Origin: Nissabacter sp. SGAir0207
GTDB lineage: Bacteria; Pseudomonadota; Gammaproteobacteria; Enterobacterales; Enterobacteriaceae
DNA: 64,000 bases
Direction: 5' to 3'
Assembly: GCF_005491205.1 (NCBI RefSeq)
Contig: NZ_CP028039.1
Span: 1-64,000, forward strand
Below the pieces are notes generated by a model that saw only the letters and a list, made by a program, of their open reading frames with translations, ran no database searches and was not told the origin of the DNA. The position numbers and the translations under genes are program-made. The stretch's first letter is position 1. The number at the start of each line of letters is the position of its first letter. Of the stretch, positions 1 to 64,000 are shown in pieces.

Positions 1-522
1 ATGAAGTATTTTCTGGCTTGCGCATCAGCTCTGGCCTTGTCATTTGCAGCAGTTGCTGCTGAGAAGAACGAAAATGTTACGTACACAGAACCGTCAGCAG
101 GAAGAGACCTACATCTTACCTGCAAAGGTTACCAGGTGAAGGGGACATCCGTAATCCAAATAGAGAGAGCTTCTTACCTTGAAGGGACGGGAGAGCAAGT
201 TGAATTTGCCATCATTGCGCCATATGGTCCTTCTGATGGATTCAAAGTTTTTTTTGATTCTTGGGGTTTTACTTCTTTTGGATTGATTGAAAGTCATGTG
301 ATGCATGAGAACTGGTCTTTAGTTCATGTCGGAGGGAAGGTGTCGGTTAAGGAGAGTAAGATTGATTACTCCTTTTTTGATAACCGACCACAGGATTTAT
401 TGAGCTATAAACCGAAGGCAGAAATATTTCTATATGACTGCCGCAATTCTGATAAAAGGCCATCATGGGTGGACAGAATATACAAGAGAACAGAAATCTT
501 TAAGGGGGACATAGAAGGCTAA
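1..522 (+). CDS. Exported protein of unknown function
   Basis: The reading frame opens exactly at base 1 with a clear Sec signal peptide: Lys at residue 2, a hydrophobic stretch, and an AVAA-E cleavage site near residue 20. The start is therefore probably genuine although its upstream region is outside the window. The mature part of about 150 residues is rich in beta-type segments. It has two cysteines (in LTCKG and YDCRN) that could form a disulfide in the periplasm. I do not recognise the family. The gene stands alone in an accessory region upstream of a defence-like pair, so it may be a moron or host-derived gene. Confidence 0.6.
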   Translation: MKYFLACASALALSFAAVAAEKNENVTYTEPSAGRDLHLTCKGYQVKGTSVIQIERASYLEGTGEQVEFAIIAPYGPSDGFKVFFDSWGFTSFGLIESHVMHENWSLVHVGGKVSVKESKIDYSFFDNRPQDLLSYKPKAEIFLYDCRNSDKRPSWVDRIYKRTEIFKGDIEG

Positions 523-732
523 AATACTGCATATAGTATGAAAACCACCATTCACCTTTGTGCATAGCCATGCAACCGCGCCAAAATCATCAGGGGCGTT
601 TTTTCACGATGCGGGCGTGGAAAGGTACCGGAAAACAGCCCGGACGCGGCAGAAGCGCGCTGAAGGCCTCTGCGGGGGTGCGCCCAAGTACTGTTATGGT
701 AAATGCGAAGAGCCTGGAGCACATGCCTCAGA

Positions 733-903
733 TTACTGCATTACTCTGAGAGCTTGGAATACCCATACTGCAATGGGATAGAACAGGTATAGAAAGACGG
801 TGGCTTGCAGCCCTTTGATCAGCCACCGGGTATGACGCCAGAGGTTGCGTTCATTTTCATTGGCTTCCTGAATACGTTTCTGCGTCTGCTCCTGAAGCGG
901 CAT
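733..903 (-). CDS. Small membrane protein, hypothetical
   Basis: A 56-residue frame starts at the ATG at 903, preceded on the minus strand by AAGGA at good spacing. A longer in-frame start at 1017 has no Shine-Dalgarno sequence. The N-terminal half is charged (EQTQKRIQEANENERN). The C-terminal half is one hydrophobic helix (VFLYLFYPIAVWVFQAL), suggesting a single-pass inner-membrane protein. No family is recognised. The overlapping + strand frame at 558-749 has weaker support. Confidence 0.35.
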   Translation of the reverse strand: MPLQEQTQKRIQEANENERNLWRHTRWLIKGLQATVFLYLFYPIAVWVFQALRVMQ

Positions 904-1020
904 AGTGCCATCCTTGAATGAGGGGTCTAGAGTCCAACATAACGAAAAATGCTTTTCCATCAAGTGCGTCACCGGAATGTTATGTTTGTTTTGGCAGAGT
1001 TTGCCTGTCGCCATCACTTT

Positions 1021-1093
1021 GATGTCCGCTTTTCGCTCAAAGCGGACCTGACGGACAACTGTACAGACCGCTTTGTGCCAGAAGCGGACTGTT
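1021..1093. repeat. Two copies of a GTCCGCTT…AAGCGGAC hairpin repeat
   Basis: GTCCGCTTTTCGCTCAAAGC followed by GGAC forms an imperfect stem-loop at 1024-1047. A second copy in the opposite orientation lies at 1063-1090. Further copies occur near 3304, 4258 and 4819, so the element recurs only within the first 5 kb of this window. It looks like a small interspersed palindromic element of a host chromosome. Its function is not evident. Confidence 0.55.
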
Positions 1094-1250
1094 CTAACAC
1101 CTTGCGGATTTAATAAGCTGGGGACAGACCAGTGAGGAGGTTTACGAAGATTAAATCAGTGACTAGAAAATCAAAATATGCTAAAAACTTCCGAATAAAA
1201 AATTTATTATAAATTTTGTATAAATTTAAACCACAGCAAAGGAAAAGATC

Positions 1251-2201
1251 ATGACGATCATTTTATTCATTATTGGTATAGTTGTTGTCTCATGTATTTA
1301 TGAAGCTCTTTTTAAGAGTAGCTCAGTTAATGACATCAAGAAAAGCAATAGTGGGACTCAATTTAAGAAAGTTGAACCAAATAAAAATGCAGTAAAAAAA
1401 ACATCGCTGGAATCATACGAAAACATTTCAAAAAAAGAAGACAACCCATCATTTAGTGAAAGCAATGCTGCAATAAATTACATATTATTTAATGCGAAAA
1501 AAAATTCAGAAACATCCCTTGCAGAAAAAGAAAGCAAAGCAGTAAGTCTTGAAGAATTATTTAGCCAAATACAAAACCTGTCTGATAAAAAGTTTGTTTT
1601 TTTCGATGCATTTGAATCTAACGGTTTGTCATGTTATTTTCTACATGACTATTATCCGTTAAAATATACTGACATCTCTGAAAAAAACAAAGAAAATAGA
1701 AAGATTGTTTATGATTTTAAAGATGGTTTGTTAAATGAAAAAACAAAGAATATCCCTAAAGAGATAGCGACAATTTTGCTGAATAGTTTTAGTAAGGATT
1801 TACTAAAAGAAACAATATTTATATGTCTTCCTTCCTCTACACAGCTAAAATATAGAAGAAGATATACGCGCTTCAGTGAAGAAATTTGTAAATCTTGTGG
1901 AATGATAAATTTTTTCCAGCATGTATCCTATCTTTGGGATAGGAAAGCAAAACATATTGAGGGAATCTCTGCGGGCAGTGAATTATCTCACATTTATTTC
2001 CCTGAAAAAATAGTAGAAAATAAGAATATAATAATTTTTGATGACGTTTTCACTACAGGGAAAACACTCCACGCCATGGAATCAAAATTAAAGCTATACG
2101 GAGCAAACGTCGTGGCAGCCATTTTTATTGGTAAAACTTATGATCAGCATAGAATCAAAAAGGGCATGCTCCGAAAAACCTATTCTTTGATTGAGGATTA
2201 A
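1251..2201 (+). CDS. ShosT-like toxin: membrane-anchored phosphoribosyltransferase (ComF-type)
   Basis: The 316-residue protein begins with a hydrophobic anchor (residues 2-20) and a Lys/Ser-rich linker. It ends in a type I phosphoribosyltransferase domain carrying the PRPP-binding loop IIIFDDVFTTGKT near residues 261-273. The start has AAGGA upstream. It is 3 nt from a DprA-like gene. A PRTase plus DprA-like pair is the composition reported for the ShosTA toxin-antitoxin anti-phage system, with the PRTase as toxin. The two genes are much lower in GC than their neighbours, a sign of recent transfer. What I see is the PRTase motif and the pairing; the toxin role is inferred from ShosTA. A ComF-like DNA-uptake role is less likely on a phage-plasmid. 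The N-terminal anchor is a feature to compare with known ShosT proteins. Confidence 0.65.
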   Translation: MTIILFIIGIVVVSCIYEALFKSSSVNDIKKSNSGTQFKKVEPNKNAVKKTSLESYENISKKEDNPSFSESNAAINYILFNAKKNSETSLAEKESKAVSLEELFSQIQNLSDKKFVFFDAFESNGLSCYFLHDYYPLKYTDISEKNKENRKIVYDFKDGLLNEKTKNIPKEIATILLNSFSKDLLKETIFICLPSSTQLKYRRRYTRFSEEICKSCGMINFFQHVSYLWDRKAKHIEGISAGSELSHIYFPEKIVENKNIIIFDDVFTTGKTLHAMESKLKLYGANVVAAIFIGKTYDQHRIKKGMLRKTYSLIED

Positions 2202-2204
2202 ACT

Positions 2205-3167
2205 ATGGGATTGAGTGCATCAAATATTTTATTCCTAAAATCAGTTCCTTACGTAGGAAACCAATCAGTGTTAAAACTTTTAGGGCAAGATAAGGGAAAT
2301 GATTATGTATCTGTAGCCGATATAATTGACTTCTTTCTAAGCACTTCAAAAATGAAGACCATTAGGTTGGAAACTTTAGATTTCCTGAAAAGCAGAGAAA
2401 AATGCAATAAGTTATACAATGAAATAGAAAGAAAAATTGATATAGGTTATTGTAGTGGTGTCATTCCTCTTGGTTATAATGACGACAATTTTCCTACATC
2501 ATTAAAAATTATAAAAAATAAAAGCGGGGGTAATATTGCCCCTACTGTTATCTTCTACAAAGGGAATGTCGATTGTTTAAGCTATAGTCAAAATGCTACT
2601 GTTATTGGCTCTAGAAAACCTACTGAGCGGACAAAGAAAGCCGGGGAGTATATAGCAAAATTTCTTTCGGATAATGATTTTAATATCGTAAGCGGCTTAG
2701 CCAAAGGATGCGATGAAATAGTCCATTCGGTTGCAGTATCTAGAAAAACAAAAACCACTGCTATTTTGCCACAAGGTATCGATAAAATTTACCCTTCCAC
2801 TAGTACAAAGCTAGCCGAATCTATCGTTGATACAGGTGGTATTCTTCTGTCTGAGCTTATGATTGGCGAACGTGTAACTAAATATAGCTTAGTAGAAAGA
2901 GATAGATTGCAAAGCGCTATTTCAGATAAAACTATCGTTTTACAAACAGCAATAGATGGAGGAACTATGCATGCAGCAATGAGTGCGCTATATAATCTGA
3001 AAAAACTCTATGTCATCGATTACAAATCTATAAATAGTGAGGATGCTGTTTTTTATTCAGGATTTGAGCATTTACTAAGCAATGGCGCGCAAAAATTGAA
3101 TTCGAATGAAATGTATAATTTAGTGACAATGAAAGAGAACAAAAAACAAGAATCTTTATTTGACTAA
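2205..3167 (+). CDS. ShosA-like antitoxin: DprA-family protein
   Basis: The 320-residue protein has a DprA/Smf Rossmann-like core. Visible motifs are a GSRKPTERTKKAGEYIA helix (about 136-152), VSGLAKGCDEIVH (about 164-176), an ILPQGIDKIYP segment, and RDRLQSAISD plus a GGTMHAA loop in the second half. Canonical DprA binds ssDNA and loads RecA. In ShosTA systems a DprA-like protein neutralises the PRTase toxin. It is translationally close to the upstream toxin gene (3-nt gap, GAGGA as its ribosome site). The final residues are KKQESLFD. The N-terminal 100 residues replace the usual SAM-like domain and are less conserved. Low GC matches its partner. Confidence 0.65.
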   Translation: MGLSASNILFLKSVPYVGNQSVLKLLGQDKGNDYVSVADIIDFFLSTSKMKTIRLETLDFLKSREKCNKLYNEIERKIDIGYCSGVIPLGYNDDNFPTSLKIIKNKSGGNIAPTVIFYKGNVDCLSYSQNATVIGSRKPTERTKKAGEYIAKFLSDNDFNIVSGLAKGCDEIVHSVAVSRKTKTTAILPQGIDKIYPSTSTKLAESIVDTGGILLSELMIGERVTKYSLVERDRLQSAISDKTIVLQTAIDGGTMHAAMSALYNLKKLYVIDYKSINSEDAVFYSGFEHLLSNGAQKLNSNEMYNLVTMKENKKQESLFD

Positions 3168-3643
3168 TAACTTTACGTAGCTAAGTGGATACATAATGGC
3201 AAGCTGGTCAACTGCCTAATAATCAGTTATCTGGTACTGACCTGCTTTCCGACGATCATCACATGTTAATATTAGTCATGCCGCCCGACGGTAATGAAAA
3301 ATGAGAACATCCGCTTCTCGCTCAAAGCCGACCTTATGCCGCGTCAAGCCACGTTATGGCAAAACAGCCCGTGCTGTCGATAGCGTGGATAGCCAGAGAT
3401 TATCCCCTACATGGCCCGTACCGCCGTAGCTAGTGCGGACCATCGGGAACCGAAGTAGGGGGATCCCTACAACTGGCACGTGCTGTCGTTAGCAATTGGG
3501 CGATTTGAGAGAATTGCCTGCCTGTCGCGGACAGCTATGAGAGAGGTGAGATCGGTCGTGTTTAATCCGCCGCCTGTTCTGCCGGCTCCGCCCACTTATC
3601 CACCGTTTCTGTGGATAACCCGCGGCCAGGTCTGCCTGACCTG
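3168..3643. other. Gene-poor stretch with inverted-repeat arm and hairpin
   Basis: There is no convincing gene here. It holds one GTCCGCTT-type hairpin (3304-3332) and the left arm of a long inverted repeat (3349-3396). A + strand frame running 3480-3767 overlaps the minus-strand gene at 3644 and has no ribosome site or recognisable product. Confidence 0.4.
3349..3396. repeat. Left arm of a ~48-bp inverted duplication
   Basis: This arm is nearly identical to the reverse complement of 4195-4242, differing at only a few positions. Both arms encode the same N-terminus, MAKQPVLS(I/L)AWIA, in opposite directions. The left copy then runs quickly into a stop codon. It is best read as an inverted duplication of the 5' end of the gene at 3997-4236. 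Confidence 0.6.
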
Positions 3644-3994
3644 CTACCACAACGCCGTCATGATGCTGGGTTCGCCGTCGGCCATGCCCCAGAACATCAC
3701 CTGCAACCGGGGCATCAGGCCCATTCCCGCCATCACCGGGTTCAGGGCCTGTGCCGGGTCAGGGTGAGCCTCCCGTTCGGCCTGGAGTGTGATCTGTAAC
3801 GCCTCAGCGTCAGCCAGATGTTCAAAGGTCAAAGCCATGGACACGTCCCGCCCCCAGTAGCCTGCCCCCAGGTAAAACAGATCGCCCGTCACGTCCGGGC
3901 GCCGGATCACAAATCCCATTGGGCGAATATCTTGTTTATTGTTCGACTGCACAATGTGTAGCCAGAATTCCCGTGTTCCCGCTTCTTTACTCAT
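3644..3994 (-). CDS. Hypothetical protein, 116 aa
   Basis: The frame begins MSKEAGTREFWLHIV. I chose the ATG at 3994 rather than the GTG three bases earlier, which overlaps the stop of the upstream gene. The sequence is soluble and compact (IRPMGFVIRRPDVTG, GRDVSMALTFEHLADAEAL) and I do not recognise it. It is coupled to the small gene at 3997-4236 by stop/start overlap, so the two are probably co-expressed. Both lie between the arms of the inverted duplication, within an accessory island. Confidence 0.4.
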   Translation of the reverse strand: MSKEAGTREFWLHIVQSNNKQDIRPMGFVIRRPDVTGDLFYLGAGYWGRDVSMALTFEHLADAEALQITLQAEREAHPDPAQALNPVMAGMGLMPRLQVMFWGMADGEPSIMTALW

Positions 3995-3996
3995 CA

Positions 3997-4236
3997 CTAC
4001 CTAATAATCAGCGATATTTTCCAGTCAGGATGCCATAGCACGTCTTCTTTCCCATACGACGGGGGACTCAATTCAGGCAAAATCAGAAGGATGCCAGGTA
4101 GCGCGAGGATCCCGGGCAGCCCGAGATACATAACAAGGCCGTGGATGAGCCGCGGCGGCACGACCCATGTATGGGAAACATGTCTATTTTGGTTCCCGGC
4201 GATCCACGCTAGCGACAGCACGGGCTGTTTTGCCAT
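3997..4236 (-). CDS. Small hydrophobic protein, hypothetical
   Basis: This 79-residue frame begins MAKQPVLSLAWIAG and has a hydrophobic centre (LVMYLGLPGILALPGILLIL) that could span the membrane. Its 5' end lies in the right arm of the inverted duplication. A truncated copy of its N-terminus occurs on the other strand at 3357. The family is not recognised. It is tightly coupled to the downstream gene at 3644-3994. The low complexity of its sequence leaves real doubt that it is expressed. Confidence 0.3.
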   Translation of the reverse strand: MAKQPVLSLAWIAGNQNRHVSHTWVVPPRLIHGLVMYLGLPGILALPGILLILPELSPPSYGKEDVLWHPDWKISLIIR

Positions 4237-4242
4237 AACGTG
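4195..4242. repeat. Right arm of the ~48-bp inverted duplication
   Basis: It pairs with 3349-3396 and covers the first codons of the small gene at 3997-4236. A GTCCGCT hairpin copy follows immediately at 4258-4283. Confidence 0.6.
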
Positions 4243-4327
4243 GCCTGACAGGGCGAAACGTCCGCTATGAGCGAGAAGCGGACATGGTATGGGGCCGATT
4301 ACACATTAGTAACCTGACCCAGAAGAT

Positions 4328-4729
4328 TTAATTTTGCTTGTTCTGGTATAGATCCCAGCGGTTACCGTAAATGTCTTCAAACACCACGACCATCCCGTAA
4401 TCCTCCTCCCGCGGCTCCTGGCAGAAGTGGACACCCTTCGCTTTCATGGCGTTGTAGTCGCGCCAGAAGTCGTCAGTCTGTAAGAACAGGAAAACCCGTC
4501 CACCGCACTGGTTGCCGATAAAGCCTTCCTGCCGCTCGTTTGAAGCACGGGCCAGGAGAAGATTACAGTCGCTTTCCGGATTTGGCGTCACAACGACCCA
4601 GCGCTTACCCGGCTGCGGGGTGTCTTCTACCAGCGTAAAGCCCAGCTTATCGGTGTAATACTCAATTGCGCGGTCATAGTCGTCGACCACGATCGCCACA
4701 TAACCCATGCATCGTTTTTGCGTTCTCAT
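4328..4729 (-). CDS. VOC-superfamily (glyoxalase/bleomycin-resistance-like) protein
   Basis: The 133 residues hold two beta-alpha-beta-beta-beta modules typical of vicinal oxygen chelate proteins. The first is AIVVDDYDRAIEYYTDKLGFTLVED and the second GRVFLFLQTDDFWRDYNAMKAKGV, ending in VVVFEDIYGNRWDLYQ. The Glu in FEDIYGN is the usual second-module metal ligand. An N-terminal ligand His is replaced in YVAIVV, so metal binding and substrate are uncertain. This is a chromosomal housekeeping-type gene. With the interspersed hairpins it suggests that the first 5 kb derives from host DNA. The substrate cannot be told from sequence. Confidence 0.8.
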   Translation of the reverse strand: MRTQKRCMGYVAIVVDDYDRAIEYYTDKLGFTLVEDTPQPGKRWVVVTPNPESDCNLLLARASNERQEGFIGNQCGGRVFLFLQTDDFWRDYNAMKAKGVHFCQEPREEDYGMVVVFEDIYGNRWDLYQNKQN

Positions 4730-5118
4730 TTCTGCTCCATCAGGTTTCAGACACAGCTTTCTTGAAACAACTTTTTAACACAATCTAACGCTACTAGCTG
4801 CACAGATGAGGCCAAAATAATAACGTCCGCTTCTGGCACAAAGCGGACATATCTCATCCGGCGTTTTGTCGCCGTCAGTCAACCTAGTCTCTTTGTATCA
4901 GGCACGGCGGTTGCTCCAACTTTCTCGTATCATTTGTTGCCATAGATGCACTGCAACGAGGCATTCAACTGCTGTCGCATTTGTCGCCGTTAGGCTGGGA
5001 AAACATCAATCTGACAAGCGATTATTGAAAGCAACCGGATACCGGCTTTTCGGTAAATTTCGTCAGCGGCGACCAGCTAAAGTCCAAAGGTCAAAAAAAT
5101 AGTCCTGGCGTACAATAA
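4730..5118. other. Intergenic stretch with a hairpin repeat, bordering the darB junction
   Basis: It contains a further GTCCGCTT…AAGCGGAC hairpin (4819-4850). I see no credible gene. The 78-codon + strand frame at 4866-5102 lacks a ribosome site and recognisable content. The right end is the point where the truncated darB reading frame stops. Confidence 0.4.
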
Positions 5119-5763
5119 TTATCGATATCCAAAATAATCCCTGTCGCGCTCTTTGGCATAGGCCTTATCCAGGTTAAGCGTATCGCCGCGCGCATCGCCA
5201 AACGGCACGTTGCCCACGCCCCCATCAAAGCTGTTATCAGGCGACCCGGCGGCCAATGCCTCGAATGGCGTCACCCTTACGTCATCCTCGGGGTGCAGCA
5301 GCTGGTTGATACGGCCGGATACGGCGCTGATCTCGGTGGCAGTCATAATGGTGCCGCGCGGCTTGGTCTCGTTAAAGACCCCGACACCCGAAGACGGCTC
5401 CAAGGTATTGCCCGAGTCCGCTCCGTAGAGCTTCATGATCTCCCACGTACCCTCAGCTACATGCTGCGGGGAGTAATACTCATGCGTCGATCCGCCGATC
5501 CCGCCCTCGCCGGTGTACCCCGCCAAGGTCTGACGCTGCTCGTCTGTCAGCTGCGCACCGTCTGGCAGGCTCTCCAGCAACGCGATCGCTTTCTGGTTAG
5601 CTTCCTTGCGAGCGCGCTCGATAGACACCCCCGCCTGCTTGCGGATCCCGAAGGTCACAACCGGCCGGCGGCTGGCCAGCGATCGGATGATCCGCACAAT
5701 CTCTGAAATCGAGTTACAGCCCTGAATGGCGGCACTGATTTTGTTCCGTAAATCGTCAGGCAT
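5119..5763 (-). pseudogene. darB: Truncated darB-like antirestriction methyltransferase/helicase, N-terminal remnant
   Basis: Only about 214 residues remain, starting MPDDLRNKIS with GGAG upstream. The segment YYSPQHVAEGTWEIMKLYGADSGNTLEPSSGVGVF followed by VGNVPFGDARGDTLNLDKAYA is the SAM-binding and NPPF-like catalytic region of the N6-methyltransferase domain of DarB-type proteins. In P1 these exceed 2,000 residues, carry a helicase, are injected with the DNA and protect it from type I restriction. Here the frame stops 20 residues after the catalytic motif, at the boundary of an accessory island. In P1, darB adjoins the portal gene, matching the position here. A late-type promoter at 5804-5824 still faces this gene. 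It is probably non-functional. Confidence 0.7.
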
Positions 5764-5774
5764 TCGCCATCTCC

Positions 5775-5795
5775 AAAGTGAACATTTGCTACGTT
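5775..5795 (+). promoter_or_regulatory. Possible divergent late-type promoter for portal
   Basis: AAAGTGAAC, six bases, TACGTT has the same spacing as the minus-strand late promoters but matches the 9-mer poorly. It lies 48 bases upstream of the portal start and close to the divergent promoter, so it is plausible only by position. Confidence 0.3.
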
Positions 5796-5803
5796 GCCGC
5801 CAC

Positions 5804-5824
5804 ATTCTAGGAATTCTTACATCT
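5804..5824 (-). promoter_or_regulatory. Late-type promoter facing the darB remnant
   Basis: On the minus strand the sequence reads AGATGTAAG, six bases, TAGAAT. This is the architecture shared by nine minus-strand operons in the window. The 9-mer centre lies near -23 relative to the expected start. Confidence 0.6.
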
Positions 5825-5842
5825 AAGAGGGTTGTGGCTCCG

Positions 5843-7582
5843 ATGCCGAAATTTGCATACGACACCATTCGCAAAGCACTGGAAGCAGCAATGCCCGGTA
5901 GCGCATCGAATAAGGGGGTTCCTTTGGCACTGGGTCCCACCAGCAGCGGCGGTAATGGCGTGGTTTATTCACGCTCTGCCCTGTTTGGCAACGATGCGGC
6001 GGGAAAAGACTTCACTGACACGCTGGTTAATCCTGGCGGGCAAGTCTTAGATGAGGCGGTGCTACCTGAAGATCGGCTAATGCGCTATCCGTTTTTAGAG
6101 GAGATGGCCGCTTACCCAACCCTTTCGGCCGCGCTCAACATCCATATCTCCTATGCGTTTTCGATAGACAAAACCACCAATCTTTCGTTTCGGCTGAAGC
6201 CGGTAACCAATAGCGAAGACAAGGATTTTGAGTCTGCACAAACGCTCTGCGAGGAGCTGATGGCGGACATTGGGCGCACCATCAACGACGAATTACCGGG
6301 CTGGGCAACCATCATGGCTGTGTTTGGCACGGGCTATATCCGGCCGCACACCAAGCCCAAGGTAGGTATTACCGGCTTTGAGTCCAATTTCTACACCCTG
6401 CCCTATTTCATCCGTGAGTATGAAGTGGGTGGCCAGCTGGCCGGCTTCACCGGGGACTACCTGAAGGATGGCAATGGTGCGCTGGTATTTGCCAAGCCGT
6501 GGGAAATGGTGCCAATGCGCATCCCCTATTGGCGGCCGAAGAAAAACCAAATGCCGATGTACACCGGCACCGAGCAATTCAGCCTGTTATCTGATCCTGA
6601 AAAGCGCGTTCCCGTTGAGACCCAAAACTATGGGACCAGCCTGTTTGAGTATGCCTATGAACCGTATCTCAACCTACGGGCGGCCATCCGCTCGGTAAAG
6701 GGCACCCGCTTCAATGCCAGTAAGGTCGATCGGCTGATCGGGGTTCAAATGTCCTCCCTTGACCCGGCGCGTGGCGCGGAATACAGCCGTACCCTTTCCC
6801 AGCAGCTCAAGCGGTCTGCCGAACAGGTTGAGAAGCGGGCGCGCGGTCACAAAACCGCTCCGACCGTGATCAATACCCTGCTGCCTATCCTGGGGGCGGA
6901 CGGCAAAGGTCAGCTGCAAATCGACACGCAGACAATCCCGGTAGACATCACCGCTCTGGAAGACGTGATGTTCCACATCAAACAGCTGACCGCCAGTGTT
7001 GGAATGGATTACACCATGCTGGGCTTTGCTGACCAGATGTCTGGCGGGCTGGGGGAAGGCGGTTTCCTGCGCACGTCCATTCAGGCCGGCATGATCGCCA
7101 GCTGGTTGCGCGGCGGTGCCGCTGAGATGATTTACCGGATGTGTGACATTCACCTTGCCTTCAAATACGGGAAGGTTTACCCGCCCGGACAACGCCCGTT
7201 CGAGATCGAATTTAACTCGATGGCCACCAGCATCGAACTGGAAGAAAACGCCGCGCTCGATGGCCGCGCCAACTACGCCAGTGTGCTGGTGACCATCATT
7301 GATGCCATTTGCAATAACCCATCACTGGCCGGCTCCGAGACGTTCAAGCAGCTGGTGATGGGAGACATTTTAAAGGTGCCGCAGGAGCGCCTCTCCCTAC
7401 TGCTGACCGAGATCAAAAACGCCCCCAGCACAGAGGGCAACAACATGATGGAGAGCTTGGGCATCACGCCAGACCAGACGATCAGCGACCCGGATTTGCT
7501 GGCCATCATGAAAGCTATGCCCCGTGGCGATCTGGAGGACGTCATATTGAAAACATTCTGTAACCAAGAGGAAAAGCCATGA
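5843..7582 (+). CDS. prt: Portal protein, P1 Prt-like
   Basis: This 579-residue protein starts MPKFAYDTIRKALEAAMPGS. The longer upstream frame would cross the promoter region. Residues around 80-110 (LPEDRLMRYPFLEEMAAYPTLSAALNIHISYAF) and the core with FGTGYIRP, GMDYTMLGFADQMSGGLGEGGFLRTSIQAG match the general form of myovirus portal proteins. These form the dodecameric DNA gate at the head vertex. It overlaps the protease gene by 4 bases (ATGA) and is back-to-back with darB, reproducing the P1 order darB-prt-pro. The ribosome site (AGAGG, 5825-5829) is rather distant. The identification rests on synteny plus overall character. Confidence 0.75.
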   Translation: MPKFAYDTIRKALEAAMPGSASNKGVPLALGPTSSGGNGVVYSRSALFGNDAAGKDFTDTLVNPGGQVLDEAVLPEDRLMRYPFLEEMAAYPTLSAALNIHISYAFSIDKTTNLSFRLKPVTNSEDKDFESAQTLCEELMADIGRTINDELPGWATIMAVFGTGYIRPHTKPKVGITGFESNFYTLPYFIREYEVGGQLAGFTGDYLKDGNGALVFAKPWEMVPMRIPYWRPKKNQMPMYTGTEQFSLLSDPEKRVPVETQNYGTSLFEYAYEPYLNLRAAIRSVKGTRFNASKVDRLIGVQMSSLDPARGAEYSRTLSQQLKRSAEQVEKRARGHKTAPTVINTLLPILGADGKGQLQIDTQTIPVDITALEDVMFHIKQLTASVGMDYTMLGFADQMSGGLGEGGFLRTSIQAGMIASWLRGGAAEMIYRMCDIHLAFKYGKVYPPGQRPFEIEFNSMATSIELEENAALDGRANYASVLVTIIDAICNNPSLAGSETFKQLVMGDILKVPQERLSLLLTEIKNAPSTEGNNMMESLGITPDQTISDPDLLAIMKAMPRGDLEDVILKTFCNQEEKP

Positions 7583-8616
7583 GTCAGAAGGTACTCGCTA
7601 CCCATACCGATCGCTTCTCGCTGTTTGAGAAGGTACGCAAGGGCAAGCAAAACAACCGCAACTACATGCTGGAGGCGGTGAAATCGATGATTAACAGCCC
7701 GGAGACCCAAGAGGGGCTGCGACTGGGTGAGCTGTACGGCTATTACGGTCACACCCGCCGGGTAATGACGGGCAATATGGAGCTGCCGGAGACAGCGGTG
7801 GTGATGGTGGAAGGCAAAGCCGTGGTATTGGACAACGTGCCCTCCAACCGCACCGTTGAGCTGTCGGTTGACGATGACGGCGTAGTAACCCATACCGAAG
7901 AGATTTTTGAGACCCCCACCGGCAAGATCGTGGCCTCCATGCTTGAATCTCGCGCGGGCGGCTGGTCATGGGTGACCACCGGGCGCGATTCCCCGGCGAT
8001 CTCGATCCCCAAGGCATTCTATGGTTTCGACTATGTGACCATGCCGAATTTCATCAGCAAAGACCATCCAGCCGCAATGCATGAAAGTGCAGATTCACGT
8101 ACAGCGGCGATGCTGGAATCTCTGCAAAATCAGGGCTTCAGCAGTGACGCAGCCACCAGCATTATCGAGCACTATGATTTGCTGAGCCACCGCGAAGCCA
8201 TGATCGAAAGTGTGCTGCGCGTAGAGGAGCTGGAGAGCACCACCCTCATTGCTACCGGCCAACTGTTGGCAAAGGAGCGTGAGCTTGAGGAAACCCGCGC
8301 CATGCTTGAATCCTTACGCACTGCGAATGCCCAGCAGGGCAACATGATGGAAGGCCGTAAGTCCATGCTGGCCAAAGCCCTCGACCGGCTGCCGGTATTC
8401 GTCACTGAGCGCCATCGTTCAGCACTCGCCAACATGCAAACAGAGGATGATCTGGCCGTCGCAGTAGCGCTGTTTGAATCGCTTTCTCGCCCAGAGATCC
8501 GCACCCTACCTTTGCATAATGATGCAATTTTTGAGAGTAAAAAAACGAGTTGCGCTGTAGGGTACGACGACAATTCGATCGTATCTTTCACCAATGAAGT
8601 ACCACGATTCGGGTAA
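7579..8616 (+). CDS. pro: Head maturation protease/scaffold, P1 Pro-like
   Basis: This 345-residue protein follows the portal gene with translational coupling. The N-terminal two thirds (LGELYGYYGHTRRVMTG, ETPTGKIVASMLESRAGGWSWVTTGRD) resemble a prohead-protease fold. The C-terminal part is a long charged helix with repeated MLES segments (RTAAMLESL, TRAMLESLRTANA), as expected for a scaffold moiety cleaved during head maturation. The recurrent L-E-S motif may be the processing site, which is an inference. I cannot assign catalytic residues with certainty. Position immediately after the portal is as in P1. Confidence 0.65.
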   Translation: MSQKVLATHTDRFSLFEKVRKGKQNNRNYMLEAVKSMINSPETQEGLRLGELYGYYGHTRRVMTGNMELPETAVVMVEGKAVVLDNVPSNRTVELSVDDDGVVTHTEEIFETPTGKIVASMLESRAGGWSWVTTGRDSPAISIPKAFYGFDYVTMPNFISKDHPAAMHESADSRTAAMLESLQNQGFSSDAATSIIEHYDLLSHREAMIESVLRVEELESTTLIATGQLLAKERELEETRAMLESLRTANAQQGNMMEGRKSMLAKALDRLPVFVTERHRSALANMQTEDDLAVAVALFESLSRPEIRTLPLHNDAIFESKKTSCAVGYDDNSIVSFTNEVPRFG

Positions 8617-8711
8617 AATTCAACGCCTTAAATATACCCATATGATAATTGTGGATTAAAGGTTTAGTATTGCCGCTTGATCCTTTACACGATCCGCGAT
8701 TAAACTCCTCG

Positions 8712-8751
8712 GCGCATTGAGATCCTCTTAGGTTTCAATGCGCTTTTTTTT
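8712..8751 (+). terminator. Rho-independent terminator after the head protease
   Basis: The arms GCGCATTGA and TCAATGCGC are followed by eight T. It sits between the protease gene and acb2, so acb2 either has its own promoter or is reached by read-through. Confidence 0.7.
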
Positions 8752-8773
8752 CAGTCACTCAAGGAGCTATTCC

Positions 8774-9013
8774 ATGGAAAACCAGCACCGCTTGATTAAA
8801 ACCTATCGAGAGCTATCCGCTGAAGAGATCGCCTTAATGAATAGCGGCAAAGAGCTTGAAACAGCCGTACAGGCCTATGTTAACCGCCTGCATGAGGCGC
8901 ATAACGCTGGGGAAGTGGTGATTGAGCAACGTTGGCTGGCTATCGGCAAGACCGATATTGAGAAAGGTTTTATGGCCGTCATTCGCGCTATTGCAAAACC
9001 TGACGTGGCATAA
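8774..9013 (+). CDS. acb2: Acb2-like anti-CBASS cyclic-nucleotide sponge
   Basis: The 79-residue protein starts at the ATG preceded by AAGGAG. It contains HRLIKTYRELSAEEIALMN near the N-terminus and RWLAIGKTDIEKGFMAVIRAIAKP at the C-terminus. These are the two helical signatures of the small Acb2 (Tad1-like hairpin) family. Family members form hexamers that sequester cyclic di- and trinucleotides and so block CBASS, and some also block Thoeris signalling. The helix between them varies in the family. The protein sits alone between a terminator and the lytic replication gene, as expected for an early counter-defence gene. I am fairly sure of the family; the ligand range is not deducible from sequence. 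Confidence 0.8.
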   Translation: MENQHRLIKTYRELSAEEIALMNSGKELETAVQAYVNRLHEAHNAGEVVIEQRWLAIGKTDIEKGFMAVIRAIAKPDVA

Positions 9014-9066
9014 AAAAAAGGCCACCGAAACGGTAGCCTTACAAATAATTCAAAAATCTAAACCTG

Positions 9067-10044
9067 ATGAAAACTATACCAAAAAAAACCTGTTCTTTCA
9101 AGGAGACAGGTGATTTAAACGGCTATGGCCTGCGTCGCGCCATTGAAGCCCTGACCAATGATTGCTTGCCCCGCCCCGCGCGCGTTGTCCTGTCACAATG
9201 CTGCTCCGTCGCCGCCAGCACCAGTGCCTTCAAAATCACTATGGCTCGCTCCAAAATGGCAGAATTGTGCGGGGTAACCTCTGCAACCATCCGCCGTCGC
9301 TTCAAAGACTCTGTGAGTGCCACGATCATCACTGAAACTGCCGTATTTGATCGTAAGGCAGGCGGGTTCGGCCAGATGCCTACTGAGTACCAGTTTACCA
9401 AGCCATTTTTACAAGCTGCCAAGGCCTTTTGTAAGGCATGGGATACGGGTACAAGAGAGGTTAAGACATTAGCCCAAAAGGCCTTTAATGAGGCCATAAA
9501 AAATCTTCAAAATAAGCCACTTACCTCGGACACCCCCCGATCAAAATTATCGGCCACCCCCGATCAGGATGATCACCAAATACTTGGATTTACTGAATAC
9601 GAGAATCCAAAAGACTATGCGGCTCCGCCCGCAGATTTTGACAGGCCAAAGGCCAAAAGTTGGGATGATGCCCGTGCAGAACGCGCCACGACGCAAGCAC
9701 AGGATCACAAAGCCCGGCAGGAAGCAGCCCGTGCCAAGCGCCAGCAGTCCACCAGCAAGCTCAAGGGGCTGGCAAGGTGGGCATTCAATGGCAGCCGCGC
9801 CACCGGCAGGGCTACGCCACAGACAAGCCACAATGCCGCCCGCATGAGAGAGTCAGACCAGCGGCATGAGCAAACCACCAAAGATGCGGCACGGGCACAC
9901 CGCGAGGCACTGGCAAGCGGGTATAGCCCTCTTGATGCTATTCGCCGTGTGATGCCCGGCTACCGCCCTACTACCACCAGCAAGGATCACCATGACACAT
10001 ACCGGGACGTTAACCAGCCCACGCAAGCCAAAGGGGCGTTTTAA
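9067..10044 (+). CDS. repL: RepL-like lytic replication protein
   Basis: The 325-residue protein has an N-terminal winged-helix region (SKMAELCGVTSATIRRRFKDSV, about residues 62-83). It continues with FGQMPTEYQFTKPF and a long basic, Gln/Ala-rich C-terminal half. This suits a P1 RepL-type initiator, which drives lytic-cycle replication from an origin lying inside its own gene. Repeats at 9531-9566 could be that origin. The start is uncertain: the ATG at 9067 has no clear ribosome site, while AAGGAG at about 9100 has no standard in-frame start after it. The 3' end overlaps the ProQ-like gene. A replicative helix-turn-helix protein is the safe statement; RepL rests on context. Confidence 0.55.
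   Translation: MKTIPKKTCSFKETGDLNGYGLRRAIEALTNDCLPRPARVVLSQCCSVAASTSAFKITMARSKMAELCGVTSATIRRRFKDSVSATIITETAVFDRKAGGFGQMPTEYQFTKPFLQAAKAFCKAWDTGTREVKTLAQKAFNEAIKNLQNKPLTSDTPRSKLSATPDQDDHQILGFTEYENPKDYAAPPADFDRPKAKSWDDARAERATTQAQDHKARQEAARAKRQQSTSKLKGLARWAFNGSRATGRATPQTSHNAARMRESDQRHEQTTKDAARAHREALASGYSPLDAIRRVMPGYRPTTTSKDHHDTYRDVNQPTQAKGAF
9531..9566. repeat. Short direct repeats inside repL, possible oriL
   Basis: CACCCCCCGATCA is followed 10 bases later by CACCCCCGATCA, next to a GATGATCA. An AT-rich run precedes them in the coding sequence. In P1 the lytic origin lies within repL, so these repeats are an origin candidate. Nothing more than position supports this. Confidence 0.3.
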
Positions 10045-10577
10045 GCCTCGCCAGCCGTCTGCCACCCGCTCTCCTGCCCCGACGTCGGAGGAAATCAAAG
10101 CGGCGCACACGCAGGTAGGGACTGAAATCACCCGAAAGAAAAACCATAGCCAACGGATGTTTGTGAAAAAGCTGTTCCCGGCGCTGTTTTCTGGCGATCA
10201 CCCCTCCCGATGGAGAAAGGGATCAAAGACGCCATGCTGACGTCGATTGTGCGCCGTGGGCTGGACGTATCCGAGGCACGGCTACAGGCCGCACTTCGCG
10301 CCTGTTGCGCGTCGCTGGTGTACCGGGCAAGGGTATGCGCTATGCGTTTTCGCCGTGACATAGATGGCAAGCCAGTAGAGGCCATTGAGGAAGAAGACAA
10401 GAACCACGCATGGCAGAAAATTGTGGAGTATCGGGCGCGCCACCAGCTCCCCAGTTGCCGCCGGTGTGGAAGAAAAGCGCCGTTAAGAAGCGTCCGGCCA
10501 AGCCCGGCAAGCGTCGGGCACGGGTAGTAACCAGACCCGGCAGCACAGATCGGGCATCAAAACCCACGGCCAAGTAA
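9992..10577 (+). pseudogene. ProQ/FinO-domain RNA chaperone, broken by two frameshifts
   Basis: The product is spread over three frames. The first (from the ATG at 9992, AAGGA upstream) gives a basic linker and KKLFPALFSGDHP. The second gives MEKGIKDAML, LQAALRACC and a CAMRFRRDIDGKPVEAIEEEDKNHA segment, the hallmark of ProQ/FinO domains that bind structured RNAs. The third gives a basic tail (VWKKSAVKKRPAKPGKRRAR). Adding one base in the C-run at 10201-10208 and one in GGG at 10433-10435 restores a single protein of about 195 residues. It overlaps the repL 3' end by 53 bases. It may be a real decayed gene or a homopolymer error; I favour error because the same pattern recurs in essential genes. 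Confidence 0.65.
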
Positions 10578-10743
10578 TCCTGTACTGGCGCGATGCCCGC
10601 GCCGGTCATATAATGCACAGATATCCCGTCCGGGATAGTTTGTAGTGGTGTTTGCAATGGCCTTGGGTTACTCTTGGCCTAAGAATAATCCTATAAAATG
10701 CCTCATTGGGGCAGATGCTGACACACGTCTTGAGAGCTATTCC

Positions 10744-10962
10744 ATGAACGCAGAAAAATCTTTACGCAATTTAGAGCTGACCAAGCTGTTTGGTATCTGG
10801 CGCTCCAAGGGCTTTGAAAAGCCCGTGTCGCATGAACCCCGGATCACCCGGCCTGATTGCTCGGTCTATTTTGCCCGGAAGAAATGGATCATCATTGACG
10901 ATAGCGGCAATAAGATCGCTACATGCGATACCCTTCGGGGCGCATTAAACCGCACTCACTGA
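10744..10962 (+). CDS. Hypothetical protein, 72 aa
   Basis: I chose MNAEKSLRNLELTK at 10744, preceded by GAGAGC, over a longer frame from 10645. The protein is small and soluble: ITRPDCSVYFARKKWIIIDDSGNKIATCDTLRGALN. The N-terminal part looks helical and the rest looks like a compact beta unit. No family is recognised. It sits between the ProQ-like gene and HigBA in the + strand maintenance region. Confidence 0.45.
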   Translation: MNAEKSLRNLELTKLFGIWRSKGFEKPVSHEPRITRPDCSVYFARKKWIIIDDSGNKIATCDTLRGALNRTH

Positions 10963-11108
10963 TCATCTGCGCTGACGCCAAAGAAAGCCGCCCCACGGAG
11001 CGGTTTTTTTATGTGCATTAAAATCCTTTTGCGTTCATAATCGCACACAATGACCCCGAAAAAGGCATGCCATGAGACCAATAAGAGGTATGTGTGTATC
11101 TTTTTTGG

Positions 11109-11137
11109 TTGCATCATGTAACCGATTTGGATACAAT
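11109..11137 (+). promoter_or_regulatory. Promoter and probable operator of higBA
   Basis: TTGCAT and TACAAT are separated by 17 bases. An inverted repeat GGTTGCAT/ATGTAACC covers the -35 element and would suit autorepression by the HigA antitoxin. Confidence 0.6.
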
Positions 11138-11169
11138 GATTTCACTCAAGGCAAGCACTAAGGGAAGTG

Positions 11170-11466
11170 ATGATTAGTAGTTTCCGGGGTGGCAAGGATA
11201 GCAATCTGAGCCAGTTTATGCAGGAAGGGGCGCGAGTGCCGACTATACCGGCCTCAATTGAAAGTGCTCTCTCACGAAAGCTTAGTGTTATTGACTCGGC
11301 TACGAAAGAAAGAGACCTTTTCAACCCTCGGAGTAACAATTATGAGCGACTGTCTGGCACCCTTGATGGATGGTCTAGCATAAGAGTTAATATCCACTGG
11401 AGGTTAATATTTCAGTGGCGTGATGGATGCGCCTACGAGATATATTTAGACCCCCATAAGTATTAG
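11170..11466 (+). CDS. higB: HigB-family toxin (RelE-like mRNA interferase)
   Basis: The 98-residue product ends with the HigB signature NNYERLSGTLDGWSSIRVNIHWRLIFQW and YEIYLDPHKY. HigB toxins are ribosome-dependent RNases of the RelE superfamily. The toxin precedes its antitoxin, the characteristic reversed order of HigBA. AGGGA precedes the ATG at 11170; a GTG three bases earlier is also in frame. The promoter upstream carries an inverted repeat. On a plasmid the module would act in post-segregational killing or defence. Confidence 0.85.
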   Translation: MISSFRGGKDSNLSQFMQEGARVPTIPASIESALSRKLSVIDSATKERDLFNPRSNNYERLSGTLDGWSSIRVNIHWRLIFQWRDGCAYEIYLDPHKY

Positions 11467-11521
11467 AAGCATGGGCGGGGCGAAAGCCCCACCCATTTTC
11501 TTTACAGTGATAGGTGAGATT

Positions 11522-11854
11522 ATGAATAAAATGATGGCAAATCCTCCAAGCGTTGGTGAAATTCTGGTCGAGGAGTTTTTGAAGCCCTGTAACATCACTC
11601 AGCAGCAGCTTGCCGACGCTATGGGCATCTCTCGTAAAGTGGTTAGCCAAATTGTGAATGGGAGCCGTCGCCTTACTGTGGCCGAGGGTGCCTTGATTGC
11701 TGCCCTGTTCGATATGAGCTGTGACTTTTTCCTGAACATCCAGCACATGAGTGATCGCTGGGAAGCGCATTTACTGACAGAGAAACATCGTTGGACGCCT
11801 TTAGTGCCCAGTGAATTTCCGTATGATGATGAAGTCGCGGCACCAGCGAAATAG
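11522..11854 (+). CDS. higA: HigA-family antitoxin (XRE regulator)
   Basis: The 110-residue protein begins MNKMMANPPSVGEILVEEFL. It has an XRE helix-turn-helix (TQQQLADAMGISRKVVSQIVNGSRRLTVAEGALIAAL, about residues 24-60) and the FDMSCDFFLNIQ continuation typical of HigA. It should neutralise HigB and repress the shared promoter. An upstream in-frame ATG at 11471 would overlap the intergenic region and lacks a ribosome site, whereas GGTGAG precedes 11522. Confidence 0.85.
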   Translation: MNKMMANPPSVGEILVEEFLKPCNITQQQLADAMGISRKVVSQIVNGSRRLTVAEGALIAALFDMSCDFFLNIQHMSDRWEAHLLTEKHRWTPLVPSEFPYDDEVAAPAK

Positions 11855-11975
11855 TCCTGCATGTGCTTGAGTGTCGAATGGATGCGCGCCCCTCCCCAGT
11901 TAGCTGGGGAGCGTTTTACGTTGTAGGGAAAGCTGGTAGAAGGCCTACTGGCCGCCTTGCCCAAGGAGAAAGAAA

Positions 11976-12371
11976 ATGACATGCCTAAGTTGTGGTTATC
12001 ATGAGTTTGTAGCCGGGAAACGCAGTGTGCCCTACCGTTACAAGGGTAAGGAGACAGTCCTGCTCGATGTCGATGCAAAATATTGCGCCATGTGCGGTGA
12101 TATTAATCTCTCAGGGGATTTGGCTGATGACTACATTGCCAAGGCGAAAGCCTTCCAAGCCTTGGTAGACGCAGATTACCCGGATGCGAAATTTATCGCT
12201 GATGTGCGCATAAAGCTGCACCTTACGCAGAGAGAGGCCAGCAAAATTATCGGTGGTGGCAATAGTGCATTTAGCCAATATGAGGCAGGCAAAAGGAAAG
12301 CATCACGCTCTACGATGATGTTGTTGCAGTTGCTGGATATGAACCCTGACTTGCTGAACATAATCCGTTAA
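11976..12371 (+). CDS. MqsA-type antitoxin without an adjacent toxin
   Basis: This 131-residue protein has an N-terminal zinc-binding domain with two CxxC pairs (CLSC, CAMC). A C-terminal helix-turn-helix follows (LHLTQREASKIIGGGNSAFSQYEAGKRKAS). This is the two-domain form of MqsA/YgiT antitoxins. In complete systems the mRNA interferase MqsR lies directly upstream. Here the 120 bases upstream hold no toxin frame, so the gene is an orphan that may act as a regulator or protect against host MqsR. Confidence 0.75.
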   Translation: MTCLSCGYHEFVAGKRSVPYRYKGKETVLLDVDAKYCAMCGDINLSGDLADDYIAKAKAFQALVDADYPDAKFIADVRIKLHLTQREASKIIGGGNSAFSQYEAGKRKASRSTMMLLQLLDMNPDLLNIIR

Positions 12372-12423
12372 TACGCTTTTGCGCGGCAGACAATCCCTCG
12401 CTACCTCCCTGCACTGAAACAGA

Positions 12424-12451
12424 GAAACCGCCTCTCAGGGCGGTTTTTTTT
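12424..12451 (+). terminator. Terminator after the MqsA-like gene
   Basis: AAACCGCC, a short loop and GGCGGTTT precede a run of T. Confidence 0.75.
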
Positions 12452-12505
12452 ACAACCTTTTGAACCCTAAAACCTCAATTAAGTTGTTTTAATAAAACCA
12501 AATGC

Positions 12506-12534
12506 TTGCTAAACAACCCACAAAAGGTTATATT
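12506..12534 (+). promoter_or_regulatory. Promoter of the lone XRE regulator
   Basis: TTGCTA and TATATT are 17 bases apart. AACAAC and GTTGTT flank the spacer and -10 as an inverted repeat that could be an autoregulatory site. Confidence 0.55.
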
Positions 12535-12580
12535 GTTGTTATTCCGCAGGGAACACGCTCTTTAACAAGTTGAGGGAATT

Positions 12581-12955
12581 ATGATTGAAGTTCAATACTT
12601 GACCGATGCTGAAGGTAACCGCACCCATGTAGTGGTGGAAATCGGGCTGTTCAACCGCCTTGCAGCGAGTGCTGATATCCCGGAGCAATGGGAGGATATC
12701 CCCTATGAAGCCGGTGAAAATGATTCAGAAACCATCCCAACTGAAGTTGTCGGCATCTCCATCAAAAAAGGTGTCACGCTACTGGCGGCATGGCGTATCC
12801 ATCGCAACATGTCCCAAAAAGAGGCCGCCGATGCGCTGGGGATCACCCAAGCTGGCATCTCCAAAATAGAGAAGAGTGAGCGCCCCCATGCGGCAACGCT
12901 GGAGAAGTTCGCCAAACTCTATGACTGCCGCCCTGAGCAATTGACGACGGCATAA
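12581..12955 (+). CDS. XRE-family regulator/antitoxin-like protein
   Basis: The 124 residues have an N-terminal Phd-like or adaptor region (MIEVQYLTDAEGNRTHVVVEIGLFNRL). The C-terminal helix-turn-helix is of the Cro/C1 type (RNMSQKEAADALGITQAGISKIEKSERPHAATLEKFAKLY). This arrangement is common in antitoxins that accompany RelE-like toxins, but no toxin gene adjoins it. It has its own promoter with an inverted repeat and is probably autoregulated. An orphan antitoxin or a small plasmid regulator are both possible. Confidence 0.7.
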   Translation: MIEVQYLTDAEGNRTHVVVEIGLFNRLAASADIPEQWEDIPYEAGENDSETIPTEVVGISIKKGVTLLAAWRIHRNMSQKEAADALGITQAGISKIEKSERPHAATLEKFAKLYDCRPEQLTTA

Positions 12956-13008
12956 TCGCACCCCTTCCCCAGTCCGCTGGGGAGCGCTACACGTTGCAGG
13001 GAAAAAGC

Positions 13009-13374
13009 ATGAATACAGCAATTATTGAGTCTACTACCACTAACCTGATGCTGGTGGAAGGTGTCCAGATGGCATCAGTACAGCCCAAGCGGAAACTGCT
13101 TGCCCGAGCCTATGAGTTAACGAAAGGAGACGGAGAGGCGCGCGATGGCCGCATTTTGATGTCCATCGAAGGTCCCCGCGATTTTATCGAGTGGGCAGAA
13201 GCAGATCTTGAGCAGGATTTTGTCAACGTGAAGATAGAAGAAGAAGGAAAAAACGAAGATGAAATCGGTTTGATTTTTGGCTTGGATCGCGCGGACAAGT
13301 CTGTATTCATGGCTCGCTGGAAGCAGCTCAAGGCCGCATGGAAGAAAGGCCAAGGTTATCCTGCTTCAAAGTAA
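13009..13374 (+). CDS. Hypothetical protein, 121 aa
   Basis: It starts MNTAIIESTTTNLMLVEGV after GCAGGGAAAAAGC. The second half is acidic then basic (DLEQDFVNVKIEEEGKNEDEIGLIFG and RWKQLKAAWKKGQGYPASK). No recognised domain is seen. It follows the XRE gene by 53 bases and ends before a strong bidirectional terminator, so it could be a short operon partner. The function is unknown. Confidence 0.5.
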   Translation: MNTAIIESTTTNLMLVEGVQMASVQPKRKLLARAYELTKGDGEARDGRILMSIEGPRDFIEWAEADLEQDFVNVKIEEEGKNEDEIGLIFGLDRADKSVFMARWKQLKAAWKKGQGYPASK

Positions 13375-13423
13375 ATCACTGGGTAGGTCAGTGGCAGGAT
13401 AGACCCCCGCTAGATCAGCAACG

Positions 13424-13456
13424 TAAAAAAGGCCAGTCAGTAGACTGGCCTTTTTC
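13424..13456. terminator. Bidirectional terminator
   Basis: AAAAAAGGCCAGTC, AGTA loop region and GACTGGCCTTTTT form a stem with A and T runs on both sides, ending the upstream gene. Confidence 0.75.
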
Positions 13457-13843
13457 TACTCTACAGCACCAGTACAGGCTGGTAGCAGCGCGCAATTGCC
13501 TTTACTTGGTCAATGAGTTACCCCCCGCTCACGCGGGGGCAATACAGTGCGATGCCTTAGAGTCGCCTAAAGAATAGCAGCCCTCACCCATGCCCGGCAA
13601 TGGGAAAGCCCTAGGCTTGACGTGCCTCACGTTTATGGGACCAGGCGTGGCAAAATCCCTCGCGCCTGCCATGATCAATGGTGCACATCCATGATTAAGT
13701 ATCCATAGTAACCCGGATATTTGCCCGCCTCGCGCGGGCTTTTTTATGCGCCTAACAAATACCCACCAATAACCACTAAATTAGTTGCATTGGTGGTTAT
13801 TGGTGGGTATAATCATTTCCGAGTTGAGCACATGGGAGGTAGT
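13457..13843. other. Intergenic region with terminator and HicAB control region
   Basis: No protein gene is apparent. A rho-independent terminator at 13723-13745 (GCCCGC…GCGGGC + T6) has no gene immediately before it, so a small untranslated RNA between 13460 and 13745 is possible. I could not define its promoter. The HicAB operator-promoter follows. Confidence 0.35.
13760..13813 (+). promoter_or_regulatory. hicAB promoter with perfect 17-bp inverted repeat operator
   Basis: TACCCACCAATAACCAC at 13760-13776 is repeated exactly in reverse complement at 13793-13809, with 16 bases between. The right arm overlaps the -10 TATAAT (13808-13813), and TTGCAT (13785-13790) gives a 17-base spacer. This is an ideal autorepression site for HicB. 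Confidence 0.75.
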
Positions 13844-14017
13844 TTGAGCAGTAGGGAATTGATGAAGTTGCTAGTGCAACACGGGTGGGTTTTAAAGCGT
13901 GTGAAAGGAAGCCATCACACCTATACCAAGGTGGGGCGAGTAGACATTATTACCGTCCCCCATCCAGAGAAAGACGTAGCGACAGGTACATTGCGCGACA
14001 TTCTCAAAAGGCTGTAA
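13844..14017 (+). CDS. hicA: HicA toxin (mRNA interferase)
   Basis: I place the start at the TTG at 13844, four bases after GGGAGG. The ATG at 13832 lies upstream of that ribosome site. The resulting 57-residue protein has the usual HicA length. It has the dsRBD-like fold signature SSRELMKLLVQHGWVLKRVKGSHHTYTK with the catalytic His in GSHH, followed by ITVPHPEKDVATGTLRDILK. HicA cleaves mRNA and tmRNA. It precedes hicB by 48 bases under one operator. Confidence 0.9.
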   Translation: MSSRELMKLLVQHGWVLKRVKGSHHTYTKVGRVDIITVPHPEKDVATGTLRDILKRL

Positions 14018-14065
14018 ACAAGTGGCGCGCCCAGCGCGCCCTTTTAAGAACCTAGAGGTTTAATT

Positions 14066-14473
14066 ATGATTTTTCCAATCTACATTCATCAGGCTGAAAG
14101 TGGCACCTACTCCGGGTTCGTGCCGGACATTGCAGGATGCTACTTCGCTGGTGCAACCATTGACGCAACCATTCAAGACGCTGATGCAGCCATTGACGCG
14201 CATCTAGAGTTCTTGGCGGATGAGGGACAGGCGTTACCTGTCGCCAACACTATCGAGTTTCACAAAAGCAATGACAGCTGCGTAGATGGTGTCTGGGCTT
14301 ATGTGAACGTTGACTTGTCCAAGTATGACGGCAAGAGCATTAAGTTAAATATCACATTGCCGCAGAATCTGATCGCGCGCATTGACCAGTATGTAGCAAC
14401 CCATCCAGCCTACGGCTCTCGCAGCGGCTTTTTGGCCGCCGTGGCGCGTAACGAGATTCAGAAAAGCGCCTAA
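14066..14473 (+). CDS. hicB: HicB antitoxin
   Basis: The 135-residue protein has the degraded RNase H-like HicB fold at the N-terminus (FPIYIHQAESGTYSGFVPDIAGCYFAGATIDATIQDADAAIDAHLEFLADEG). Its C-terminal DNA-binding domain of ribbon-helix-helix type (LNITLPQNLIARIDQYVATHPAYGSRSGFLAAVARNEIQ) should bind the 17-bp inverted repeat upstream of hicA. The gene ends before a GC-rich terminator. Confidence 0.9.
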   Translation: MIFPIYIHQAESGTYSGFVPDIAGCYFAGATIDATIQDADAAIDAHLEFLADEGQALPVANTIEFHKSNDSCVDGVWAYVNVDLSKYDGKSIKLNITLPQNLIARIDQYVATHPAYGSRSGFLAAVARNEIQKSA

Positions 14474-14499
14474 CTTCCCTTTTATGCTCAACTCATTTT

Positions 14500-14523
14500 G
14501 CCCGCCAAGCGCGGGCTTTTTTA
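14500..14523 (+). terminator. Terminator after hicB
   Basis: The GCCCGC/GCGGGC stem is followed by T6. It is nearly the same stem as the terminator upstream of hicA at 13723. Confidence 0.75.
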
Positions 14524-14591
14524 TGCTCCGTACCCAGCTGGTGGCTACAGGCTGTCAGAGTACTCCCCCCATTAAAAGACGTTAATTTGAA

Positions 14592-14611
14592 GTTTTTTAA
14601 TATTAAAAAAC
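14592..14611. promoter_or_regulatory. Palindrome TTTTTTAATATTAAAAAA, candidate partition site
   Basis: This is a perfect palindrome flanked by G and C, in a gene-free AT-rich stretch. An identical copy is at 14781-14800. Shorter relatives lie before the RHH gene and parA. It is a candidate binding site for the ribbon-helix-helix partition protein. Confidence 0.5.
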
Positions 14612-14780
14612 ATTCATTTCATCTTAATAACCATTTCCCTGAATGTTTTTTCACCAGCTCCGTTATCCTTGACTGAAGATAGCTCACTAACTCTGAGCCT
14701 TTCAGTAAAAAGCATTATATGCGGGTCATGTGCTGGTGGCAGCTGGACAGGGCAGTAAAACAACAAGCCATTATTTCAAT

Positions 14781-14800
14781 GTTTTTTAATATTAAAAAAC
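14781..14800. promoter_or_regulatory. Second full palindrome, candidate partition site
   Basis: It is identical over 20 bases to 14592-14611. The 443-base stretch 14474-14916 has no other gene and may be the centromere. Confidence 0.5.
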
Positions 14801-14916
14801 ACTAAAACAGTTGCCATTTGCATTTTTTTACACGCATATTCATCGGTTCGCATCCCCTTCAGTGGCAGACAGCCATACTTGATTTTCACCCTTTTCTGTA
14901 ACGAGAGGAGTATGTC

Positions 14917-15078
14917 ATGTCCAAAAGCGGCAGCGGCAGTAGCAAAGGTCAGTCATTATCCAATGGAGCCTCCAAGCCCCAGTCTGACCATCCAGATCCG
15001 GGCGGAAACTGGCCGAGCAAGGTTACAGGGGCGGAGTCAGGAGGCGGGAAAGGTAATGCTAAGCAAAAGGGAAAATGA
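14917..15078 (+). CDS. Small Gly/Ser-rich protein, 53 aa
   Basis: A frame too short for usual gene calling starts MSKSGSGSSKGQSLSNGASK after GAGAGGAG at six-base spacing. It continues through SDHPDPGGNWPSK, SGGGKGNAK and ends in QKGK. Composition is strongly biased to Gly, Ser, Lys and Asn with a NWPS motif, so it is probably disordered. I have a general impression that similar short SKG/NWPS proteins occur in enterobacteria without known function. The ribosome site and biased composition support it over the longer overlapping frame at 14879, which has ordinary random composition. Confidence 0.6.
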   Translation: MSKSGSGSSKGQSLSNGASKPQSDHPDPGGNWPSKVTGAESGGGKGNAKQKGK

Positions 15079-15186
15079 GTATTGAGCAGAGAGGATGCTT
15101 TGTAGAAGCCCGCGCACGTTGCGGGCTTTCATCAGGATTGTTCGGTTGACAAGGCATCGCCATAATCCTGGGATGTGGACAGGCGG

Positions 15187-15450
15187 TTACTCGCCCCCTA
15201 CCGTTGCCCCTTTATTCAGCAACTGTCGAATAGCGATGTTGATGAGCGCGGCGCGTGATACTCCTTCGGTAGCGCTCCGGGCGTCAAGCTTCTCCAGCAC
15301 TTCCGGGTCGATGGTAAAGGTGATCTGTTGCTTCTTACCTTTCATCACGCCCTTCTTCTTCACCTCAACTCCATCAGGCGCTGAATTGATGAATTTCTCC
15401 TGCTCCACCTCAGAAGGGGTCGCTTTTTTAGGCAGCTTATTAATCGCCAT
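15187..15450 (-). CDS. Ribbon-helix-helix partition/regulatory protein
   Basis: The 87-residue protein has a disordered, charged N-terminus. A ribbon-helix-helix domain follows: QQITFTIDPEVLEKLDARSATEGVSRAALINIAIRQLL. It lies 32 bases downstream of parA, the arrangement of type Ib partition operons. In these the small RHH protein binds the centromere and represses the operon, as ParG does with ParF. TTAATATTAA palindromes upstream of both genes and in the 14.6-14.8 kb region are likely targets. Confidence 0.7.
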   Translation of the reverse strand: MAINKLPKKATPSEVEQEKFINSAPDGVEVKKKGVMKGKKQQITFTIDPEVLEKLDARSATEGVSRAALINIAIRQLLNKGATVGGE

Positions 15451-15460
15451 TTAATATCAC

Positions 15461-15475
15461 CTTAATATTAAAAAC
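15461..15475. promoter_or_regulatory. TTAATATTAA palindrome upstream of the RHH gene
   Basis: It lies in the 32-base gap between parA and the RHH gene, with a second partial copy at 15451. Confidence 0.4.
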
Positions 15476-15482
15476 CTGTATT

Positions 15483-16130
15483 TTAATCGTTAAACAATGC
15501 TTTTACCAATGCCTCAAGCTCTGCTGATGCTTTGGGGTCAATGGGCTTATATTCCTGTACACACATGCCACCGCCTGCGGCATTGGAGAACGCTTTGCGG
15601 CCGACGATGGGGGTGGATAAAAATGCCAGCTCGGTATAGTCGGTGATGATTTCAGCGGCTTCACGGTTGTCGATAGAGTGAGGGTTGGCATCGGCCGCGT
15701 TGATGATGGTGTAGGCAATGAGGTCATCGCGCATACTCCGAGCCTCTTTAATCAGCTCCGAGATGTCTTCAAGCGCCCAAACGTCAAAACTGCCGGGGCG
15801 GTAAGGAACAAGTAGGACGTCAGTCAGGATCAGCGCAGCCCTCAGAGCGGTGGAGTCGCGCCCGCCCGCATCAATGATGATGTCGTCATATTTCCCGCGC
15901 TGCTGGAGCAGCTGGGAGCGGAGGATAGAGCCATCTGGGTATGCCGCACAGGCGATGCCCGGCAAGTCCTCACGTTCTGCCCGGAAGCCTATCGCGGTTT
16001 GGGCTGTACCCTGACGGTCACCATCGATCAGCAACACATCCCGTCCCTGCTTTGCTCGCGCAGCTGCAATGTTGATAGCAAGTGTCGTTTTACCCACTCC
16101 ACCTTTGGTGTTACCCACGGTCAGTATCAT
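15483..16130 (-). CDS. parA: ParA-type partition ATPase (type Ib)
   Basis: I start the protein at MILTVGNTKGGVGKTT (16130), with AAGGA upstream. A 12-residue longer form is possible. It shows the deviant Walker A KGGVGKTT, a LLIDGDRQGT motif and DDIIIDAGGRDS Walker B. At 215 residues it has no N-terminal DNA-binding domain, so it is a type Ib ParA. P1 uses a larger type Ia ParA with ParB, so partition has been exchanged relative to P1. It would segregate the plasmid with the RHH partner. Palindromes at 16143 and 16244 suggest operon autoregulation. Confidence 0.85.
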   Translation of the reverse strand: MILTVGNTKGGVGKTTLAINIAAARAKQGRDVLLIDGDRQGTAQTAIGFRAEREDLPGIACAAYPDGSILRSQLLQQRGKYDDIIIDAGGRDSTALRAALILTDVLLVPYRPGSFDVWALEDISELIKEARSMRDDLIAYTIINAADANPHSIDNREAAEIITDYTELAFLSTPIVGRKAFSNAAGGGMCVQEYKPIDPKASAELEALVKALFND

Positions 16131-16142
16131 ATTAATTTCATC

Positions 16143-16258
16143 CTTTTTAATATTAAAAAACCTCAATCGACATCATCATGTTACCTCGCCCAGATGCGCT
16201 GTCAATAAACCAGAATACAGTGAAAGAGCATTATTAAACATTACTTTAATATTAAAAT
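16143..16258 (-). promoter_or_regulatory. parA operator region with two TTAATATTAA palindromes
   Basis: CTTTTTAATATTAAAAAACC (16143-16162) and ACTTTAATATTAAAAT (16243-16258) lie upstream of parA. Both share the core of the 14.6-14.8 kb palindromes. Confidence 0.5.
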
Positions 16259-16399
16259 AATGTTTTTTGATGGGGTTATGAGTAACAAGTAGAGAATTCT
16301 CAAGGAGTTGGACGTGAAGTGGTGAGAGAAGGTGACAGGCTAGTAATGCAGGTAGCTTTCGATGTGTGCTGGTGGGGCATTCAGCCGCTCGATGTGTTT

Positions 16400-16695
16400 A
16401 GGTATTTGGTAGCACGTATACATATGCGATCGAGGTCACATTATATTTACTTGCACGTATAAGGGGGGTGTGAACCTCGATAGAAGTTCAGAATGTATTT
16501 AGTTACACGTTAACAAGGCTACAATCTGTACTTTCACGTGTTTCTAAATACATTCGCATGAAGATATGGCTCAGGATTGCTCATAAATTAAGCTTTTCGA
16601 GGCCACCAAGATACAAGAACGTGTTACTAAATACATTTCATGAATGATTACGTGCTTGTAAATACCTTTTCGACGCCAACGTGCTACTAAATTCT
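16400..16695. repeat. Second iteron array beyond repA (incA-like)
   Basis: At least seven degenerate copies of the origin iteron lie here. Those on the + strand include ACGTGTTTCTAAATACAT (16539), ACGTGTTACTAAATACAT (near 16619), ACGTGCTTGTAAATACC (near 16650) and ACGTGCTACTAAATTC (near 16678). Inverted copies lie near 16404, 16445 and 16497. In P1 the incA iterons occupy the same place, downstream of repA, and set copy number by sequestering RepA. No protein gene is seen in 16131-16702. Confidence 0.75.
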
Positions 16696-16702
16696 TTTGG
16701 TC

Positions 16703-17590
16703 TTATTCGATGATATCTAAGGATTTTAACTTAGGATGACGCTCGAAAATGATAAACTGTATTTCTCTACCCTTCTTCGTCTCACTGTATGATAAATATC
16801 CAATTTTCTCTAAATCAGCCAGGGCACGGCGAATGATCTGATTTTGCACATTAACTGGGGATTCCATAGCTAATCTTTCACGTAACCTTTTCATTGATAT
16901 GAATAAAGTTCCGCTAGGCATACTCTCGAAGTAGATATAAAGGGATTGTGCAGCCTCTTTCTTCGCCAACTCAGCTAATGCCTTAAGCCCTAGCAACACT
17001 TTATGGTCATATCGATAAAGCTCCCATAACCGCTTGTCTCCAATGATTTCTACGGTATCGTTTTTGATGTCTAAAACAGCACTATGAACCAGGTGAGTGA
17101 TCATAGATTTCTGTCCATCTTTGGAGCTGAAGGCGAGTGTAAGGCTTGAGATATTGAATAGTGAGTCGTGTAAGCGAGTACGCAAGCGCGCTTTGATATC
17201 GACTGATTTGATACCACATAGCTTAGCAAACTCAACGAAAGGGAGGTTTATCTTTTCGCTTGAAAATCCATAAGTTGAGAATGCAGATATGATGCCTATC
17301 CATGTTTTGAAATCAGTAGACATATTCAATTTTGCACCTTGAATCTTGATGTTCGAATATCCCTCCTGGCGTGCAACTTCAAGGCTAGACAACTCTTCAG
17401 ATGCATCAATCTGAAAATCACGCTTTCCCTTGTTTTTTGGGGAAACAGGTGTGAATACGCTTAAGCGTAACAGTGCTACTGGTTGCACAGTCTTATGGCT
17501 ATTAGGTACTAGTTCATAAACTGTGCCAGACTCCTTCCTAACCACCGCAAATGGATTACCTAATTCGTTGTTTTCAGCGTTCTTTTCCAT
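16703..17590 (-). CDS. repA: RepA plasmid replication initiator, P1/RepFIB type
   Basis: The 295-residue protein belongs to the Rep_3 winged-helix initiators. TVQPVALLRLSVFTP (about 35-49), MSTDFKTWIGIISAFSTYG, LPFVEFAKLCG, LWELYRYDHKVLL, KKEAAQSLYIYFESMP and RRALADLEKIGYLSYSETKKGRE align by eye with P1 RepA. It binds iterons to open the origin, and its dimers repress its own gene. It is flanked by five iterons upstream and a second array downstream. A perfect DnaA box overlaps the start region. This is the basic plasmid-maintenance replicon, distinct from the lytic RepL. Confidence 0.92.
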   Translation of the reverse strand: MEKNAENNELGNPFAVVRKESGTVYELVPNSHKTVQPVALLRLSVFTPVSPKNKGKRDFQIDASEELSSLEVARQEGYSNIKIQGAKLNMSTDFKTWIGIISAFSTYGFSSEKINLPFVEFAKLCGIKSVDIKARLRTRLHDSLFNISSLTLAFSSKDGQKSMITHLVHSAVLDIKNDTVEIIGDKRLWELYRYDHKVLLGLKALAELAKKEAAQSLYIYFESMPSGTLFISMKRLRERLAMESPVNVQNQIIRRALADLEKIGYLSYSETKKGREIQFIIFERHPKLKSLDIIE

Positions 17591-17727
17591 TTATCCACAC
17601 CTATGATGAGAATTTAGCATTCAACGTGTAAGTAAATACATATGGTACGTGAAAGTAAATACATTTTACGTGCAAGTAAATACTTAGATCGTGCAAGTAA
17701 ATACATTTTACGTGTAAGTAAATACAC
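17591..17727. repeat. Origin iterons (five copies) with DnaA box
   Basis: Copies of ACGTGNAAGTAAATACAT start at 17624, 17647, 17668, 17689 and 17710, a period of 21-23 bases or two helical turns. A perfect DnaA box TTATCCACA is at 17591-17599 beside the repA start. This is the incC-like RepA-binding array and probably includes the repA promoter. Confidence 0.88.
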
Positions 17728-17843
17728 AAAGTGCCTTTTTTATTATTAAAATCATATAGATACAAGCTAGGTGATCTTTATTGATCTTGTTTTGATCTTA
17801 ATTGAAATAAAAGAATTGATCTAACCAGTGGATAAGTGGATAA
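17728..17843. other. Core origin: AT-rich segment, GATC heptamers and DnaA boxes
   Basis: Four TGATCT(T/A) heptamers lie at 17772, 17782, 17793 and 17817. They resemble the Dam-methylated heptamers of P1 oriR where melting begins. Two overlapping DnaA boxes (AGTGGATAA at 17827 and 17835, minus-strand TTATCCACT) close the origin. Methylation state would couple initiation to Dam, and this element encodes its own Dam-like domain. Confidence 0.8.
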
Positions 17844-17897
17844 GTGCCTGATAGCGCTCAGAAGCGCCCTACATTGCATAGGGCGCGCGCTGACGGA

Positions 17898-18383
17898 TCA
17901 GCCGGTAAGCTTGCCGCCAAAGTCCTGATAGGCCTTCAGGAGGCGATTGAGGTCGTTCTCATGCTGGCCATAGCCGGCACCTGGCAGGCTTGCCCAGATA
18001 TTGGCGCACTTCTTGACAGCTGACGTGATACGGCCGGCTTCGATATCAGCCAGTGCCGATCGCTCCTTTAGGAGCTGAATGCACAGCAGATCCTGGCTGG
18101 CCGCACTGAAATCCTTCAGGCCGAGCTGCTTTTTGTAGGCTGGCCACCAGCGATAAAGCTGCTGGTAAGCACCTGACGCCGTGGAGCGCTGCCCATTGCG
18201 GTTGAAAACCTTCCCCGTTCTGCCACTGGCAAAGGGGTGATCGGTGTAGTCGGTGAATACCTCTGGCTTACCGTCGATGCCGGTCACAATGACATCATAG
18301 CCGCCGTTGGTGGTCAGGGGATGGTGAAGGGTGCCTTCAGAAAAGCGCAGCATCTTCATGAATGCTGTGAGGTTTGCAGTCAT
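17898..18383 (-). CDS. Endolysin, lambda R-type lytic transglycosylase
   Basis: The 161-residue protein matches lambda gpR throughout. MLRFSEGT carries the catalytic Glu, followed by GYDVIVTGIDGKPEVFTDYTDHP, STASGAYQQLYRWWPAYKKQLGLKDFS and SNIWASLPGAGYGQ-like text (CANIWASLPGAGYGQHE). It cleaves peptidoglycan between MurNAc and GlcNAc, leaving 1,6-anhydro ends. There is no signal or SAR helix, so it needs a canonical holin. P1 itself uses an unrelated T4-type SAR lysozyme, so the lysis gene has been swapped. It has its own late promoter at 18475-18495 and a hairpin at the mRNA 5' end. Confidence 0.92.
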   Translation of the reverse strand: MTANLTAFMKMLRFSEGTLHHPLTTNGGYDVIVTGIDGKPEVFTDYTDHPFASGRTGKVFNRNGQRSTASGAYQQLYRWWPAYKKQLGLKDFSAASQDLLCIQLLKERSALADIEAGRITSAVKKCANIWASLPGAGYGQHENDLNRLLKAYQDFGGKLTG

Positions 18384-18434
18384 ATTTACTCCAGATATAA
18401 CTTTTGGGATATTCGCTGGCGTAAATCCTCATGT

Positions 18435-18466
18435 AGCAACAAGGACTCTTTTCAGAGTCCTTTTCC
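18435..18466. terminator. Hairpin: + strand terminator, or 5' leader stem of endolysin mRNA
   Basis: AAGGACTC, TTTTCA, GAGTCCTT is followed by a T-rich run on the + strand only. For the minus-strand endolysin transcript it would lie at the very 5' end, as a leader stem-loop. Confidence 0.5.
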
Positions 18467-18474
18467 TTTTGCGC

Positions 18475-18495
18475 AGATTACCCAAAGTTACATCT
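18475..18495 (-). promoter_or_regulatory. Late-type promoter of the endolysin gene
   Basis: AGATGTAAC, six bases (TTTGGG), TAATCT on the minus strand. Confidence 0.65.
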
Positions 18496-18508
18496 GTGCC
18501 CGTGGGCT

Positions 18509-18838
18509 TTAGCAAACATCGCCCTCCTCAAGGCGCTGGCGGTGCTCTTCCTCCATCGACTCCAGCTCATCCACCCAATCCTGCGGCAAGCCAGCCACTG
18601 AGATCGCGCACATGTCCAGCGCGCGGATCAGCGCGAACGGCTGGGCGACATTGCCGCGTAATGGATAGATACCCTGTGCCCCTGCTTCAGCGGTCATTGT
18701 GATCATACCGACCATTGCGTCGATATCCTCAAAGGCAAAATCCCCAGACACATCGAACTGGCATGGCTCTGTCACCTCATCGCCATGAAACGCCAATACC
18801 CCATGCTGGGATCCGGTACTGATTTGAATCTCGATCAT
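18509..18838 (-). CDS. Hypothetical protein, 109 aa
   Basis: An acidic protein starting MIEIQISTGSQHGVLAFHGDEV overlaps the stop of the metalloprotease-like gene by 4 bases, so it is translated with it. It ends in a charged helix (WVDELESMEEEHRQRLEEGDVC). I do not recognise it. Its place at the end of the Dar-type operon suggests a partner or inhibitor of the upstream protein, which is inference only. Confidence 0.55.
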   Translation of the reverse strand: MIEIQISTGSQHGVLAFHGDEVTEPCQFDVSGDFAFEDIDAMVGMITMTAEAGAQGIYPLRGNVAQPFALIRALDMCAISVAGLPQDWVDELESMEEEHRQRLEEGDVC

Positions 18839-20430
18839 ATTCCATGTACCTCTTTCAAAATGCCGGCGGCGAACTCAAGCAGCCCGTCACCATTGACCAG
18901 GGAAACCGCCCCTGCCTGGCTACCCACCAGGTACTCAAAGGCGGTAGAAAACACTTCTGTTGCTCTGGCACCATGGACATCTTTTGCCCCATAGATCTTG
19001 CCAATGTAAGGCGATGCAAAATTATCGATAATTGCAGCCTCATCTTTGTCAAAATTAGCGCCAGCATAAAATTTTCTGAGTGATGCAATGGCAGTAGTCG
19101 AACCTCCTGCCCGCTCCGTCAGGAAGGCCAAAGCCAACTTGAGATAATCCGGATTGGAATACTCAAAGTGATGGCCGATCTCATGCCACAGGACACGCTT
19201 GCCGCCCGTAGGGTTGAGCGAGATGCTCTGCTTGGAACGGCTGGCATAAGAGCGTTTGCGATGCAGGTCTATTTGCTTAAGCGTCTTGATGCGTCCGCCT
19301 GCCAGCTTGAATGCTGCTGCCAGGTCACGGAGCATCGCTCCTTCCCCAGCTGCTGCATCATACTCAGACATCAACATTTTGCTGATTTTTATGCCATTCG
19401 CCCATTCCTCAGCAGCCTCATCGCTGACGGTATCCATGCTTTCCAGCTTCTGGCGCAGCTCCTCAATCACGGGGGTTACTTTGCTAAGTGAATAGCCCAT
19501 AAACTGTTTAAGCCACGACGATGCGGCGTAGGAAGCGTCGTATGAGTAATTGCGGCACCCATCTCTTCGCTGGGGGTTACCATAGCCAAAACGCCCCTGA
19601 ATGAGGGCATCTTTCACTACCCCCGCTTTATCCCCGAACATGTTCTTCAAGTTTAACCATTCGAGCGAATCACCATTGGCAGGATCCAGCATATTGACCA
19701 CATACTCTTTTGCAGCGCTGACCATGGCATCGGCGGGGCTATTCAAACCAGAAAGCAGCGCCACCCCATCCGCTTTTTTGGTTTGATACGCGGCATTGGC
19801 CTCGTCCTGGCTGACACTGGCCTGCTCTACAGGCGGAGCAAGTAGCGTAAAAATCCGCACCAGCTCACCATCAAGAAGATCCCCAACACGGTTTTTGAGC
19901 AAAGCAACTGATGAGCCTTTGAGGGAGCCGTTTGACTCCTGCATAAATTTGAGCACGCCCTTGAGGTTCTCAATGCTGTCGTCAATCTCTTGTGGTGTGG
20001 TCGCTGCCATTCGCGCTTCCACAGCAGGCCGCAGACGATAAGCAGCACCGTTGACGAAAAACATTTTCCAGGCTTTATCATCGGACAGGCTTAAACCAGG
20101 AACGCCGATGATGTCAGTGCAGCTGCGGACAAAGCCCCAAAATGATGCGCCTGTGCCGTCCGGTAACAGGGCTTTTTTTGCGGTGTTGTAACTGGTGCCC
20201 ATGGTAGCGGTGGCCAGCTTCAAAAAAGCATCAATTACTGCATCGCTTGGCGAGTCCTGCTGCACCAATGCCAGGAGCTTGGTTTCAATGAAATTCTGCT
20301 TGCCTCGGACGCCGGCGCTGCCCCAAAAGCTGCTGATGGCTTGGGCAACCTCAGAAGCGGAGTCACAGGCGTTGATAATGCTCAGGGTTTGCTTATTTGC
20401 CCTGGGCATTTTGAGGGTATTTTTTAACAT
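18835..20430 (-). CDS. Putative virion-associated zinc metalloprotease-like protein
   Basis: The 531-residue protein is mostly helical in its first 350 residues. It then contains GGKRVLWHEIGHHFEYSNPDYLKLALAFL, an HEXXH zincin site (HEIGH) with a possible third ligand further downstream in the EVFSTAFEYLV segment. It lies in the operon with DarA-like and Hdf-like internal head proteins, in the place where P1 has ddr genes. It may therefore be packaged and injected to act on host proteins. The HEXXH motif is seen; the fold and injection are inferred. Counter-defence, or processing of capsid proteins, are both possible roles. Confidence 0.6.
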   Translation of the reverse strand: MLKNTLKMPRANKQTLSIINACDSASEVAQAISSFWGSAGVRGKQNFIETKLLALVQQDSPSDAVIDAFLKLATATMGTSYNTAKKALLPDGTGASFWGFVRSCTDIIGVPGLSLSDDKAWKMFFVNGAAYRLRPAVEARMAATTPQEIDDSIENLKGVLKFMQESNGSLKGSSVALLKNRVGDLLDGELVRIFTLLAPPVEQASVSQDEANAAYQTKKADGVALLSGLNSPADAMVSAAKEYVVNMLDPANGDSLEWLNLKNMFGDKAGVVKDALIQGRFGYGNPQRRDGCRNYSYDASYAASSWLKQFMGYSLSKVTPVIEELRQKLESMDTVSDEAAEEWANGIKISKMLMSEYDAAAGEGAMLRDLAAAFKLAGGRIKTLKQIDLHRKRSYASRSKQSISLNPTGGKRVLWHEIGHHFEYSNPDYLKLALAFLTERAGGSTTAIASLRKFYAGANFDKDEAAIIDNFASPYIGKIYGAKDVHGARATEVFSTAFEYLVGSQAGAVSLVNGDGLLEFAAGILKEVHGI

Positions 20431-20481
20431 TTTTTCTGTTCCAGGGTGACCCGCCTCACCGGGCGCGGGTCACAATCGCCG

Positions 20482-20883
20482 TTAAGCCGCCTCAGCGGGT
20501 CGCTGTTGAATCCAAAGCACTGCCCCTGCCTTGATGTCATTTAACGTAATAAATGCGCCCTGGAAGGCCTCCAGCGCGTTTAACGTCGATATGAAGTCAT
20601 CAACCGGCTGCTGCTTAAAATCGCCAGCAAGGAAACGGGTCACAATCTCAGGTGCCCCCTGTTCCTCTTCAGGAGCTGTTGGCGCAGGGGCTGGTTCAGG
20701 TTTTGGCTCCGGCTCTGGCGTGGCTGCCGGTGTGCCAGCAGCCCCATAGCCAAGCTTCACCAGAACTTCATCAATCTGGTCATTCAGATCCAGCAGGTCG
20801 AGGCCTTTGGCCGTGGTCAGCTGCTCCAGTAACGCATCCAGCTCGTCATTGAGGTCGAGGCGCTCTAATGCCGTCAAAGCCAT
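20482..20883 (-). CDS. Hypothetical operon member with Pro/Glu linker
   Basis: The 133-residue protein is acidic. Its N-terminus LTALERLDLNDELDALLEQLTTAKGLDLLDLNDQIDEVLVKLG contains two similar helical repeats. A Pro/Glu/Ala-rich linker and a C-terminal domain (FISTLNALEAFQGAFITLNDIKAGAVLWIQQRP) follow. The linker resembles those of the preceding DarA-like protein, three bases away, so the two may act together. No enzymatic motif is visible. Confidence 0.55.
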   Translation of the reverse strand: MALTALERLDLNDELDALLEQLTTAKGLDLLDLNDQIDEVLVKLGYGAAGTPAATPEPEPKPEPAPAPTAPEEEQGAPEIVTRFLAGDFKQQPVDDFISTLNALEAFQGAFITLNDIKAGAVLWIQQRPAEAA

Positions 20884-20885
20884 GG

Positions 20886-23069
20886 TTAACCCCCCTGCCG
20901 CGCGACTGCGGCCAGCAGATCAGACAGGTGTTGCGCGGCAGCGTTTACCAGGTCTTCGTTTTCGTCATAGATGCCGGCATCGGTCAGGGCTGCAATAGCC
21001 TGGCGCACGGCGGCGCGCGCATTGCGGATCTCCACAATGTCAGCAGATTGCAAGCTGGCGATAGACTTCAGGTAGTCAATGGCCTGTTGTGCGGCTGAAT
21101 CTGCTTCTGGCTCTGGCTCCGGCGCGGGTTCAGGCTCGGGGACTGGTTCAGGTGCCGGAGCTGGCGCGGGTGCCGGCTCCGGTTCAGGTGTCGATGCTGC
21201 CCCACCACCTTCTGCCAGGGTCGGGAAGGGTTGGCCAAATGACACGGCATTGTGTACAGCAGCAACGTTGGATGCAGACGGATTCATGGCCAATTGGTGC
21301 GCCATCTCTCGCAAGGTATCATCGCTATAGTTGCGTGTTTCGCCCCAGGCAGCGACCAAATCACCCGCGTATCCGATCATCTCACCCAGCTTGTCGGCAC
21401 CCGTTAAGATGGCGGGGGTCGGCTCTGGCTCCGGCTCTGGGGCAGGTGTTGGCTGCGGGGCGGGAGGCGGATTGTCTTTCTTCACCTGCTTAAACAGATC
21501 AATAAATTTCTGGGTTGTTTTAGCGCCATAGCTTTGACGGACAGCCTGGAAACCACCGGCATCCTTCATGCTTTGCGGCAGATCATCGGCCTTCGGAGCA
21601 TTATTGTTCAGGTAGTCCAGATAGAAGAGGTTTTCATCGCCCTGATATGCCTTGATGAGAGGGATCAGATCATTCAGCAAGGCGGTGATGCTGGCTTGCG
21701 TCTGGACTTTCTGGAAGTCCACCAGCTCGTAATTAGCAACGTCGCTTTCGTCGAGCGGCGAGACATAAGCCACAGCCCCATGGCGGTAATTCGACGGGTC
21801 AAAATCCTTAGATTTCACAATGGCAAGGCTTGCAGCCTCCTCAGCTGTCGCAATAACCACAGGTTTCGGAGCTTGCGGAATTGCCCCCGGTCCAGCTGCG
21901 CGCGCGCGCAAACCATACCAGAACAATTTGCGCGGACCAGGATCGGTGTTGCCAGAGGAAGTGCCCATGCGCGCCTTAAGCGCCGGGATATCGCCCAGGT
22001 CAGATACCTGGCCTTTGTACATGATGAGGTCTTTCAGATCGCCTACGCTGATTGAGTCCAGACGGCTGGCAAGGTCAACCAGATCACCCGTGGAGATATT
22101 CTGGTTAAAAGCCCAGTTGGCAACATACGTGTCTTTGTAGTCGGATTTTGCCCGGATGGCATCGAGGGCGCTGGCGCGCGCCTGGCGCTCGGAAACTTGT
22201 GCCGCTGCATCGTCTTTTTTCTTCTGGGCAGCCGCCAATTCAGCCTGCAACTCCTCGTTTAGCTCTTCCTGCTGGTCAGCCTGATGGGTCAGCTGTTGCA
22301 GCTGCTGCGAGAGGTCATTGCTGGAAGCCTTCAGCTCGTCCCCCTGCTCCACCAGCGAGGCCTGTTGAGCTTCCAATTTGTCGCCCTCCTCCTGCACGTT
22401 GTCCAGCTCCGCCTTGAGCATTTTCTGCTTGGCCTGGGCGTGTTGGAACTTCGCGGTGTTTCGCTCAATCAGGTTTGATAGGGCATGAGTAACCTGCTTC
22501 AGGGAAATATCGCGGCCGTTGGAGGGGGAAACGGTATGGGTGACATCTTTCTTGTTCAGCAGGAACTGAAACGCAACCAGGGAGTCAGTGGCGGCAATGG
22601 TGCCGACATTGCCCGAAGGGCTGTGAAAGACCAGGGTCACCGTCTGACCATCCGAGAGCGGGATCACCGCCGGCATAACGGCCAGGCCTTGTACCTTGCG
22701 CACCCGGCCGATGTTCGCGCCACCGATAGACTGGCCGCCATCGTCAGTGTCGCCGTTGGTATCGTTGCCGGCCGTGATACCGGTGCCGTTAAGTCCCTGG
22801 TTCAGGGCGCGGACAAAGGCGCGCATCGTGCCGGAAAGGCGCGCCCGGGTCGAGGTCACCGCCTCAAACATGGCGCTGGCCTCAGCCATCACGGGGATGT
22901 CATAGAAATAAGTGGCCTCGATGTCTTCCAGGCTCACAGATTCCACCATGAAATGCTCGCCGTCGCCCTGATAAAGTGCAGCGATGGCGGCGGCCGGAAC
23001 GGGGCGGTTCACCACGTCCTGGCGGTTTTGCAGCACCATGCCGGTGCTCATGCGGATATCAGGCAGCAT
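20886..23069 (-). CDS. DarA-like internal head protein
   Basis: This 727-residue protein starts MLPDIRMSTGMVLQNRQDVVNRP. A globular N-terminal region is followed by a long coiled coil (about 210-310, Gln/Glu-rich with KAELDNVQEEGDKLEAQQASL). A second globular region is then broken by two Pro-Glu-Ala repeat linkers (PEPEPEPTP and PEPAPAPAPAPEP). Size, position in a late operon beside Hdf-like and metalloprotease-like genes, and lack of enzymatic motifs fit the Dar antirestriction proteins of P1. Those are packed in the head and protect DNA against type I restriction. I infer the name from context; residue-level homology needs a search. Confidence 0.5.
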   Translation of the reverse strand: MLPDIRMSTGMVLQNRQDVVNRPVPAAAIAALYQGDGEHFMVESVSLEDIEATYFYDIPVMAEASAMFEAVTSTRARLSGTMRAFVRALNQGLNGTGITAGNDTNGDTDDGGQSIGGANIGRVRKVQGLAVMPAVIPLSDGQTVTLVFHSPSGNVGTIAATDSLVAFQFLLNKKDVTHTVSPSNGRDISLKQVTHALSNLIERNTAKFQHAQAKQKMLKAELDNVQEEGDKLEAQQASLVEQGDELKASSNDLSQQLQQLTHQADQQEELNEELQAELAAAQKKKDDAAAQVSERQARASALDAIRAKSDYKDTYVANWAFNQNISTGDLVDLASRLDSISVGDLKDLIMYKGQVSDLGDIPALKARMGTSSGNTDPGPRKLFWYGLRARAAGPGAIPQAPKPVVIATAEEAASLAIVKSKDFDPSNYRHGAVAYVSPLDESDVANYELVDFQKVQTQASITALLNDLIPLIKAYQGDENLFYLDYLNNNAPKADDLPQSMKDAGGFQAVRQSYGAKTTQKFIDLFKQVKKDNPPPAPQPTPAPEPEPEPTPAILTGADKLGEMIGYAGDLVAAWGETRNYSDDTLREMAHQLAMNPSASNVAAVHNAVSFGQPFPTLAEGGGAASTPEPEPAPAPAPAPEPVPEPEPAPEPEPEADSAAQQAIDYLKSIASLQSADIVEIRNARAAVRQAIAALTDAGIYDENEDLVNAAAQHLSDLLAAVARQGG

Positions 23070-23694
23070 TGCTGGCCTCCAGGGCTTTAAGTTGCTCTTT
23101 CAGTTGCACGGTCACCCCTTGCGCGGTACTCAGGCGCGTTTTCTGCGCCTCAATGCCTTGGGTCAGAGAGGAAACCTGTGATTGCAGGCGGGTATTGGTG
23201 CTGGACATCTCACTGACGCTGCTGGACAGGGCATCACGGCGCGTCTTGGCCTCTTTGAGGCGCTGCACGTTGGATTTCACGGCCGGGCGAGTGTTGGAAG
23301 TGTCCACCACCTTAGCGGCCTTCTTGGCCAGGCCATCCGTGAACTTTTGGGAGTTTTGTTTCACCGCGCCGGCCAGGGAGCTGGCCACCTTGGTGATGGT
23401 ATCCGCGTGTTGCACCCCGATGGATTTCCCGTTGAGCTTGAAGCCCACCAGGTCGCCGGAGTCGTTCACCTGCACGGTGACTTGCTGCTGATCCTGGAAG
23501 CGTAGCACTGCCTGTTTGACGCCTACCCCGTCTTTTTTGGTGGCGCGGTTGCTGGCTTCAACGTTCTCAACGGTCACGCCCTGCTTGGTCAGGGCGTCGA
23601 TGAGCGGCTTTAACCCCTTCTCGGTCACCTGGGCAAAGTCGAGCTGGGCATACTTCTGGCCATTGCTGGAATGGAGGCTATGGGAGTTAGGCAT
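23059..23694 (-). CDS. Hdf-like head protein with coiled coil
   Basis: The protein starts MPNSHSLHSSNGQKYAQLDFAQ, six codons inside the longest frame. It has an N-terminal beta-rich domain of about 100 residues and a coiled-coil C-terminus (NVQRLKEAKTRRDALSSSVSEMSSTNTRLQSQVSSL). It overlaps the DarA-like gene by 11 bases. In P1, hdf precedes darA in the operon and is needed to incorporate Dar proteins in the head. The same order is the main reason for this call. Confidence 0.45.
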   Translation of the reverse strand: MPNSHSLHSSNGQKYAQLDFAQVTEKGLKPLIDALTKQGVTVENVEASNRATKKDGVGVKQAVLRFQDQQQVTVQVNDSGDLVGFKLNGKSIGVQHADTITKVASSLAGAVKQNSQKFTDGLAKKAAKVVDTSNTRPAVKSNVQRLKEAKTRRDALSSSVSEMSSTNTRLQSQVSSLTQGIEAQKTRLSTAQGVTVQLKEQLKALEASNAA

Positions 23695-23739
23695 TATCAG
23701 GATCCCGGTCAATCTGGATGTTCAGGTTTTTTTCCACGG

Positions 23740-24126
23740 TCATGTCCAGGGGAAAATGCGGTAGAGCGGGTTATAGAAGGAGTCGCCATGCACAATTTTC
23801 ACGTGCACGATCCAGGCACCATTCGTACTGATTTTACTGGTTGCCACATCCAGATACTCGCAGTTGGAGCCGGCGCGGGAGTGCTCCAGTGTCCGGCGGC
23901 CGCCGGTGATCACCGTGGTCGGGAACTGCGCATCACGTAACGTGTACTCGATGGTCGCGCCCTTCAGGCGGTTAAATTTGGTGTCGAAGAAGAAAGGGAT
24001 CCGCAGATACCCCTTTTCAACCTTATGTTCACCCACGCGCAGGCCGGTGATTTTCGACCGTTTCATGACAAAGCGATCGAAAACCATCGAAGCCCCGGCA
24101 GTGGAGAGTAAAAGCAAACCGATCAT
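23740..24126 (-). CDS. Secreted or membrane-anchored protein, lysis cluster
   Basis: The 128-residue protein has a short hydrophobic N-terminus (MIGLLLLSTAGASMVF) that could be a signal or anchor. A beta-rich domain follows with YLRIPFFFDTKFNRLKGATIEYTLRDAQFPTTVITGG. It overlaps the holin-like gene by 4 bases. I do not recognise it. The context suggests lysis or an envelope function. Confidence 0.5.
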   Translation of the reverse strand: MIGLLLLSTAGASMVFDRFVMKRSKITGLRVGEHKVEKGYLRIPFFFDTKFNRLKGATIEYTLRDAQFPTTVITGGRRTLEHSRAGSNCEYLDVATSKISTNGAWIVHVKIVHGDSFYNPLYRIFPWT

Positions 24127-24449
24127 CTGCCCCCCTTGCTAAAGAGCTGTGTTAATACTTTGCCAATGGCCTCACTGTTGAGGCGCTTGGCGATATGGAT
24201 CACCTCGTTCCCGTTGTTGCTGGTAAGCAGCACGGAAAAGTAGATGATGGATTCATCAAATTGCTGATGCCGCCCGATGTAGAAAGCCATCAGCCCAGCG
24301 GTGATGGCGATCGACGTTTCGGTTAAGAAGTCCAGAAAACTCCCTTTAATCCGTTCTTCTCTGATCCCCATGAGGAACACACCAATACCACTCAGAAAAG
24401 ACAGGCCTACGGCGATGGCAATCGGCACAAATTCGGTGGTATGCAGCAC
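24123..24449 (-). CDS. Holin-like protein
   Basis: The 108-residue protein has hydrophobic segments at about 7-27 (FVPIAIAVGLSFLSGIGVFLM) and 44-60 (TSIAITAGLMAFYIG). A third possible one lies around FDESIIYFSVLL, followed by a charged C-terminus. Such small proteins control release of cytoplasmic endolysins, which the R-type endolysin of this element requires. It is first in an operon under the late promoter at 24484-24504. The endolysin itself lies several genes away under its own late promoter, a split lysis cassette as in P1. Confidence 0.7.
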   Translation of the reverse strand: MLHTTEFVPIAIAVGLSFLSGIGVFLMGIREERIKGSFLDFLTETSIAITAGLMAFYIGRHQQFDESIIYFSVLLTSNNGNEVIHIAKRLNSEAIGKVLTQLFSKGGR

Positions 24450-24483
24450 CTTTAACTCCTGTTCGCCTATGTCATGGCGGCCG

Positions 24484-24504
24484 ATTTTATGGAATGTTGC
24501 ATTT
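24484..24504 (-). promoter_or_regulatory. Late-type promoter of the holin/Dar operon
   Basis: AAATGCAAC, six bases (ATTCCA), TAAAAT on the minus strand. Confidence 0.6.
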
Positions 24505-24525
24505 CCCCTTGCCGGCGCACGGGCG

Positions 24526-24552
24526 TAAAAAAACCCGCCGGAGCGGGTTTTA
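24526..24552 (-). terminator. Terminator after the tail-fibre operon
   Basis: On the minus strand, AACCCGCTCCGGCGGGTT followed by T-rich sequence. Confidence 0.7.
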
Positions 24553-24562
24553 TGATGAATCG

Positions 24563-24790
24563 TCAGGATGTTTCGGATTCTTCTACTGGGTAGGAGAAGG
24601 TGCCATCTGCGGCGTTGTAAATCATGCCGGCCTCGCAGGCCACGCCCTCCGGGATCAGTACCAGGGTGTAGCCTGGCATTTTGAAGGTGTTGAGAGTCTC
24701 AACAACCAGCTCCACAACGTCACTATTGTTGGGGATCATTGCGTACCAGCCAAACTGCGGTTCATCGTCGTAACTGTCTTGGGCGCTCAT
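24563..24790 (-). CDS. Small tail-fibre-associated protein
   Basis: I start it at MSAQDSYDDEPQFGWYAMIP (24790), with GGAAGC upstream, just downstream of a late-type promoter. It is acidic and 75 residues long. Its end, ACEAGMIYNAADGTFSYPVEE, resembles short C-terminal modules seen in enterobacterial tail-fibre accessory proteins. Function is unknown. Confidence 0.5.
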   Translation of the reverse strand: MSAQDSYDDEPQFGWYAMIPNNSDVVELVVETLNTFKMPGYTLVLIPEGVACEAGMIYNAADGTFSYPVEESETS

Positions 24791-24837
24791 ATAGCTTCCG
24801 ATTTTATGGCGTATCACGCCTGTAAAAGATGGGCGTG

Positions 24838-24858
24838 AAAATACCGCAAGTTACATCT
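24838..24858 (-). promoter_or_regulatory. Late-type promoter before the small fibre-associated gene
   Basis: AGATGTAAC, six bases (TTGCGG), TATTTT on the minus strand. Confidence 0.6.
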
Positions 24859-24869
24859 CCTCCCTTGGG

Positions 24870-25451
24870 CTATACCGTAGGCCAGACAATATTTGGCGCG
24901 TCACTAAGATCCAGTGCCTTCAATGCCTTGATGTAGGTGATCCACTGCACCAGCAGCGCCTTGTCATCGTCAGTGATGGTGCCAAGCGCAAGCTCGGTCT
25001 GCCACAGGCTGATTGTAGAGTTGGCGTTGGCCAGCAATTTATTGCGCGTGGCCTCAGCCTGCCCTACCAGATCCGCAGTGGTGTAGATCCGCGCAGAGAT
25101 AGTCCCGTTGGCATACACCCAGGAGCCATCCAGGGTCAGGCCGTCAGGCACAGCGTCCGCACTCACCTCAGCAATGCTAAAACCGAGAGGCCAGAACCCG
25201 GAGACATCCATGCCATAAGAGCGGATAACGCCGGTATCAGGCTCGTACATCACCTTCATTGTGTCACTGGCGAAGGTCTTTTGTACCTCATACCAATCCT
25301 GGCCATCCTCAGTGCAGGCAAAGGCCACCCCGATTTCTACCAGCCGTTGCTTCTGCTTGGCGGCCTGGAGCTGCTCGGCCGTGGGATTGTCTGCGGCGGT
25401 ATAAGTGATCACCGTTGGCTTATAGCTTGTAAATTTCTCGTAGTTTTTCAT
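24870..25451 (-). CDS. Tail fibre assembly chaperone (Tfa family)
   Basis: The 193-residue protein has the Tfa layout. The C-terminal part (AEATRNKLLANANSTISLWQTELALGTITDDDKALLVQWITYIKALKALDLSDAPNIVWPTV) contains the conserved helical region ending in IVWP. Tfa proteins help fold and trimerise the fibre tip and can influence host range. Its start overlaps the restored fibre stop codon (ATGA), as expected for a fibre-chaperone pair. P1 U is the counterpart. Confidence 0.85.
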   Translation of the reverse strand: MKNYEKFTSYKPTVITYTAADNPTAEQLQAAKQKQRLVEIGVAFACTEDGQDWYEVQKTFASDTMKVMYEPDTGVIRSYGMDVSGFWPLGFSIAEVSADAVPDGLTLDGSWVYANGTISARIYTTADLVGQAEATRNKLLANANSTISLWQTELALGTITDDDKALLVQWITYIKALKALDLSDAPNIVWPTV

Positions 25452-28400
25452 GATGGGTATGTTGTTAGGCCATTCACATAGGTTGCGGTATACCAGGTGC
25501 CGTTGACGTAATATTGCAGTGGACGGGAGTAATAACTGCCGTCATCTGCCCCAAAATCGCCGCCAGCAGTAATCACATGACCATCATACATCTCCCTCAA
25601 CCGGCCGCTTAGGTGTATGAACACGCTCTCACCCATGCGGATTCCGGTAATGGCACCATTGATGACGGTAGACAAGTAGTCACTCAGCAAACCATTGTTC
25701 CAGGCCGCCCCCTCAATATCGCCGTTTGAGGTGATCTTTGCGGCCTCCTTGAGCTGCAAAGCACCTTCGGCTGTGAAGCGGGCAATCAATTCCTGATCGT
25801 CGCCACTGCTGCCATTGAAGAAGTCATATCCCCCTCACCTCCGCCCCGCTGGTTCAGGAACGATGCCCGGCCATAACCATCCACATAGTTCCAACTGAGG
25901 TACATGCCCTGGGCATCAATTTGAGCAGCAGTCGGCCGTTCTTTGATACGTGCCCAGCTGTTGAGATAAAGGGGTCCGGCCATTGTGGCGGAGCCTGTAA
26001 CGGACAGGGTGCCACCTACAACCGTACTGGAACCGGCCAGAAGAGCCGTTCCGCTTACCGTGAGCGCCGTCCCCACGCTTAATGCTGTAGTGGTTGATAG
26101 CGCTGCGCTGGTTCTTGCGGTCGCAGCTGTCAGCTTCACGGTATTGTCGAAAAGCTGGACACTTGCGGTGGTCAGGTAGCTGCTCAATACGACGACATCA
26201 CTGCTATCTACCGATTGCCCCAGGAACCAGTGCCGGGTGCCATCGCCTTTCTGCGCCTGGATATAGTAGGCCTTATCCAATGTGGCTGGCTTGAGGTACA
26301 GGATGCCGTTATCTGCCTGCATAACTGTACCGCCAGCCACGTTCATGCCACCGTTAAGCGCGGTTTTGCCTGCTACAGTGAGCGTGCTATTAGTGCTGAC
26401 AGCACCTACAACCGAGAGCGTGCCCTGGTCACCGTCCATAGTCAGCTGAGACGTTACGGCGCTCAAGCTATTACGTGCCTGGATGACATTCCGCCCACCG
26501 CCCAGGGTGGTGTAGAACGTTGAAAATAACCCAAGGATCCGACCTGCATCAAAGTTAGTGTTGGTAGAGCCAGTCTTGGCCTGGATTGCCATCACCTGAG
26601 TATCTGCGGTCGGCAACGTACCATCAGGCAGATCACTGCGTGCGTAGGTTGTGTAAGGCAATCCACCGTTGCGGATAACGCCCATGCGGTAATTGGCGAC
26701 CACTGATTGAGTAAACGTGGCATCCGTTCCGCTCAGTGCGCCAGTGACATTCAGGGAGCTGCCCATCGTAGCTGCGCCAGTCAGGATCAGCGATCCGGAA
26801 GCGGTAATGTCACCTCCTGCACTCACGGCACCGGTCACGGCCAGGGTGCTGGAAAGCGTGGTCGCACCGGTAACCTTAAGCCAGTTTGAAAGCGTCGTGG
26901 TGCCAGTTACGGCTAATGAACCTGCTGCGCCAATCGAACCCGTGGTATAGAAATAACCAGTTCGCGTGTTGATGTAGGCAGTGATGCCGGGAGTGCCAGC
27001 AGAGCTGGTGTTATAGAACCCAATCCCATACCAGGACTTGAGCAGCATGTTGTTTGCGGTGGTTGAAGCCCCATCTGCGCCACCATAGATGCCTGTCGAT
27101 TTGCCGTAATCCCCACCGGTGTAGGTGCCACCCAAATTCAGGCCGCCGCCAAATGCGGCCTCGGAAACCACAGTTAACGTATTGGATAAGGTGGTTGCGC
27201 CGCTCACTTTGAGCGTACTGCCCAGGACTGCGGCACCGGTCAGGGTCAGCGCCCCGGAGCCGGTAATATCGCTGCTGGCGCTCAAGGCGCTGCTGACAGA
27301 CACCGCGCCGGTCATCGTGATCGCCCCACCTGCCCCCAGGGCAATCGCACTGCCGCCCAGGGAGTTACCCCACTGGACTGCATCTGTGCTGTTCGCCGCC
27401 TGGCCGAAATACCAGTGGCTCGTCCCGTCGTATTTTTTCCCCCGGATGTAATAGCCCGTGTCAGCAGTGGCAGGTCGAAGAACCATAGCGATATTGTCGC
27501 CCATGACGGACAGGCCATTGGTGACATTGACACTCCCGGCAAGGGTGGTTACACCGGCAACCGTCAATGCCTTGGAGGCGGAAACATCCCCTGCCGCGCT
27601 CAATGCGCCAGCTACTGATAGTGTGCCTTCAGCTTTCAGTGCGCCTGTGAAAGTGCCGGTGGCGGTATCTCCATTGATAACGAGTTGCGCTGCGATGGCA
27701 TTACTGGCATTGCGCGCCTGCAAGTACATTCGACCGCCACCGGAAGTTGTGTGATACGTGGTGATGGCAGAAAGAGAGCGCCCCGCGTTGAAATCGTTAG
27801 AGGTTGAACTGGTTTTAGCATAAATGCCCTGCACTAACATATCGGCCGTAGGTGCCAGCCCATCAACCGAATCTGTACGTGCGAAAGTGATATATGGGTT
27901 ATAGCCATCACTGCGCACAAGGCCAATTCGGTAATTTGTCAGCATTGAGCCAGTCAACGTAGCGTTAACTCCGGTCATATCACCGTTCACGGCCAAAGCT
28001 TTGGTGGTGACTGAGGCGGAAATATCGCTATTGACCTTGGCAATGGCGTTCTTCACTGCCAGGGAGTTGGCGGCCACGGTTTCGTTGCTGCTATCGATAG
28101 CCGAACTCAGCTCAATACCAAGGGTTTGCATGACCCGGCCGGACTGATCGATCATGGCCTGGGTGATCTGCGTGGCTCCGGCGGGGATAGTGACCTTGCA
28201 CAGCTCCAATTGGTTGCCGGCCAGCGCGGTGCCGGCTTTCAAGATCACTATCTCAGCCGCCTGAATGGTCGAGCCACTGTTGACCTGGCTCGTTTCGGTG
28301 CCGATGGCATAAGTGGCCTGAAGCGCCACTACCCAGCTGGCACCAGCGGTAAGGGTCAACGTCACGTCTGCCTGTTGGCGCACGGTCAGCTGGTAATATG

Positions 28401-28632
28401 CCCCGATGTTGAATGAGCAGGTGCCACCCTCTGCGCCAGAACTGATCAGTAGCTTGAGACCCCGGCCTGCCGAGGGTGTAAAGCCCTGGTAGATCCCCGC
28501 CCCGATGATGCCGCGCAACTTGCGGTTGATGGCCGCCGAGCTGTACGGCTCCCGGAACTGCACATCAGAAATCAGCGTAAGCGTCTCGGGCTGCGGAAAA
28601 CTTTTTGCAGTGACGATCGCGGAATCACTCAT
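25448..28632 (-). pseudogene. Tail fibre protein, S-like, split by a one-base shift
   Basis: The fibre starts MSDSAIVTAKSFPQPETLTL (28632) with a phage-fibre attachment domain. It continues through many short repeats rich in Ser, Thr, Ala and Gly (GALSAAGDVSASKALTVAG, GNLTVT-like units) forming a trimeric shaft. Near 25830 the frame leaves real coding sequence and stops. Adding one C to the C5 run at 25830-25834 (G5 on the coding strand) gives GGYDFFNGSSGDDQELIARF and continues to 25448, directly before tfa. The two frames together make about 1,060 residues. It may be an assembly error, a decayed gene, or a phase-variable tract changing the fibre tip. Confidence 0.8.
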
Positions 28633-29069
28633 GATGCACCGCCTGTTTGCAATTTCAGCGTACAAACAAAGCCTTTGCCTTGGTATAGCTGATCCTGCTG
28701 AATGCACAGCACCCCACAGGCCACCCCTTCGCTATCGCACAGCACCAACGTATCAAATGGGTAAGAGGTGTTTGCTGCCAGCGTCGAGGTATCGAGGCTG
28801 ACGTTGATGGTGATCACCCCGTTGCCATAAGACAAGGTAAGATTAGCGGTCGCAAACTGCGAGGTGAGATTTGCCAGGGTGAAATCTTTCGGGATAGACG
28901 CAATGTCATACGTGCCCTTACTGTTTTTGGTGACCAGGGAGGACGTACCGAATACGGCGGTTTTCAGCAAAAAACGCTGGCCGGCACCAATCTCTGATTG
29001 CGCGCGCCGCGCGTAGTAGTAAGAAAGCAGCTGTAGCTTACTGAGGCTGGCTGGTACTACGGTTGTCAT
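28629..29069 (-). CDS. Fibre-proximal structural protein (P1 R position)
   Basis: I start at MTTVVPASLSKLQLLSYYYARRAQSEIGAGQRF (29069), with AGAGGA upstream. The N-terminal helix and GAGQRFLLKTAVFGTSSLV are followed by beta-rich text. It lies directly before the fibre gene with a 4-base overlap and is the first gene after a late promoter and leader hairpin. A protein linking fibre to baseplate is likely by position. I do not recognise a family. Confidence 0.5.
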   Translation of the reverse strand: MTTVVPASLSKLQLLSYYYARRAQSEIGAGQRFLLKTAVFGTSSLVTKNSKGTYDIASIPKDFTLANLTSQFATANLTLSYGNGVITINVSLDTSTLAANTSYPFDTLVLCDSEGVACGVLCIQQDQLYQGKGFVCTLKLQTGGAS

Positions 29070-29131
29070 TTTTGGGTGTCCTCTAATCCAGCGGCCAGGC
29101 CGCATGGAAGGTTGAGCGCACCACATGGCAT

Positions 29132-29161
29132 GACGAATGCCCCTGCCTGGAGGCATTCGTC
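29132..29161 (-). promoter_or_regulatory. Perfect 10-bp leader hairpin
   Basis: GACGAATGCC and GGCATTCGTC are separated by 10 bases, inside the transcript leader between the late promoter and the 29069 start. There is no T-run, so an RNA-stability or translational role is more likely than termination. Confidence 0.4.
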
Positions 29162-29193
29162 ATGACGTGCGGCAAATTGGTTAGGTCATGGGG

Positions 29194-29214
29194 AGTGTAG
29201 GGAAACTAGCATCT
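29194..29214 (-). promoter_or_regulatory. Late-type promoter of the fibre operon
   Basis: AGATGCTAG, six bases (TTTCCC), TACACT on the minus strand; the weakest 9-mer match of the set. Confidence 0.5.
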
Positions 29215-29229
29215 CACCTTTGGCCAGCA

Positions 29230-30102
29230 TTAGGTGTCAGCCCCTTCAATGCCGCTCAGGCGATCCATCTCCCAACCATCCAGCAACACATCGTCGTAAG
29301 CCACCAGATCCTGCGTTTCGATGATGAGATCAATTGCCTCGATCTCCCCTAGCTCAACGGTCACTGTCTCCAGCACGGCCGCCTCAGTAACTTCCACCAG
29401 CGGCGCTATTTCCTCACTCACTGAGATTATCCGGAGATAGGCCGAGACTTCCGGCTCTGTAATTGTCCACTCATAGAGCAACTGTAATCCGCCAAAAACC
29501 ACGTGCAGGGGTAACAGTGGCACCACCACCTGTTTAAACTTGGTAAGCGCCGCCTGAGTCACCTGAGCGACTGTAGTAATATCTGGGTTATTACCTATTG
29601 TGATCAGGTCGGTCAGCTCCTGATATGAAATGCTCACCACACCCCGAGAGGTCAAGAACATCTCGCCATAGTTACTACCTACCGATTCCAAGTTGTCCTC
29701 AGAAACCAGGACGGTGCCATAGGGATATTTCTCCTGGTTTATCGGGGCATAGATAGGCTGCCAGGTGATCGGGACGCCATGGAACTCGCGGTAGAAGGTC
29801 TGGATAATGGGGCGTTGAGTCCCTTTAAAGTGGATCTCGTCAAGCCGTTGCTGCAAAAGCATCGGCTTACTTGAGGCGTCGCTCGCTCGGATGGTAAAGA
29901 ATTGCCCCATCTCGCTGATTCGGGTGTCAAGATCCTCATCCGTCATTGAGAAGAAGGATTTTCTCTCGGTCAGGCGCTCGAGGTAAGGCTCTACCGCGTC
30001 AATAAACAGCGTCTCAACAATGTCCGCAAAGCCGCTTTGCATCACGGAGTTTTGCTTGGCTTTGGTAAGCCGGTTTTTAAACCAGCCCGAGGTTAACCCC
30101 AT
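29230..30102 (-). CDS. Baseplate protein, tail-protein-I-like position
   Basis: The 290-residue protein starts MGLTSGWFKNRLTKAKQNSVMQSGFADIVETLFIDAVEPYLERL. It contains LDEIHFKGTQRPIIQTFYREFHGVPITWQPIYAP. Its position after a gp6/J-like wedge and before the fibre genes is that of P2 gpI or an equivalent peripheral baseplate protein connecting fibres. The C-terminal part is acidic and Val/Glu-rich. The assignment rests on gene order. Confidence 0.5.
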   Translation of the reverse strand: MGLTSGWFKNRLTKAKQNSVMQSGFADIVETLFIDAVEPYLERLTERKSFFSMTDEDLDTRISEMGQFFTIRASDASSKPMLLQQRLDEIHFKGTQRPIIQTFYREFHGVPITWQPIYAPINQEKYPYGTVLVSEDNLESVGSNYGEMFLTSRGVVSISYQELTDLITIGNNPDITTVAQVTQAALTKFKQVVVPLLPLHVVFGGLQLLYEWTITEPEVSAYLRIISVSEEIAPLVEVTEAAVLETVTVELGEIEAIDLIIETQDLVAYDDVLLDGWEMDRLSGIEGADT

Positions 30103-30104
30103 GA

Positions 30105-31531
30105 TCAGGCCTCCGTATAGGTGATATTGAAGGTCGAACCGCCAACATCCAGGTAGACAAATTCGTCATAACCGTTCGGGGAAAACATGTTGGCCACTGT
30201 GAGGGTGAACTCGTCGAAATAGCCCTGCTCATTGATAAAGCCCCAGATGTCTTTCAGTTTGATCTGTTTGAAATCACCGGTGCCATGGGGGTCAAACTCA
30301 GCAGAGTCGCGGCCAAATCGGGTTTCCAGGCCGGCTTTCAAGTCAGCAAGGATGACGGACTCAGTGAGGCTTGCAGGGATCTCACCGGTAAGCGTCAGCG
30401 TAAAAGGCAGCATCTTCGCGGGGTATAGGTGAAACGTTTGTTCATGGCGTTCGGCACCGTTGCCAAAGCCTCAAATACCAATGCTTGCATCTGCGCCTGC
30501 GTTTTGCCCGGATACCAGCCGGAGATAAAGATCCGGTTGATGTTTTCGAGCTTCATCACTCCATCAATCTTTTCCTGCTCTCCCTCCCCCCAGGCACTTA
30601 ACCAGGTGCTGGCCGGTATGTTCTGCTTCAGGTAATAGGTATAGTCCTCAGCCCAAACTACCTGGTTGTCGTAGGACAGCGCATACTGCGCGCGGTTACG
30701 TGTCACTTCGGTGCTTTCAACATCAGAGCCGCCAGTGATAGAGGTAAGGCTTTTAACCGTCATGGCGTCAGCCAGGCTGGCAGAATCATCTGAAGGTGTC
30801 AGTGTCTGGCCAGCCAGCAAGGTGACATCGCCCGAGCTGCACCAAACCCGCAATGTGATGGTAGATCCTGCCGGCGGCATCATGCCGATGGTGCCGTCAC
30901 CAAAGCGCACCCCCAGCTGCTCAGTGGGTTTATAGAACTCTACATAGACCTGGCTGTCATTGGTGGCCAGACGAAACATGGTGCTTTTTTTCCAAGTGGT
31001 CGTTTCGCCGTCAATCGTCACCAAAACATCGATTTTGTAGCACACCTCTGTCAGCGCGCGAGACAGCAGCACCTGCTGGAACTCTTGCGCCTCCGTCACA
31101 GTCGTTGAAACCTCCACGATCTCCAGCTGCTTCACCATGGCTTCAGCCGTGCCGCCGGCCGGAACCTTCACCACGTCCATAGTCAGATACGGATACTGGT
31201 CATCGGACAAAAATGTAGTGTACTGCGGCACCGTCAGCACCATATTCGTCAAGTTGGTGATGACAGCGGAGCCGCTGGACGGATCAACCCGGGAGCCGAC
31301 ATATCCCCGGTCTTCAGCGGCCGCCAGGATGCTTGAGCGCTTCGTTGCGGTGGAGATAAAGCCCTCACTGAGGGCTGCATCTGCGAACTGCTGGCATCGG
31401 TAAACCATTTGGCCGATGAATGTTGCCAACATGGTGACAAACTGGGATCCGGCAAACTGGGACCAGTATTCGTTGCTTTCCACCAGGGCATCGAATTTTT
31501 CTTTGACAGCGGATAGGCTCAGGATAGCCAT
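30105..31531 (-). pseudogene. Baseplate wedge protein, gp6/J-like, split by a one-base shift
   Basis: The first frame (378 residues, from MAILSLSAVKEKFDALVESN) carries the wedge-protein core: RSSILAAAEDRGYVGSRVDPSSGSAVI, LGVRFGDGTIGMMPPAGSTITLRVWCSSG and TVKSLTSITGGSDVESTEVTRNRAQYAL. It ends abruptly after NKRFTYTP. Adding one base to the G4 run at 30420-30423 (C4 on the coding strand) continues it as NKRFTYTPAKMLPFTLTLTG into the frame that ends at 30105, for about 475 residues. Tail wedges are essential, so an assembly error is likely unless the phage is defective. It forms the dimeric wedge core of the baseplate. Confidence 0.75.
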
Positions 31532-31875
31532 TATGGTGTTACCTCAGTGTTGATCGTCCCTTCTGGGAGCTTGATGATTAATTGCGCCCAGTCGATAGCG
31601 CGCGGCACGTAGCTGATGCCGGTGATCCGCAGATTGGGTAAGTCCTGTGACAGCTTCTGTAACAACCGGCACTCAACGTTGACCTGTTCGCGGATCGAAT
31701 CCATTGGCTGGTGCTTAAACTGATGCAGGATGCAGCCCCAGCTTGGCTGCCCATACACACTTCCCACGGGTGTATCCAGCCATTCCCGCAGCTGGGATGC
31801 TTTCGATTGCAGCTCGCCGCCGTACTCCTTCAGGCCGTTTGTTTCCAGGGTCATGAGATGGTCAATCTCTTTCAT
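31531..31875 (-). CDS. Baseplate wedge protein, gp25-like
   Basis: The 114-residue protein starts MKEIDHLMTLETNGLKEYGGEL. It contains REWLDTPVGSVYGQPSWGCILHQF, the gp25-type signature for the protein linking wedge to sheath in contractile injection systems. It overlaps the gp6-like gene by one base (TAATG type junction), as in other tail clusters. Length is typical. Confidence 0.75.
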   Translation of the reverse strand: MKEIDHLMTLETNGLKEYGGELQSKASQLREWLDTPVGSVYGQPSWGCILHQFKHQPMDSIREQVNVECRLLQKLSQDLPNLRITGISYVPRAIDWAQLIIKLPEGTINTEVTP

Positions 31876-31886
31876 ATTGAGCCTCC

Positions 31887-34800
31887 TCAGCTATTGGCCA
31901 CATTGGCCATTAAGGGATCGTTAATGGAAAGCGGTACGCTATTGCGCGGCGCTGGCTGTGGCGTGTTGGCCTTTGGTGTCTGGTCGCCGGCCTTCTCTGC
32001 CGAATCCTTGGTATGCCCACGGATCTCGTCCAGCGTATCGCTCATTTTCTTTAACAGTGCAGTGGCTTCTTTTGGGAAAGCCGGCTGGCTGTTTGCCACG
32101 TTTACGCTGGGCTGCACGTGGCTGGCCGAAAAGTCTTGCAACATGGGCATTCTGACTGGAATAGCTATGCCCGGTCGGCCAACTGCGGCCGACTTTCTTG
32201 GGCGTGGCGGCGGCGCGCCCCCAAATAAGGATTGCGCCAGGGCGGCAGTGTTTTGGTGTCGCAGGCCTTCGGCATTGCGCACCTTATCTCCGCCCAATTT
32301 TTTGATAACTGGACCCATGAATGAGTTCTCAAGCGGTAGCTTGGCACTGGTGTACAGCGGGGCATTTTTGGCGGTCGCGGTCGCGGTAGCAGCCGCAGAC
32401 GGTTTGGCCGGCGCGGACGCCTTGCCATGCTCGGCATCGTATACCGCCTGGATTTGCTCCTGAAGTGGTGTGGCCGGCGCGGTCGGCGCGGACGCCTTAC
32501 CCTGCTCGGCATCGCGCACCCGCTGGATCTGCTCCTGAAGTGGTGTAGCCGGCGCGGCCGGCGCGGACGCCTTGCCATGCTCGGCATCGTATACCGCCTG
32601 GATTTGCTCCTGAAGTGGTGTGGCCGGCGCGGCCGGCGCGGACGCCTTACCCTGCTCGGCATCGCGCACCCGCTGGATCTGCTCCTGAAGTGGTGTAGTC
32701 GGTGCGGCCGGTGCGGACGCCCTGCCATGCTCGGCATCGTATACCGCCTGGATTTGCTCCAGAAGTGGTGTGGCCGGCGCGGTCGGCGCGGATGCCTTGC
32801 CCTGCTCTGCGTCGTGCACTGCCTGGATCTGTGCCTGGAGCGGTGTCAGTGGCGTGTTTGTGGCCGTATCCTGCTGTTGCGCCTCATGGGGCGGCTTTTT
32901 GGCCGCCTGGGCATGTTGGATAACCTCCCCACCGGCGGCCGGGGGAACGTTGGCTAAGTTAGCCAATGAGGAACCATCACCGACTGACTTGCCGTGCACC
33001 GATGCCAGCCCTGAGAATTGAGCATCCTTGGTAATCGCTGCCTTGCCCAGCTCATGGCGCTTTTGGTTGATAATGCTTAACGTAGAGTCGTTAAATTCAC
33101 CGACCCATTTGCCAGGCTGGCCATTCTTGCCCTCATGGTATTGGCCGATCGAATTTTGGATGTAGGCATCCTTAACCTGCGGGTCACCCCCCTCAGCCTG
33201 GGTGATGGCGCGCATAAGCTTTGTCATCACCTCTGGATTTTTCATATCCAGCTTGTCGTTCACCCCAACATTCAAGTCCTTCGACAACTTGGCCATGTAC
33301 CGCTGGGTATCGTTCTCCGTTGCTGGCGCAAAGTTTGGGAAAATCTCGCCAATAGTCTGGAGCTTTTTGTTACCCACAACTTTGGAGGTGCCCTCAGAAT
33401 AGCTGGTGAGCTGGTTGGCCAGCGCCCGGAATCCTTCTTCCGGCGTATCAAAGCGGGCAAAGCGGCGCTCCCCATTGGCGTTGGCGTTCTCCAGGCGCGC
33501 GCCTTCCTGCCCAGCATATTGCAGGTTGCCAAAATTATTGTTTCGGAAGTTACGGTTTGCCGCGTTGCTGCCACCAATGTTCAGCTCAGGGCTAACGTTA
33601 TCTGTCTCAGGCTGGGTAAAACGGGCATAGGTGCGGGCACCAAAGCTTTCTGCCTGCGAAGCCGCTTCGCTTCCCATCTCGCCCACTTTCTCAAAGAAGT
33701 CCCCTGACCCCACAGCTTTCGCCAGGTCACCTACTGCTTTCGTGGTCGCGTTAGCGCCGGCCTCAATGGCTTTGATAACTTGGTCAGTGCGGTCTTCAGC
33801 GGCCTGTTCCGGGAGGTTGCTTGCCACCGCGCCAGCAGCACCTGCCATGCCTGCAACACTGCCGATACCCAGCGCACCGCCGGCTTTGGAGGCCAGGGTT
33901 TTGGCCGCTGTTACCTTACTGTCTAGCCCGCGCGCAATATCGCCCGTGTTGAATGTTAGCGCCTTTGCCGCCCCGTCCCAGCCCATGGCCGATGCGCCCT
34001 TAGCCAGCAGACCCGCACCGCCAGAGACCAGGCCGCCCATATCCAGGACATTGGCGGCCGTAAATTCGGCCTTTTGCCGCTTGCTGGCCTCCTGGCCTTC
34101 TTTGAGCTTAAAGGCGTCCGCCTGGCCTTCCTTATCCCTCCAGCCTGTTACCGCGTCATAGCCGGCACCAAGGACTTGCCCTACTACCGGCACTGCCCGG
34201 AGCGCGGTTTTCGCTGCCGTTTTGGCCGCCAATTTGGCCGCTACTTTTTTTTCACCCTTTTCTGCCACGCCCTCAGCCGCTGCGACTACCTCTTTACCCG
34301 CAGTTTTTTCAACCCCTTCCCCTACTGGCTTCAGCTTGCCCGGCTCTTCAGCCGGTGCTGCATTGGGTTTGCTTTTAGTTGACTCGGTGCTTGAGGTTTT
34401 AGGCTTGTCTTTTTCAGGACGCTTTTCAGACCGATCGCCAGCCGCCTCCTCGGCTGCTCCTGCGGCAGCGGAAGGTTTACCGGAACTCTTGCCTGTTTTG
34501 GCAGCCTTACGGGCTTCACGTCGCGCGCGACGTGCCTCACGGCGCTCCTTGCGGGTCATCTTGCGCTTTTTCTTGCCGTCATGCCCTTCGGGCAGATCGC
34601 ACCCGCAATCATCACCGCCACCCAGCCCGCCCAAGCCATGGCCAGGCTTTTTCTTGCGGCCTGGAATAAGCTTCGTCAGTGCGCCAAGGCCAAGGCCTGT
34701 CAGCAGCCCGCCCAGCAGCTTTTTGCCAAGCTTGGCCAGGGCAGCGCCGCCCAGCAATGCCCAAATACCACCGCCACCTTTCGAGCCGTGATGTTGCTTT

Positions 34801-35855
34801 AGCAGCTCGTCAAGGCGATCGACAATCTCCCCATCACCCTTCTGGATGATGTCAGTTTGGTGCTGTACTGCCTGGCGTTGTTCGCGTTGCTCATTACGCG
34901 CGATGACGCTCGCGGAGCTGTCTTTGGTCTTGCCGGCGCGGCTGAAAGCGCGATTAAGCAGCCCAGGCCGCTTGGCTGGACTTGTCGTTTCAGCCTCTTT
35001 CTTATCGGATTTGAGCACATCACGCATTTTTTTGACGGCACCATGCCCGCCTGTCACGACGCCTTTTGTACCGCCATAGATCTCGCGGCCAGCTCGCCAG
35101 AAGGATCCGCCCGTCGCCACACCGGCGGCGTCAGTGCCATCGGCATCCATGGGATCACCGGCATCAGAAAGCATTTTGACGATGCGTGTTAACACCGCGT
35201 TGTTCTTTTTATCCTGCGCCCCTTGATTGCGCGCGCGCTGTTCGTCACGGTTCTGCTGTGCTTTATCTCCTGACGTAAACCGCCCGTTAGCGCCGCGTGC
35301 TTGCCCACCTGCTGGTGATGACGCGCGCAACTGGGCAAGCGCAGCATCGCGGTCTTGCCCAGTGTTTACATTTCTGTCGTTATTTTGGTTACCAAATTTA
35401 CCGCTATTGGATGCCTTTTTGTTTGCATTAGGTTCCCTATTGGTCTCACGTTTATCTGATGCATTTTGTTTGCTTTTAGGTTTCCCATTAGCCTCATTTT
35501 GGTTACCAAAGTTACGCCTAACAGTCTGTGAATTAGGTGGTGCGCTTTTATTGTCATTTTGGTTACCAAAATAACCGCTTTTTTGTGTACTTTTGGTGGC
35601 GTTTTGGTTTGCACTATTTTTGGCTTTGAGCCTGTTCAATCGCTCTTGCTCACGTGCCTCTTTACGTTCTTGGGCGCGTAAAGCGGATCGGGGAGCAGAT
35701 GAAGATGAGACAGATTGCCCAGCTGGTGACTGGGACAAACCATCAAGCTTGCGCTCAATTTTGCCCAGGGCTGCCAGCTCTTTCGAGCTGGCGTTATCTA
35801 CCGAGTCGATGACTGCGGAAAAGACCAGGGCGTTTTTATCGTTTTGTTCGGCCAC
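31887..35855 (-). CDS. Tape measure / injection transglycosylase-like structural protein (P1 Sit-like)
   Basis: A 1322-residue protein with a GTG start. The N-terminal 200 residues are Asn/Gln/Lys-rich with repeated FGNQN segments. A hydrophobic Gly-rich segment (LLGGAALAKLGKKLLGGLLTGLGLG) lies near 370, and Ala-rich helices at 560-760. At about 765-900 there is a murein-binding or transglycosylase-like domain (NNNFGNLQYAGQEGARLE, FARFDTPEEGFRALANQL, MKNPEVMTKLMRAITQAEGG). Six 24-residue repeats follow (TPLQEQIQAVYDAEHGKASAP). P1 Sit combines a structural tail role with a muralytic domain used at infection. Size and place between tube and wedge genes suggest it sets tail length. Confidence 0.7.
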   Translation of the reverse strand: MAEQNDKNALVFSAVIDSVDNASSKELAALGKIERKLDGLSQSPAGQSVSSSSAPRSALRAQERKEAREQERLNRLKAKNSANQNATKSTQKSGYFGNQNDNKSAPPNSQTVRRNFGNQNEANGKPKSKQNASDKRETNREPNANKKASNSGKFGNQNNDRNVNTGQDRDAALAQLRASSPAGGQARGANGRFTSGDKAQQNRDEQRARNQGAQDKKNNAVLTRIVKMLSDAGDPMDADGTDAAGVATGGSFWRAGREIYGGTKGVVTGGHGAVKKMRDVLKSDKKEAETTSPAKRPGLLNRAFSRAGKTKDSSASVIARNEQREQRQAVQHQTDIIQKGDGEIVDRLDELLKQHHGSKGGGGIWALLGGAALAKLGKKLLGGLLTGLGLGALTKLIPGRKKKPGHGLGGLGGGDDCGCDLPEGHDGKKKRKMTRKERREARRARREARKAAKTGKSSGKPSAAAGAAEEAAGDRSEKRPEKDKPKTSSTESTKSKPNAAPAEEPGKLKPVGEGVEKTAGKEVVAAAEGVAEKGEKKVAAKLAAKTAAKTALRAVPVVGQVLGAGYDAVTGWRDKEGQADAFKLKEGQEASKRQKAEFTAANVLDMGGLVSGGAGLLAKGASAMGWDGAAKALTFNTGDIARGLDSKVTAAKTLASKAGGALGIGSVAGMAGAAGAVASNLPEQAAEDRTDQVIKAIEAGANATTKAVGDLAKAVGSGDFFEKVGEMGSEAASQAESFGARTYARFTQPETDNVSPELNIGGSNAANRNFRNNNFGNLQYAGQEGARLENANANGERRFARFDTPEEGFRALANQLTSYSEGTSKVVGNKKLQTIGEIFPNFAPATENDTQRYMAKLSKDLNVGVNDKLDMKNPEVMTKLMRAITQAEGGDPQVKDAYIQNSIGQYHEGKNGQPGKWVGEFNDSTLSIINQKRHELGKAAITKDAQFSGLASVHGKSVGDGSSLANLANVPPAAGGEVIQHAQAAKKPPHEAQQQDTATNTPLTPLQAQIQAVHDAEQGKASAPTAPATPLLEQIQAVYDAEHGRASAPAAPTTPLQEQIQRVRDAEQGKASAPAAPATPLQEQIQAVYDAEHGKASAPAAPATPLQEQIQRVRDAEQGKASAPTAPATPLQEQIQAVYDAEHGKASAPAKPSAAATATATAKNAPLYTSAKLPLENSFMGPVIKKLGGDKVRNAEGLRHQNTAALAQSLFGGAPPPRPRKSAAVGRPGIAIPVRMPMLQDFSASHVQPSVNVANSQPAFPKEATALLKKMSDTLDEIRGHTKDSAEKAGDQTPKANTPQPAPRNSVPLSINDPLMANVANS
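32410..32845. repeat. Tandem 72-bp repeats in the tape-measure gene
   Basis: Six units each code for about 24 residues (TPLxEQIQxVxDAExGxASAPxAP). AVYDAEHG and RVRDAEQG types alternate, giving a 144-bp higher-order period. Recombination between units could change length. Long frames on the opposite strand here are by-products of the repeats. Confidence 0.85.
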
Positions 35856-35861
35856 TCAGGA

Positions 35862-36840
35862 TTACCTAGTTTTGGTTTTTGTTTTGAGCTTTTCAGCTAG
35901 GGCGTTGTTAAGGTCGAGGGCGAAATCGACGGGCAGGCGGCCAATGTCAGAGATCGGCTGACCACCATACAAGGCCAGATTGAAAACTAAGGTTTGCAAG
36001 CGATCCGGTGCCAAGGTCTGGAATGAATTGCTGATTCCGAAAGGGCACCAGCAGGCGCGTAGATGGGCGCACTGCTTCCTCCTTAAACTTGTCAGCGCGG
36101 CAGTAATGAGGTGGCAGCAAAATGGTGCTCAGGCCTTTCTCATGGGCAATGTTCAGACCATGGCGTAGGGTGGCCTGCATATCTGCGACATAGTTCGTCA
36201 GCGCCAGCAGCTCAGTGCCCAGATCCATTTTGCTGATCAGGTTGTAACGGATTTGGGCTGCCTTATCAGGATCCTGTTCTGTATCGCCCACCAGCCGCAG
36301 TTGGTAGGCCAGCTCCCATACCAGCAAGTTTTTGACTTCTCGCTCATACGCCCGCGCGCGATCAATATCTCCTCCGCGTGGCGGCAAGCAGGCGCGCAGG
36401 CGCTCCAGCTGCTCTACGGCATGGCCATTGAGCGGCATTGCCACAAACTCATGCGGTTCACCCTGTACGTTAAGCGTCGCGGCCGGCATCTCAGCAGGGC
36501 AGGCCAGCACCTCTAGCTCCTCCGCCAGCTCGCGCATATCGCAGTCATGCCAATGCTCCTCGCCGCAGTGCGCACAGTCGTAGTTAAACGAAATGGTGGC
36601 GTCCTTGCGGGAGTTGATGAAGATCCACCACAGCGCTGTGCGGCGGTCTTGGGTTGTCCACGTCTTTGAGTCGCTGAAGGAGTCAGCTAACTGGAGCTTG
36701 TTCAGGTACTCCGTTGTGTCAGCCTCCTCAGTTTCTGGCCGCGCCTTGCAGAAGTAGGTGGCCATCTCCACATTGGGAGCCTGAAACTGCACCACCGTGT
36801 CAGGGCGCGAGGGCAGCGGAAAATAGGGGATCAAAAACAT
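35862..36840 (-). CDS. Tail assembly protein between tube and tape measure; +1 frameshift candidate
   Basis: The unshifted frame (297 residues, ending 35947) starts MFLIPYFPLPSRPDTVVQF and has a zinc-ribbon-like CAHCGEEHWHDC segment near 110. At 36040-36045 the coding strand reads GTG CCC TTT CGG. Skipping the C after TTT gives VPFGISNSFQTLAPDRLQTL, then FNLALYGGQPISDIGRLP, a far more protein-like end. That frame stops at 35862, 7 bases before the tape-measure start. Its position is that of tail assembly chaperones, which often use programmed frameshifting. T4 gp26-like baseplate-hub assembly is the nearest comparison. Either a real +1 shift or an inserted base explains it. Confidence 0.55.
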
Positions 36841-36853
36841 ACTTCACCTGTAT

Positions 36854-37438
36854 TTAGAGGGGGATGTAGTCACCGAATGTCTTCCACTGCACAAAGGACA
36901 GCGGGAAGGTAAGGAACTCAGTTACCTGATCTTTGGATTGGGTGATCGCGCCCATTTCTGTCGGGATTACCGTAAATTCAGAGTCAAGGATGGGGACGGC
37001 GGTCGCTTCCAGGCGGTAAACGCGCAGCGTCATCAGGTATGCGCCCGGGAGGTTAATCGTGCCGTCATCATTGACGACATTGCGGATGCACTCGCGGAAC
37101 CATTGGCGGATCAGGCCTTGGTTGGTATCGCGTACCATCATCGTAATGGGCTGTGCGCTGCGGCCGACTGGCATGTTAAAAACATTGGCACCAATGCGCT
37201 TTTCTTCGGTCTCTATCGTGTACTCGCCATAGGTAATGTCCTTGACGAAAAACTCGATGCCGGCCATCCCATCGACCTCTACGGCGAACTGCCAGCCCTG
37301 GGCAAACAGGATTTTATTGAGCGCCGCAGAGGTGAGGCGGCCAATCACTGGCTCACCGAGGCCAGTAGCCATCATGAAGGAGGGGAGCGCGCTGGCGACC
37401 GATTTGGCGGCCTGGGTCAGAAGATCGGATACAGCCAT
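36854..37438 (-). CDS. Tail-tube-fold protein (tube or tube initiator)
   Basis: The 194-residue protein contains FAVEVDGMAGIEFFVKDITYGEYTIETEEKRIGANVFNMPVG, then ITMMVRDTNQGLIRQWFRECI and YRLEATAVPILDSEFTVIPTEMGAI. This is the beta-barrel pattern of gp19-like tube and gp48/54-like initiator proteins in contractile tails. A second tube candidate lies at 38120-38614. This one, nearer the tape measure, could be the baseplate-tube initiator (P1 BplB-like). Hexameric rings would form the channel. Confidence 0.6.
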   Translation of the reverse strand: MAVSDLLTQAAKSVASALPSFMMATGLGEPVIGRLTSAALNKILFAQGWQFAVEVDGMAGIEFFVKDITYGEYTIETEEKRIGANVFNMPVGRSAQPITMMVRDTNQGLIRQWFRECIRNVVNDDGTINLPGAYLMTLRVYRLEATAVPILDSEFTVIPTEMGAITQSKDQVTEFLTFPLSFVQWKTFGDYIPL

Positions 37439-37440
37439 GA

Positions 37441-38009
37441 TTACACCTTTCCAACGGCTGAATAGATGGCCACCGCGCGCGGGATCGCGCCACGGGCTGC
37501 CATGTCCTGCTCCAGCTCGATTTTACGCTGATAAAGCGAGGCCTCATCTGGCAGGTTGGACACATCCATTTTCTGGGCGATATAGGCACGGCGTACCCTG
37601 TCCATATTGGGGATGGCAATCAGTGCCTCGAGGTAGTTTTGCAAAATCCCCCGGATGGTTCGCGGCACGGTGCCCGCATCCAGATCCAGCGCGGTGAGGT
37701 CTTGCAGGTACTCTACAGTCAGCGGGTAGCGAAGCCCCGGGTTTGACTCAATCTCAATCACGCCATCAAACACATCGGCATATGCCCAGTCGCCCGAGGC
37801 GTCAGTGACAGCCACCAGCTCCAGGTAATCCGCCGGGCAGGGGAAGGAGAGGGGATCGCCCCGCTGGATGCGGGCGCGCGTGACAATGCCGGCGCGATCT
37901 TGATAGGCGGTCAGTGCTGCCACAAGCAACGCCTCAAGCTTGTCTGCCTCATCATGCATCAGTGGGGTAAAGCGGAGCTTCACGCTCTCAAGTAATTCGC
38001 GGGGGTCAT
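37441..38009 (-). CDS. Structural tail protein; start disrupted by a one-base shift
   Basis: The open frame extends to 38145 but runs through a terminator and late promoter. With one base added to the G5 run at 38001-38005, the coding strand reads MTPRELLESVKLRFTPLMHDE with GGAGG four bases before the ATG at 38009, immediately downstream of the promoter. Without the base, translation would need a GTG at 37983. The body (RIQRGDPLSFPCPADYLELVAVTDASGDW, DLDAGTVPRTIRGILQNYLEALIAIPNMDRV) is unrecognised. It adjoins tube-like genes, suggesting a neck, tube-completion or baseplate role. Confidence 0.6.
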
Positions 38010-38037
38010 GAGGCCTCCAGGATTGAAGATGGCCACC

Positions 38038-38058
38038 ATCGTAAGGAAAGTAACATTT
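38038..38058 (-). promoter_or_regulatory. Late-type promoter of the tube/tape-measure operon
   Basis: AAATGTTAC, six bases (TTTCCT), TACGAT on the minus strand. It follows a terminator and precedes the 38009 start by about 22 transcribed bases. Confidence 0.6.
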
Positions 38059-38081
38059 GTGCCCGTGCCGGCAGCGAACAT

Positions 38082-38105
38082 AAAAAAAGCCCCTGGCGGG
38101 GCTTT
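38082..38105 (-). terminator. Terminator after the sheath/tube operon
   Basis: On the minus strand AAAGCCCCGCCAGGGGCTTT is followed by T-rich sequence. Confidence 0.8.
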
Positions 38106-38119
38106 GGGGGAACCTGGGA

Positions 38120-38614
38120 TTATTCGATGAAGTTATAGACAACACGCAGGTTAGGGCGAACCAGCGCCGTCACGTCCTCATAGGAGAGGTCGGTACTGTC
38201 AACGTAGATCTTGCAGTCGTACAGGTTGATGGTCAGGGAGTCCGGCGCAGTGCCACCCAGGGATTCCGGCGCGGCACTGATAATGACGTCAAAATAGGAC
38301 TTGTTGTTTACCGCGTCCTTAATGAAAGCCAGCAGCTTCCCGGTGATGGTTTCCACCGCCTGGCAAGCCATCTCGCCGGCATTGCGCAGTGGACCATGTT
38401 GCGTGAACTTCATGCCACCGGGTCCGAAGTCTTCCACGTCCTCGCGGGTGCGCTCTGGCAGCTGCGCGGTACGGAACAGCGCGGACAATTCTTCCTCGCC
38501 AACGATGGTCATCAGGAACTCAGAGCCATTGAGCTTCTCGCCCATGGCCTTGTTCATGTTGTAGCGTGTTTTCAGGTATGCGGCATTGCCTACCGCGTTG
38601 TTGTGACCAGGCAT
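38120..38614 (-). CDS. Tail tube protein candidate (P1 Tub-like)
   Basis: The 164-residue protein starts MPGHNNAVGNAAYLKTRYNMNKAMGEKLNGSEFLMTIVGEEELSAL. It has beta-rich segments (FDVIISAAPESLGGTAPDSLTINLYDCKIYVDSTDLSYEDVTALVRPNLRVVYNFIE). It is last in the capsid-sheath operon, the usual place of the major tube gene after the sheath. The tube forms the DNA-conducting core inside the contractile sheath. Fold assignment is by size and position. Confidence 0.55.
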   Translation of the reverse strand: MPGHNNAVGNAAYLKTRYNMNKAMGEKLNGSEFLMTIVGEEELSALFRTAQLPERTREDVEDFGPGGMKFTQHGPLRNAGEMACQAVETITGKLLAFIKDAVNNKSYFDVIISAAPESLGGTAPDSLTINLYDCKIYVDSTDLSYEDVTALVRPNLRVVYNFIE

Positions 38615-38627
38615 TAATACATCCTCT

Positions 38628-39211
38628 TCAGATAAATAGCCCCTGCACCTGGGAGCGGTTTTGCACCGCCATACCCGAGAGTTGCAGGGTCACCGTGTTG
38701 GAAGCGAAGTAGCCGTCGCTGGTGCGCGGGGCGTCCAGGTTGTAGCTCACGTCCTGGATCACCACATCCGCCAGGATGAAGCGCCGGCCAATATTGATGA
38801 CGCAGACCTCCGGCCGGCGCCCGAGGGGTTCCACGTCTTCCAGCTCGGGCGACACCATGGCGCACAAGGCCTTGATAGCGCCGTCTACTTCGATTGAAGC
38901 GTCATAAATGGCCATAAATTCAAGCGGCAGACTGATAGAGGGGGCTGTGCGCCCTGCCACACCATCAGGCTGTTCCAGCGAGATACGGACGTCGTGTTAG
39001 TCACTGACTGCCCAAGGTTCGCTGCGGTCTCAAAACCGGCAATGGAGCCTGCATTATCCCCCTCGAAAGGGCTTGTCCACATCGAGGCAATCTGGAGCGA
39101 TGCACCCTGGCCGATATAGCCGGCCACGGAGAGATCGCCTGACACGATGTAGGCTTTTAGATAAGGGCTGACACCATCAAAGTCGGATGCGCCGAAAGAA
39201 GATATTTCCAT
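38628..39211 (-). pseudogene. Baseplate/tail protein split by a one-base shift
   Basis: The first frame starts MEISSFGASDFDGVSPYLKAYIVSGDLSVAGYIGQGASLQIAS and reaches NSLMVWQG. The second supplies RTAPSISLPLEFMAIYDASIEVDG and continues to GMAVQNRSQVQGLFI. Adding one base to CCC at 38952-38954 (GGG on the coding strand) joins them as MVWQGRTAPSISLPLEF. The W-x-G…SLPLEFMA pattern followed by IKALCAMVSPEL matches baseplate/tail proteins that precede LysM-type hubs. Restored length is about 194 residues. The gene lies between the acidic protein and the tube gene. Confidence 0.65.
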
Positions 39212-39256
39212 TTCCTATCCTCAATGCGGCCACCAGCTGGCGGCCGCCTTACTTAC

Positions 39257-39982
39257 TTAGCGGCCAATACGCTTGGCGCGCAGTTTCATCGACTTTGCAC
39301 GGTGCAGCTTGGCCTGTGCGGTGAAAGCCTTGGAGCGGGCTTTCTTCAGCGCCATGCGCTGTGCAGAGGTCATATGACGCTTTTTGAATGGCTTGCGGAT
39401 CAGCACCACTTTGCCCTTACGCACTACCTTCTCTACGGCCTCGGTCATGGCGCTGTTAGAGGACAGGGAGTAAGCCGTCACCAGCTCGCTGCGGTCGGAG
39501 TCATCTAGTGCCTGGAACTCGTCACCCAGTGAAGCAGCAATGTCATCGTCCTCGTCGTCAAACAGCGCTTGCACGGCATCCTCATCAGCGCCTGCGGCAA
39601 CCATGAAATCAGCCATATTGCCCAGCACCGTGAAATAGGCGTCCAGCTGGTCATCGGTCGGATCGGAATCGTCGCCAATGCCGGCCTCGGCCTGTGCGTA
39701 GCCGTCTAGCGCGTCATAGGAATGGTCATCACCATCCGCCCAGGAGAACACTGCTTGCGCGGCGTCACCCAGCTGGTTGGAGGCCACCACAGCGGCGGCC
39801 GCCTCCAGGATCATCTGGTGCGCCGCCTCCAGGGAGATTTCCTCCTTCACTGGCTCTTCTGCCGGCGGGGCGTCCGACGTGGCCACCCCCTCCAGCATGG
39901 CGGCCGGCTCAGCCTTGGCACCCATGGCAAAAGCCTTCAGGCCATCAGCCAGCAGGGCACCGCTTTGAAAAAAGTTGCTCAT
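39257..39982 (-). CDS. Bipolar acidic/basic structural protein
   Basis: This 241-residue protein is very acidic through residues 20-170 (AWADGDDHSYDALDGYAQAEAGIGDDSDPTDDQ-like text, DDEDDDIAASLGDEF). It ends in a strongly basic tail (KKRHMTSAQRMALKKARSKAFTAQAKLHRAKSMKLRAKRIGR). It lies between sheath and tube-related genes in the late operon. Such charge separation is seen in scaffolding-like or head-tail connector accessory proteins, but I recognise no family. Confidence 0.5.
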   Translation of the reverse strand: MSNFFQSGALLADGLKAFAMGAKAEPAAMLEGVATSDAPPAEEPVKEEISLEAAHQMILEAAAAVVASNQLGDAAQAVFSWADGDDHSYDALDGYAQAEAGIGDDSDPTDDQLDAYFTVLGNMADFMVAAGADEDAVQALFDDEDDDIAASLGDEFQALDDSDRSELVTAYSLSSNSAMTEAVEKVVRKGKVVLIRKPFKKRHMTSAQRMALKKARSKAFTAQAKLHRAKSMKLRAKRIGR

Positions 39983-39992
39983 TGTTTACTCC

Positions 39993-41576
39993 TTACTTAA
40001 TCAATGCCGGGACGCCCAGCAGGCGACGGGCGGAGCCAGTTGGGCAGCAAGCCCATTCAATTTTCCAGTAGTCGAATTCGGTCTGCGTAACCTTCAGGAC
40101 ATATGGCGCGGTGCCATCGGAATCAGGATCGCGTGGGGCAACCAGCGCATTTGACGCCACAAAACGATCTAGAATTTTGGTCATTTCACGGGTCAGTGAC
40201 TTTTCGGTCACGTTGTCTGGTTGGTGCTTGAGCTTGCGCCCCAGCTGGAAGAAGGCGCGGCTGATCGCGTTCATGATGGAAGACACGTGCTGGAAGCGAA
40301 GGTAGTTCTCTTCCGGGTAGGTGGTCAGCGCATCGTCGATGATCATCTTGCCGGTGGAGCTGACGGCAACCTTGTTGATGCGGGCGTTATACATCGCCTC
40401 CTCATCAGGGGTGCCAGAGCCTTCAATCGGCTTGATGTTGGCGCGGTTGATGACCCCACGCTCTTCGCCAGCTGGGGAATAGTGCCAGCCGCCCACATCG
40501 GAGTTTTTCTTGATGCCCTTGGCCTTGCTCGCATAGGCGGTGCCAGACAGTCCCACGTTAACGCGGCCACTCGTCCACTGGTCTTTATGGGTGAACGGGA
40601 AGTGATAAAGGGCACAGGCGTTGTTATTGGCGGTTTTCAGGCCAGAGTCTTCCGCTGCGGTGAGTGCCTCGGCGTAGGTCAGGTTGCCCTTGAGGTCAAA
40701 GAACCCCTCAATGCGGCGATCGTTCACCAGGTCAGCCAGCAGCTTTTGGGTTGCCAGGCTGTAGCATCCCAGCCCCAGGACGTGGGTGTAGTTCACGTTG
40801 GCGTTGGAAAGTGCGGTTACGGCCTTGCTGTACTGCGCTTCAGAGATGTTGGCCTGGTTGCCGTTGGTGCCACCAGCAAAGGCGATTGCCTCGGTCGCGG
40901 TGAAGGCCACGCCGGCCGCAGCCTGTGCGTCACAGGTTGCCATCAGGTAGCCAGAGCGGGCTTCCAGCGCGGTTTCGATGTAGCACGGGCGCCCCATGGA
41001 GTCTGTGTCTTCAGTACCGAAGGAAATCACCGTGGTTTCCAGGGTGGAAGTGACGCCCAGGCTGTTGGTTTCAGCGAGCTTTAGCTCGAAACGGGTTGAA
41101 CTGTTCGGATCTGCTTTGAAGGTGACGTGACGATTTGTCGATGGGTCACCGTCATTCACGTATAGCGCCAGGAACTGATTACCCGTCAGCTCCACTTCAG
41201 TGCCATACGTCAATGCAGTGGTTGAATGAGAGATGTCACCATCTGCCTTGGAGAAGATGATCACCGGAAACTTGGCGTCATCAGCCACCACGCGCACCGC
41301 GTAACCGTCAGTCTCCTGGACTGCCTCGTACACATGGCGAATCGGCTCAAATTGGGAACCGGACGCCGGGTGGATCGGCTGCCCCAGGACATCTAGGTAG
41401 TTGGATTTGGTGATTTTCAGTGCTGTGAAGGGCTTGCCACGGGCAAACGCCCCGACGCCTGCCCAAAGGGACTGGCCTAGGTTATCGCCCACGGTCACGG
41501 TGCTATCAGCGTTGATCGCTGACACCGCCACGGCTGAGACATTCGTCATAGCCGATGGGATACTGTAGTTAGACAT
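39993..41576 (-). CDS. Contractile tail sheath protein (P1 gp22-like)
   Basis: The 527-residue protein starts MSNYSIPSAMTNVSAVAVSAINADSTVTVGDNLGQSLWAGVGAFARGKPFTALKITKSNYLDVLGQPI, typical of a sheath N-terminus. Its central domain contains a VNDRRIEGFFDLKGNLTYAEALTAAED block. The C-terminal region (MIIDDALTTYPEENYLRFQHVSSIMNAISRAFFQLGRKLKHQPDN, KVTQTEFDYWKIEWACCPTGSARRLLGVPALIK) is the handshake domain found in sheaths. Size matches P1 and T4-group sheaths. It follows the capsid gene in the same operon. Confidence 0.85.
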   Translation of the reverse strand: MSNYSIPSAMTNVSAVAVSAINADSTVTVGDNLGQSLWAGVGAFARGKPFTALKITKSNYLDVLGQPIHPASGSQFEPIRHVYEAVQETDGYAVRVVADDAKFPVIIFSKADGDISHSTTALTYGTEVELTGNQFLALYVNDGDPSTNRHVTFKADPNSSTRFELKLAETNSLGVTSTLETTVISFGTEDTDSMGRPCYIETALEARSGYLMATCDAQAAAGVAFTATEAIAFAGGTNGNQANISEAQYSKAVTALSNANVNYTHVLGLGCYSLATQKLLADLVNDRRIEGFFDLKGNLTYAEALTAAEDSGLKTANNNACALYHFPFTHKDQWTSGRVNVGLSGTAYASKAKGIKKNSDVGGWHYSPAGEERGVINRANIKPIEGSGTPDEEAMYNARINKVAVSSTGKMIIDDALTTYPEENYLRFQHVSSIMNAISRAFFQLGRKLKHQPDNVTEKSLTREMTKILDRFVASNALVAPRDPDSDGTAPYVLKVTQTEFDYWKIEWACCPTGSARRLLGVPALIK

Positions 41577-41635
41577 TCAGCATGTTCCTTAAAAGAGCGC
41601 CCATTGGGCGCTCGGGTTACTTGTGGGGAAGTGGA

Positions 41636-43339
41636 TTAGCTGGAGGCGCTTTCGATGATCTGGCCGGTGCGGAAGTTGATGCCGCCTTTCTTGGCGTTGG
41701 TCAGCGTCAGCAGGGTGAAATACTGCGAACCGTTACGCGGGTGGATGCGGTTGATAGCCGAACCCCACAGAGTGGTGCGGTTGCGCAGGCCTGGCGTGGT
41801 CGGGTGCACGAACGGGATCGCCGGCACGGCGTCGCCGGTGACAAAGCCGGCTTTGCCCGGGTTTTCGTCGCGGCAGTAGCACAGCACGTCATAGGAGCCG
41901 AAGGTCACGCCCTGTTTGGTGAAGGCATTGCAAACACCGGTCGGGACTTCATACACCTTGATGCTGCCGAAGAGGGTGCCCACGAAGTGCACAAACGGCA
42001 CCTGGGTGTAATTCTCAGCTGGGGTGAACATGGACGGCGGCAGCATCTTGAAGAACAGCGCGGCATCGGAGCCGGCAAACATACCGCTTGAGCCGCTGCT
42101 CTGGGTGCGTTCAGCGATATCACGGTAGATCTGCTGCATCTTCGATTTGAAGATCAGGCTCCACACGTCCCAGTTGGTATCCTGCGGGATAGCCAGGTCG
42201 AAGGTGTCAGTCTTCATGGTGCGGCGGATCATGATGCGCAGGCGCAGCATATCCTGCTCATGGGACAGGTAGTCCTTCAGGGTGCGGTATTGCAGGCTGC
42301 CCAGGTCAATGCCGAACTCGCGTTGCGCGTCGTAGGCGGCCATGACGGTGTGCTCTGCTGCCAGGGCATACTGTGATGGGCGCACGGTGTACTTTTTCAT
42401 TTCCTGGTTGATCAGCGGGATCAGCTCAGGCGCGGCCTCGATGTTGATCTCAACTTCTGCTTCCAGCTTGGTGCCGGAGGCCGGTGCCATGGAGAAGGTC
42501 AGGGTGATCTGGCCTTTGGTGTAGTCCAGGGAAGAGGTCAGGGAGACCGCCGTGCCGGAGGCATCAGCGTAGGAGTGCAGCAGGGTGCCTTCACCGTTGT
42601 CTTCCGGGGTCGGCTCATTGCCGATGTACAGCACGGTACGCCCCTTACGGATCGGGATGTCCTTGCCTTCAAAGTCAGAGATTTTGAAGGTGAACACCTT
42701 GGTGGTGCCATCGCCCAGGGCGGAGAGCACGTAGTTGCGGCGCATCTGGGAGTAGGCACCCACAGACTGCATATCCAGCTTGTCACCGATCGCGTAGTCA
42801 CCGAAGGTGGTGCCGGCTACGTTGAAGATCTCGTAGATGTTGGACTCATCGCGCGGAACCGGGATGAAGGTACAGGCGTCGCCAGTCTGTGCGCCCAGCG
42901 CAACCGGCAGGATCATCGCCAGGAAGATAGCCTGGTGCAGGATGCCATCCTGACCGCTCATCATCTCAGCGTTCACGCTTTCCAGCATGGATTGGTTAAT
43001 GGTCTTCTGGCCGCCGGCGTTGCGGCTTTCTGCCATCAGGCAGTTTTCCAGCGTTTGGTGGCACATGGCCAGCAGGTCTTCGCGCGGGGCGGTTTTGTGC
43101 TTCGCTGCATAATCAGCATACGCAGCGCCCCAGGCGGTCACGATCTGGGAAACGGCAGACGGGTTAACACCCTCGAAGATCGGCTCTTGTTTCGCCGCCT
43201 CAAGCATGGCCACACGGCGTTCTTCCGCATTCTGGATAAAGCCGCCTTTGTTGAACTGCGCGTCAGACACGATGCGGGTCACACGACGCGCACGACTGGC
43301 GATGTCAGCAATATGCTGTTGATACTCTTTATTACTCAT
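41636..43339 (-). CDS. Major capsid protein (P1 gp23-like)
   Basis: I start at MSNKEYQQHIADIASRARRV (43339). The longer frame to 43516 crosses the late promoter and a terminator. The 567-residue product has an N-terminal helix likely removed by the head protease. HK97-fold sequence follows, with ILHQAIFLAMILPVALGAQTGDACTFIP, NQEMKKYTVRPSQYALAAEHTVMAAYDAQREFGIDLG and MIRRTMKTDTFDLAIPQDTNWDVWSLIFKSKMQQIY. The C-terminus VHPTTPGLRNRTTLWGSAINRIHPRNGSQYFTLLTLTNA suits a T4-like/P1 capsid. It is first in the operon from the strongest late-type promoter, as expected for the most abundant virion protein. Confidence 0.85.
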   Translation of the reverse strand: MSNKEYQQHIADIASRARRVTRIVSDAQFNKGGFIQNAEERRVAMLEAAKQEPIFEGVNPSAVSQIVTAWGAAYADYAAKHKTAPREDLLAMCHQTLENCLMAESRNAGGQKTINQSMLESVNAEMMSGQDGILHQAIFLAMILPVALGAQTGDACTFIPVPRDESNIYEIFNVAGTTFGDYAIGDKLDMQSVGAYSQMRRNYVLSALGDGTTKVFTFKISDFEGKDIPIRKGRTVLYIGNEPTPEDNGEGTLLHSYADASGTAVSLTSSLDYTKGQITLTFSMAPASGTKLEAEVEINIEAAPELIPLINQEMKKYTVRPSQYALAAEHTVMAAYDAQREFGIDLGSLQYRTLKDYLSHEQDMLRLRIMIRRTMKTDTFDLAIPQDTNWDVWSLIFKSKMQQIYRDIAERTQSSGSSGMFAGSDAALFFKMLPPSMFTPAENYTQVPFVHFVGTLFGSIKVYEVPTGVCNAFTKQGVTFGSYDVLCYCRDENPGKAGFVTGDAVPAIPFVHPTTPGLRNRTTLWGSAINRIHPRNGSQYFTLLTLTNAKKGGINFRTGQIIESASS

Positions 43340-43373
43340 TAAACCGAGCCTCTTGGGTTTGTTAATCGGCTCG

Positions 43374-43394
43374 ATCTTATGGAATGTTACATCT
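43374..43394 (-). promoter_or_regulatory. Late-type promoter of the capsid-sheath operon
   Basis: AGATGTAAC, six bases (ATTCCA), TAAGAT on the minus strand. The transcript would start about 25 bases before the capsid ATG. Confidence 0.7.
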
Positions 43395-43428
43395 CCTTTT
43401 TTTGGGGTTAAGTTTTTTTCTGGGCAAA

Positions 43429-43451
43429 GAAAAAGGCGCTCAAAGCGCCTT
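43429..43451 (-). terminator. Terminator upstream of the capsid promoter
   Basis: On the minus strand AAGGCGCTTTGAGCGCC is followed by T5. It insulates the spanin operon from capsid transcription. Confidence 0.75.
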
Positions 43452-43542
43452 GTCAGGATGATGCGAAGTGTCCTTCGCCTTAGAGGTTTTCCGGTACTTG
43501 ACAGGCGGCCGCTCATCGAGAGCTACAGCCTGAAAATAAGAG

Positions 43543-43563
43543 AAGGCACCGCGTGGGTGCCTT
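43543..43563 (-). terminator. Second hairpin after the spanin operon
   Basis: AAGGCACC and GGTGCCTT form a tight stem. The minus-strand tail is moderately T-rich, giving a tandem terminator with 43429. The 43340-43647 gap has nothing else. Confidence 0.55.
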
Positions 43564-43647
43564 GTGGGGACTTCAATGAAAGAAACAGTTTATTGCATGT
43601 CGGGGACAAACTTCTTTGTCCTCAAATCCATACTTCAAACAGTGGCG

Positions 43648-44016
43648 CTATTCTGAGGCAGTTTTTTTTCTTTGTCCAACACCCCCCACCGTCACACCGT
43701 TCACCCTGTTAACGCTGATGTTGTGGTCATTGATGGTAGCCAGCAAGACGCGCGTTTTCTCCACGTAGGCGGGGTAGTCGCCATAGGTTTTCACCGTGAA
43801 GGCCGGCATTTGGCACATCCAGGCGCTAACCTGTGCCGGCGCGGCCTCAACCTTAACGTTGATACTGGGCGTTGAAGTCGCTGACGGCTTGCTGCTGCAC
43901 CCTGACAACACCGGCAGGCACAGCATGGCCAGCGCAAAGATCTTGTGCCTGGAGCTGCCGGAGCTGCTGTTGTGCGGCCTCACTTTCGGCCTGGTAATGC
44001 TGGGCTTGCTGCTCAT
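43648..44016 (-). CDS. Outer-membrane spanin lipoprotein (Rz1-like)
   Basis: The protein starts with a basic n-region, then a hydrophobic helix and the lipobox LPVLSGCSS. This predicts lipidation at Cys 40 and anchoring in the outer membrane. The first 164 bases overlap the Rz-like gene in another frame, the hallmark of overlapping spanin pairs. The mature part is about 80 residues and Pro/Ser/Thr-rich at first. With Rz it would bridge the periplasm and fuse the two membranes in the last step of lysis. Confidence 0.75.
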   Translation of the reverse strand: MSSKPSITRPKVRPHNSSSGSSRHKIFALAMLCLPVLSGCSSKPSATSTPSINVKVEAAPAQVSAWMCQMPAFTVKTYGDYPAYVEKTRVLLATINDHNISVNRVNGVTVGGVGQRKKTASE

Positions 44017-44320
44017 TTTCCTGGTTCTCCTGGTTTAATGCCTCGGTGCGCTGCGCATAGGCGTCACGCTGGGCGTCTGAAATGGCTTTGCTGGTGGCCA
44101 GCTGCTCTTTTTCGTTGGTCAGGGTGGTGATGCTGGTGCGCTGGTTGGCCAGCTGCTCGGCCTGCACCTGATTGACGTCCTTCAGGTCAGACACCCACAG
44201 CCAGCCCGCCACCAGCCCGGCCGCGATCGTCATGCCCATGCAAATCTCCACCTTGGCGCGGGTGGATAGGCCTGAAAGCAGGCTCCAGCTGGTTGAGAGG
44301 GCGGTAAACATGCTCATCAT
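43853..44320 (-). CDS. Inner-membrane spanin (Rz-like)
   Basis: This 155-residue protein has one transmembrane helix near the N-terminus (ICMGMTIAAGLVAGWLWVSDL). A long periplasmic coiled coil follows (VQAEQLANQRTSITTLTNEKEQLATSKAISDAQRDAYAQRTEALNQENQENEQQAQHYQAESEAAQQQLRQLQAQ). A Cys lies near the end (DLCAGHAV). It overlaps the Rz1-like lipoprotein gene out of frame and the upstream gene by 4 bases. It is separated by many genes from the endolysin and holin but shares the late promoter type. Confidence 0.8.
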   Translation of the reverse strand: MMSMFTALSTSWSLLSGLSTRAKVEICMGMTIAAGLVAGWLWVSDLKDVNQVQAEQLANQRTSITTLTNEKEQLATSKAISDAQRDAYAQRTEALNQENQENEQQAQHYQAESEAAQQQLRQLQAQDLCAGHAVPAGVVRVQQQAVSDFNAQYQR

Positions 44321-45066
44321 GCACTTTCCTTGAGTAATGCCAGCACACTGGCAGGGGTGATCGCGCTAACGGCCTTTGCCACCGCCGCGCTGTTAATCGA
44401 GGCACCAATCAACGCCACAGAGATGGCATTGCTATATGCCTGCTGGGATGTAGTGATGCTGCTGCTTGCCGCGTCGTACTGGGTGGCCAACGTCTTTTGT
44501 GCGGCGGTAGCAGTGGCCATCTTCGCGGTGAAGCCCGTTACGGCAGTTTGGAGCGCAGCTACCTGGCTGGTAGAGAGCGCCGCCGGCACGGTAGCAGTGC
44601 CGCTGGCCAGCGTGGCATTGATGCTATCCATGGCGGACGATAGCGCGCTGATATCCAGGGCGGTGAGGGCGGCCACCAGCGCGCCGGGCGTGGCGGCATC
44701 ACCGATCGCCGTGGAGATGGCCAGCTCACTGGCTTTTAGCCCGCTGGCGCGGCAGTGCACGTCCCAGCCCGTGGTGAGCTGGATAAGGGTCGAGGGGTCA
44801 CTGTAGTTAGCCAATAGTGTTGCGTGGCTGGTGGCCTGGGTGGCCGTGCCCGCCAGCACCTTCGCCCAGCTGCTGATCTGCGCTACGTTGGCGTTGATGC
44901 TACTTGGGTAGGTCACGGTAGACAGCACCAGCCCAGAGAGCGTGGCACTGGCCTTAGTGGCCAATTTGGCCGCCTGAGTGGATTGGGTGGCGCTGGCGGC
45001 CGTGGCCAGCCCGCCGGCGGTTTTGAGCGCCTGGTAGGCGGCAATTTGGGCAGGGGTAGAAAGCAT
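44317..45066 (-). CDS. Ala/Ser/Thr-rich late protein, unknown
   Basis: The 249-residue protein is low-complexity and helix-prone: QIAAYQALKTAGGLATAASATQSTQAAKLATKASATLSGL, with a recurrent SAL/TAL pattern. No membrane segment or signal is evident. It lies between the PAAR tip gene and the spanins in one operon. A tail- or tip-associated structural role is likely from context. No family is recognised. Confidence 0.5.
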   Translation of the reverse strand: MLSTPAQIAAYQALKTAGGLATAASATQSTQAAKLATKASATLSGLVLSTVTYPSSINANVAQISSWAKVLAGTATQATSHATLLANYSDPSTLIQLTTGWDVHCRASGLKASELAISTAIGDAATPGALVAALTALDISALSSAMDSINATLASGTATVPAALSTSQVAALQTAVTGFTAKMATATAAQKTLATQYDAASSSITTSQQAYSNAISVALIGASINSAAVAKAVSAITPASVLALLKESA

Positions 45067-45069
45067 AGG

Positions 45070-45354
45070 TTAACTCACTGACAGGAGCGGCTCGCCGCTG
45101 GTTACGGTGGAACCACAGGAAACCGGATCGCCCTCGCAGACCACGGCCTTGCCGCCTACGGTAAACCAAGGGCGGGTAGACATGGCATTACCGGGGTGTG
45201 ATGACGTTCCGTCTGTATGGGAGGGATAGGCGTTACCATCCACCAGCACTGCAACGCCATTGACCGTGAAGAAATCCACGGCCTCGGCCGGCGGCCGGGA
45301 GGCAAACCCATCATGCCCAGAACACACGGAATTTTTTGTCGCTATGCCAGGCAT
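45070..45354 (-). CDS. PAAR-motif spike-tip protein
   Basis: The 94-residue protein starts MPGIATKNSVCSGHDGFASRPP and has PAAR-type repeats: VNGVAVLVDGNAYPSHTDGTSSHPG, then FTVGGKAVVCEGDPVSCGSTVTSG. Conserved His and Cys residues would bind the metal at the tip. PAAR proteins cap the central spike of contractile tails and pierce the outer membrane. The spike itself is encoded in another operon (54391). It overlaps the preceding gene by 13 bases. Confidence 0.8.
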   Translation of the reverse strand: MPGIATKNSVCSGHDGFASRPPAEAVDFFTVNGVAVLVDGNAYPSHTDGTSSHPGNAMSTRPWFTVGGKAVVCEGDPVSCGSTVTSGEPLLSVS

Positions 45355-46157
45355 TCGGCCGGCTCCAGCTCATGGGGCACCATATGCAGGCACTCATAGA
45401 TTTCTGGCGTATCAGCGTAGCGCTCGCGCTGCTCGGCAAGGCAGGAGGTGGAGATGAGGGAGTTTCCTTTTTGGGATAACTGGATAGCTTTCACCTGGGG
45501 CTGCTGGCCAAGCCAGACCAGGGCGCTTGAGACCTTATAGCCCGCCACCACCAGCCGGCACTCTGGGGAGACAAGGTTATAGACCAGGCGGATAAAGTCC
45601 GGGTGATATTGGTGAGCGTCATCGATAATCACCGTGTTTACGCCTGGCAGCACCGATTCAAGGTACTCGCGCGTGGCGTCCACCATCGGATCCCAGCACA
45701 GCCCCCACGTCAGCTTTTCATCCGTCGCCAGCACGTACTCTGTCCGCACAGAAAATAGGGCGTCCGCCAGGGCTAAGCCCGCGCCGGCATACCCATAGCG
45801 CAACATCTTGCGACACTTCAGCATGATGTCTTGGGTAGGGGAGATGACCATTACCACCTGATCACGATTCATCACCAGGTCATGCAGTGCCACCATGGCA
45901 CATGCTGTGGTCGCGCCTGTTTCTGGGGCGTGGAAGGCCAGAACATGGCGCTGGCTCTCCATGGCTGCCAATAAGCGCTGTTGCTGCCGGGTCATGCTCA
46001 ATTCGGGGAGCACGTGGTTCGCAAAGTAGCGCAATGAGCGCTCTTCTGGCGTGAACTCGTCCAGCATGGCATAGCCCATATTGCGGACGCGGTTGCTTAC
46101 CAGCTCGTTATGGTCAGGAAAAGTAATGCTCTCGAGAGTGGTTTTGAAGGAACCCAT
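45342..46157 (-). CDS. Degenerate terminase-like ATPase-fold protein
   Basis: The 271-residue protein resembles the N-terminal ATPase half of a large terminase. RQQQRLLAAMESQRHVLAFHAPETGATTACAMVALHDLV sits where Walker A is expected, but the P-loop is GATTA rather than GKT. VVMVISPTQDIMLKCRKML, NTVIIDDAHQYH (Walker B-like) and RLVVAGYKVSSAL (coupling motif position) follow. There is no nuclease domain. It probably cannot hydrolyse ATP in the usual way. A similar degraded protein lies at 49091-49894. The role may be regulatory or structural in packaging. The resemblance is by eye. Confidence 0.5.
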   Translation of the reverse strand: MGSFKTTLESITFPDHNELVSNRVRNMGYAMLDEFTPEERSLRYFANHVLPELSMTRQQQRLLAAMESQRHVLAFHAPETGATTACAMVALHDLVMNRDQVVMVISPTQDIMLKCRKMLRYGYAGAGLALADALFSVRTEYVLATDEKLTWGLCWDPMVDATREYLESVLPGVNTVIIDDAHQYHPDFIRLVYNLVSPECRLVVAGYKVSSALVWLGQQPQVKAIQLSQKGNSLISTSCLAEQRERYADTPEIYECLHMVPHELEPAECLA

Positions 46158-46185
46158 AGACAGGCCTCATGATTAAAGGACTGCC

Positions 46186-46206
46186 AGCCTATGGAAAGTT
46201 GCATCT
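46186..46206 (-). promoter_or_regulatory. Late-type promoter of the spanin/PAAR operon
   Basis: AGATGCAAC, six bases (TTTCCA), TAGGCT on the minus strand. Confidence 0.6.
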
Positions 46207-46333
46207 GCTTGTTAAACGTAATTGTTAAAATGAAAGCACAAAAAATGCGAATTAAGAATTTATTAATTGCTTACGGGATGCAACAAGCCAGAAAGGATCA
46301 TAGACTCAGCCCTAAGAACGGGAGGTATAAATT

Positions 46334-46660
46334 ATGCGCAATTATATGTCTGCACTGACCGCTGAAGAGATCAGCCGCATCGCTGATCAAGCCGTAGCAG
46401 ATGTTGCGAGTCAGAAACTTACGACGACGAAAAGTGCCGCTCCAGCAGCCTACGGAACCGCTCACCGCGACCGTACTGCAATGGCTCATAATGTTAATGT
46501 ACGTTATAGTATCTCTGATAAAAATGTGCACCTCAGCAAGGGTAACGATGGTATTACAGTTATCTATAGCAATGATTTACATGGGGTCTCGAGTAAATTA
46601 TCAATGGCAACTGGTAGAGATCTTTTCCGCACCGCATTCAATTTAGCTCGTAAGGGTTAA
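46334..46660 (+). CDS. Hypothetical protein, 108 aa
   Basis: It has a strong ribosome site (GGGAGG) eight bases before the ATG. The sequence MRNYMSALTAEEISRIADQAVADVASQKLTTTKS is helical. It continues with NVNVRYSISDKNVHLSKGNDGITVIYSNDLHGVSSKLSMATGRDLFRTAFNLARKG, a compact beta-alpha region. No family is recognised. It is the first gene of a lower-GC accessory block inserted between late operons and is followed by a terminator. Confidence 0.6.
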   Translation: MRNYMSALTAEEISRIADQAVADVASQKLTTTKSAAPAAYGTAHRDRTAMAHNVNVRYSISDKNVHLSKGNDGITVIYSNDLHGVSSKLSMATGRDLFRTAFNLARKG

Positions 46661-46673
46661 AAATACTTAATCA

Positions 46674-46699
46674 ATGCCCCTCTGATGGGGCATTTTATT
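46674..46699 (+). terminator. Terminator
   Basis: TGCCCC, TCTGA, TGGGGCA then a T-rich run. Confidence 0.7.
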
Positions 46700-46712
46700 T
46701 TGCCGGTGAGAC

Positions 46713-47381
46713 ATGAACCAGCCTAAAAAATGGGTTTTTACAGAGCTTGTCCAAGACGCTGATAATCCAGAACAATTAATAGCTTATGCGATATATAAAG
46801 CGGATAAAGACGAACTGGCTAAGAAGTGCCGTCAAAGAAATAAAAGTGAAGATGATATTGGTATCGAGTTAGAACGGTTTCATGATAATCTCGCGGATTC
46901 AGACCGGCGGCTAGCTGAATATAAACGCCGTGCAAATCAAGTAGTAGAAGGTTTGGTCAGGGGGGTGGACAGCAGGGTAAGAGCAGAACTTGAAGCGCGT
47001 GAAAATGCTCATATAAGACACTTGGAACAACAACTTATTTCAGTTCAGAATGAATTAACGAGAGCTGAAGAGACAGCCCTAAAAAAATGGACAGAACAGG
47101 CCCATAACTATAGCGCGCATCTTAATAAACCGCCAACTTGGAAAGCTGTAGCTAAATGGATCGGTCTGTGGCTAATTTCTGGAATACCTGGTTTGTTCGC
47201 AACGGTAATCACGACTATCATATTGGTTGGGCTTGTTTCCTTATTTACTACTAATGCACTTCAGTCAACTAAAGAAGCTCTAAAAGCTAGTCTGGATGTA
47301 CTGATGGTAGATCATGGGGGAGTGCCGACAGGAAATATCAATGATTCTGACTCAGTATTAAATGAAAAAAAGAATCAATAA
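46713..47381 (+). CDS. Membrane protein with coiled coil, unknown
   Basis: The 222-residue protein starts MNQPKKWVFTELVQDADNPEQLIAYAIYK. It has a long charged helical region (about 40-130, with RRANQVVEGLVRGVDSRVRAELEARENAHIRHLEQQL) and a hydrophobic hairpin (WIGLWLISGIPGLFATVITTIILVGLVSLF) near 148-178. A cytosolic sensor-like coiled coil tied to the inner membrane is a common form for superinfection-exclusion or defence proteins, but I recognise no family. It lies in the low-GC block between late operons. Confidence 0.55.
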   Translation: MNQPKKWVFTELVQDADNPEQLIAYAIYKADKDELAKKCRQRNKSEDDIGIELERFHDNLADSDRRLAEYKRRANQVVEGLVRGVDSRVRAELEARENAHIRHLEQQLISVQNELTRAEETALKKWTEQAHNYSAHLNKPPTWKAVAKWIGLWLISGIPGLFATVITTIILVGLVSLFTTNALQSTKEALKASLDVLMVDHGGVPTGNINDSDSVLNEKKNQ

Positions 47382-47397
47382 ATTCCAAACTATAAAG

Positions 47398-47417
47398 CCT
47401 CAAGTCGAGGGTTTTTT
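47398..47417 (+). terminator. Terminator after the membrane protein gene
   Basis: CCTCAAGTCGAGG followed by seven T. Confidence 0.6.
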
Positions 47418-47486
47418 TATACTTTCGGGGAATGACCTATCTTGACGTGTTGTTAATGCATAAAAAACTTACTAAGGTGAAATGCG

Positions 47487-47813
47487 ATGACCGATCATTT
47501 AAAAGCCATATATGAAATGACCCGGCGCTACAATAAATTAGGGGTAGTTTCTAATGAAGTTTTTGGTAGCATTGAGATAAGCATGAAGGCTCGTGAGCTT
47601 AAAGAAAAAATGCCTAATCTCCGTCCTATGGACGAAGAGCAAATCAAGGCCGTTCGAAACCGCTACGGTATGTCTTAGTCTGCACTGGCTATTACAATCG
47701 GTATAACCGTTGAAAACGTATCAAAATGGGAACGCAATGAAGGCAAGCCTGGTGGTGCCGCATTACGCATCCTTAACACGTTGGAGGCCAAAGGTTCCAG
47801 CGTTTTTGTATAG
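47487..47813 (+). pseudogene. NadS/HigA-like antitoxin with an in-frame amber codon
   Basis: The frame MTDHLKAIYEMTRRYNKLGVVSNEVFGSI…DEEQIKAVRNRYGMS stops at TAG (47676-47678). The same frame continues SALAITIGITVENVSKWERNEGKPGGAALRILNTLEAKG to 47813. Reading the TAG as CAG gives RYGMSQSALAITIG, an intact helix-turn-helix of the NadS/YiaG antitoxin type. The nonsense change removes the DNA-binding domain unless an amber suppressor is present. No RelE-like toxin lies upstream. AAGGTG precedes the start. Confidence 0.75.
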
Positions 47814-47911
47814 ACAATTTAAGAGCGCGACAAATCAAAAAAATAAATCAGCACTTCGCCTATAAATAATTTATGTTATTTATGAGAGAGCTTGAGATAA
47901 AGAATTTGAGC

Positions 47912-48988
47912 CTAATTTTCAGAGGCTTCCTTATCGAAAAATAGATTTTTATATCTTGACAAAATACCTGGTGGAGCCATTGATTTAATTATTTTAATAT
48001 GGGGCAATATCGATAAGAAAATCTGCTGGCCTTCAGTGCTTTTAGCACCAATGTACTTTCTAATAAATTCATTCTCATCTATGATCCCTATCAAGAACTT
48101 GTAAACTTCTTTTCTTTCAATCAATATTCCAGAATCAAATATTTCATCTAAAGTTCTTATTAACTTGCGAAGCTGGTATTCAAGTGAAGCAAGTCTTTTC
48201 CCGTTAAATTCCATAATATCAGATGTTGATTTTCCATTGTTCACCCCGTTGATTTCTAATTTTTCCAAATAATCACGCTCTTGCTGGGTAAATAATTCTC
48301 GTAAAGATAAAAAGGATTCGTATGTTTCGTCGTCATTGTGTTGGCTTATTATATAATCTAGTATGCGTACTGCCTTTTGGGATTTTACATAGACGGAACT
48401 AATTATCGCGGTCTGTGCATTGTACTCATTTTGCAATTGAGATATCTGCTCTTCAAGATTTTTTTTAGAATTGTTTAACTTATCAAGTTCATCTTTAGCG
48501 TTGTCTATTCCCATTCGCGCTAGCTCTTGTTTTTCTTTTTCTCGTTCAATTTTTGTGTTGTTTATCTCAGCCTGAAGAGCAAGCGCTGCTTTTGCGGCCA
48601 TATTTGAATGCTCATCGGCTACAGATGCATCTGCTTTTTTTTGAGACAAAAGTATTTGTTTGTCTAAAATATTACCTTCAGCTTCAATTTCTTTTTTTAA
48701 CTTATGATTGGCCGCCCAAGTTTGCAACCAATCAATGCCCATTTGCAAGTATGGATATGCAATTGCTAATATCAAACCCCACAGTATCGGCTGAAAAAAT
48801 CTTTGTGAGTAATAGCTGGGTTCATTTAAAATGGCAGCAATGCGCTGCTCAATGCTGCTTTTGCTCAATGCTAATATAAGAATCGCGTCCCAATTTTTTA
48901 CTAAGAAACTCAAGGCAACAAAACCAAATATTGGGCTTGTAAGCCTATGCTTAACCGCTTCTTTGATTGATTCTTTAAGCTCTTCCAT
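47912..48988 (-). CDS. Inner-membrane coiled-coil protein, candidate exclusion/defence gene
   Basis: I place the start at the ATG at 48988, six bases after GGGAG; a GTG at 49000 is in frame. The 358-residue protein begins with an amphipathic helix. Two hydrophobic segments follow (PIFGFVALSFLVKNWDAILILAL and FFQPILWGLILAIAYPYLQMGI), then a long coiled coil (about 95-200) and a helical cytosolic domain. I do not recognise it. The low-GC, monocistronic setting inside a phage late region, and the pattern of two TM helices plus coiled coil, fit a moron acting on incoming phage or host envelope. Confidence 0.55.
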   Translation of the reverse strand: MEELKESIKEAVKHRLTSPIFGFVALSFLVKNWDAILILALSKSSIEQRIAAILNEPSYYSQRFFQPILWGLILAIAYPYLQMGIDWLQTWAANHKLKKEIEAEGNILDKQILLSQKKADASVADEHSNMAAKAALALQAEINNTKIEREKEKQELARMGIDNAKDELDKLNNSKKNLEEQISQLQNEYNAQTAIISSVYVKSQKAVRILDYIISQHNDDETYESFLSLRELFTQQERDYLEKLEINGVNNGKSTSDIMEFNGKRLASLEYQLRKLIRTLDEIFDSGILIERKEVYKFLIGIIDENEFIRKYIGAKSTEGQQIFLSILPHIKIIKSMAPPGILSRYKNLFFDKEASEN

Positions 48989-49090
48989 ACGAACTCCCAC
49001 AAATATTTCAAAATGCGGCCTTTACACCATTGCAGATGATCATGGGAGTTTACTACTTCTAAGAAAAAGAATCCTCTTTGCAAAAGTTTT

Positions 49091-49894
49091 TTATGATTTA
49101 GGGAACAGTCCCAATATAAAAGAGCGATAGTAATCCGACTCTTCCCTATGCTCTTCTTGTAGACTCTCTAGTTGGCTACGATTAGCATTGGCCGCGTCCA
49201 GCGCAGACAGCCTAATCCGCTTTACCCCAGGTTCTTCACAGATCGCCCTAAATGCGCCCCCAGCACTCACAGGGACGCCTGAAACAAGTAAGGGCTGCCC
49301 TGGCATCATCGCAGCCCTCAACGCCTCCAGAAAGCCATTGGTGCAGTGCTCAGCACCGTCCACGAAGACGAATGAGGTGCACCCCTTGAGAGAAGCCAAT
49401 TTCGCCTCTGTGAACTCCTGGGGGTTGAGCCACTCAATACGGCGGGCTGGCGTGCAGTCAAGATGCACGGCATGGGCGCTGAATGTCAGGTGTCGGGTCA
49501 GCACCGGGTAAAGCTGGGCTACCTGGATCAGGAGTGACTCGATGGTGCTCCAGGTACGCATATAGGGGGAAACAACATAGGCGCGGCCGTAGTAGCAGCA
49601 CAGCATTGACCACACTGCCAGCGCTGCCGCCGGCGCGTGAATGGGCGCTCGCTCCCCATGGGTCACGGCAATGTATTTTTCAGCGCTATACCCTGTGAGC
49701 CGCTCCATGGCTGGCATGATGTCGGCCGGGAACGTGAGGCGCATCTCTTGGCAAAAAGCAGGGAAGGGCTGCACAAGCATCGCATCCAGGTTGCCTATGT
49801 TGAAAGTGGCGAACTCCGCCCGGGCGCGCTCATGCTGTGCGGTGATGCCAGGCTTGAACATGGGGATCGTAGTGTTGAGACTATGGCTTGGCAT
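49091..49894 (-). CDS. Second degenerate ATPase-like protein
   Basis: The 267-residue protein contains IHAPAAALAVWSMLCCYYGRAYVVSPYMRTWSTIESLLIQVA, CTSFVFVDGAEHCTNGFLEALRAAMMPGQPLLVSGVPVSAGGAFRAICEEPG and KRIRLSALDAANA. The layout parallels a terminase ATPase domain. Walker A is lost, FVDGAEH takes the place of Walker B, and LLVSGVPV takes the place of motif III. It lies downstream of the methyltransferase in the same operon. A paralogue-like protein of similar size is at 45342-46157. Function is unknown; ATP hydrolysis is unlikely. Confidence 0.45.
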   Translation of the reverse strand: MPSHSLNTTIPMFKPGITAQHERARAEFATFNIGNLDAMLVQPFPAFCQEMRLTFPADIMPAMERLTGYSAEKYIAVTHGERAPIHAPAAALAVWSMLCCYYGRAYVVSPYMRTWSTIESLLIQVAQLYPVLTRHLTFSAHAVHLDCTPARRIEWLNPQEFTEAKLASLKGCTSFVFVDGAEHCTNGFLEALRAAMMPGQPLLVSGVPVSAGGAFRAICEEPGVKRIRLSALDAANANRSQLESLQEEHREESDYYRSFILGLFPKS

Positions 49895-49935
49895 GGTTTT
49901 CCGGGATAGGGCGGCCGGCGCGCGGCCGCTGGTGG

Positions 49936-52002
49936 TTAGAGGATGGCAATGATGTCGTGGACGCTGCCGCGTGTATCGCTGGCGCAGCTAATGGCGCGCC
50001 GTGCCACCAGCCCGCGCAGGGTGAAGCCCCGCGCTAGGTAGAGAGACATCACTTTTGGGGCGCTGCTATTGGTGATCACCACGCGCGCGCCGCGCCCGTG
50101 CGCCGCCAAAAGGTGATCGACCAGGGTTACCTGATCCTCATACGTGAAGCCATGCTCAGTGTAGGAGGTGAAGTTGCCTTCGCCTGGCATTGGCTCATAG
50201 GGCGGATCGCAAAAAATGACATCCCCCGCGCCGGCCTGGGCTATCGTCTCCTGGAAAGGCGCACAGATAAACTCTCGCCGCGCACTGCTTCCAACAAAGT
50301 GATCCAGCTCCGCCGCCGGGAAGTAGCTTCCGGCCTTTTTGTTCCAGCCCACGTTAAACATCCCTTTGCGGTTATAGCGGCTCAGGCCATTAAAGCAGGT
50401 GCGGTTAAGCGCCAGGAACAGCGCCGCGTGGCGCGCCGGATTGGCCAGCCGCGCGTTAAACTCCTCACGCAGGGCAAGATAGGCCTCGTTGCTATCGCAG
50501 TCTGCCACTAACTTAGACGCGGCCGGGATAATGGCTCCTGGATAGTCAGACAGATGCTGGTAGAGGTTGATAAGGTCTGGGTTGATGTCAGCCAGCAGGC
50601 AGCGCTCAAAGCCGGCATTCATAAAGACCGAACCTGCTCCCACAAAAGGCTCTACCAGCCGCTGGCCAGTGCCCAGGGCGGGCAGCAGCGCGTCAAGGAC
50701 GGAATATTTCCCACCCGCCCATTTCAGGAAGGGGCGCACCCGTACTGCACCCTCAATTGAGGGCGCGGCAGGCTGCATCACAGCGTTACTCACATTTTCC
50801 AAAATTCGTTGTCCTATCCAGTGCATAACAGGCACCGCCATGGAGTTACCCACTGCTTTGTAGCGGGGCGCATCAGGGCAGCTCTCGGCGGGCTTGCCTT
50901 TGAAGGGGATCATGGAGTGTCCATCAGGGAAGCCTTGCAACCTCTCACATTCCACGGGTCGAAGCCGGCGCACATGCTGACTGATCAGCGCGTGGGCTTT
51001 GTTGGAGCCGCCGCTGCCCGTACTTAAACAGTTGGCCACCTCCTCACCCAGCTCGGCAGTGGTGCCGCCCTCGCGGCCGCGCATCGATACCGCGCGGACA
51101 GGCATCACGGCGTGTACGTCTGTTCGGGTCAGGGTATGGCTTACCTCGGGCTTGTCGATCCCTAATTGGTTTCCGCCGTTGCGTCCGGTACGGTTAATGA
51201 CGTTGCCGGCAATGCTATAGGATGGGGCGTTATCCCATTCAATAGCGCTGCCTTCAGCTCCGGTGGCAACGGTCGCCCCCGGGACTCGGCTCGGCGGACT
51301 ATCGAGGCGCAGGCTGTCGAACTCAAATAATACTTCTGCGGGATCGAGGTCTTCTCTAGCACTTGCGACAACAAACACACGGCGGCGGCGTTGTGCCACT
51401 CCGAAGTATTGGGCATCGAGGGTGCGCCAGGCGATCCGGCGCTGCTGGCCATAAACACAACCCGAGAGTGGCCACTTTGGAATGTGATCACCGGCGGGCT
51501 TGCTCCAGCGCCAGTAGGCGGTGCTCTTTCCTGGCTCAGGTTGCTCACCAGGTGTAAGCGGTTGAGCTTCTCCAGCCAAGCCGGCCAGGAAGCAGCCGAA
51601 GGCGTTGCTGCCATCGGAGAGGACGCCTGGGACGTTCTCCCAGACGATAACGGCGGGGGGCTTTCCAGCGGCGGCGCGCTGGTGGTCGATTTCATTGGCT
51701 AACTCCACGTATTTCAGGGTTAGCTGTCCGCGCTCATCCTCCAGGCCAGTACCCAGCCCGGCCACCGAGAAGGCCTGGCAGGGCGTACCGCCCACCAGCA
51801 GGTCTGGCGCGGGAACGTTTCCGGCCTGCACCCGGCCGGCGATGGTGGTCATATCGCCCAGGTTGGGGACATCTGGCCAGTGGTGAGCCAGAACAGCGGA
51901 GGGGAAGGGGTCAATCTCAGAAAACCACGCCGCCCGGAAGCCCAGCGGCTCCCAGGCGACGGATGCAGCTTCAATGCCGCTGCATACCGAGCCGTAGATC
52001 AT
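49936..52002 (-). CDS. dmt: Bifunctional DNA methyltransferase: C5-cytosine (Dcm-like) fused to N6-adenine (Dam-like)
   Basis: The 688-residue protein has a full C5 methyltransferase in its first 400 residues: CSGIEAAS (motif I), GGTPCQAFSVAG with the catalytic Cys (IV), VWENVPGVLS (VI), FGVAQRRRRVF (VIII) and YKAVGNSMAVPVM (X). From about 425 it has a Dam-type enzyme: FLKWAGGK, LVEPFVGAGSVF and IFCDPPYEP (DPPY). P1 Dmt is similarly bifunctional. Target sites cannot be read off, though the Dam half resembles GATC enzymes. It overlaps the next upstream gene by 4 bases. It would modify phage DNA against restriction and could affect origin GATC sites. Confidence 0.9.
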   Translation of the reverse strand: MIYGSVCSGIEAASVAWEPLGFRAAWFSEIDPFPSAVLAHHWPDVPNLGDMTTIAGRVQAGNVPAPDLLVGGTPCQAFSVAGLGTGLEDERGQLTLKYVELANEIDHQRAAAGKPPAVIVWENVPGVLSDGSNAFGCFLAGLAGEAQPLTPGEQPEPGKSTAYWRWSKPAGDHIPKWPLSGCVYGQQRRIAWRTLDAQYFGVAQRRRRVFVVASAREDLDPAEVLFEFDSLRLDSPPSRVPGATVATGAEGSAIEWDNAPSYSIAGNVINRTGRNGGNQLGIDKPEVSHTLTRTDVHAVMPVRAVSMRGREGGTTAELGEEVANCLSTGSGGSNKAHALISQHVRRLRPVECERLQGFPDGHSMIPFKGKPAESCPDAPRYKAVGNSMAVPVMHWIGQRILENVSNAVMQPAAPSIEGAVRVRPFLKWAGGKYSVLDALLPALGTGQRLVEPFVGAGSVFMNAGFERCLLADINPDLINLYQHLSDYPGAIIPAASKLVADCDSNEAYLALREEFNARLANPARHAALFLALNRTCFNGLSRYNRKGMFNVGWNKKAGSYFPAAELDHFVGSSARREFICAPFQETIAQAGAGDVIFCDPPYEPMPGEGNFTSYTEHGFTYEDQVTLVDHLLAAHGRGARVVITNSSAPKVMSLYLARGFTLRGLVARRAISCASDTRGSVHDIIAIL

Positions 52003-52586
52003 GGTTTTTTGCCTGCCTGCCGGGTTTTCATGGCCATTTTATCCGGGGAGGCGGAAATGCCCAGGCACCAGACAGCATCTGCTGGGAATACGCCCTGGCG
52101 CGGCAGGGCACAATAGCGGGTAGGCAGGGCGGCCACAGCGCCCGGTGCGCCGGTAGTCACCCCATGGAATGCCAGCTCATCGGTCACGTCGCACGTCTTA
52201 ACGTACTCCGCCCACGCATCCACCAGCCGGACAGACACTGGGGTACGGCGGATAGAGAGGACGCACACATGCCAATTGCGCGGCATGGTCTGGTGAGGCA
52301 CGGCCAGCACCGGGGCGGCGCTGTCATGCGCCAGGCACAGCGCCGGCAGTTGGCGTAACTCACCGTCACAGTCCACCCAAATGATGTGCTCATGCTTGGC
52401 CAGCATCTCCTGGATAAACGTCGCCTTCATGGCGGTGTTTTTGTTCCAGTTGCCCCGGCTTGCACGGGGCTGGATGTCATAGGCAAGCCCCAGCTCATCA
52501 CACCGGCGGATCAGCGCCTGCGCGCGCGAGGCGTATTCCCATTCTGGGGTGTAAAACGAGACGATAACGGGGATAGGCCGGCTCAT
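51999..52586 (-). CDS. Glycosyltransferase-like protein (GT-A fold)
   Basis: The 195-residue protein opens IPVIVSFYTPEWEYASRAQALIRRCDELGLAYDIQPRASRGNWNKNTAMKATFIQEMLAKHEHIIWVDCDGELRQLPALC. This is a nucleotide-sugar-binding Rossmann-like half ending in a DxD-type motif (DCDGE). The acceptor is unknown. It is coupled by 4-base overlaps to the DNA methyltransferase downstream and the gene upstream, so a DNA-modification role is worth testing. Glycosylation of lipopolysaccharide or a virion protein is also possible. No membrane segment is seen. Confidence 0.6.
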   Translation of the reverse strand: MSRPIPVIVSFYTPEWEYASRAQALIRRCDELGLAYDIQPRASRGNWNKNTAMKATFIQEMLAKHEHIIWVDCDGELRQLPALCLAHDSAAPVLAVPHQTMPRNWHVCVLSIRRTPVSVRLVDAWAEYVKTCDVTDELAFHGVTTGAPGAVAALPTRYCALPRQGVFPADAVWCLGISASPDKMAMKTRQAGKKP

Positions 52587-53146
52587 GTCGGTTTACGTCC
52601 TCCAGACGTGATAGGATTTGCGGCGACCCTCTGGCGCGCATCCTCCATCACAATGGCACGCTCGATTGAGACGCGCGCCTCACGCAGATCCTTCAGACGG
52701 TCTTTATGCCCACGCTGGCCGGGCATCATCAGCTTTTTCAGCGCATGTTGTGTCGCGCTGCACGTCACCGACCAAGCTTCCAGAATGTCGTAAATATCGA
52801 TCACCACGCCTTTTACTTCACGATGGTATCGACTTGGCAGCTCAGGCATGGCTGGCGCTGGTTTTGAAGGCGTTGGGTGGCAGTGCGAAAAATGTTTATG
52901 GGTGGACATTGCCAGGCGCGAAACCATGCCCCTGAAATTTGTTACCACCTCGCCGGGCGGCAGCACTACAACGTGGCGACGGTAGTCGTTACACGATGCG
53001 CCCGTTTTATACAGACTGAAAGTAAGCACGTTAGGAAGGGAGCCTGATTCAATGACGCAGCACATCTCGTCTTTCTGCCACATACCCAAAGGACAGAAAC
53101 GGTCTGCCAGAGACAAGGCACGTTCGAAGTTTTCTTCGATATTCAT
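52583..53146 (-). CDS. Hypothetical phage protein, 187 aa
   Basis: It starts MNIEENFERALSLADRFCPLGMWQKDEMCCVIESGSLPNVLTF, a compact N-terminal domain. It ends with YDILEAWSVTCSATQHALKKLMMPGQRGHKDRLKDLREARVSIERAI. That C-terminal motif recalls the short helical module of DUF3310-like phage proteins of nucleotide metabolism. It is coupled on both sides by 4-base overlaps in the DNA-metabolism operon. The function is unknown. Confidence 0.5.
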   Translation of the reverse strand: MNIEENFERALSLADRFCPLGMWQKDEMCCVIESGSLPNVLTFSLYKTGASCNDYRRHVVVLPPGEVVTNFRGMVSRLAMSTHKHFSHCHPTPSKPAPAMPELPSRYHREVKGVVIDIYDILEAWSVTCSATQHALKKLMMPGQRGHKDRLKDLREARVSIERAIVMEDARQRVAANPITSGGRKPT

Positions 53147-54057
53147 CGTTGCGCCACCCCGCCCAGGGCTTCAGTCAGCTGATTTGTTACCTGGAACAGC
53201 TCATCAGCCACCAGCTCAATATCTGCGGCACGGCGCTGGTGGGCTTCCTCGCGGTCGATATCATCATTCTGCCCGATCAGCTCATCGGCAAATGAGAGGC
53301 CTGACAATGCGCCAGAGTCACTGACCACCAGCCACACGCGATCTTGCCAGTTAAGCTCGAGGCGGGTTACCAGCTTGCCAGCATCGATCATGGCCTGGAT
53401 TTCGTCTGATGCGAGGTCTTGCTTGGTCACCTTGGCCGCGCCGCCGTCAGCGAGAAGTGCTTGCAGCTCCGCGCGCTCGCCCAGCGTCCAGCCAGCTGGA
53501 GCTGAAGCGGTCTTGACCCACTCGGTGAGCGTCAGCTCAATGGGGCTTTCCATCGTCAGAGGAACAACCGGCAGTGAGCCAAGCGCCTTACGGATCAGCG
53601 CCAGCGCATCTTCTGCTTTCTTGGCCGGGGCATTCACAAATACGCGCATGTTTTGGATATCGAACAGCACCAGTGTTTGTGAATAACCCGAAAACGCGCG
53701 CGGCAGCAGGGAGTGGATCACCTCATCTTTCAGGCTCTCTTTCTCGCTCTTCTTCAGGCGGCGGTTCTGCTCGACCTCCAGGGTTTCGACCCGGCTGGCC
53801 AGGGCAGTTTTCACCACGGCACCCGGGAGCATCTTCTTTTCATGCTTGATGGCCACCAGCAGGAAACCATTGCCAGCTTGCACCAGCTCATCATCCGGGC
53901 TGAAGGTCAGCGGACTGATAAAGCCACTGCGCGCCATGTCCTGGGATGCACAGGGCGTAAAGCGGAATGCATCGAGCTGCTGTTGCATCTCGTCCTGGCT
54001 CAGGCCTACGTCGCGGCCAAGCTGGTAGATTGAGGCGGTGCGGAACTCCTTGAACAT
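53143..54057 (-). CDS. rdgC: RdgC recombination-associated protein
   Basis: The 304-residue protein matches bacterial RdgC along its length: LDAFRFTPCASQDMARSGFISPL, KMLPGAVVKTALASRVETLEVEQNRRLKKSEKESLKDEVIHSLLPRAFSGYSQT, AKKAEDALALIRKALGSLPVVPLTMESPIELTLTEWV and the end EALGGVAQR. RdgC forms a ring around duplex DNA and limits RecA filament formation. A phage-borne copy could control recombination of its circular or concatemeric DNA, or shield against host nucleases. It is in one operon with the methyltransferase. Confidence 0.92.
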   Translation of the reverse strand: MFKEFRTASIYQLGRDVGLSQDEMQQQLDAFRFTPCASQDMARSGFISPLTFSPDDELVQAGNGFLLVAIKHEKKMLPGAVVKTALASRVETLEVEQNRRLKKSEKESLKDEVIHSLLPRAFSGYSQTLVLFDIQNMRVFVNAPAKKAEDALALIRKALGSLPVVPLTMESPIELTLTEWVKTASAPAGWTLGERAELQALLADGGAAKVTKQDLASDEIQAMIDAGKLVTRLELNWQDRVWLVVSDSGALSGLSFADELIGQNDDIDREEAHQRRAADIELVADELFQVTNQLTEALGGVAQR

Positions 54058-54305
54058 CAGGCGGCCTCCACCAGCTCAACATTGAACGAGTTGCAGTTGA
54101 TTTGGCGGAAGAAGTCGAAAGCACTCTGGGGGTGCGAGAAGTTGCGCGCGTGGCCGTCGCGGGTGCCTAACACAAAGCTGGTGCCCTGTTGGTTAATGGC
54201 TACAACCTGGCAGCGCTCGCGGGTCGCCCTGATAAAGACATCGACCGCCGGATCATTAACGAGTTGGTCAATAAACTGGTGGCGGGTAACTACAATTTCG
54301 CTCAT
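54057..54305 (-). CDS. Small hypothetical protein, 82 aa
   Basis: I start at MSEIVVTRHQFIDQLVNDPAVDVF (54305), following GAGGTG; the longer frame crosses the promoter. It continues IRATRERCQVVAINQQGTSFVLGTRDGHARNFSHPQSAFDFFRQ, likely one alpha/beta domain. It is first in the rdgC-dmt operon with a one-base junction to rdgC. No family is recognised. Confidence 0.6.
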   Translation of the reverse strand: MSEIVVTRHQFIDQLVNDPAVDVFIRATRERCQVVAINQQGTSFVLGTRDGHARNFSHPQSAFDFFRQINCNSFNVELVEAA

Positions 54306-54350
54306 ACAAAGCACCTCACAGAAATAGTGAGGTGATTGTACTAAGTAACT
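54306..54350 (-). promoter_or_regulatory. Promoter and hairpin leader of the rdgC-dmt operon
   Basis: TACAAT on the minus strand is followed at once by CACCTCAC, seven bases, GTGAGGTG. The right arm includes the ribosome site of the first gene. It does not match the late-type 9-mer, so this operon is probably early. The palindrome may be an operator or may hide the ribosome site in RNA. Confidence 0.5.
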
Positions 54351-54390
54351 GTTTAAAAGCGGTAATCGTGTTTGTTGGTCTGGATGGGTA

Positions 54391-55047
54391 TCAGCCCTGC
54401 GCAACCGAAACTTTAGGTGCAGTAATGGACATGCTGCTGCTGGCCTTCAGGGTCATGGCACCGCCCGAGGCCAAGCTCATTGCGCCGGCCGCTTGGACGC
54501 TTAAGTCCCCATCTCCCTTAACCGTGACATTACCGGCAGCGTGGATGAATAGCGTGGCCTGTGAGGAGATATAGAGCTGCCCACTGTCGTTCATGCCCAT
54601 AGTGGAGCCGCTCGCCTTATGCGTCACTGACCAGCTGCCCGAGGCGTTGCGGATCTCCAGCAGCCCGTTACGGTCGGACACATAATCCTTTGTGGCGGTG
54701 ACCGTGCCGGCCGGCGGTGCACCCTCTACTGCCGGCGGGGAGTAGGCGGTGCCCTTTCCGGAGGCCTCGGCCGCCACGTTGGGGGTGCCACCAGCTGCAT
54801 CGGCGGCTCTGCCTACTATGCGCGGGCGGGTACTGTCGCCGCTATAAGGGAAATCCACCCAGACATCATCCCCGGCGATCAGCGGCACAAACGCCCCGTC
54901 ATCCGGTAGCAGGCGCTCCGCCCATGGGAGGCTGTCGGCCGGGATGCTATCCCATAGCCCCACCAGGCGCACGGAGACGCGGAGAAGCCCGTTAGGATCG
55001 GCCGTGCTGACCACTTTTGCGCGCTGCGGCGCGTTAATCTGTGCCAA
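54391..55047 (-). CDS. Baseplate spike protein (gpV/gp5-like)
   Basis: The 218-residue protein has an OB-fold N-terminus (AKVVSTADPNGLLRVSVRLVGLWDSIPADSLPWAERLLPDDGAFVPLIAGDDVWVDFPYSG). A triple-beta-helix tail with alternating short repeats follows (GSTMGMNDSGQLYISSQATLFIHAAGNVTVKGDGDLSVQAAGAMSLASGGAMTLKASSSMSI). This is the central puncturing spike of contractile tails. It lacks the C-terminal metal tip, which the separate PAAR protein would provide. It overlaps the hub gene by 14 bases. Confidence 0.85.
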   Translation of the reverse strand: MAQINAPQRAKVVSTADPNGLLRVSVRLVGLWDSIPADSLPWAERLLPDDGAFVPLIAGDDVWVDFPYSGDSTRPRIVGRAADAAGGTPNVAAEASGKGTAYSPPAVEGAPPAGTVTATKDYVSDRNGLLEIRNASGSWSVTHKASGSTMGMNDSGQLYISSQATLFIHAAGNVTVKGDGDLSVQAAGAMSLASGGAMTLKASSSMSITAPKVSVAQG

Positions 55048-56047
55048 ATGAAATCACTCCTAAAACGGCGCGGCAGGTATAGCCGAAACGGTCTTCCTGA
55101 TGGGTGACGCGCTCGACAATCATCTTTGTAGGGACGGACTCATCAAGCCCGCTGGTGGAATCGTAGGTATGAACCAGCACCTTGATGACCATGCCAGGGG
55201 TCAGGGCGGTGTTGCCGCTTACCTCCATGTCAAACTTGGGCAGCAGGTAGGTGGCCATGTTGTTCAATGCTGCCTGGTCATCGGCGCTCACCATTTTCAC
55301 AGGCCAGCTCTCCTTACCGGCAGACAGCAGCCCACCCGTCAGGGAATAGGCCATATAGCGCACCTGGCGCGACGCGGCATAAACCTGATCCTGGTTGAGC
55401 TTGGCAAAGCGGGTGATCAGCAGCGTGGCCTTGGAGTTGTTCGCCTCATACGTCAGGGTTGGGCTGGCTCGGGATAGGGCGGCCATGCTCTTCACGTGGA
55501 TAACGCCCCGGGATGACCAGCACAGTGCGCCGGCCTCTTGCGCCATGCGCGCCAGCACACTGGCCGGCGTCTGCCCCATGTTGAGGTGATACGTACCCAG
55601 CTTTTTGAAACTGTCCGCATCGACCTGGAGCGTACCGGCCAGCCCCTTGAGGATCACCGCCGGCTGTTTCTTCACAAAGAACTGCGGCTTGGGTGCCGGC
55701 TCCTTGAGGGCTTTCACCTTTTCGCTGAAGGCAATCACCTTTACCATGTCCGCCTCATGCGGAGCCTTGAGCACGGTAAAGGACTCGGTGAACGAGGTGT
55801 TGCCTTGCCCCTGGGGGTCGCCAAGGGAGCAGGTCAGGATGGAGCCATATTTCACGCCCAGGTTATCAACCAGGTAGCCCGTGCTGTCGTGTATCTCCAG
55901 CTCCAGCTGGGGACCCGACAAGTCCGCCACCTCGATGTAAGTGCACCGGGCAATCATCGAGCGCGGGATCTCCGTGCCGTCCTTTGTCACGCTCTGCAAA
56001 AAGAGTTGTGTGCGCTTGCTGGTGGCGCTGCCGGCAGTGCCTGCCAT
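55034..56047 (-). CDS. Baseplate hub protein (gpD/gp27-like)
   Basis: The 337-residue protein starts MAGTAGSATSKRTQLFLQSVTKDGTEIPRSMIARCTYIEVADLSGPQLELEIHDSTGYLVDNLGVKYGSILTCSLGDP. It contains GTYHLNMGQTPASVLARMAQEAGALCWSSRGVIHVKSM, the pattern of hub proteins forming a trimeric ring between tube and spike. It lies directly upstream of the spike gene with a 14-base overlap and ends with a FGYTCRAVLGVISFGTD barrel strand. Confidence 0.7.
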   Translation of the reverse strand: MAGTAGSATSKRTQLFLQSVTKDGTEIPRSMIARCTYIEVADLSGPQLELEIHDSTGYLVDNLGVKYGSILTCSLGDPQGQGNTSFTESFTVLKAPHEADMVKVIAFSEKVKALKEPAPKPQFFVKKQPAVILKGLAGTLQVDADSFKKLGTYHLNMGQTPASVLARMAQEAGALCWSSRGVIHVKSMAALSRASPTLTYEANNSKATLLITRFAKLNQDQVYAASRQVRYMAYSLTGGLLSAGKESWPVKMVSADDQAALNNMATYLLPKFDMEVSGNTALTPGMVIKVLVHTYDSTSGLDESVPTKMIVERVTHQEDRFGYTCRAVLGVISFGTD

Positions 56048-56886
56048 CAGACCACCTCCACCAGCTGCACCGCCGGAGCGGGCGGCACAATCGGCGCTAC
56101 GGTGGTGTAGGATACCCCGTCGCTGATGATTTCAATCTTGCCGCTGCTGGGTGTGCCAAGCCAGGCTGTAAAGAGCGGGGCAATGACGGTAACGGGGATG
56201 GCGGCAGCATAGATCCGCTCATTGGCCATTGGCAGGGTCAAATCATTGACCATCGACCCGCGCGGATCGCGCAGCAGACACTCCAGCTCCAGCGGACAGC
56301 CCGCCAGGCGGGTTTGGGCGGTGAAGTTGGTGTTGCCATAGGTGGCGAACTGGCGCAGCCAGGTAAGCAAAGCACCCGTCAGGGCGTTGAGCGTCTCCTT
56401 CTCGTTGGCCAGTACCATGATCGAGTATTCAATCTCCACCGGGTTGAAGGTCAGCAGCGCACTCGGAACGCCCTTGTCATCGGTCAGGTAGCCCGCATTG
56501 AAGTCGTCGACAACAACCGTGTTGTCATGCATCTGGAAGCCCGGAGTGCGCCCCAGGTTGATGATGGGCAGGGCATCTGCATTCAGCTCACCATAGCTAT
56601 TGGGCTTCTCATCCCGTAGCCCCGCGCCGGCCGCGCGCACCGCCCGCAGGAAGGCCTCCACATCGTCATAATTGCCAAACTTCAGTTTGTCCCGGGCGGA
56701 GCGCTTGAGAAAGCGCTTAAGCGGCCGCGCCGTGGCGCGCGTGTCACTCACGCTAAGGCCATCCAGCACCGCTAGCAGGGCATTGGCCAGCCCCGCGTCT
56801 ACGTCGCTGGTGGAGGACAGCTCACGCTTGCCATTGGGGGCAAACATTTCGCGCTTGAAGCGCATCATCAGCTCATTCTGTGCCAT
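56047..56886 (-). CDS. Baseplate/tail structural protein, unknown
   Basis: I start at MAQNELMMRFKREMFAPNGKRELSSTSDVDAGL (56886). The longer frame overlaps the previous gene in low-quality sequence, whereas this ATG overlaps its end by 14 bases, as elsewhere in this operon. The 279-residue protein has AVDDFNAGYL-like text, FNPVEIEYSIMVLANEKETLNALTGALLTWLRQFATYGNTNF and SGKIEIISDGVSYTTVAP near the end. It is probably a wedge or tail-completion subunit. No family is recognised. Confidence 0.5.
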   Translation of the reverse strand: MAQNELMMRFKREMFAPNGKRELSSTSDVDAGLANALLAVLDGLSVSDTRATARPLKRFLKRSARDKLKFGNYDDVEAFLRAVRAAGAGLRDEKPNSYGELNADALPIINLGRTPGFQMHDNTVVVDDFNAGYLTDDKGVPSALLTFNPVEIEYSIMVLANEKETLNALTGALLTWLRQFATYGNTNFTAQTRLAGCPLELECLLRDPRGSMVNDLTLPMANERIYAAAIPVTVIAPLFTAWLGTPSSGKIEIISDGVSYTTVAPIVPPAPAVQLVEVV

Positions 56887-57679
56887 CAAACATGCCCTTA
56901 TAGCTACGGCTTGGAATGCAGTAATACAACGTGCCCACGGCGGCGGTGCCGTAGTTGAACTTGCGGTGGACATACCACCAGCGCCGCACCGGCTCCCCGC
57001 TGGCCATATCCTCCATCCATTCCAGGATTGAGCCGATCGGCACGTCATGGGCGGCAATGCAGAGGATCAGCGCGTCGTCTGGCGCGCCGGTGTTTTCGTC
57101 AGTGTCGTTCATGGCATAGAAGTTGGGCATTTCATCGGGACAATCCACCACAACCACCAGCTCCGGATCCGCATAGGCCAGAGTCTCCTGGTTCGGGTCG
57201 ATTTTCTCGGCCGGCATCACCTCATAGCCATCATCATCGATTTGCACCTCGGACAGGCTGGCCGCGCGGAACAACACTGCGTCGAAGGCGTCAGGGTTAA
57301 GCTTTATCGCCTTAATCCAATCCTCACGTACCAGGTCATTAATTGCCTGATGCCCATGGAAGCGAGTACGCAGCCCGCTGACAATAGGGCGGCTGGCAAT
57401 AGCATCAGGTACAACGGTGCCACTATCAGCCCCGTCTGTGCCCGCAGGCGAAGCCTCAGCAGCATCAATCTCAGTTGTGTCATGTTGTTCCTCAGTATTA
57501 GCGGCTACTCCGCCTGTTTCTTTGCCATCACCAGCAGCATCGGCGGTGGGGTCGGTGCCGGTGTCGGCGGCCGGGGAGGCCTGTTCTGCGTCAGGGTGAG
57601 GAACATCCCCAGCAGTAGCACCACTGGAAGTAGCCGGCACAGCCGGCACGTCATCGAGCAGATCGTCATAAAACCCCAT
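56873..57679 (-). CDS. Tail/baseplate protein with acidic disordered N-terminus
   Basis: The first 90 residues are Ala/Asp/Thr/Glu-rich and low complexity. The remainder is globular: RTRFHGHQAINDLVREDWIKAIKLNPDAFDAVLFRA, LVVVVDCPDEMPNFYAMND, ILEWMEDMASGEPVRRWWYVHRKFNYGTAAVGTLYYCIPS. It shares one base with the stop of the preceding SWIM-like gene. A structural or assembly role is suggested only by the operon. Confidence 0.5.
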   Translation of the reverse strand: MGFYDDLLDDVPAVPATSSGATAGDVPHPDAEQASPAADTGTDPTADAAGDGKETGGVAANTEEQHDTTEIDAAEASPAGTDGADSGTVVPDAIASRPIVSGLRTRFHGHQAINDLVREDWIKAIKLNPDAFDAVLFRAASLSEVQIDDDGYEVMPAEKIDPNQETLAYADPELVVVVDCPDEMPNFYAMNDTDENTGAPDDALILCIAAHDVPIGSILEWMEDMASGEPVRRWWYVHRKFNYGTAAVGTLYYCIPSRSYKGMFDGTE

Positions 57680-58893
57680 CAGTTAGTTTTCCCTATTTGC
57701 TCAGAGAGCCATTTGTTAAAGGCATTCTCAGCCTGCTTGTCGGTCATGCCGGTCAGTTTCATGGCATCCTTGAAGCCCTGCTTTCTCATGCGGAGCTGCT
57801 CGGCCACCAGCTTTTTGGCGTCGTCGCGCTCCTGCTCCGCCTTTTTGGCGCGGGCAAGGGCAAGCTTCAGCTCGGCCGCCTTTTTGGCCGTGGCGGTGCG
57901 CGCGCGGGCGGCTTTTTTGCGGAGCTGCTCTATCTGGTCGCGGCTGGTGGCCTGCTTCTTGGCCATGGCCTGCTGGGCGGCCTGATAGCGGGCAAACTCC
58001 TTGCGCACCTTGTCTTGGTCAGTCTCGGCGCTCCGGTTGCGCCCCATGGCCTTCTGTTCGTCTTCAGTGAAGGTGCGGGTGGTTTTCTTTTTGTCATCAC
58101 CAAAGGCAACCTGGGTCGCGGCCTTCTTCAGTTGCTGGCCAAGCTGGCGCTGCCATGTCATCGACTGGAAGCGCGTCATGGTGTGGATCACGTGCTTGCA
58201 GGCGACGCCAGTCAAATCGGGGTTTCGCACCTTGGGGAAGGCGTATTCCGCCGGCGGCTTCAGGGCGTAATTGCCGGCCGTGGCCATGTAGCGATACCAA
58301 TACTGGTGACGGCCGCAATCACAGTCGAAGGAAACGCGGCCGGCGGCCAGCTGGCGGGAGAGGGTCATCAGGGAGGCTTTCTCATCCCCCACGTCCTCTA
58401 CATACCGATCCCACTCCTCAAAGCGCACCCGCACCAGGTGGTGATCGTCCATTGAGATGTCCGAGGCCTCGACCTTCACCATGGCGGTATTGTGCTGGAG
58501 GCGGATGAATATCGCCTTTTTGATGCCGCTGCCGTCATCCACTTTGTTGCTGGCGCGCTGCACATCGATCTTGGTGGATTGCGCCACCAGCTGGGCATAG
58601 GTGATGCCTGGCACATCGCTATTGAACTGGGTGCGGTGCGCCATGCGACCGGTGATAAACCGCTTCATGTCCTCGGGGGTGAAGAAGGTCCCCTCTTTTT
58701 TCTTGCCCAGCTCAAGGAACTTCTCCAGCTCCTTGTTACGCATCATGGCCGGCGTCAGGGTACGGCGCGCGCCCTGGCGGTTTTTGCGTTGGGTCTTGCG
58801 GATCCGGTTAAAAACCTTCAGGAACTCGGCCGCAGACAGGCCATGCGTGGCATAGCGGCCGTTCTCCTTGCGGTCAAAATCTGGGGATGGCAT
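57679..58893 (-). CDS. Large tail-operon protein with SWIM-like zinc motif and coiled coil
   Basis: The 404-residue protein starts MPSPDFDRKENGRYATHGLSAAEFLKVFNRI. Near residues 215-260 it has FDCDCGRHQYWYRYMATAGNYAL…VACKHVIHTM, a CxCx(n)CxH arrangement like SWIM zinc fingers. The last 130 residues are a Lys/Ala/Gln-rich coiled coil (RARTATAKKAAELKLALARAKKAEQERDDAKKLVAEQL). Such zinc-binding plus coiled-coil layout is unusual for a baseplate operon. It may mediate assembly or DNA contact. Family unknown to me. Confidence 0.5.
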   Translation of the reverse strand: MPSPDFDRKENGRYATHGLSAAEFLKVFNRIRKTQRKNRQGARRTLTPAMMRNKELEKFLELGKKKEGTFFTPEDMKRFITGRMAHRTQFNSDVPGITYAQLVAQSTKIDVQRASNKVDDGSGIKKAIFIRLQHNTAMVKVEASDISMDDHHLVRVRFEEWDRYVEDVGDEKASLMTLSRQLAAGRVSFDCDCGRHQYWYRYMATAGNYALKPPAEYAFPKVRNPDLTGVACKHVIHTMTRFQSMTWQRQLGQQLKKAATQVAFGDDKKKTTRTFTEDEQKAMGRNRSAETDQDKVRKEFARYQAAQQAMAKKQATSRDQIEQLRKKAARARTATAKKAAELKLALARAKKAEQERDDAKKLVAEQLRMRKQGFKDAMKLTGMTDKQAENAFNKWLSEQIGKTN

Positions 58894-58902
58894 CGCTTAT
58901 CC

Positions 58903-59250
58903 TCAGCTGACGTAGAGAGAGCCGGAGATCTCCGGGCTGGTGGCGGAGAAGGTGTTGATCTGCTCACGGATCCACGCCAGGGTAGGCACCGTGATTTCAG
59001 TGCCGGCAACCATGGCGTCGCACTCATCCTCCAGCCCACACACCAGCGTGACTACCCAACGCAGCTCGGCAGTGCCCCAGATACGGTAGGCAATCAGGTC
59101 AGGGCGATAAATTTCATCGGCCAGGATGTCATAGGCCAGCAGGTCAGAGTCATAGCTCAGGGACTTGGCCATAATCTCCTGGCGCATATAGGCGCGCAGG
59201 ATGGGATCGGCTACGTTCCGGTCGTCCAGGCGACTAATGGCATCACTCAC
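58903..59250 (-). CDS. Baseplate wedge protein, gp53-like
   Basis: The 115-residue protein contains YRPDLIAYRIWGTAELRWVVTLVCGLEDECDAMVAGTEITVPTLAWIREQI. The pattern of a Y-x-x-x-G-x-x-x-L/R-W-V-V segment followed by a short LysM-like GTEITVP end is seen in gp53-type wedge proteins and related LysM baseplate subunits. It overlaps the first gene of the operon by 4 bases. It would sit at the base of the wedge holding the inner ring. Confidence 0.6.
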   Translation of the reverse strand: MSDAISRLDDRNVADPILRAYMRQEIMAKSLSYDSDLLAYDILADEIYRPDLIAYRIWGTAELRWVVTLVCGLEDECDAMVAGTEITVPTLAWIREQINTFSATSPEISGSLYVS

Positions 59251-59891
59251 AGGTAGTTCCCCTTGCCCGTCAGCGGGCTGTAAGAGGCCTGCTCGATAGA
59301 TTGGCGCTCAAAGGCGCTGACGATAGTCCGCAGGGGATTAAGCGGCGAGGCTGGCTCCTGGGCGCGTGTGAAGCCCAGCATCTTTTCCAGGTATTGGACG
59401 CTGGCCACGTTGTTAAAAGTGGTGGCAAAGGTGCACAGCATGGTAAGGCTGTGCTCACCGCGCAGCTGTTCCCAGTCGATACGGTAAATGGTTGACCCTT
59501 TCGCATCCCGCGCCACGTCTACCAGGGTGTCAGGAATGTTGAAGCGCCCGCCGGCATTGCGGGGGAAGGTGATTGCTTTCTGGCGCACCAGCTCGCGGTA
59601 GATGTCCAGGGCTTCCACCAGCACCGGCTTGCCGCTGGCACCTGCATCCCCCAGGCGCACCCGCACCCCGGCGCGCGCGGTGATGAAGTCGCTGGACTCA
59701 TCCACCAGCACCTCAAAACCCTTCTGCTCCAAGTCGTGGATTGTCTCAATCAGCTGCTGCTCGAGCTGGTGGCGGTTATCAGGCAGCTTGATGGCATCAG
59801 CAATGAACAGCTCTCCATCCTTCCAAGCGGCTTTAGCCAGCATTGGGGGGCTGGTGGTCAGGCAGATGGCACAGATTTTTTTGTTGATCAT
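59247..59891 (-). CDS. First gene of the baseplate operon, unknown
   Basis: The 214-residue protein starts MINKKICAICLTTSPPMLAKAAWKDGELFIADAIKLPDNRHQLEQQLIETIHDLEQKGFEVLVDESSDFITARAGVRVRLG. This reads like an RNase H/terminase-nuclease-type alpha/beta beginning, although acidic residues alone do not prove activity. The second half (IYRIDWEQLRGEHSLTMLCTFATTFNNVASVQYLEKMLGF) is helical. It has the late promoter at 59938-59958. Packaging regulation or a structural role are both possible. Confidence 0.45.
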   Translation of the reverse strand: MINKKICAICLTTSPPMLAKAAWKDGELFIADAIKLPDNRHQLEQQLIETIHDLEQKGFEVLVDESSDFITARAGVRVRLGDAGASGKPVLVEALDIYRELVRQKAITFPRNAGGRFNIPDTLVDVARDAKGSTIYRIDWEQLRGEHSLTMLCTFATTFNNVASVQYLEKMLGFTRAQEPASPLNPLRTIVSAFERQSIEQASYSPLTGKGNYL

Positions 59892-59937
59892 GCAGGGTAT
59901 CCCGTGGCGCGCCCGCCTGGATTGGCGAACAGGCTGA

Positions 59938-59958
59938 AGAATACAGTTACTTACATTT
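59938..59958 (-). promoter_or_regulatory. Late-type promoter of the baseplate/spike operon
   Basis: AAATGTAAG, six bases (TAACTG), TATTCT on the minus strand. Confidence 0.6.
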
Positions 59959-60165
59959 GCCTGGGCATCGAAAATGGGATAGTTATTGCTTTCACAGTGA
60001 GGTAAGAGCAGATAAATAGGCTCCGCTTGTAATACTTAAATTACTTGCACTTAGGCTGCTTCGTACAGGTCTCAATCAGCATTGACCAGGTGCGCTTTGT
60101 GCTAGAGGCGTATGCTGGTGCATTATGGCACGTTAATTACAGTGCTGGGCAAGAAAATACGGTTA
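59959..60165. other. Non-coding gap between baseplate operon and DUF3800 gene
   Basis: I see no gene or repeat of note beyond the late promoter on the left and the terminator on the right. Short AT-rich stretches near 60020-60060 are not distinctive. Confidence 0.4.
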
Positions 60166-60187
60166 GAAAAAGGCCGCTAATGCGGCC
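60166..60187 (-). terminator. Terminator of the DUF3800 gene
   Basis: On the minus strand GGCCGC, ATTA, GCGGCC then T5. Confidence 0.8.
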
Positions 60188-60206
60188 ATATTGCGCAGAG
60201 AGTTAG

Positions 60207-61379
60207 CTATTGATATTGGGAGAGATAATCTGCAACTCCGTTCGCTGGATTTATCCCGCCAGTATAGACTGTTCCTAGCTCTTGAGGCGTAACGGAGGTT
60301 GTAGGCCATATAACCATACCTTCAAAATAACTATCTATTTTAATTCTTTGAAGCTCTTTGAAAAGGTGGTCTTCTAATTCATTTTTTTTTAAGCAATTAA
60401 CATAATAAGCGGCTGCACTTGCTACTATGTCTACAATCTGTAGTTGAGGATATTCTTGAGATGAATGGAATGTTAAAGATCGAGCTTTGATTGGTAACTC
60501 AAAGGTTCTTCTGTCATAGCCATACACCTCTGTAATCCTTGACAAGTCCATAAATTTATTAAATAAGTCTTGTTTCTCTACAATCGCTTTGGAATCGTCA
60601 TGCTTGATATAAAAACCGCTGGGGTATGTTTTACCCCACTCTATACAGTGATTGAAGAGGCTGGGTATGGAAGGGTCTAATGTATTTTTTTCAACATTTT
60701 CTAATATATCATTAATTTCGCTTTTGGTAATGCTAATTCTATCTATTGTAGATTTGAATCTTTTGTCCTTAGAGCAAGCCTTTAGTTCATCAACTGATTC
60801 GTAAAATTCAGCAATAGACTCAGAGGATTGAATCCTAATCATGTTCATGAACTTCTGGTACATTTTATCTGTTTCTTCCTCTCCACACAAAGCAGGGAGG
60901 CAATAATAGTAAACATTAGACAGAGCAAGGTTGTGTCCATCTTTATAAAGATCCCACCCTCTATTAAAACACCATGTTTCGATTAGAATATCAACAATCT
61001 TTGTTGTTAACATGTATTTTTTGTCGATTAAACAGATTTTAACATTCTCTTTATTGATATATTTACTTTCAAGGAGCCTAATGATTCCATCCTGACCTGA
61101 TTTCCTACGTTTAAGAGTTTTAAAGTGAGCTTCTATAGGGGATTTACTTCCTGTCAGCTCTAATGCTTTGAGCGCATCTTGTTTATTAATGCTGCTTGAG
61201 CTTAAAGTGAAACAAGGTTGCGTTGGGTCAAGCAAGTTCCCGCCGGTATTTCCTGATTCATCAAAAAATATATCAGGCTTTATATGCATCATTTTATTTT
61301 TCTTTGCGGTCAGCTCTCTTTTATTTTCGTTACTCTTCTTTATTTTGTTTGCGCGCCGAAGTTGGCTATTTGCACCCAT
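60207..61379 (-). CDS. DUF3800-family protein, candidate defence/exclusion gene
   Basis: The 390-residue protein has a Lys/Asn-rich start and then IKPDIFFDESGNTGGNLLDPTQPCFTLSSSSI, the FDESG signature of DUF3800. Near 330 it has LQIVDIVASAAAYYVNCL, the second conserved acidic site. The family has an RNase H-like fold with probable metal-binding acidic residues. It often occurs on mobile elements and in defence loci, but its activity is not established. The gene is low in GC, monocistronic and has its own terminator. Confidence 0.75.
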   Translation of the reverse strand: MGANSQLRRANKIKKSNENKRELTAKKNKMMHIKPDIFFDESGNTGGNLLDPTQPCFTLSSSSINKQDALKALELTGSKSPIEAHFKTLKRRKSGQDGIIRLLESKYINKENVKICLIDKKYMLTTKIVDILIETWCFNRGWDLYKDGHNLALSNVYYYCLPALCGEEETDKMYQKFMNMIRIQSSESIAEFYESVDELKACSKDKRFKSTIDRISITKSEINDILENVEKNTLDPSIPSLFNHCIEWGKTYPSGFYIKHDDSKAIVEKQDLFNKFMDLSRITEVYGYDRRTFELPIKARSLTFHSSQEYPQLQIVDIVASAAAYYVNCLKKNELEDHLFKELQRIKIDSYFEGMVIWPTTSVTPQELGTVYTGGINPANGVADYLSQYQ

Positions 61380-61637
61380 AAATACCTCTAGAATGATCTG
61401 AAAAAAGGCGTTCTACTTTATTGCAAGATTATAATACCACTTAATATAGGTTGGGTTATATAATTAATGTCAAGTTTGACTCACTATTTCTTGATAAGGC
61501 AATAATAATAAGGAGGCCTGCTCCCAGCGGCCTGCCATGCCTGCTTAAGAAACAAGCTTAGGCTAGAATACTCTCCGTTTTCCAAGCGAACCCTGTAATA
61601 AGTGCCATGGCATCGGCCAGCAAGGCAAGAGGACTAT

Positions 61638-62093
61638 ATGAAGCAACACCACAAAATCAGCCAGGCAGATATAGCCGCACAGGATGAAGCCCGCAGGATT
61701 ATCAGCTTTGCGGAGACACTGCTGATGAAAGTACAAAGGCACCCTGGCCGCGTCGCATCGGCCTATGTCCCCGATCTACAGGCCTATGAAATCTATCTCA
61801 GGATGAAGGATGGCACCGCTCAGCTACATGGACTTGATGTACTCGTTGTGGCAAACATATCAGCGGCAAAGCCCGGTACGGGCGGATTCACGCTGTTGCT
61901 CCACCAGCTCAAAACGTATGCCGAGCAGCGTAGATGGGTGCTGAAAGTCGAAAATGTTTTGGACGCGCGTTTCCGGGCATTTTTGGAGAAGGAAGGGTTT
62001 GTTTTCCCTGATGTAGGGATGCACTACCACGGCTCAGGATACTGGGCAGCGAAGGGAGTGATGTCTACAGAGGAGCTGGTGGCATTAAGATAG
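61638..62093 (+). CDS. GNAT-like protein
   Basis: I start at MKQHHKISQADIAAQDEARRI, with AGAGGA upstream. The centre (VLVVANISAAKPGTGGFTLLLHQLKTYAEQRRWVLKVENVLDARFRAFLEKEGFVF) has the strand-helix-strand-helix order of the acetyl-CoA-binding half of GNAT acetyltransferases. GTGGF replaces the usual RGxGxG loop, and an N-x-RF-x-x-FLEKxGF-type end follows. Whether it is catalytic is unclear. It stands alone and ends before a terminator. A phage internal or counter-defence modifier is possible. Confidence 0.5.
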   Translation: MKQHHKISQADIAAQDEARRIISFAETLLMKVQRHPGRVASAYVPDLQAYEIYLRMKDGTAQLHGLDVLVVANISAAKPGTGGFTLLLHQLKTYAEQRRWVLKVENVLDARFRAFLEKEGFVFPDVGMHYHGSGYWAAKGVMSTEELVALR

Positions 62094-62109
62094 CGTGAGC
62101 TGGTGAAGA

Positions 62110-62131
62110 GAACCGCCCAGAAGGGCGGTTT
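62110..62131 (+). terminator. Terminator after the GNAT-like gene
   Basis: AACCGCCC, AGAA, GGGCGGTT; the T-run is short. Confidence 0.55.
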
Positions 62132-62259
62132 AGGTAAAACGCATTAAAGATCAGCGAACTATTCAGCAGGAACCAATATAGTTATTACGCATCGGGGCGC
62201 ATGATAGGGCAGGCGGCTGACCAGTGCAAATTGAGTATGTTGGTCAGCTGTCGGCCACA

Positions 62260-62670
62260 TTAGAGATAGTCTCCTTCGTAACCATCCATCAGATCCTCCC
62301 GGTAGTTGGAAAGCAGGCGCAGCGCATAAGCTGTCTCCTGAACGGTTGCATCACTTTCAGCAGCGAGAACGGTTGTCTTTACCAGGTGATAGGATGCATC
62401 CAACTCAAAGCCATTCATCATCAGGAATATCGATGCGGCCTGAAAGGCTGTGCGTTTATTCGCATCATTGAAGGCATGAGCCTTTGCAATGCCCACCAGG
62501 TACATGGCTGCCAAGCTAAACACATCATCGCAATTTTCATAATGGTGAAGAGTTTGCACTCGATTAAGTGCTCCTTCGAGCCTATCTAGGTTTGGCGTAC
62601 CACTGTTAGGCAAAGTTACTCTCTGAAGGTTAATGACCTGTTCCGTAGTCAGGAAAATGATCTCCATCAT
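62260..62670 (-). CDS. doc: Doc toxin (Fic-fold kinase)
   Basis: The 136-residue protein carries the Doc active site HAFNDANKRTA near residues 65-75, the Fic-type loop with Lys in place of the Gly of AMPylating Fic proteins. It also has the usual flanking helices (GALNRVQTLHHYENCDDVFSLAAMYLVGIAKA). Doc phosphorylates EF-Tu and stops translation. It overlaps the antitoxin gene by 4 bases. Together they form the post-segregational killing module known from P1. Confidence 0.92.
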   Translation of the reverse strand: MMEIIFLTTEQVINLQRVTLPNSGTPNLDRLEGALNRVQTLHHYENCDDVFSLAAMYLVGIAKAHAFNDANKRTAFQAASIFLMMNGFELDASYHLVKTTVLAAESDATVQETAYALRLLSNYREDLMDGYEGDYL

Positions 62671-63044
62671 TTATCTTCCAGAGCCTTAATTATTTTTGCG
62701 TGTTTCTTGCGTGTTTTTTCAATCGCTTCATCAAAAGAAAGCGATCTACCCGGAGGTAAAATTGATCTGTGCGGGTGCGCTAAATCTTCGACCTTTTTAA
62801 CGGACTCAGTTAGATGCTTAGGTAAGCCCATAGGATCCCAAGTAGTGGCGTTTCCAGCGTAGATGTCAGCCCTATCATCAGACTTATTCATAAAACCTAA
62901 TACACCCACGCCACCAGCAGCTCGGGCACTCAGCAAGATGTCAGGTTTACCGCGTTGGGTGACTATGATTTGCTCGCCGTTGCGTAATGCTTCAAGTACA
63001 TCTGCAAGCTCATCGCGCATACGTGTATAGCTAATATTTTTCAT
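62667..63044 (-). CDS. phd: Phd-like antitoxin, long form
   Basis: The N-terminal 45 residues (ISYTRMRDELADVLEALRNGEQIIVTQRGKPDILLSARAA) are a Phd/YefM DNA-binding domain. The C-terminal end (LSFDEAIEKTRKKHAKIIKALEDK) is the toxin-blocking helix. At 125 residues it is much longer than P1 Phd (73). The added middle part (GFMNKSDDRADIYAGNATTWDPMGLPKHLTESVKKVEDLAHPHRSILPPG) is probably a flexible linker. It precedes doc and is preceded by a TGTACATGTACA palindrome, a likely autoregulatory site. Confidence 0.85.
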   Translation of the reverse strand: MKNISYTRMRDELADVLEALRNGEQIIVTQRGKPDILLSARAAGGVGVLGFMNKSDDRADIYAGNATTWDPMGLPKHLTESVKKVEDLAHPHRSILPPGRSLSFDEAIEKTRKKHAKIIKALEDK

Positions 63045-63059
63045 AGCAAGCTCCTAGAT

Positions 63060-63071
63060 ATGTACATGTAC
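63060..63071 (-). promoter_or_regulatory. Palindromic operator upstream of phd
   Basis: TGTACATGTACA is a perfect palindrome 16 bases before the phd start. It resembles the GTAC-centred Phd operators of P1. Confidence 0.6.
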
Positions 63072-63209
63072 AGGTTAGCGCTAGGATGAAGGATTAGCAA
63101 GCATGCTGAAGTTAAAAAGCCGAAAGTGGAAAATCCTCAAGTGTTCCTTTTAAGAATGTTCCTAATAAATTATAATGTTTACGATTTTTTACATATTTAA
63201 GGATGGTGT

Positions 63210-63695
63210 ATGGCTAGTTATGTCGATTCAAATCTTTCTAAAGGTGAAGAGGTAATCACCCGCGCCCATGTATCTTGGCTTTCCTTCTTATTCGTAATAG
63301 TAATTGGTACAGTGTGTTTGCTGATAGGGCTGTTAGGAGCACTTATTCGTGGGAGCGGTGGCGGCGACATTCCTGGCATTTCGTGGTTTTTCATTTTAGT
63401 GGGGGCATTTCTCCTTCTTAAGGTCACCCTGATCATCGTAACTACAGAGCTTGCATTAACAAATAAGCGCGTCATCGCTAAATTTGGCTTTATCCGCAGA
63501 ACTACTGTTGAACTACGCCTTGATAAAGTCGAAAGTTTAGAGGTAAATCAAGGAATTATGGGGCGCTTGCTCGGGTATGGGAATATTGTTGTTAAAGGAA
63601 CTGGCGGCACAGGCACCCCAATTCCATCTATCAAAAAACCCTTAGACTTTAGACGAATCGTTAACAATTACATTGAAGAAAGAGAAGCAGTTTAA
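63210..63695 (+). CDS. Membrane protein with bacterial PH domain (bPH2/YdbS-like)
   Basis: The 161-residue protein has two transmembrane segments (WLSFLFVIVIGTVCLLIGLLGALI and ISWFFILVGAFLLLKVTLIIV). A bPH2 domain follows: ELALTNKRVIAKFGFIRRTTVELRLDKVESLEVNQGIMGRLLGYGNIVVKGTGGTG. AAGGA precedes the start. Function of the family is poorly known; roles in envelope stress are suspected. It is a single gene between phd and a terminator and is probably a host-derived cargo gene. Confidence 0.75.
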   Translation: MASYVDSNLSKGEEVITRAHVSWLSFLFVIVIGTVCLLIGLLGALIRGSGGGDIPGISWFFILVGAFLLLKVTLIIVTTELALTNKRVIAKFGFIRRTTVELRLDKVESLEVNQGIMGRLLGYGNIVVKGTGGTGTPIPSIKKPLDFRRIVNNYIEEREAV

Positions 63696-63711
63696 GATTT
63701 GATAGCGTTTA

Positions 63712-63743
63712 GAAGGCCATCTTTAAAGGGTGGCCTTTTTTAT
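63712..63743 (+). terminator. Terminator after the PH-domain gene
   Basis: AAGGCCATC and GGGTGGCCTT pair around a short loop and are followed by a T-run. Confidence 0.65.
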
Positions 63744-64000
63744 TTCATTTGAAAATGATAATTGGCAAGCGCCAGAAAAGGGAAGAGCCGCCCGGGGGCA
63801 GCTCTTGTTCATCAAGGTAAGTTGAATCTTAACTGAAATCGATAACGACGGTCATGTGAATGCCAGGGCACTTTAATGAACCCAGGCACCAAAAACAATA
63901 CGTGATGCTCGGTCAGGCGGCTTTTTTTTCGGGTGGTGGAGTGGCAGTTTTTTGTTTACTGACGTGCCAGAAAAGCTTTCTGCGGCGATTACTTAGGCGA
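63744..64000. other. Terminal stretch without a recognised gene
   Basis: I find no gene, repeat or site I can support between the terminator and the end of the window. Confidence 0.4.

Follow-up and report, generated by a model that had tools for sequence, protein, structure and literature searches.

Putative P1-type late promoters with a diverged -22 box on a P1-like phage-plasmid of Nissabacter sp. SGAir0207

In the 64-kb window (the whole stretch of DNA that was analysed) from a contig of Nissabacter sp. SGAir0207, a short conserved element followed by a -10 hexamer recurs nine times on the minus strand, which raises the question of what kind of promoter these sites represent and which regulator would read them. 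Judging from its sequence, the 101,764-bp contig is a P1-like phage-plasmid. P1 functions that can be identified on it include portal, sheath, tail tube, baseplate, holin and terminase, and its gp23 is 62% identical to that of P1 and 78-79% identical to that of a Pantoea plasmid. To our knowledge, late control of the type considered here is known from P1 alone. Among titles and abstract openings in the literature, no treatment of late promoters in P1-like phages other than P1 was found, a prior description in the D6 genome paper or in the 1991 Lpa paper being possible, and the text of PMC10067587 and PMC6799933 mentions neither Lpa nor a late promoter. As for P1 itself, passages of three papers (PMC10695390, PMC8201110, PMC4382096) support the roles of both Lpa and SspA in late transcription, and a passage of a fourth (PMC8198154) supports that of Lpa only.

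The nine 21-mers of the original prediction are all present on the minus strand, with exactly the letters and coordinates first listed. They are covered by the expression ARATGYWAS-N6-TANNNT, which has nine matches in the window, every one of them on the minus strand with a gap of six; at gaps of 0-5 and 7-20 on either strand, or at gap 6 on the plus strand, it has none in the window. The remaining 37.8 kb of the contig contain one further match, held out of the fit, at contig 74715-74735, 24 bp upstream of pacA. The sites of the window and the genes that they face are the following, with the -22 box given in the register of P1:

5804-5824, minus strand: candidate late promoter ahead of the darB N-terminal piece (-22 box 5814-5822, -10 5804-5809)
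5119-5763, minus strand: darB-like N-terminal piece, 214 aa (profile match, positions 2-211 of 2278)
5777-5795, plus strand: possible late promoter with a variant box, ahead of the portal/pro operon (AGTGAACAT-ttgc-TACGTT)
5843-7582, plus strand: portal protein, prt (phrog_1497; P1 prt 53%)
18475-18495, minus strand: candidate late promoter ahead of the lysozyme gene (-22 box 18485-18493)
17898-18383, minus strand: endolysin/lysozyme (phrog_90 endolysin; glycoside hydrolase family 104 in the annotation of its Pantoea and Citrobacter homologues)
24484-24504, minus strand: candidate late promoter of the lydA-lydB-hdf-darA operon (-22 box 24494-24502; placed as P1 LPdar)
24123-24449, minus strand: holin, lydA (phrog_1527 holin; P1 LydA 46%)
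24838-24858, minus strand: candidate late promoter facing a 75-aa ORF (24563-24790) upstream of lydA (-22 box 24848-24856)
29194-29214, minus strand: candidate late promoter of the tail-fibre operon, R and S (-22 box 29204-29212; placed as P1 LPs)
28629-29069, minus strand: tail fibre assembly protein, R (phrog_2032)
38038-38058, minus strand: candidate late promoter of the pmgC-tub-pmgB-sit operon (-22 box 38048-38056; placed as P1 LPsit)
37441-37983, minus strand: pmgC, head morphogenesis (phrog_1851)
43374-43394, minus strand: candidate late promoter of the gp23-gp22 operon (-22 box 43384-43392; placed as P1 LP23)
41636-43339, minus strand: gp23 homologue, major capsid protein according to the P1 record (phrog_1014; P1 gp23 62%)
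46186-46206, minus strand: candidate late promoter facing a 271-aa ORF (45342-46157), then upfC (PAAR) (-22 box 46196-46204)
59938-59958, minus strand: candidate late promoter of the mat-26-25 operon (-22 box 59948-59956; corresponds to P1 LPmat)
59247-59891, minus strand: mat (maturation control) homologue (P1 mat 40%; phrog_1837 and phrog_1269, the mat/gp26 pair)
58903-59250, minus strand: gp26 baseplate wedge, next after mat (P1 gp26 52%; phrog_1837 and phrog_1269, the mat/gp26 pair)

The prediction that each site faces a lysis or structural operon, or the darB remnant, holds for seven of the nine and fails for 24838 and 46186, whose first genes (the 75-aa and the 271-aa ORF, respectively) are neither evidently lysis nor structural genes. 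The plus-strand sequence at 5777-5795 may be a further member of the family: it is weak (score of 5.2 with the element's own matrix) and is dropped by the element's own motif search, and the Pantoea and Citrobacter relatives have sites resembling it about as far from prt.

Dinucleotide shuffling of the window gives a mean of 0.055 matches and a maximum of one in 200 shuffles, against nine observed, a comparison that taken alone flatters the sites because the expression was fitted to them. In the whole genome there are 12 matches, ten on the 101,764-bp contig and two in the other ~4.93 Mb, and a reversed control pattern has two matches. The matches of window and contig are far above shuffled sequence, whereas the two on the chromosome do not exceed chance (about 4 would be expected in 4.93 Mb at the shuffle rate), and a use of these promoters there was discarded. 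As to whether the motif is equally frequent away from operon starts, the 19.3% of the contig without called genes (by a simple hexamer caller, which missed lpa) contains every one of the ten sites, and a same-strand start codon follows each of them 24-124 bp downstream. A minus-strand site at 99253-99273 (score 16.9 with the matrix from the ten sites) was rejected as an eleventh member, as it lies within a 675-aa ORF on the opposite strand; the next minus-strand gene is 1490 bp away.

The relation to P1 becomes evident when the sites are aligned by the -10. The P1 record NC_005856 has 11 late promoters among its listed features, with a layout based on a 9-bp '-22' box, 4 bp and a -10, except for LPhot, where the spacing is 9 bp. 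In this alignment, the conserved block of the window sites coincides with the P1 -22 box. In other words, the 9-mer of the original prediction starts two bases before the P1 box. This offset is the origin of the 'six-base gap' and exaggerated the difference in sequence: six bases do separate the parts as written in all nine sites, and in the P1 register the gap is 4 bp. Nor is the 9-mer fixed, as it had been described, five of its nine positions being invariant over the ten sites. The consensus is AC-AAGTGACTT-N4-TANNNT in P1 and AG-ATGTAACTT-N4-TANNNT in the window, so that ATGTAACTT and the P1 AAGTGACTT have 7/9 consensus bases in common, and one pair is closer still (ATGTTACTT at 38038 and AAGTTACTT of P1 LPs). 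The claim that the element differs from that of P1 was therefore partly a register error, and partly it stands. Specifically, the two bases before the box are mostly AG or AA here and AC in P1; box position 2 is T in 10/10 sites and position 5 is A in 8/10 and T in 2/10, whereas A and G, respectively, prevail in P1 boxes; and the boxes are less symmetric than those of P1 (4.8 of 8 positions against 6.4, and 2.07 in random sequence), the one at 43384-43392 being a perfect inverted repeat, ATGT-A-ACAT. TCC follows the box immediately 3' in half of the ten sites.

The likeness extends beyond the box. The arrangement of 9-bp box, 4 bp and -10 is kept in 10/10 sites (as in P1, LPhot excepted), evident -35 hexamers are lacking on average, and many of the same operons lie downstream. 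Clear counterparts were found for 7 of the 11 listed P1 promoters, those of mat, lyz, lydA, R, pmgC, gp23 and pacA, that of lyz being matched by function, as tblastn gave no P1 homologue. For an eighth, prt, there is the weak plus-strand variant at 5777-5795, and counterparts of LP26, LPpmgL and LPhot were not found on this element. Gene 26 here follows mat within one operon. With respect to the P1 listing, promoters are added before the darB piece, before the 75-aa ORF upstream of lydA, and before the 271-aa ORF and upfC.

The original prediction placed the activator outside the window, to be sought elsewhere on the element as a small gene, and an Lpa homologue is indeed located there, at contig 76545-76937. 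This protein is 37-39% identical to P1 Lpa and matches the PF25716 profile with 92.4 bits (cut-off 35); its closest named relative is an Lpa from C. californicus (82%). Together with an 84-85% identical Lpa in a genome of the same genus, this suggests that the host may be a Chimaeribacter. In addition, the host encodes SspA, the co-activator in P1 (85% identity over 209 aa). When PDB sequences were searched with the aligned Lpas, five weak matches up to E 10 were returned, no Lpa among them. A C1-type operator before lpa was considered and rejected, as no recurrent 14-mer of that region resembles the C1 operators of P1.

Geometry, place before operons and the presence of lpa support the assignment as P1-type late promoters, and it is close to certain, as far as sequence can tell, that the sites belong to the Lpa type. 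Very probably, they would be P1-like late promoters served by the element's own Lpa and host SspA, in which box and recognition helix have drifted and the geometry has been kept. During lytic growth, the element's Lpa, a small winged-helix activator, would bind the 9-bp box centred near -22 and, together with host SspA on the sigma-70 RNA polymerase, recruit polymerase to promoters consisting of a -10 only. Lysis, head, tail and packaging operons would thereby be switched on together. For this system, binding, dependence on SspA, the positions of transcription starts and their timing are what we infer. The geometry could stay fixed while the letters drift from the P1 forms because contact between Lpa, SspA and polymerase would set the position of the box, and Lpa alone its letters.

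To place the box in a wider context, motifs were searched in 11 elements, including this one, in the regions preceding as many as 13 orthologous genes of each. A box was recovered in 9/10 relatives, with sequences specific to each clade; the box-to--10 distance was imposed at the P1 value in this search, and the fixed geometry of the relatives is thus an assumption and not a result. With this spacing, P1, JK004, G293 and G419 have acAAGTGACTT; this element, Pantoea and Citrobacter have agATGTAACTT, with no more than four clear sites in Pantoea; G081, of the Serratia type, has aaAACTCACTT; D6 has ggaaATCACAAAC and G368 has cgcaaATCTCTAAC. Weak picks were left out of the class consensus (Citrobacter mat at 226 bp, several Pantoea sites), as were those with the lowest scores, the darB and upfC picks of P1 and JK004. 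In G205, an 81-kb element with an Lpa, neither a common box by EM nor shared 9-mers were found, and at most 1/11 upstream regions match any of five matrices.

The phage-plasmids of Pantoea sp. CCBC3-3-1 (NZ_CP034366) and Citrobacter freundii (NZ_CP056338) are, with P1 and phage D6, among the nearest known systems and have the same box and geometry and Lpas 70-71% identical. Their late promoters were identified in this analysis; their gene tables give protein genes only. They differ in individual sites, and the P1 matrix, too, picks up sites of Citrobacter. At a score of >=16, the ten-site matrix finds six sites in the Pantoea and nine in the Citrobacter element, against 0.20 per shuffle of either (30 shuffles each), one each in P1, JK004 and G081, and none in D6, G205 and G368. 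Phage D6 shares the Lpa family (BPP1_LPA, 192 bits) and, at the imposed spacing to the -10, a box that recurs; it differs in that its box, ATCACAAAC, has 2.0/8 symmetric positions and is not palindromic in the P1 register, and in that its Lpa is 26-27% identical to that of this element. Among further elements, Serratia L160 has a G081-type box before pacA, and Pantoea agglomerans L161 and Enterobacter kobei L162 have no clear box in the few upstream regions inspected. G001, of the same genus as the host, has an Lpa 84-85% identical to the one described here; its 164-kb contig has no structural gene by tblastn of this element's gene set and no good box (best score 10.4). Lpa-like matches in G332 and G295 are below threshold.

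Whether these sequences correspond to distinct specificities was approached with matrices at a 1% background threshold. The element's own matrix finds 8/11 of its upstream regions, being trained on those sites, the P1 matrix 3/11 and the others 0-1/11, which makes a changed specificity plausible. In held-out elements, the matrix of this element finds 5/11 regions in Pantoea, 7/11 in Citrobacter and 3/10 in P1, and the P1 matrix, with 8/10 on P1 itself, finds 7/10 in held-out JK004 and 8/10 in G293, a near copy of P1. The P1 matrix also finds 8/11 in Citrobacter, which counts against a simple class split. As for Lpa, 43 of the 64 sequences found were aligned, and their recognition helices, sorted by eye, fall roughly into four types, SS(V/L)SEIYLRM, DVDKRDVYLRL, LVEKNDIYIRL and V(S/T)RxxVTNIIRHF. 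In elements for which both are available, helix type and box class agree; the Lpas of G368, G205, L161 and L162, outside that set, have distinct helices of their own. Lpa identity and box similarity correlate with a rho of 0.885 over 28 non-independent pairs from eight elements, which is no proof of specific co-evolution, since seven other late proteins give 0.53-0.93, with gp26 above Lpa. A co-variation of box and Lpa beyond ancestry is thus unsupported.

The balance inclines slightly towards a division into four or more classes of late-promoter specificity (P1; this clade; Serratia; D6, in which G368 forms a sub-class). In each of them, a distinct recognition helix of Lpa would read the box of that class, and these would be mutually orthogonal Lpa-box pairs with the box at a constant position, preserving contact with SspA and polymerase. 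It is likely that the specificity is functionally different from that of P1, as the original prediction implied, and likely that Lpa and box co-evolved in specificity. The less favoured possibility, still a substantial one, is that the element's Lpa does not distinguish its own boxes from those of the P1 type, the difference being drift within one tolerant specificity. The 7/9 bases shared in register, the intermediate Citrobacter element and the way in which box similarity tracks late proteins generally, and not Lpa alone, would fit this reading; the poor reciprocal performance of the two matrices (3/11 and 3/10), the T and A at positions 2 and 5 where P1 has mostly A and G (the T in two sites at position 5 is also used by P1), and recognition-helix residues that vary by clade speak against it.

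It is very improbable that the sites are ordinary sigma-70 promoters of the extended -10 or UP-element type, with no phage activator. All ten carry TANNNT as a -10, and at 46186-46206 a TTAACA lies at 18 bp, an exception to the absence of a -35 hexamer, which otherwise holds on average: the best TTGACA match has a mean of 2.6/6, not above the 2.86 of 950 TANNNT on the same strand. Moreover, a TG at the extended -10 position occurs in 0/10 sites, the conserved box has a fixed place, and an Lpa gene is present. Finally, that the motif is a post hoc product of chance is next to inconceivable, since, even with an expression fitted to nine sites, the held-out site at pacA, the concentration of matches on one contig and the occurrence of sites ahead of orthologous operons on two further plasmids all contradict it.

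Lpa-type promoters of this kind, in this element and its relatives, would represent natural pairs of activator and promoter with one geometry and several box sequences. Such pairs make it possible to test which Lpa residues read the box, whether cross-activation takes place between co-resident phage-plasmids, and why an activator partnered with SspA has its box at -22. In addition, the box is of help in finding late operons in phage-plasmids annotated mostly as hypothetical proteins. If the classes are truly orthogonal, two such elements in one cell would keep separate late programmes.

On the P1-like contig to which the window belongs (C5, 101,764 bp), darB persists as two remaining pieces, which share a strand:

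Window 5119-5763: N-terminal piece of darB
C5 97253-97762 (L010:13253-13762, in a stretch beyond the window): C-terminal piece of darB, on the same strand

Assuming a circular contig, the two pieces stand about 9 kb apart; the genes in between include those for a DprA-like protein (PF02481), a glyoxalase and an MbeB N-terminal region, and a 675-aa ORF for which a Pfam search returned no match. In P1 itself, darB and upfC may each be preceded by a further, unannotated late promoter, as suggested by the following sequences:

P1 17292-17310 (L011): candidate before darB, ATTGCACCT-taat-TAGAAT
P1 65096-65114 (L012): candidate before upfC, AAATAATCT-aagt-TAAAAT

The darB candidate has a counterpart in the P1-like relative JK004 with one change, and its -10 is already assigned by the annotation to a predicted sigma-70 promoter. 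In the motif search upstream of orthologous genes, with the box held at P1's distance from the -10, these two candidates score lowest within the P1 set.

The gene for the activator Lpa and pacA are accompanied on C5 by the following features:

C5 73464-74690: pacA
C5 74715-74735: pacA late promoter, carrying the Dam site GATC
C5 74885-76538: gene for a ParM/StbA-type partition protein, plus a second ORF, between lpa and pacA
C5 77390-78552 (L009:13390-14552, beyond the window): genes for a CdiA-CT RNase A-like toxin domain and a CdiI-type immunity protein, adjoining lpa

The partition gene and second ORF are similarly placed in Pantoea, Citrobacter and Serratia relatives, whereas the P1 partition genes, ParAB, are located elsewhere. 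Relatives of the CdiA-CT/CdiI-type pair also accompany lpa, in the same gene order, on contig C78 of G001, a genome of the host's genus. Judged by gene content, this Lpa is an orphan, because a tblastn search of C78 with the C5 gene set found no C5-type structural gene.

PacA is only 29% identical to its P1 homologue, whereas the adjoining PacB reaches 62%. The contig's densest GATC cluster (8 in 150 bp, about C5 74409-74560) lies inside pacA, the place of the pac site in P1. In the C5 element and five relatives (6 of the 6 read), one GATC spans the box end and spacer start of the pacA late promoter, and further GATC sites surround it. Methylation and the late promoter may be coupled at pacA.
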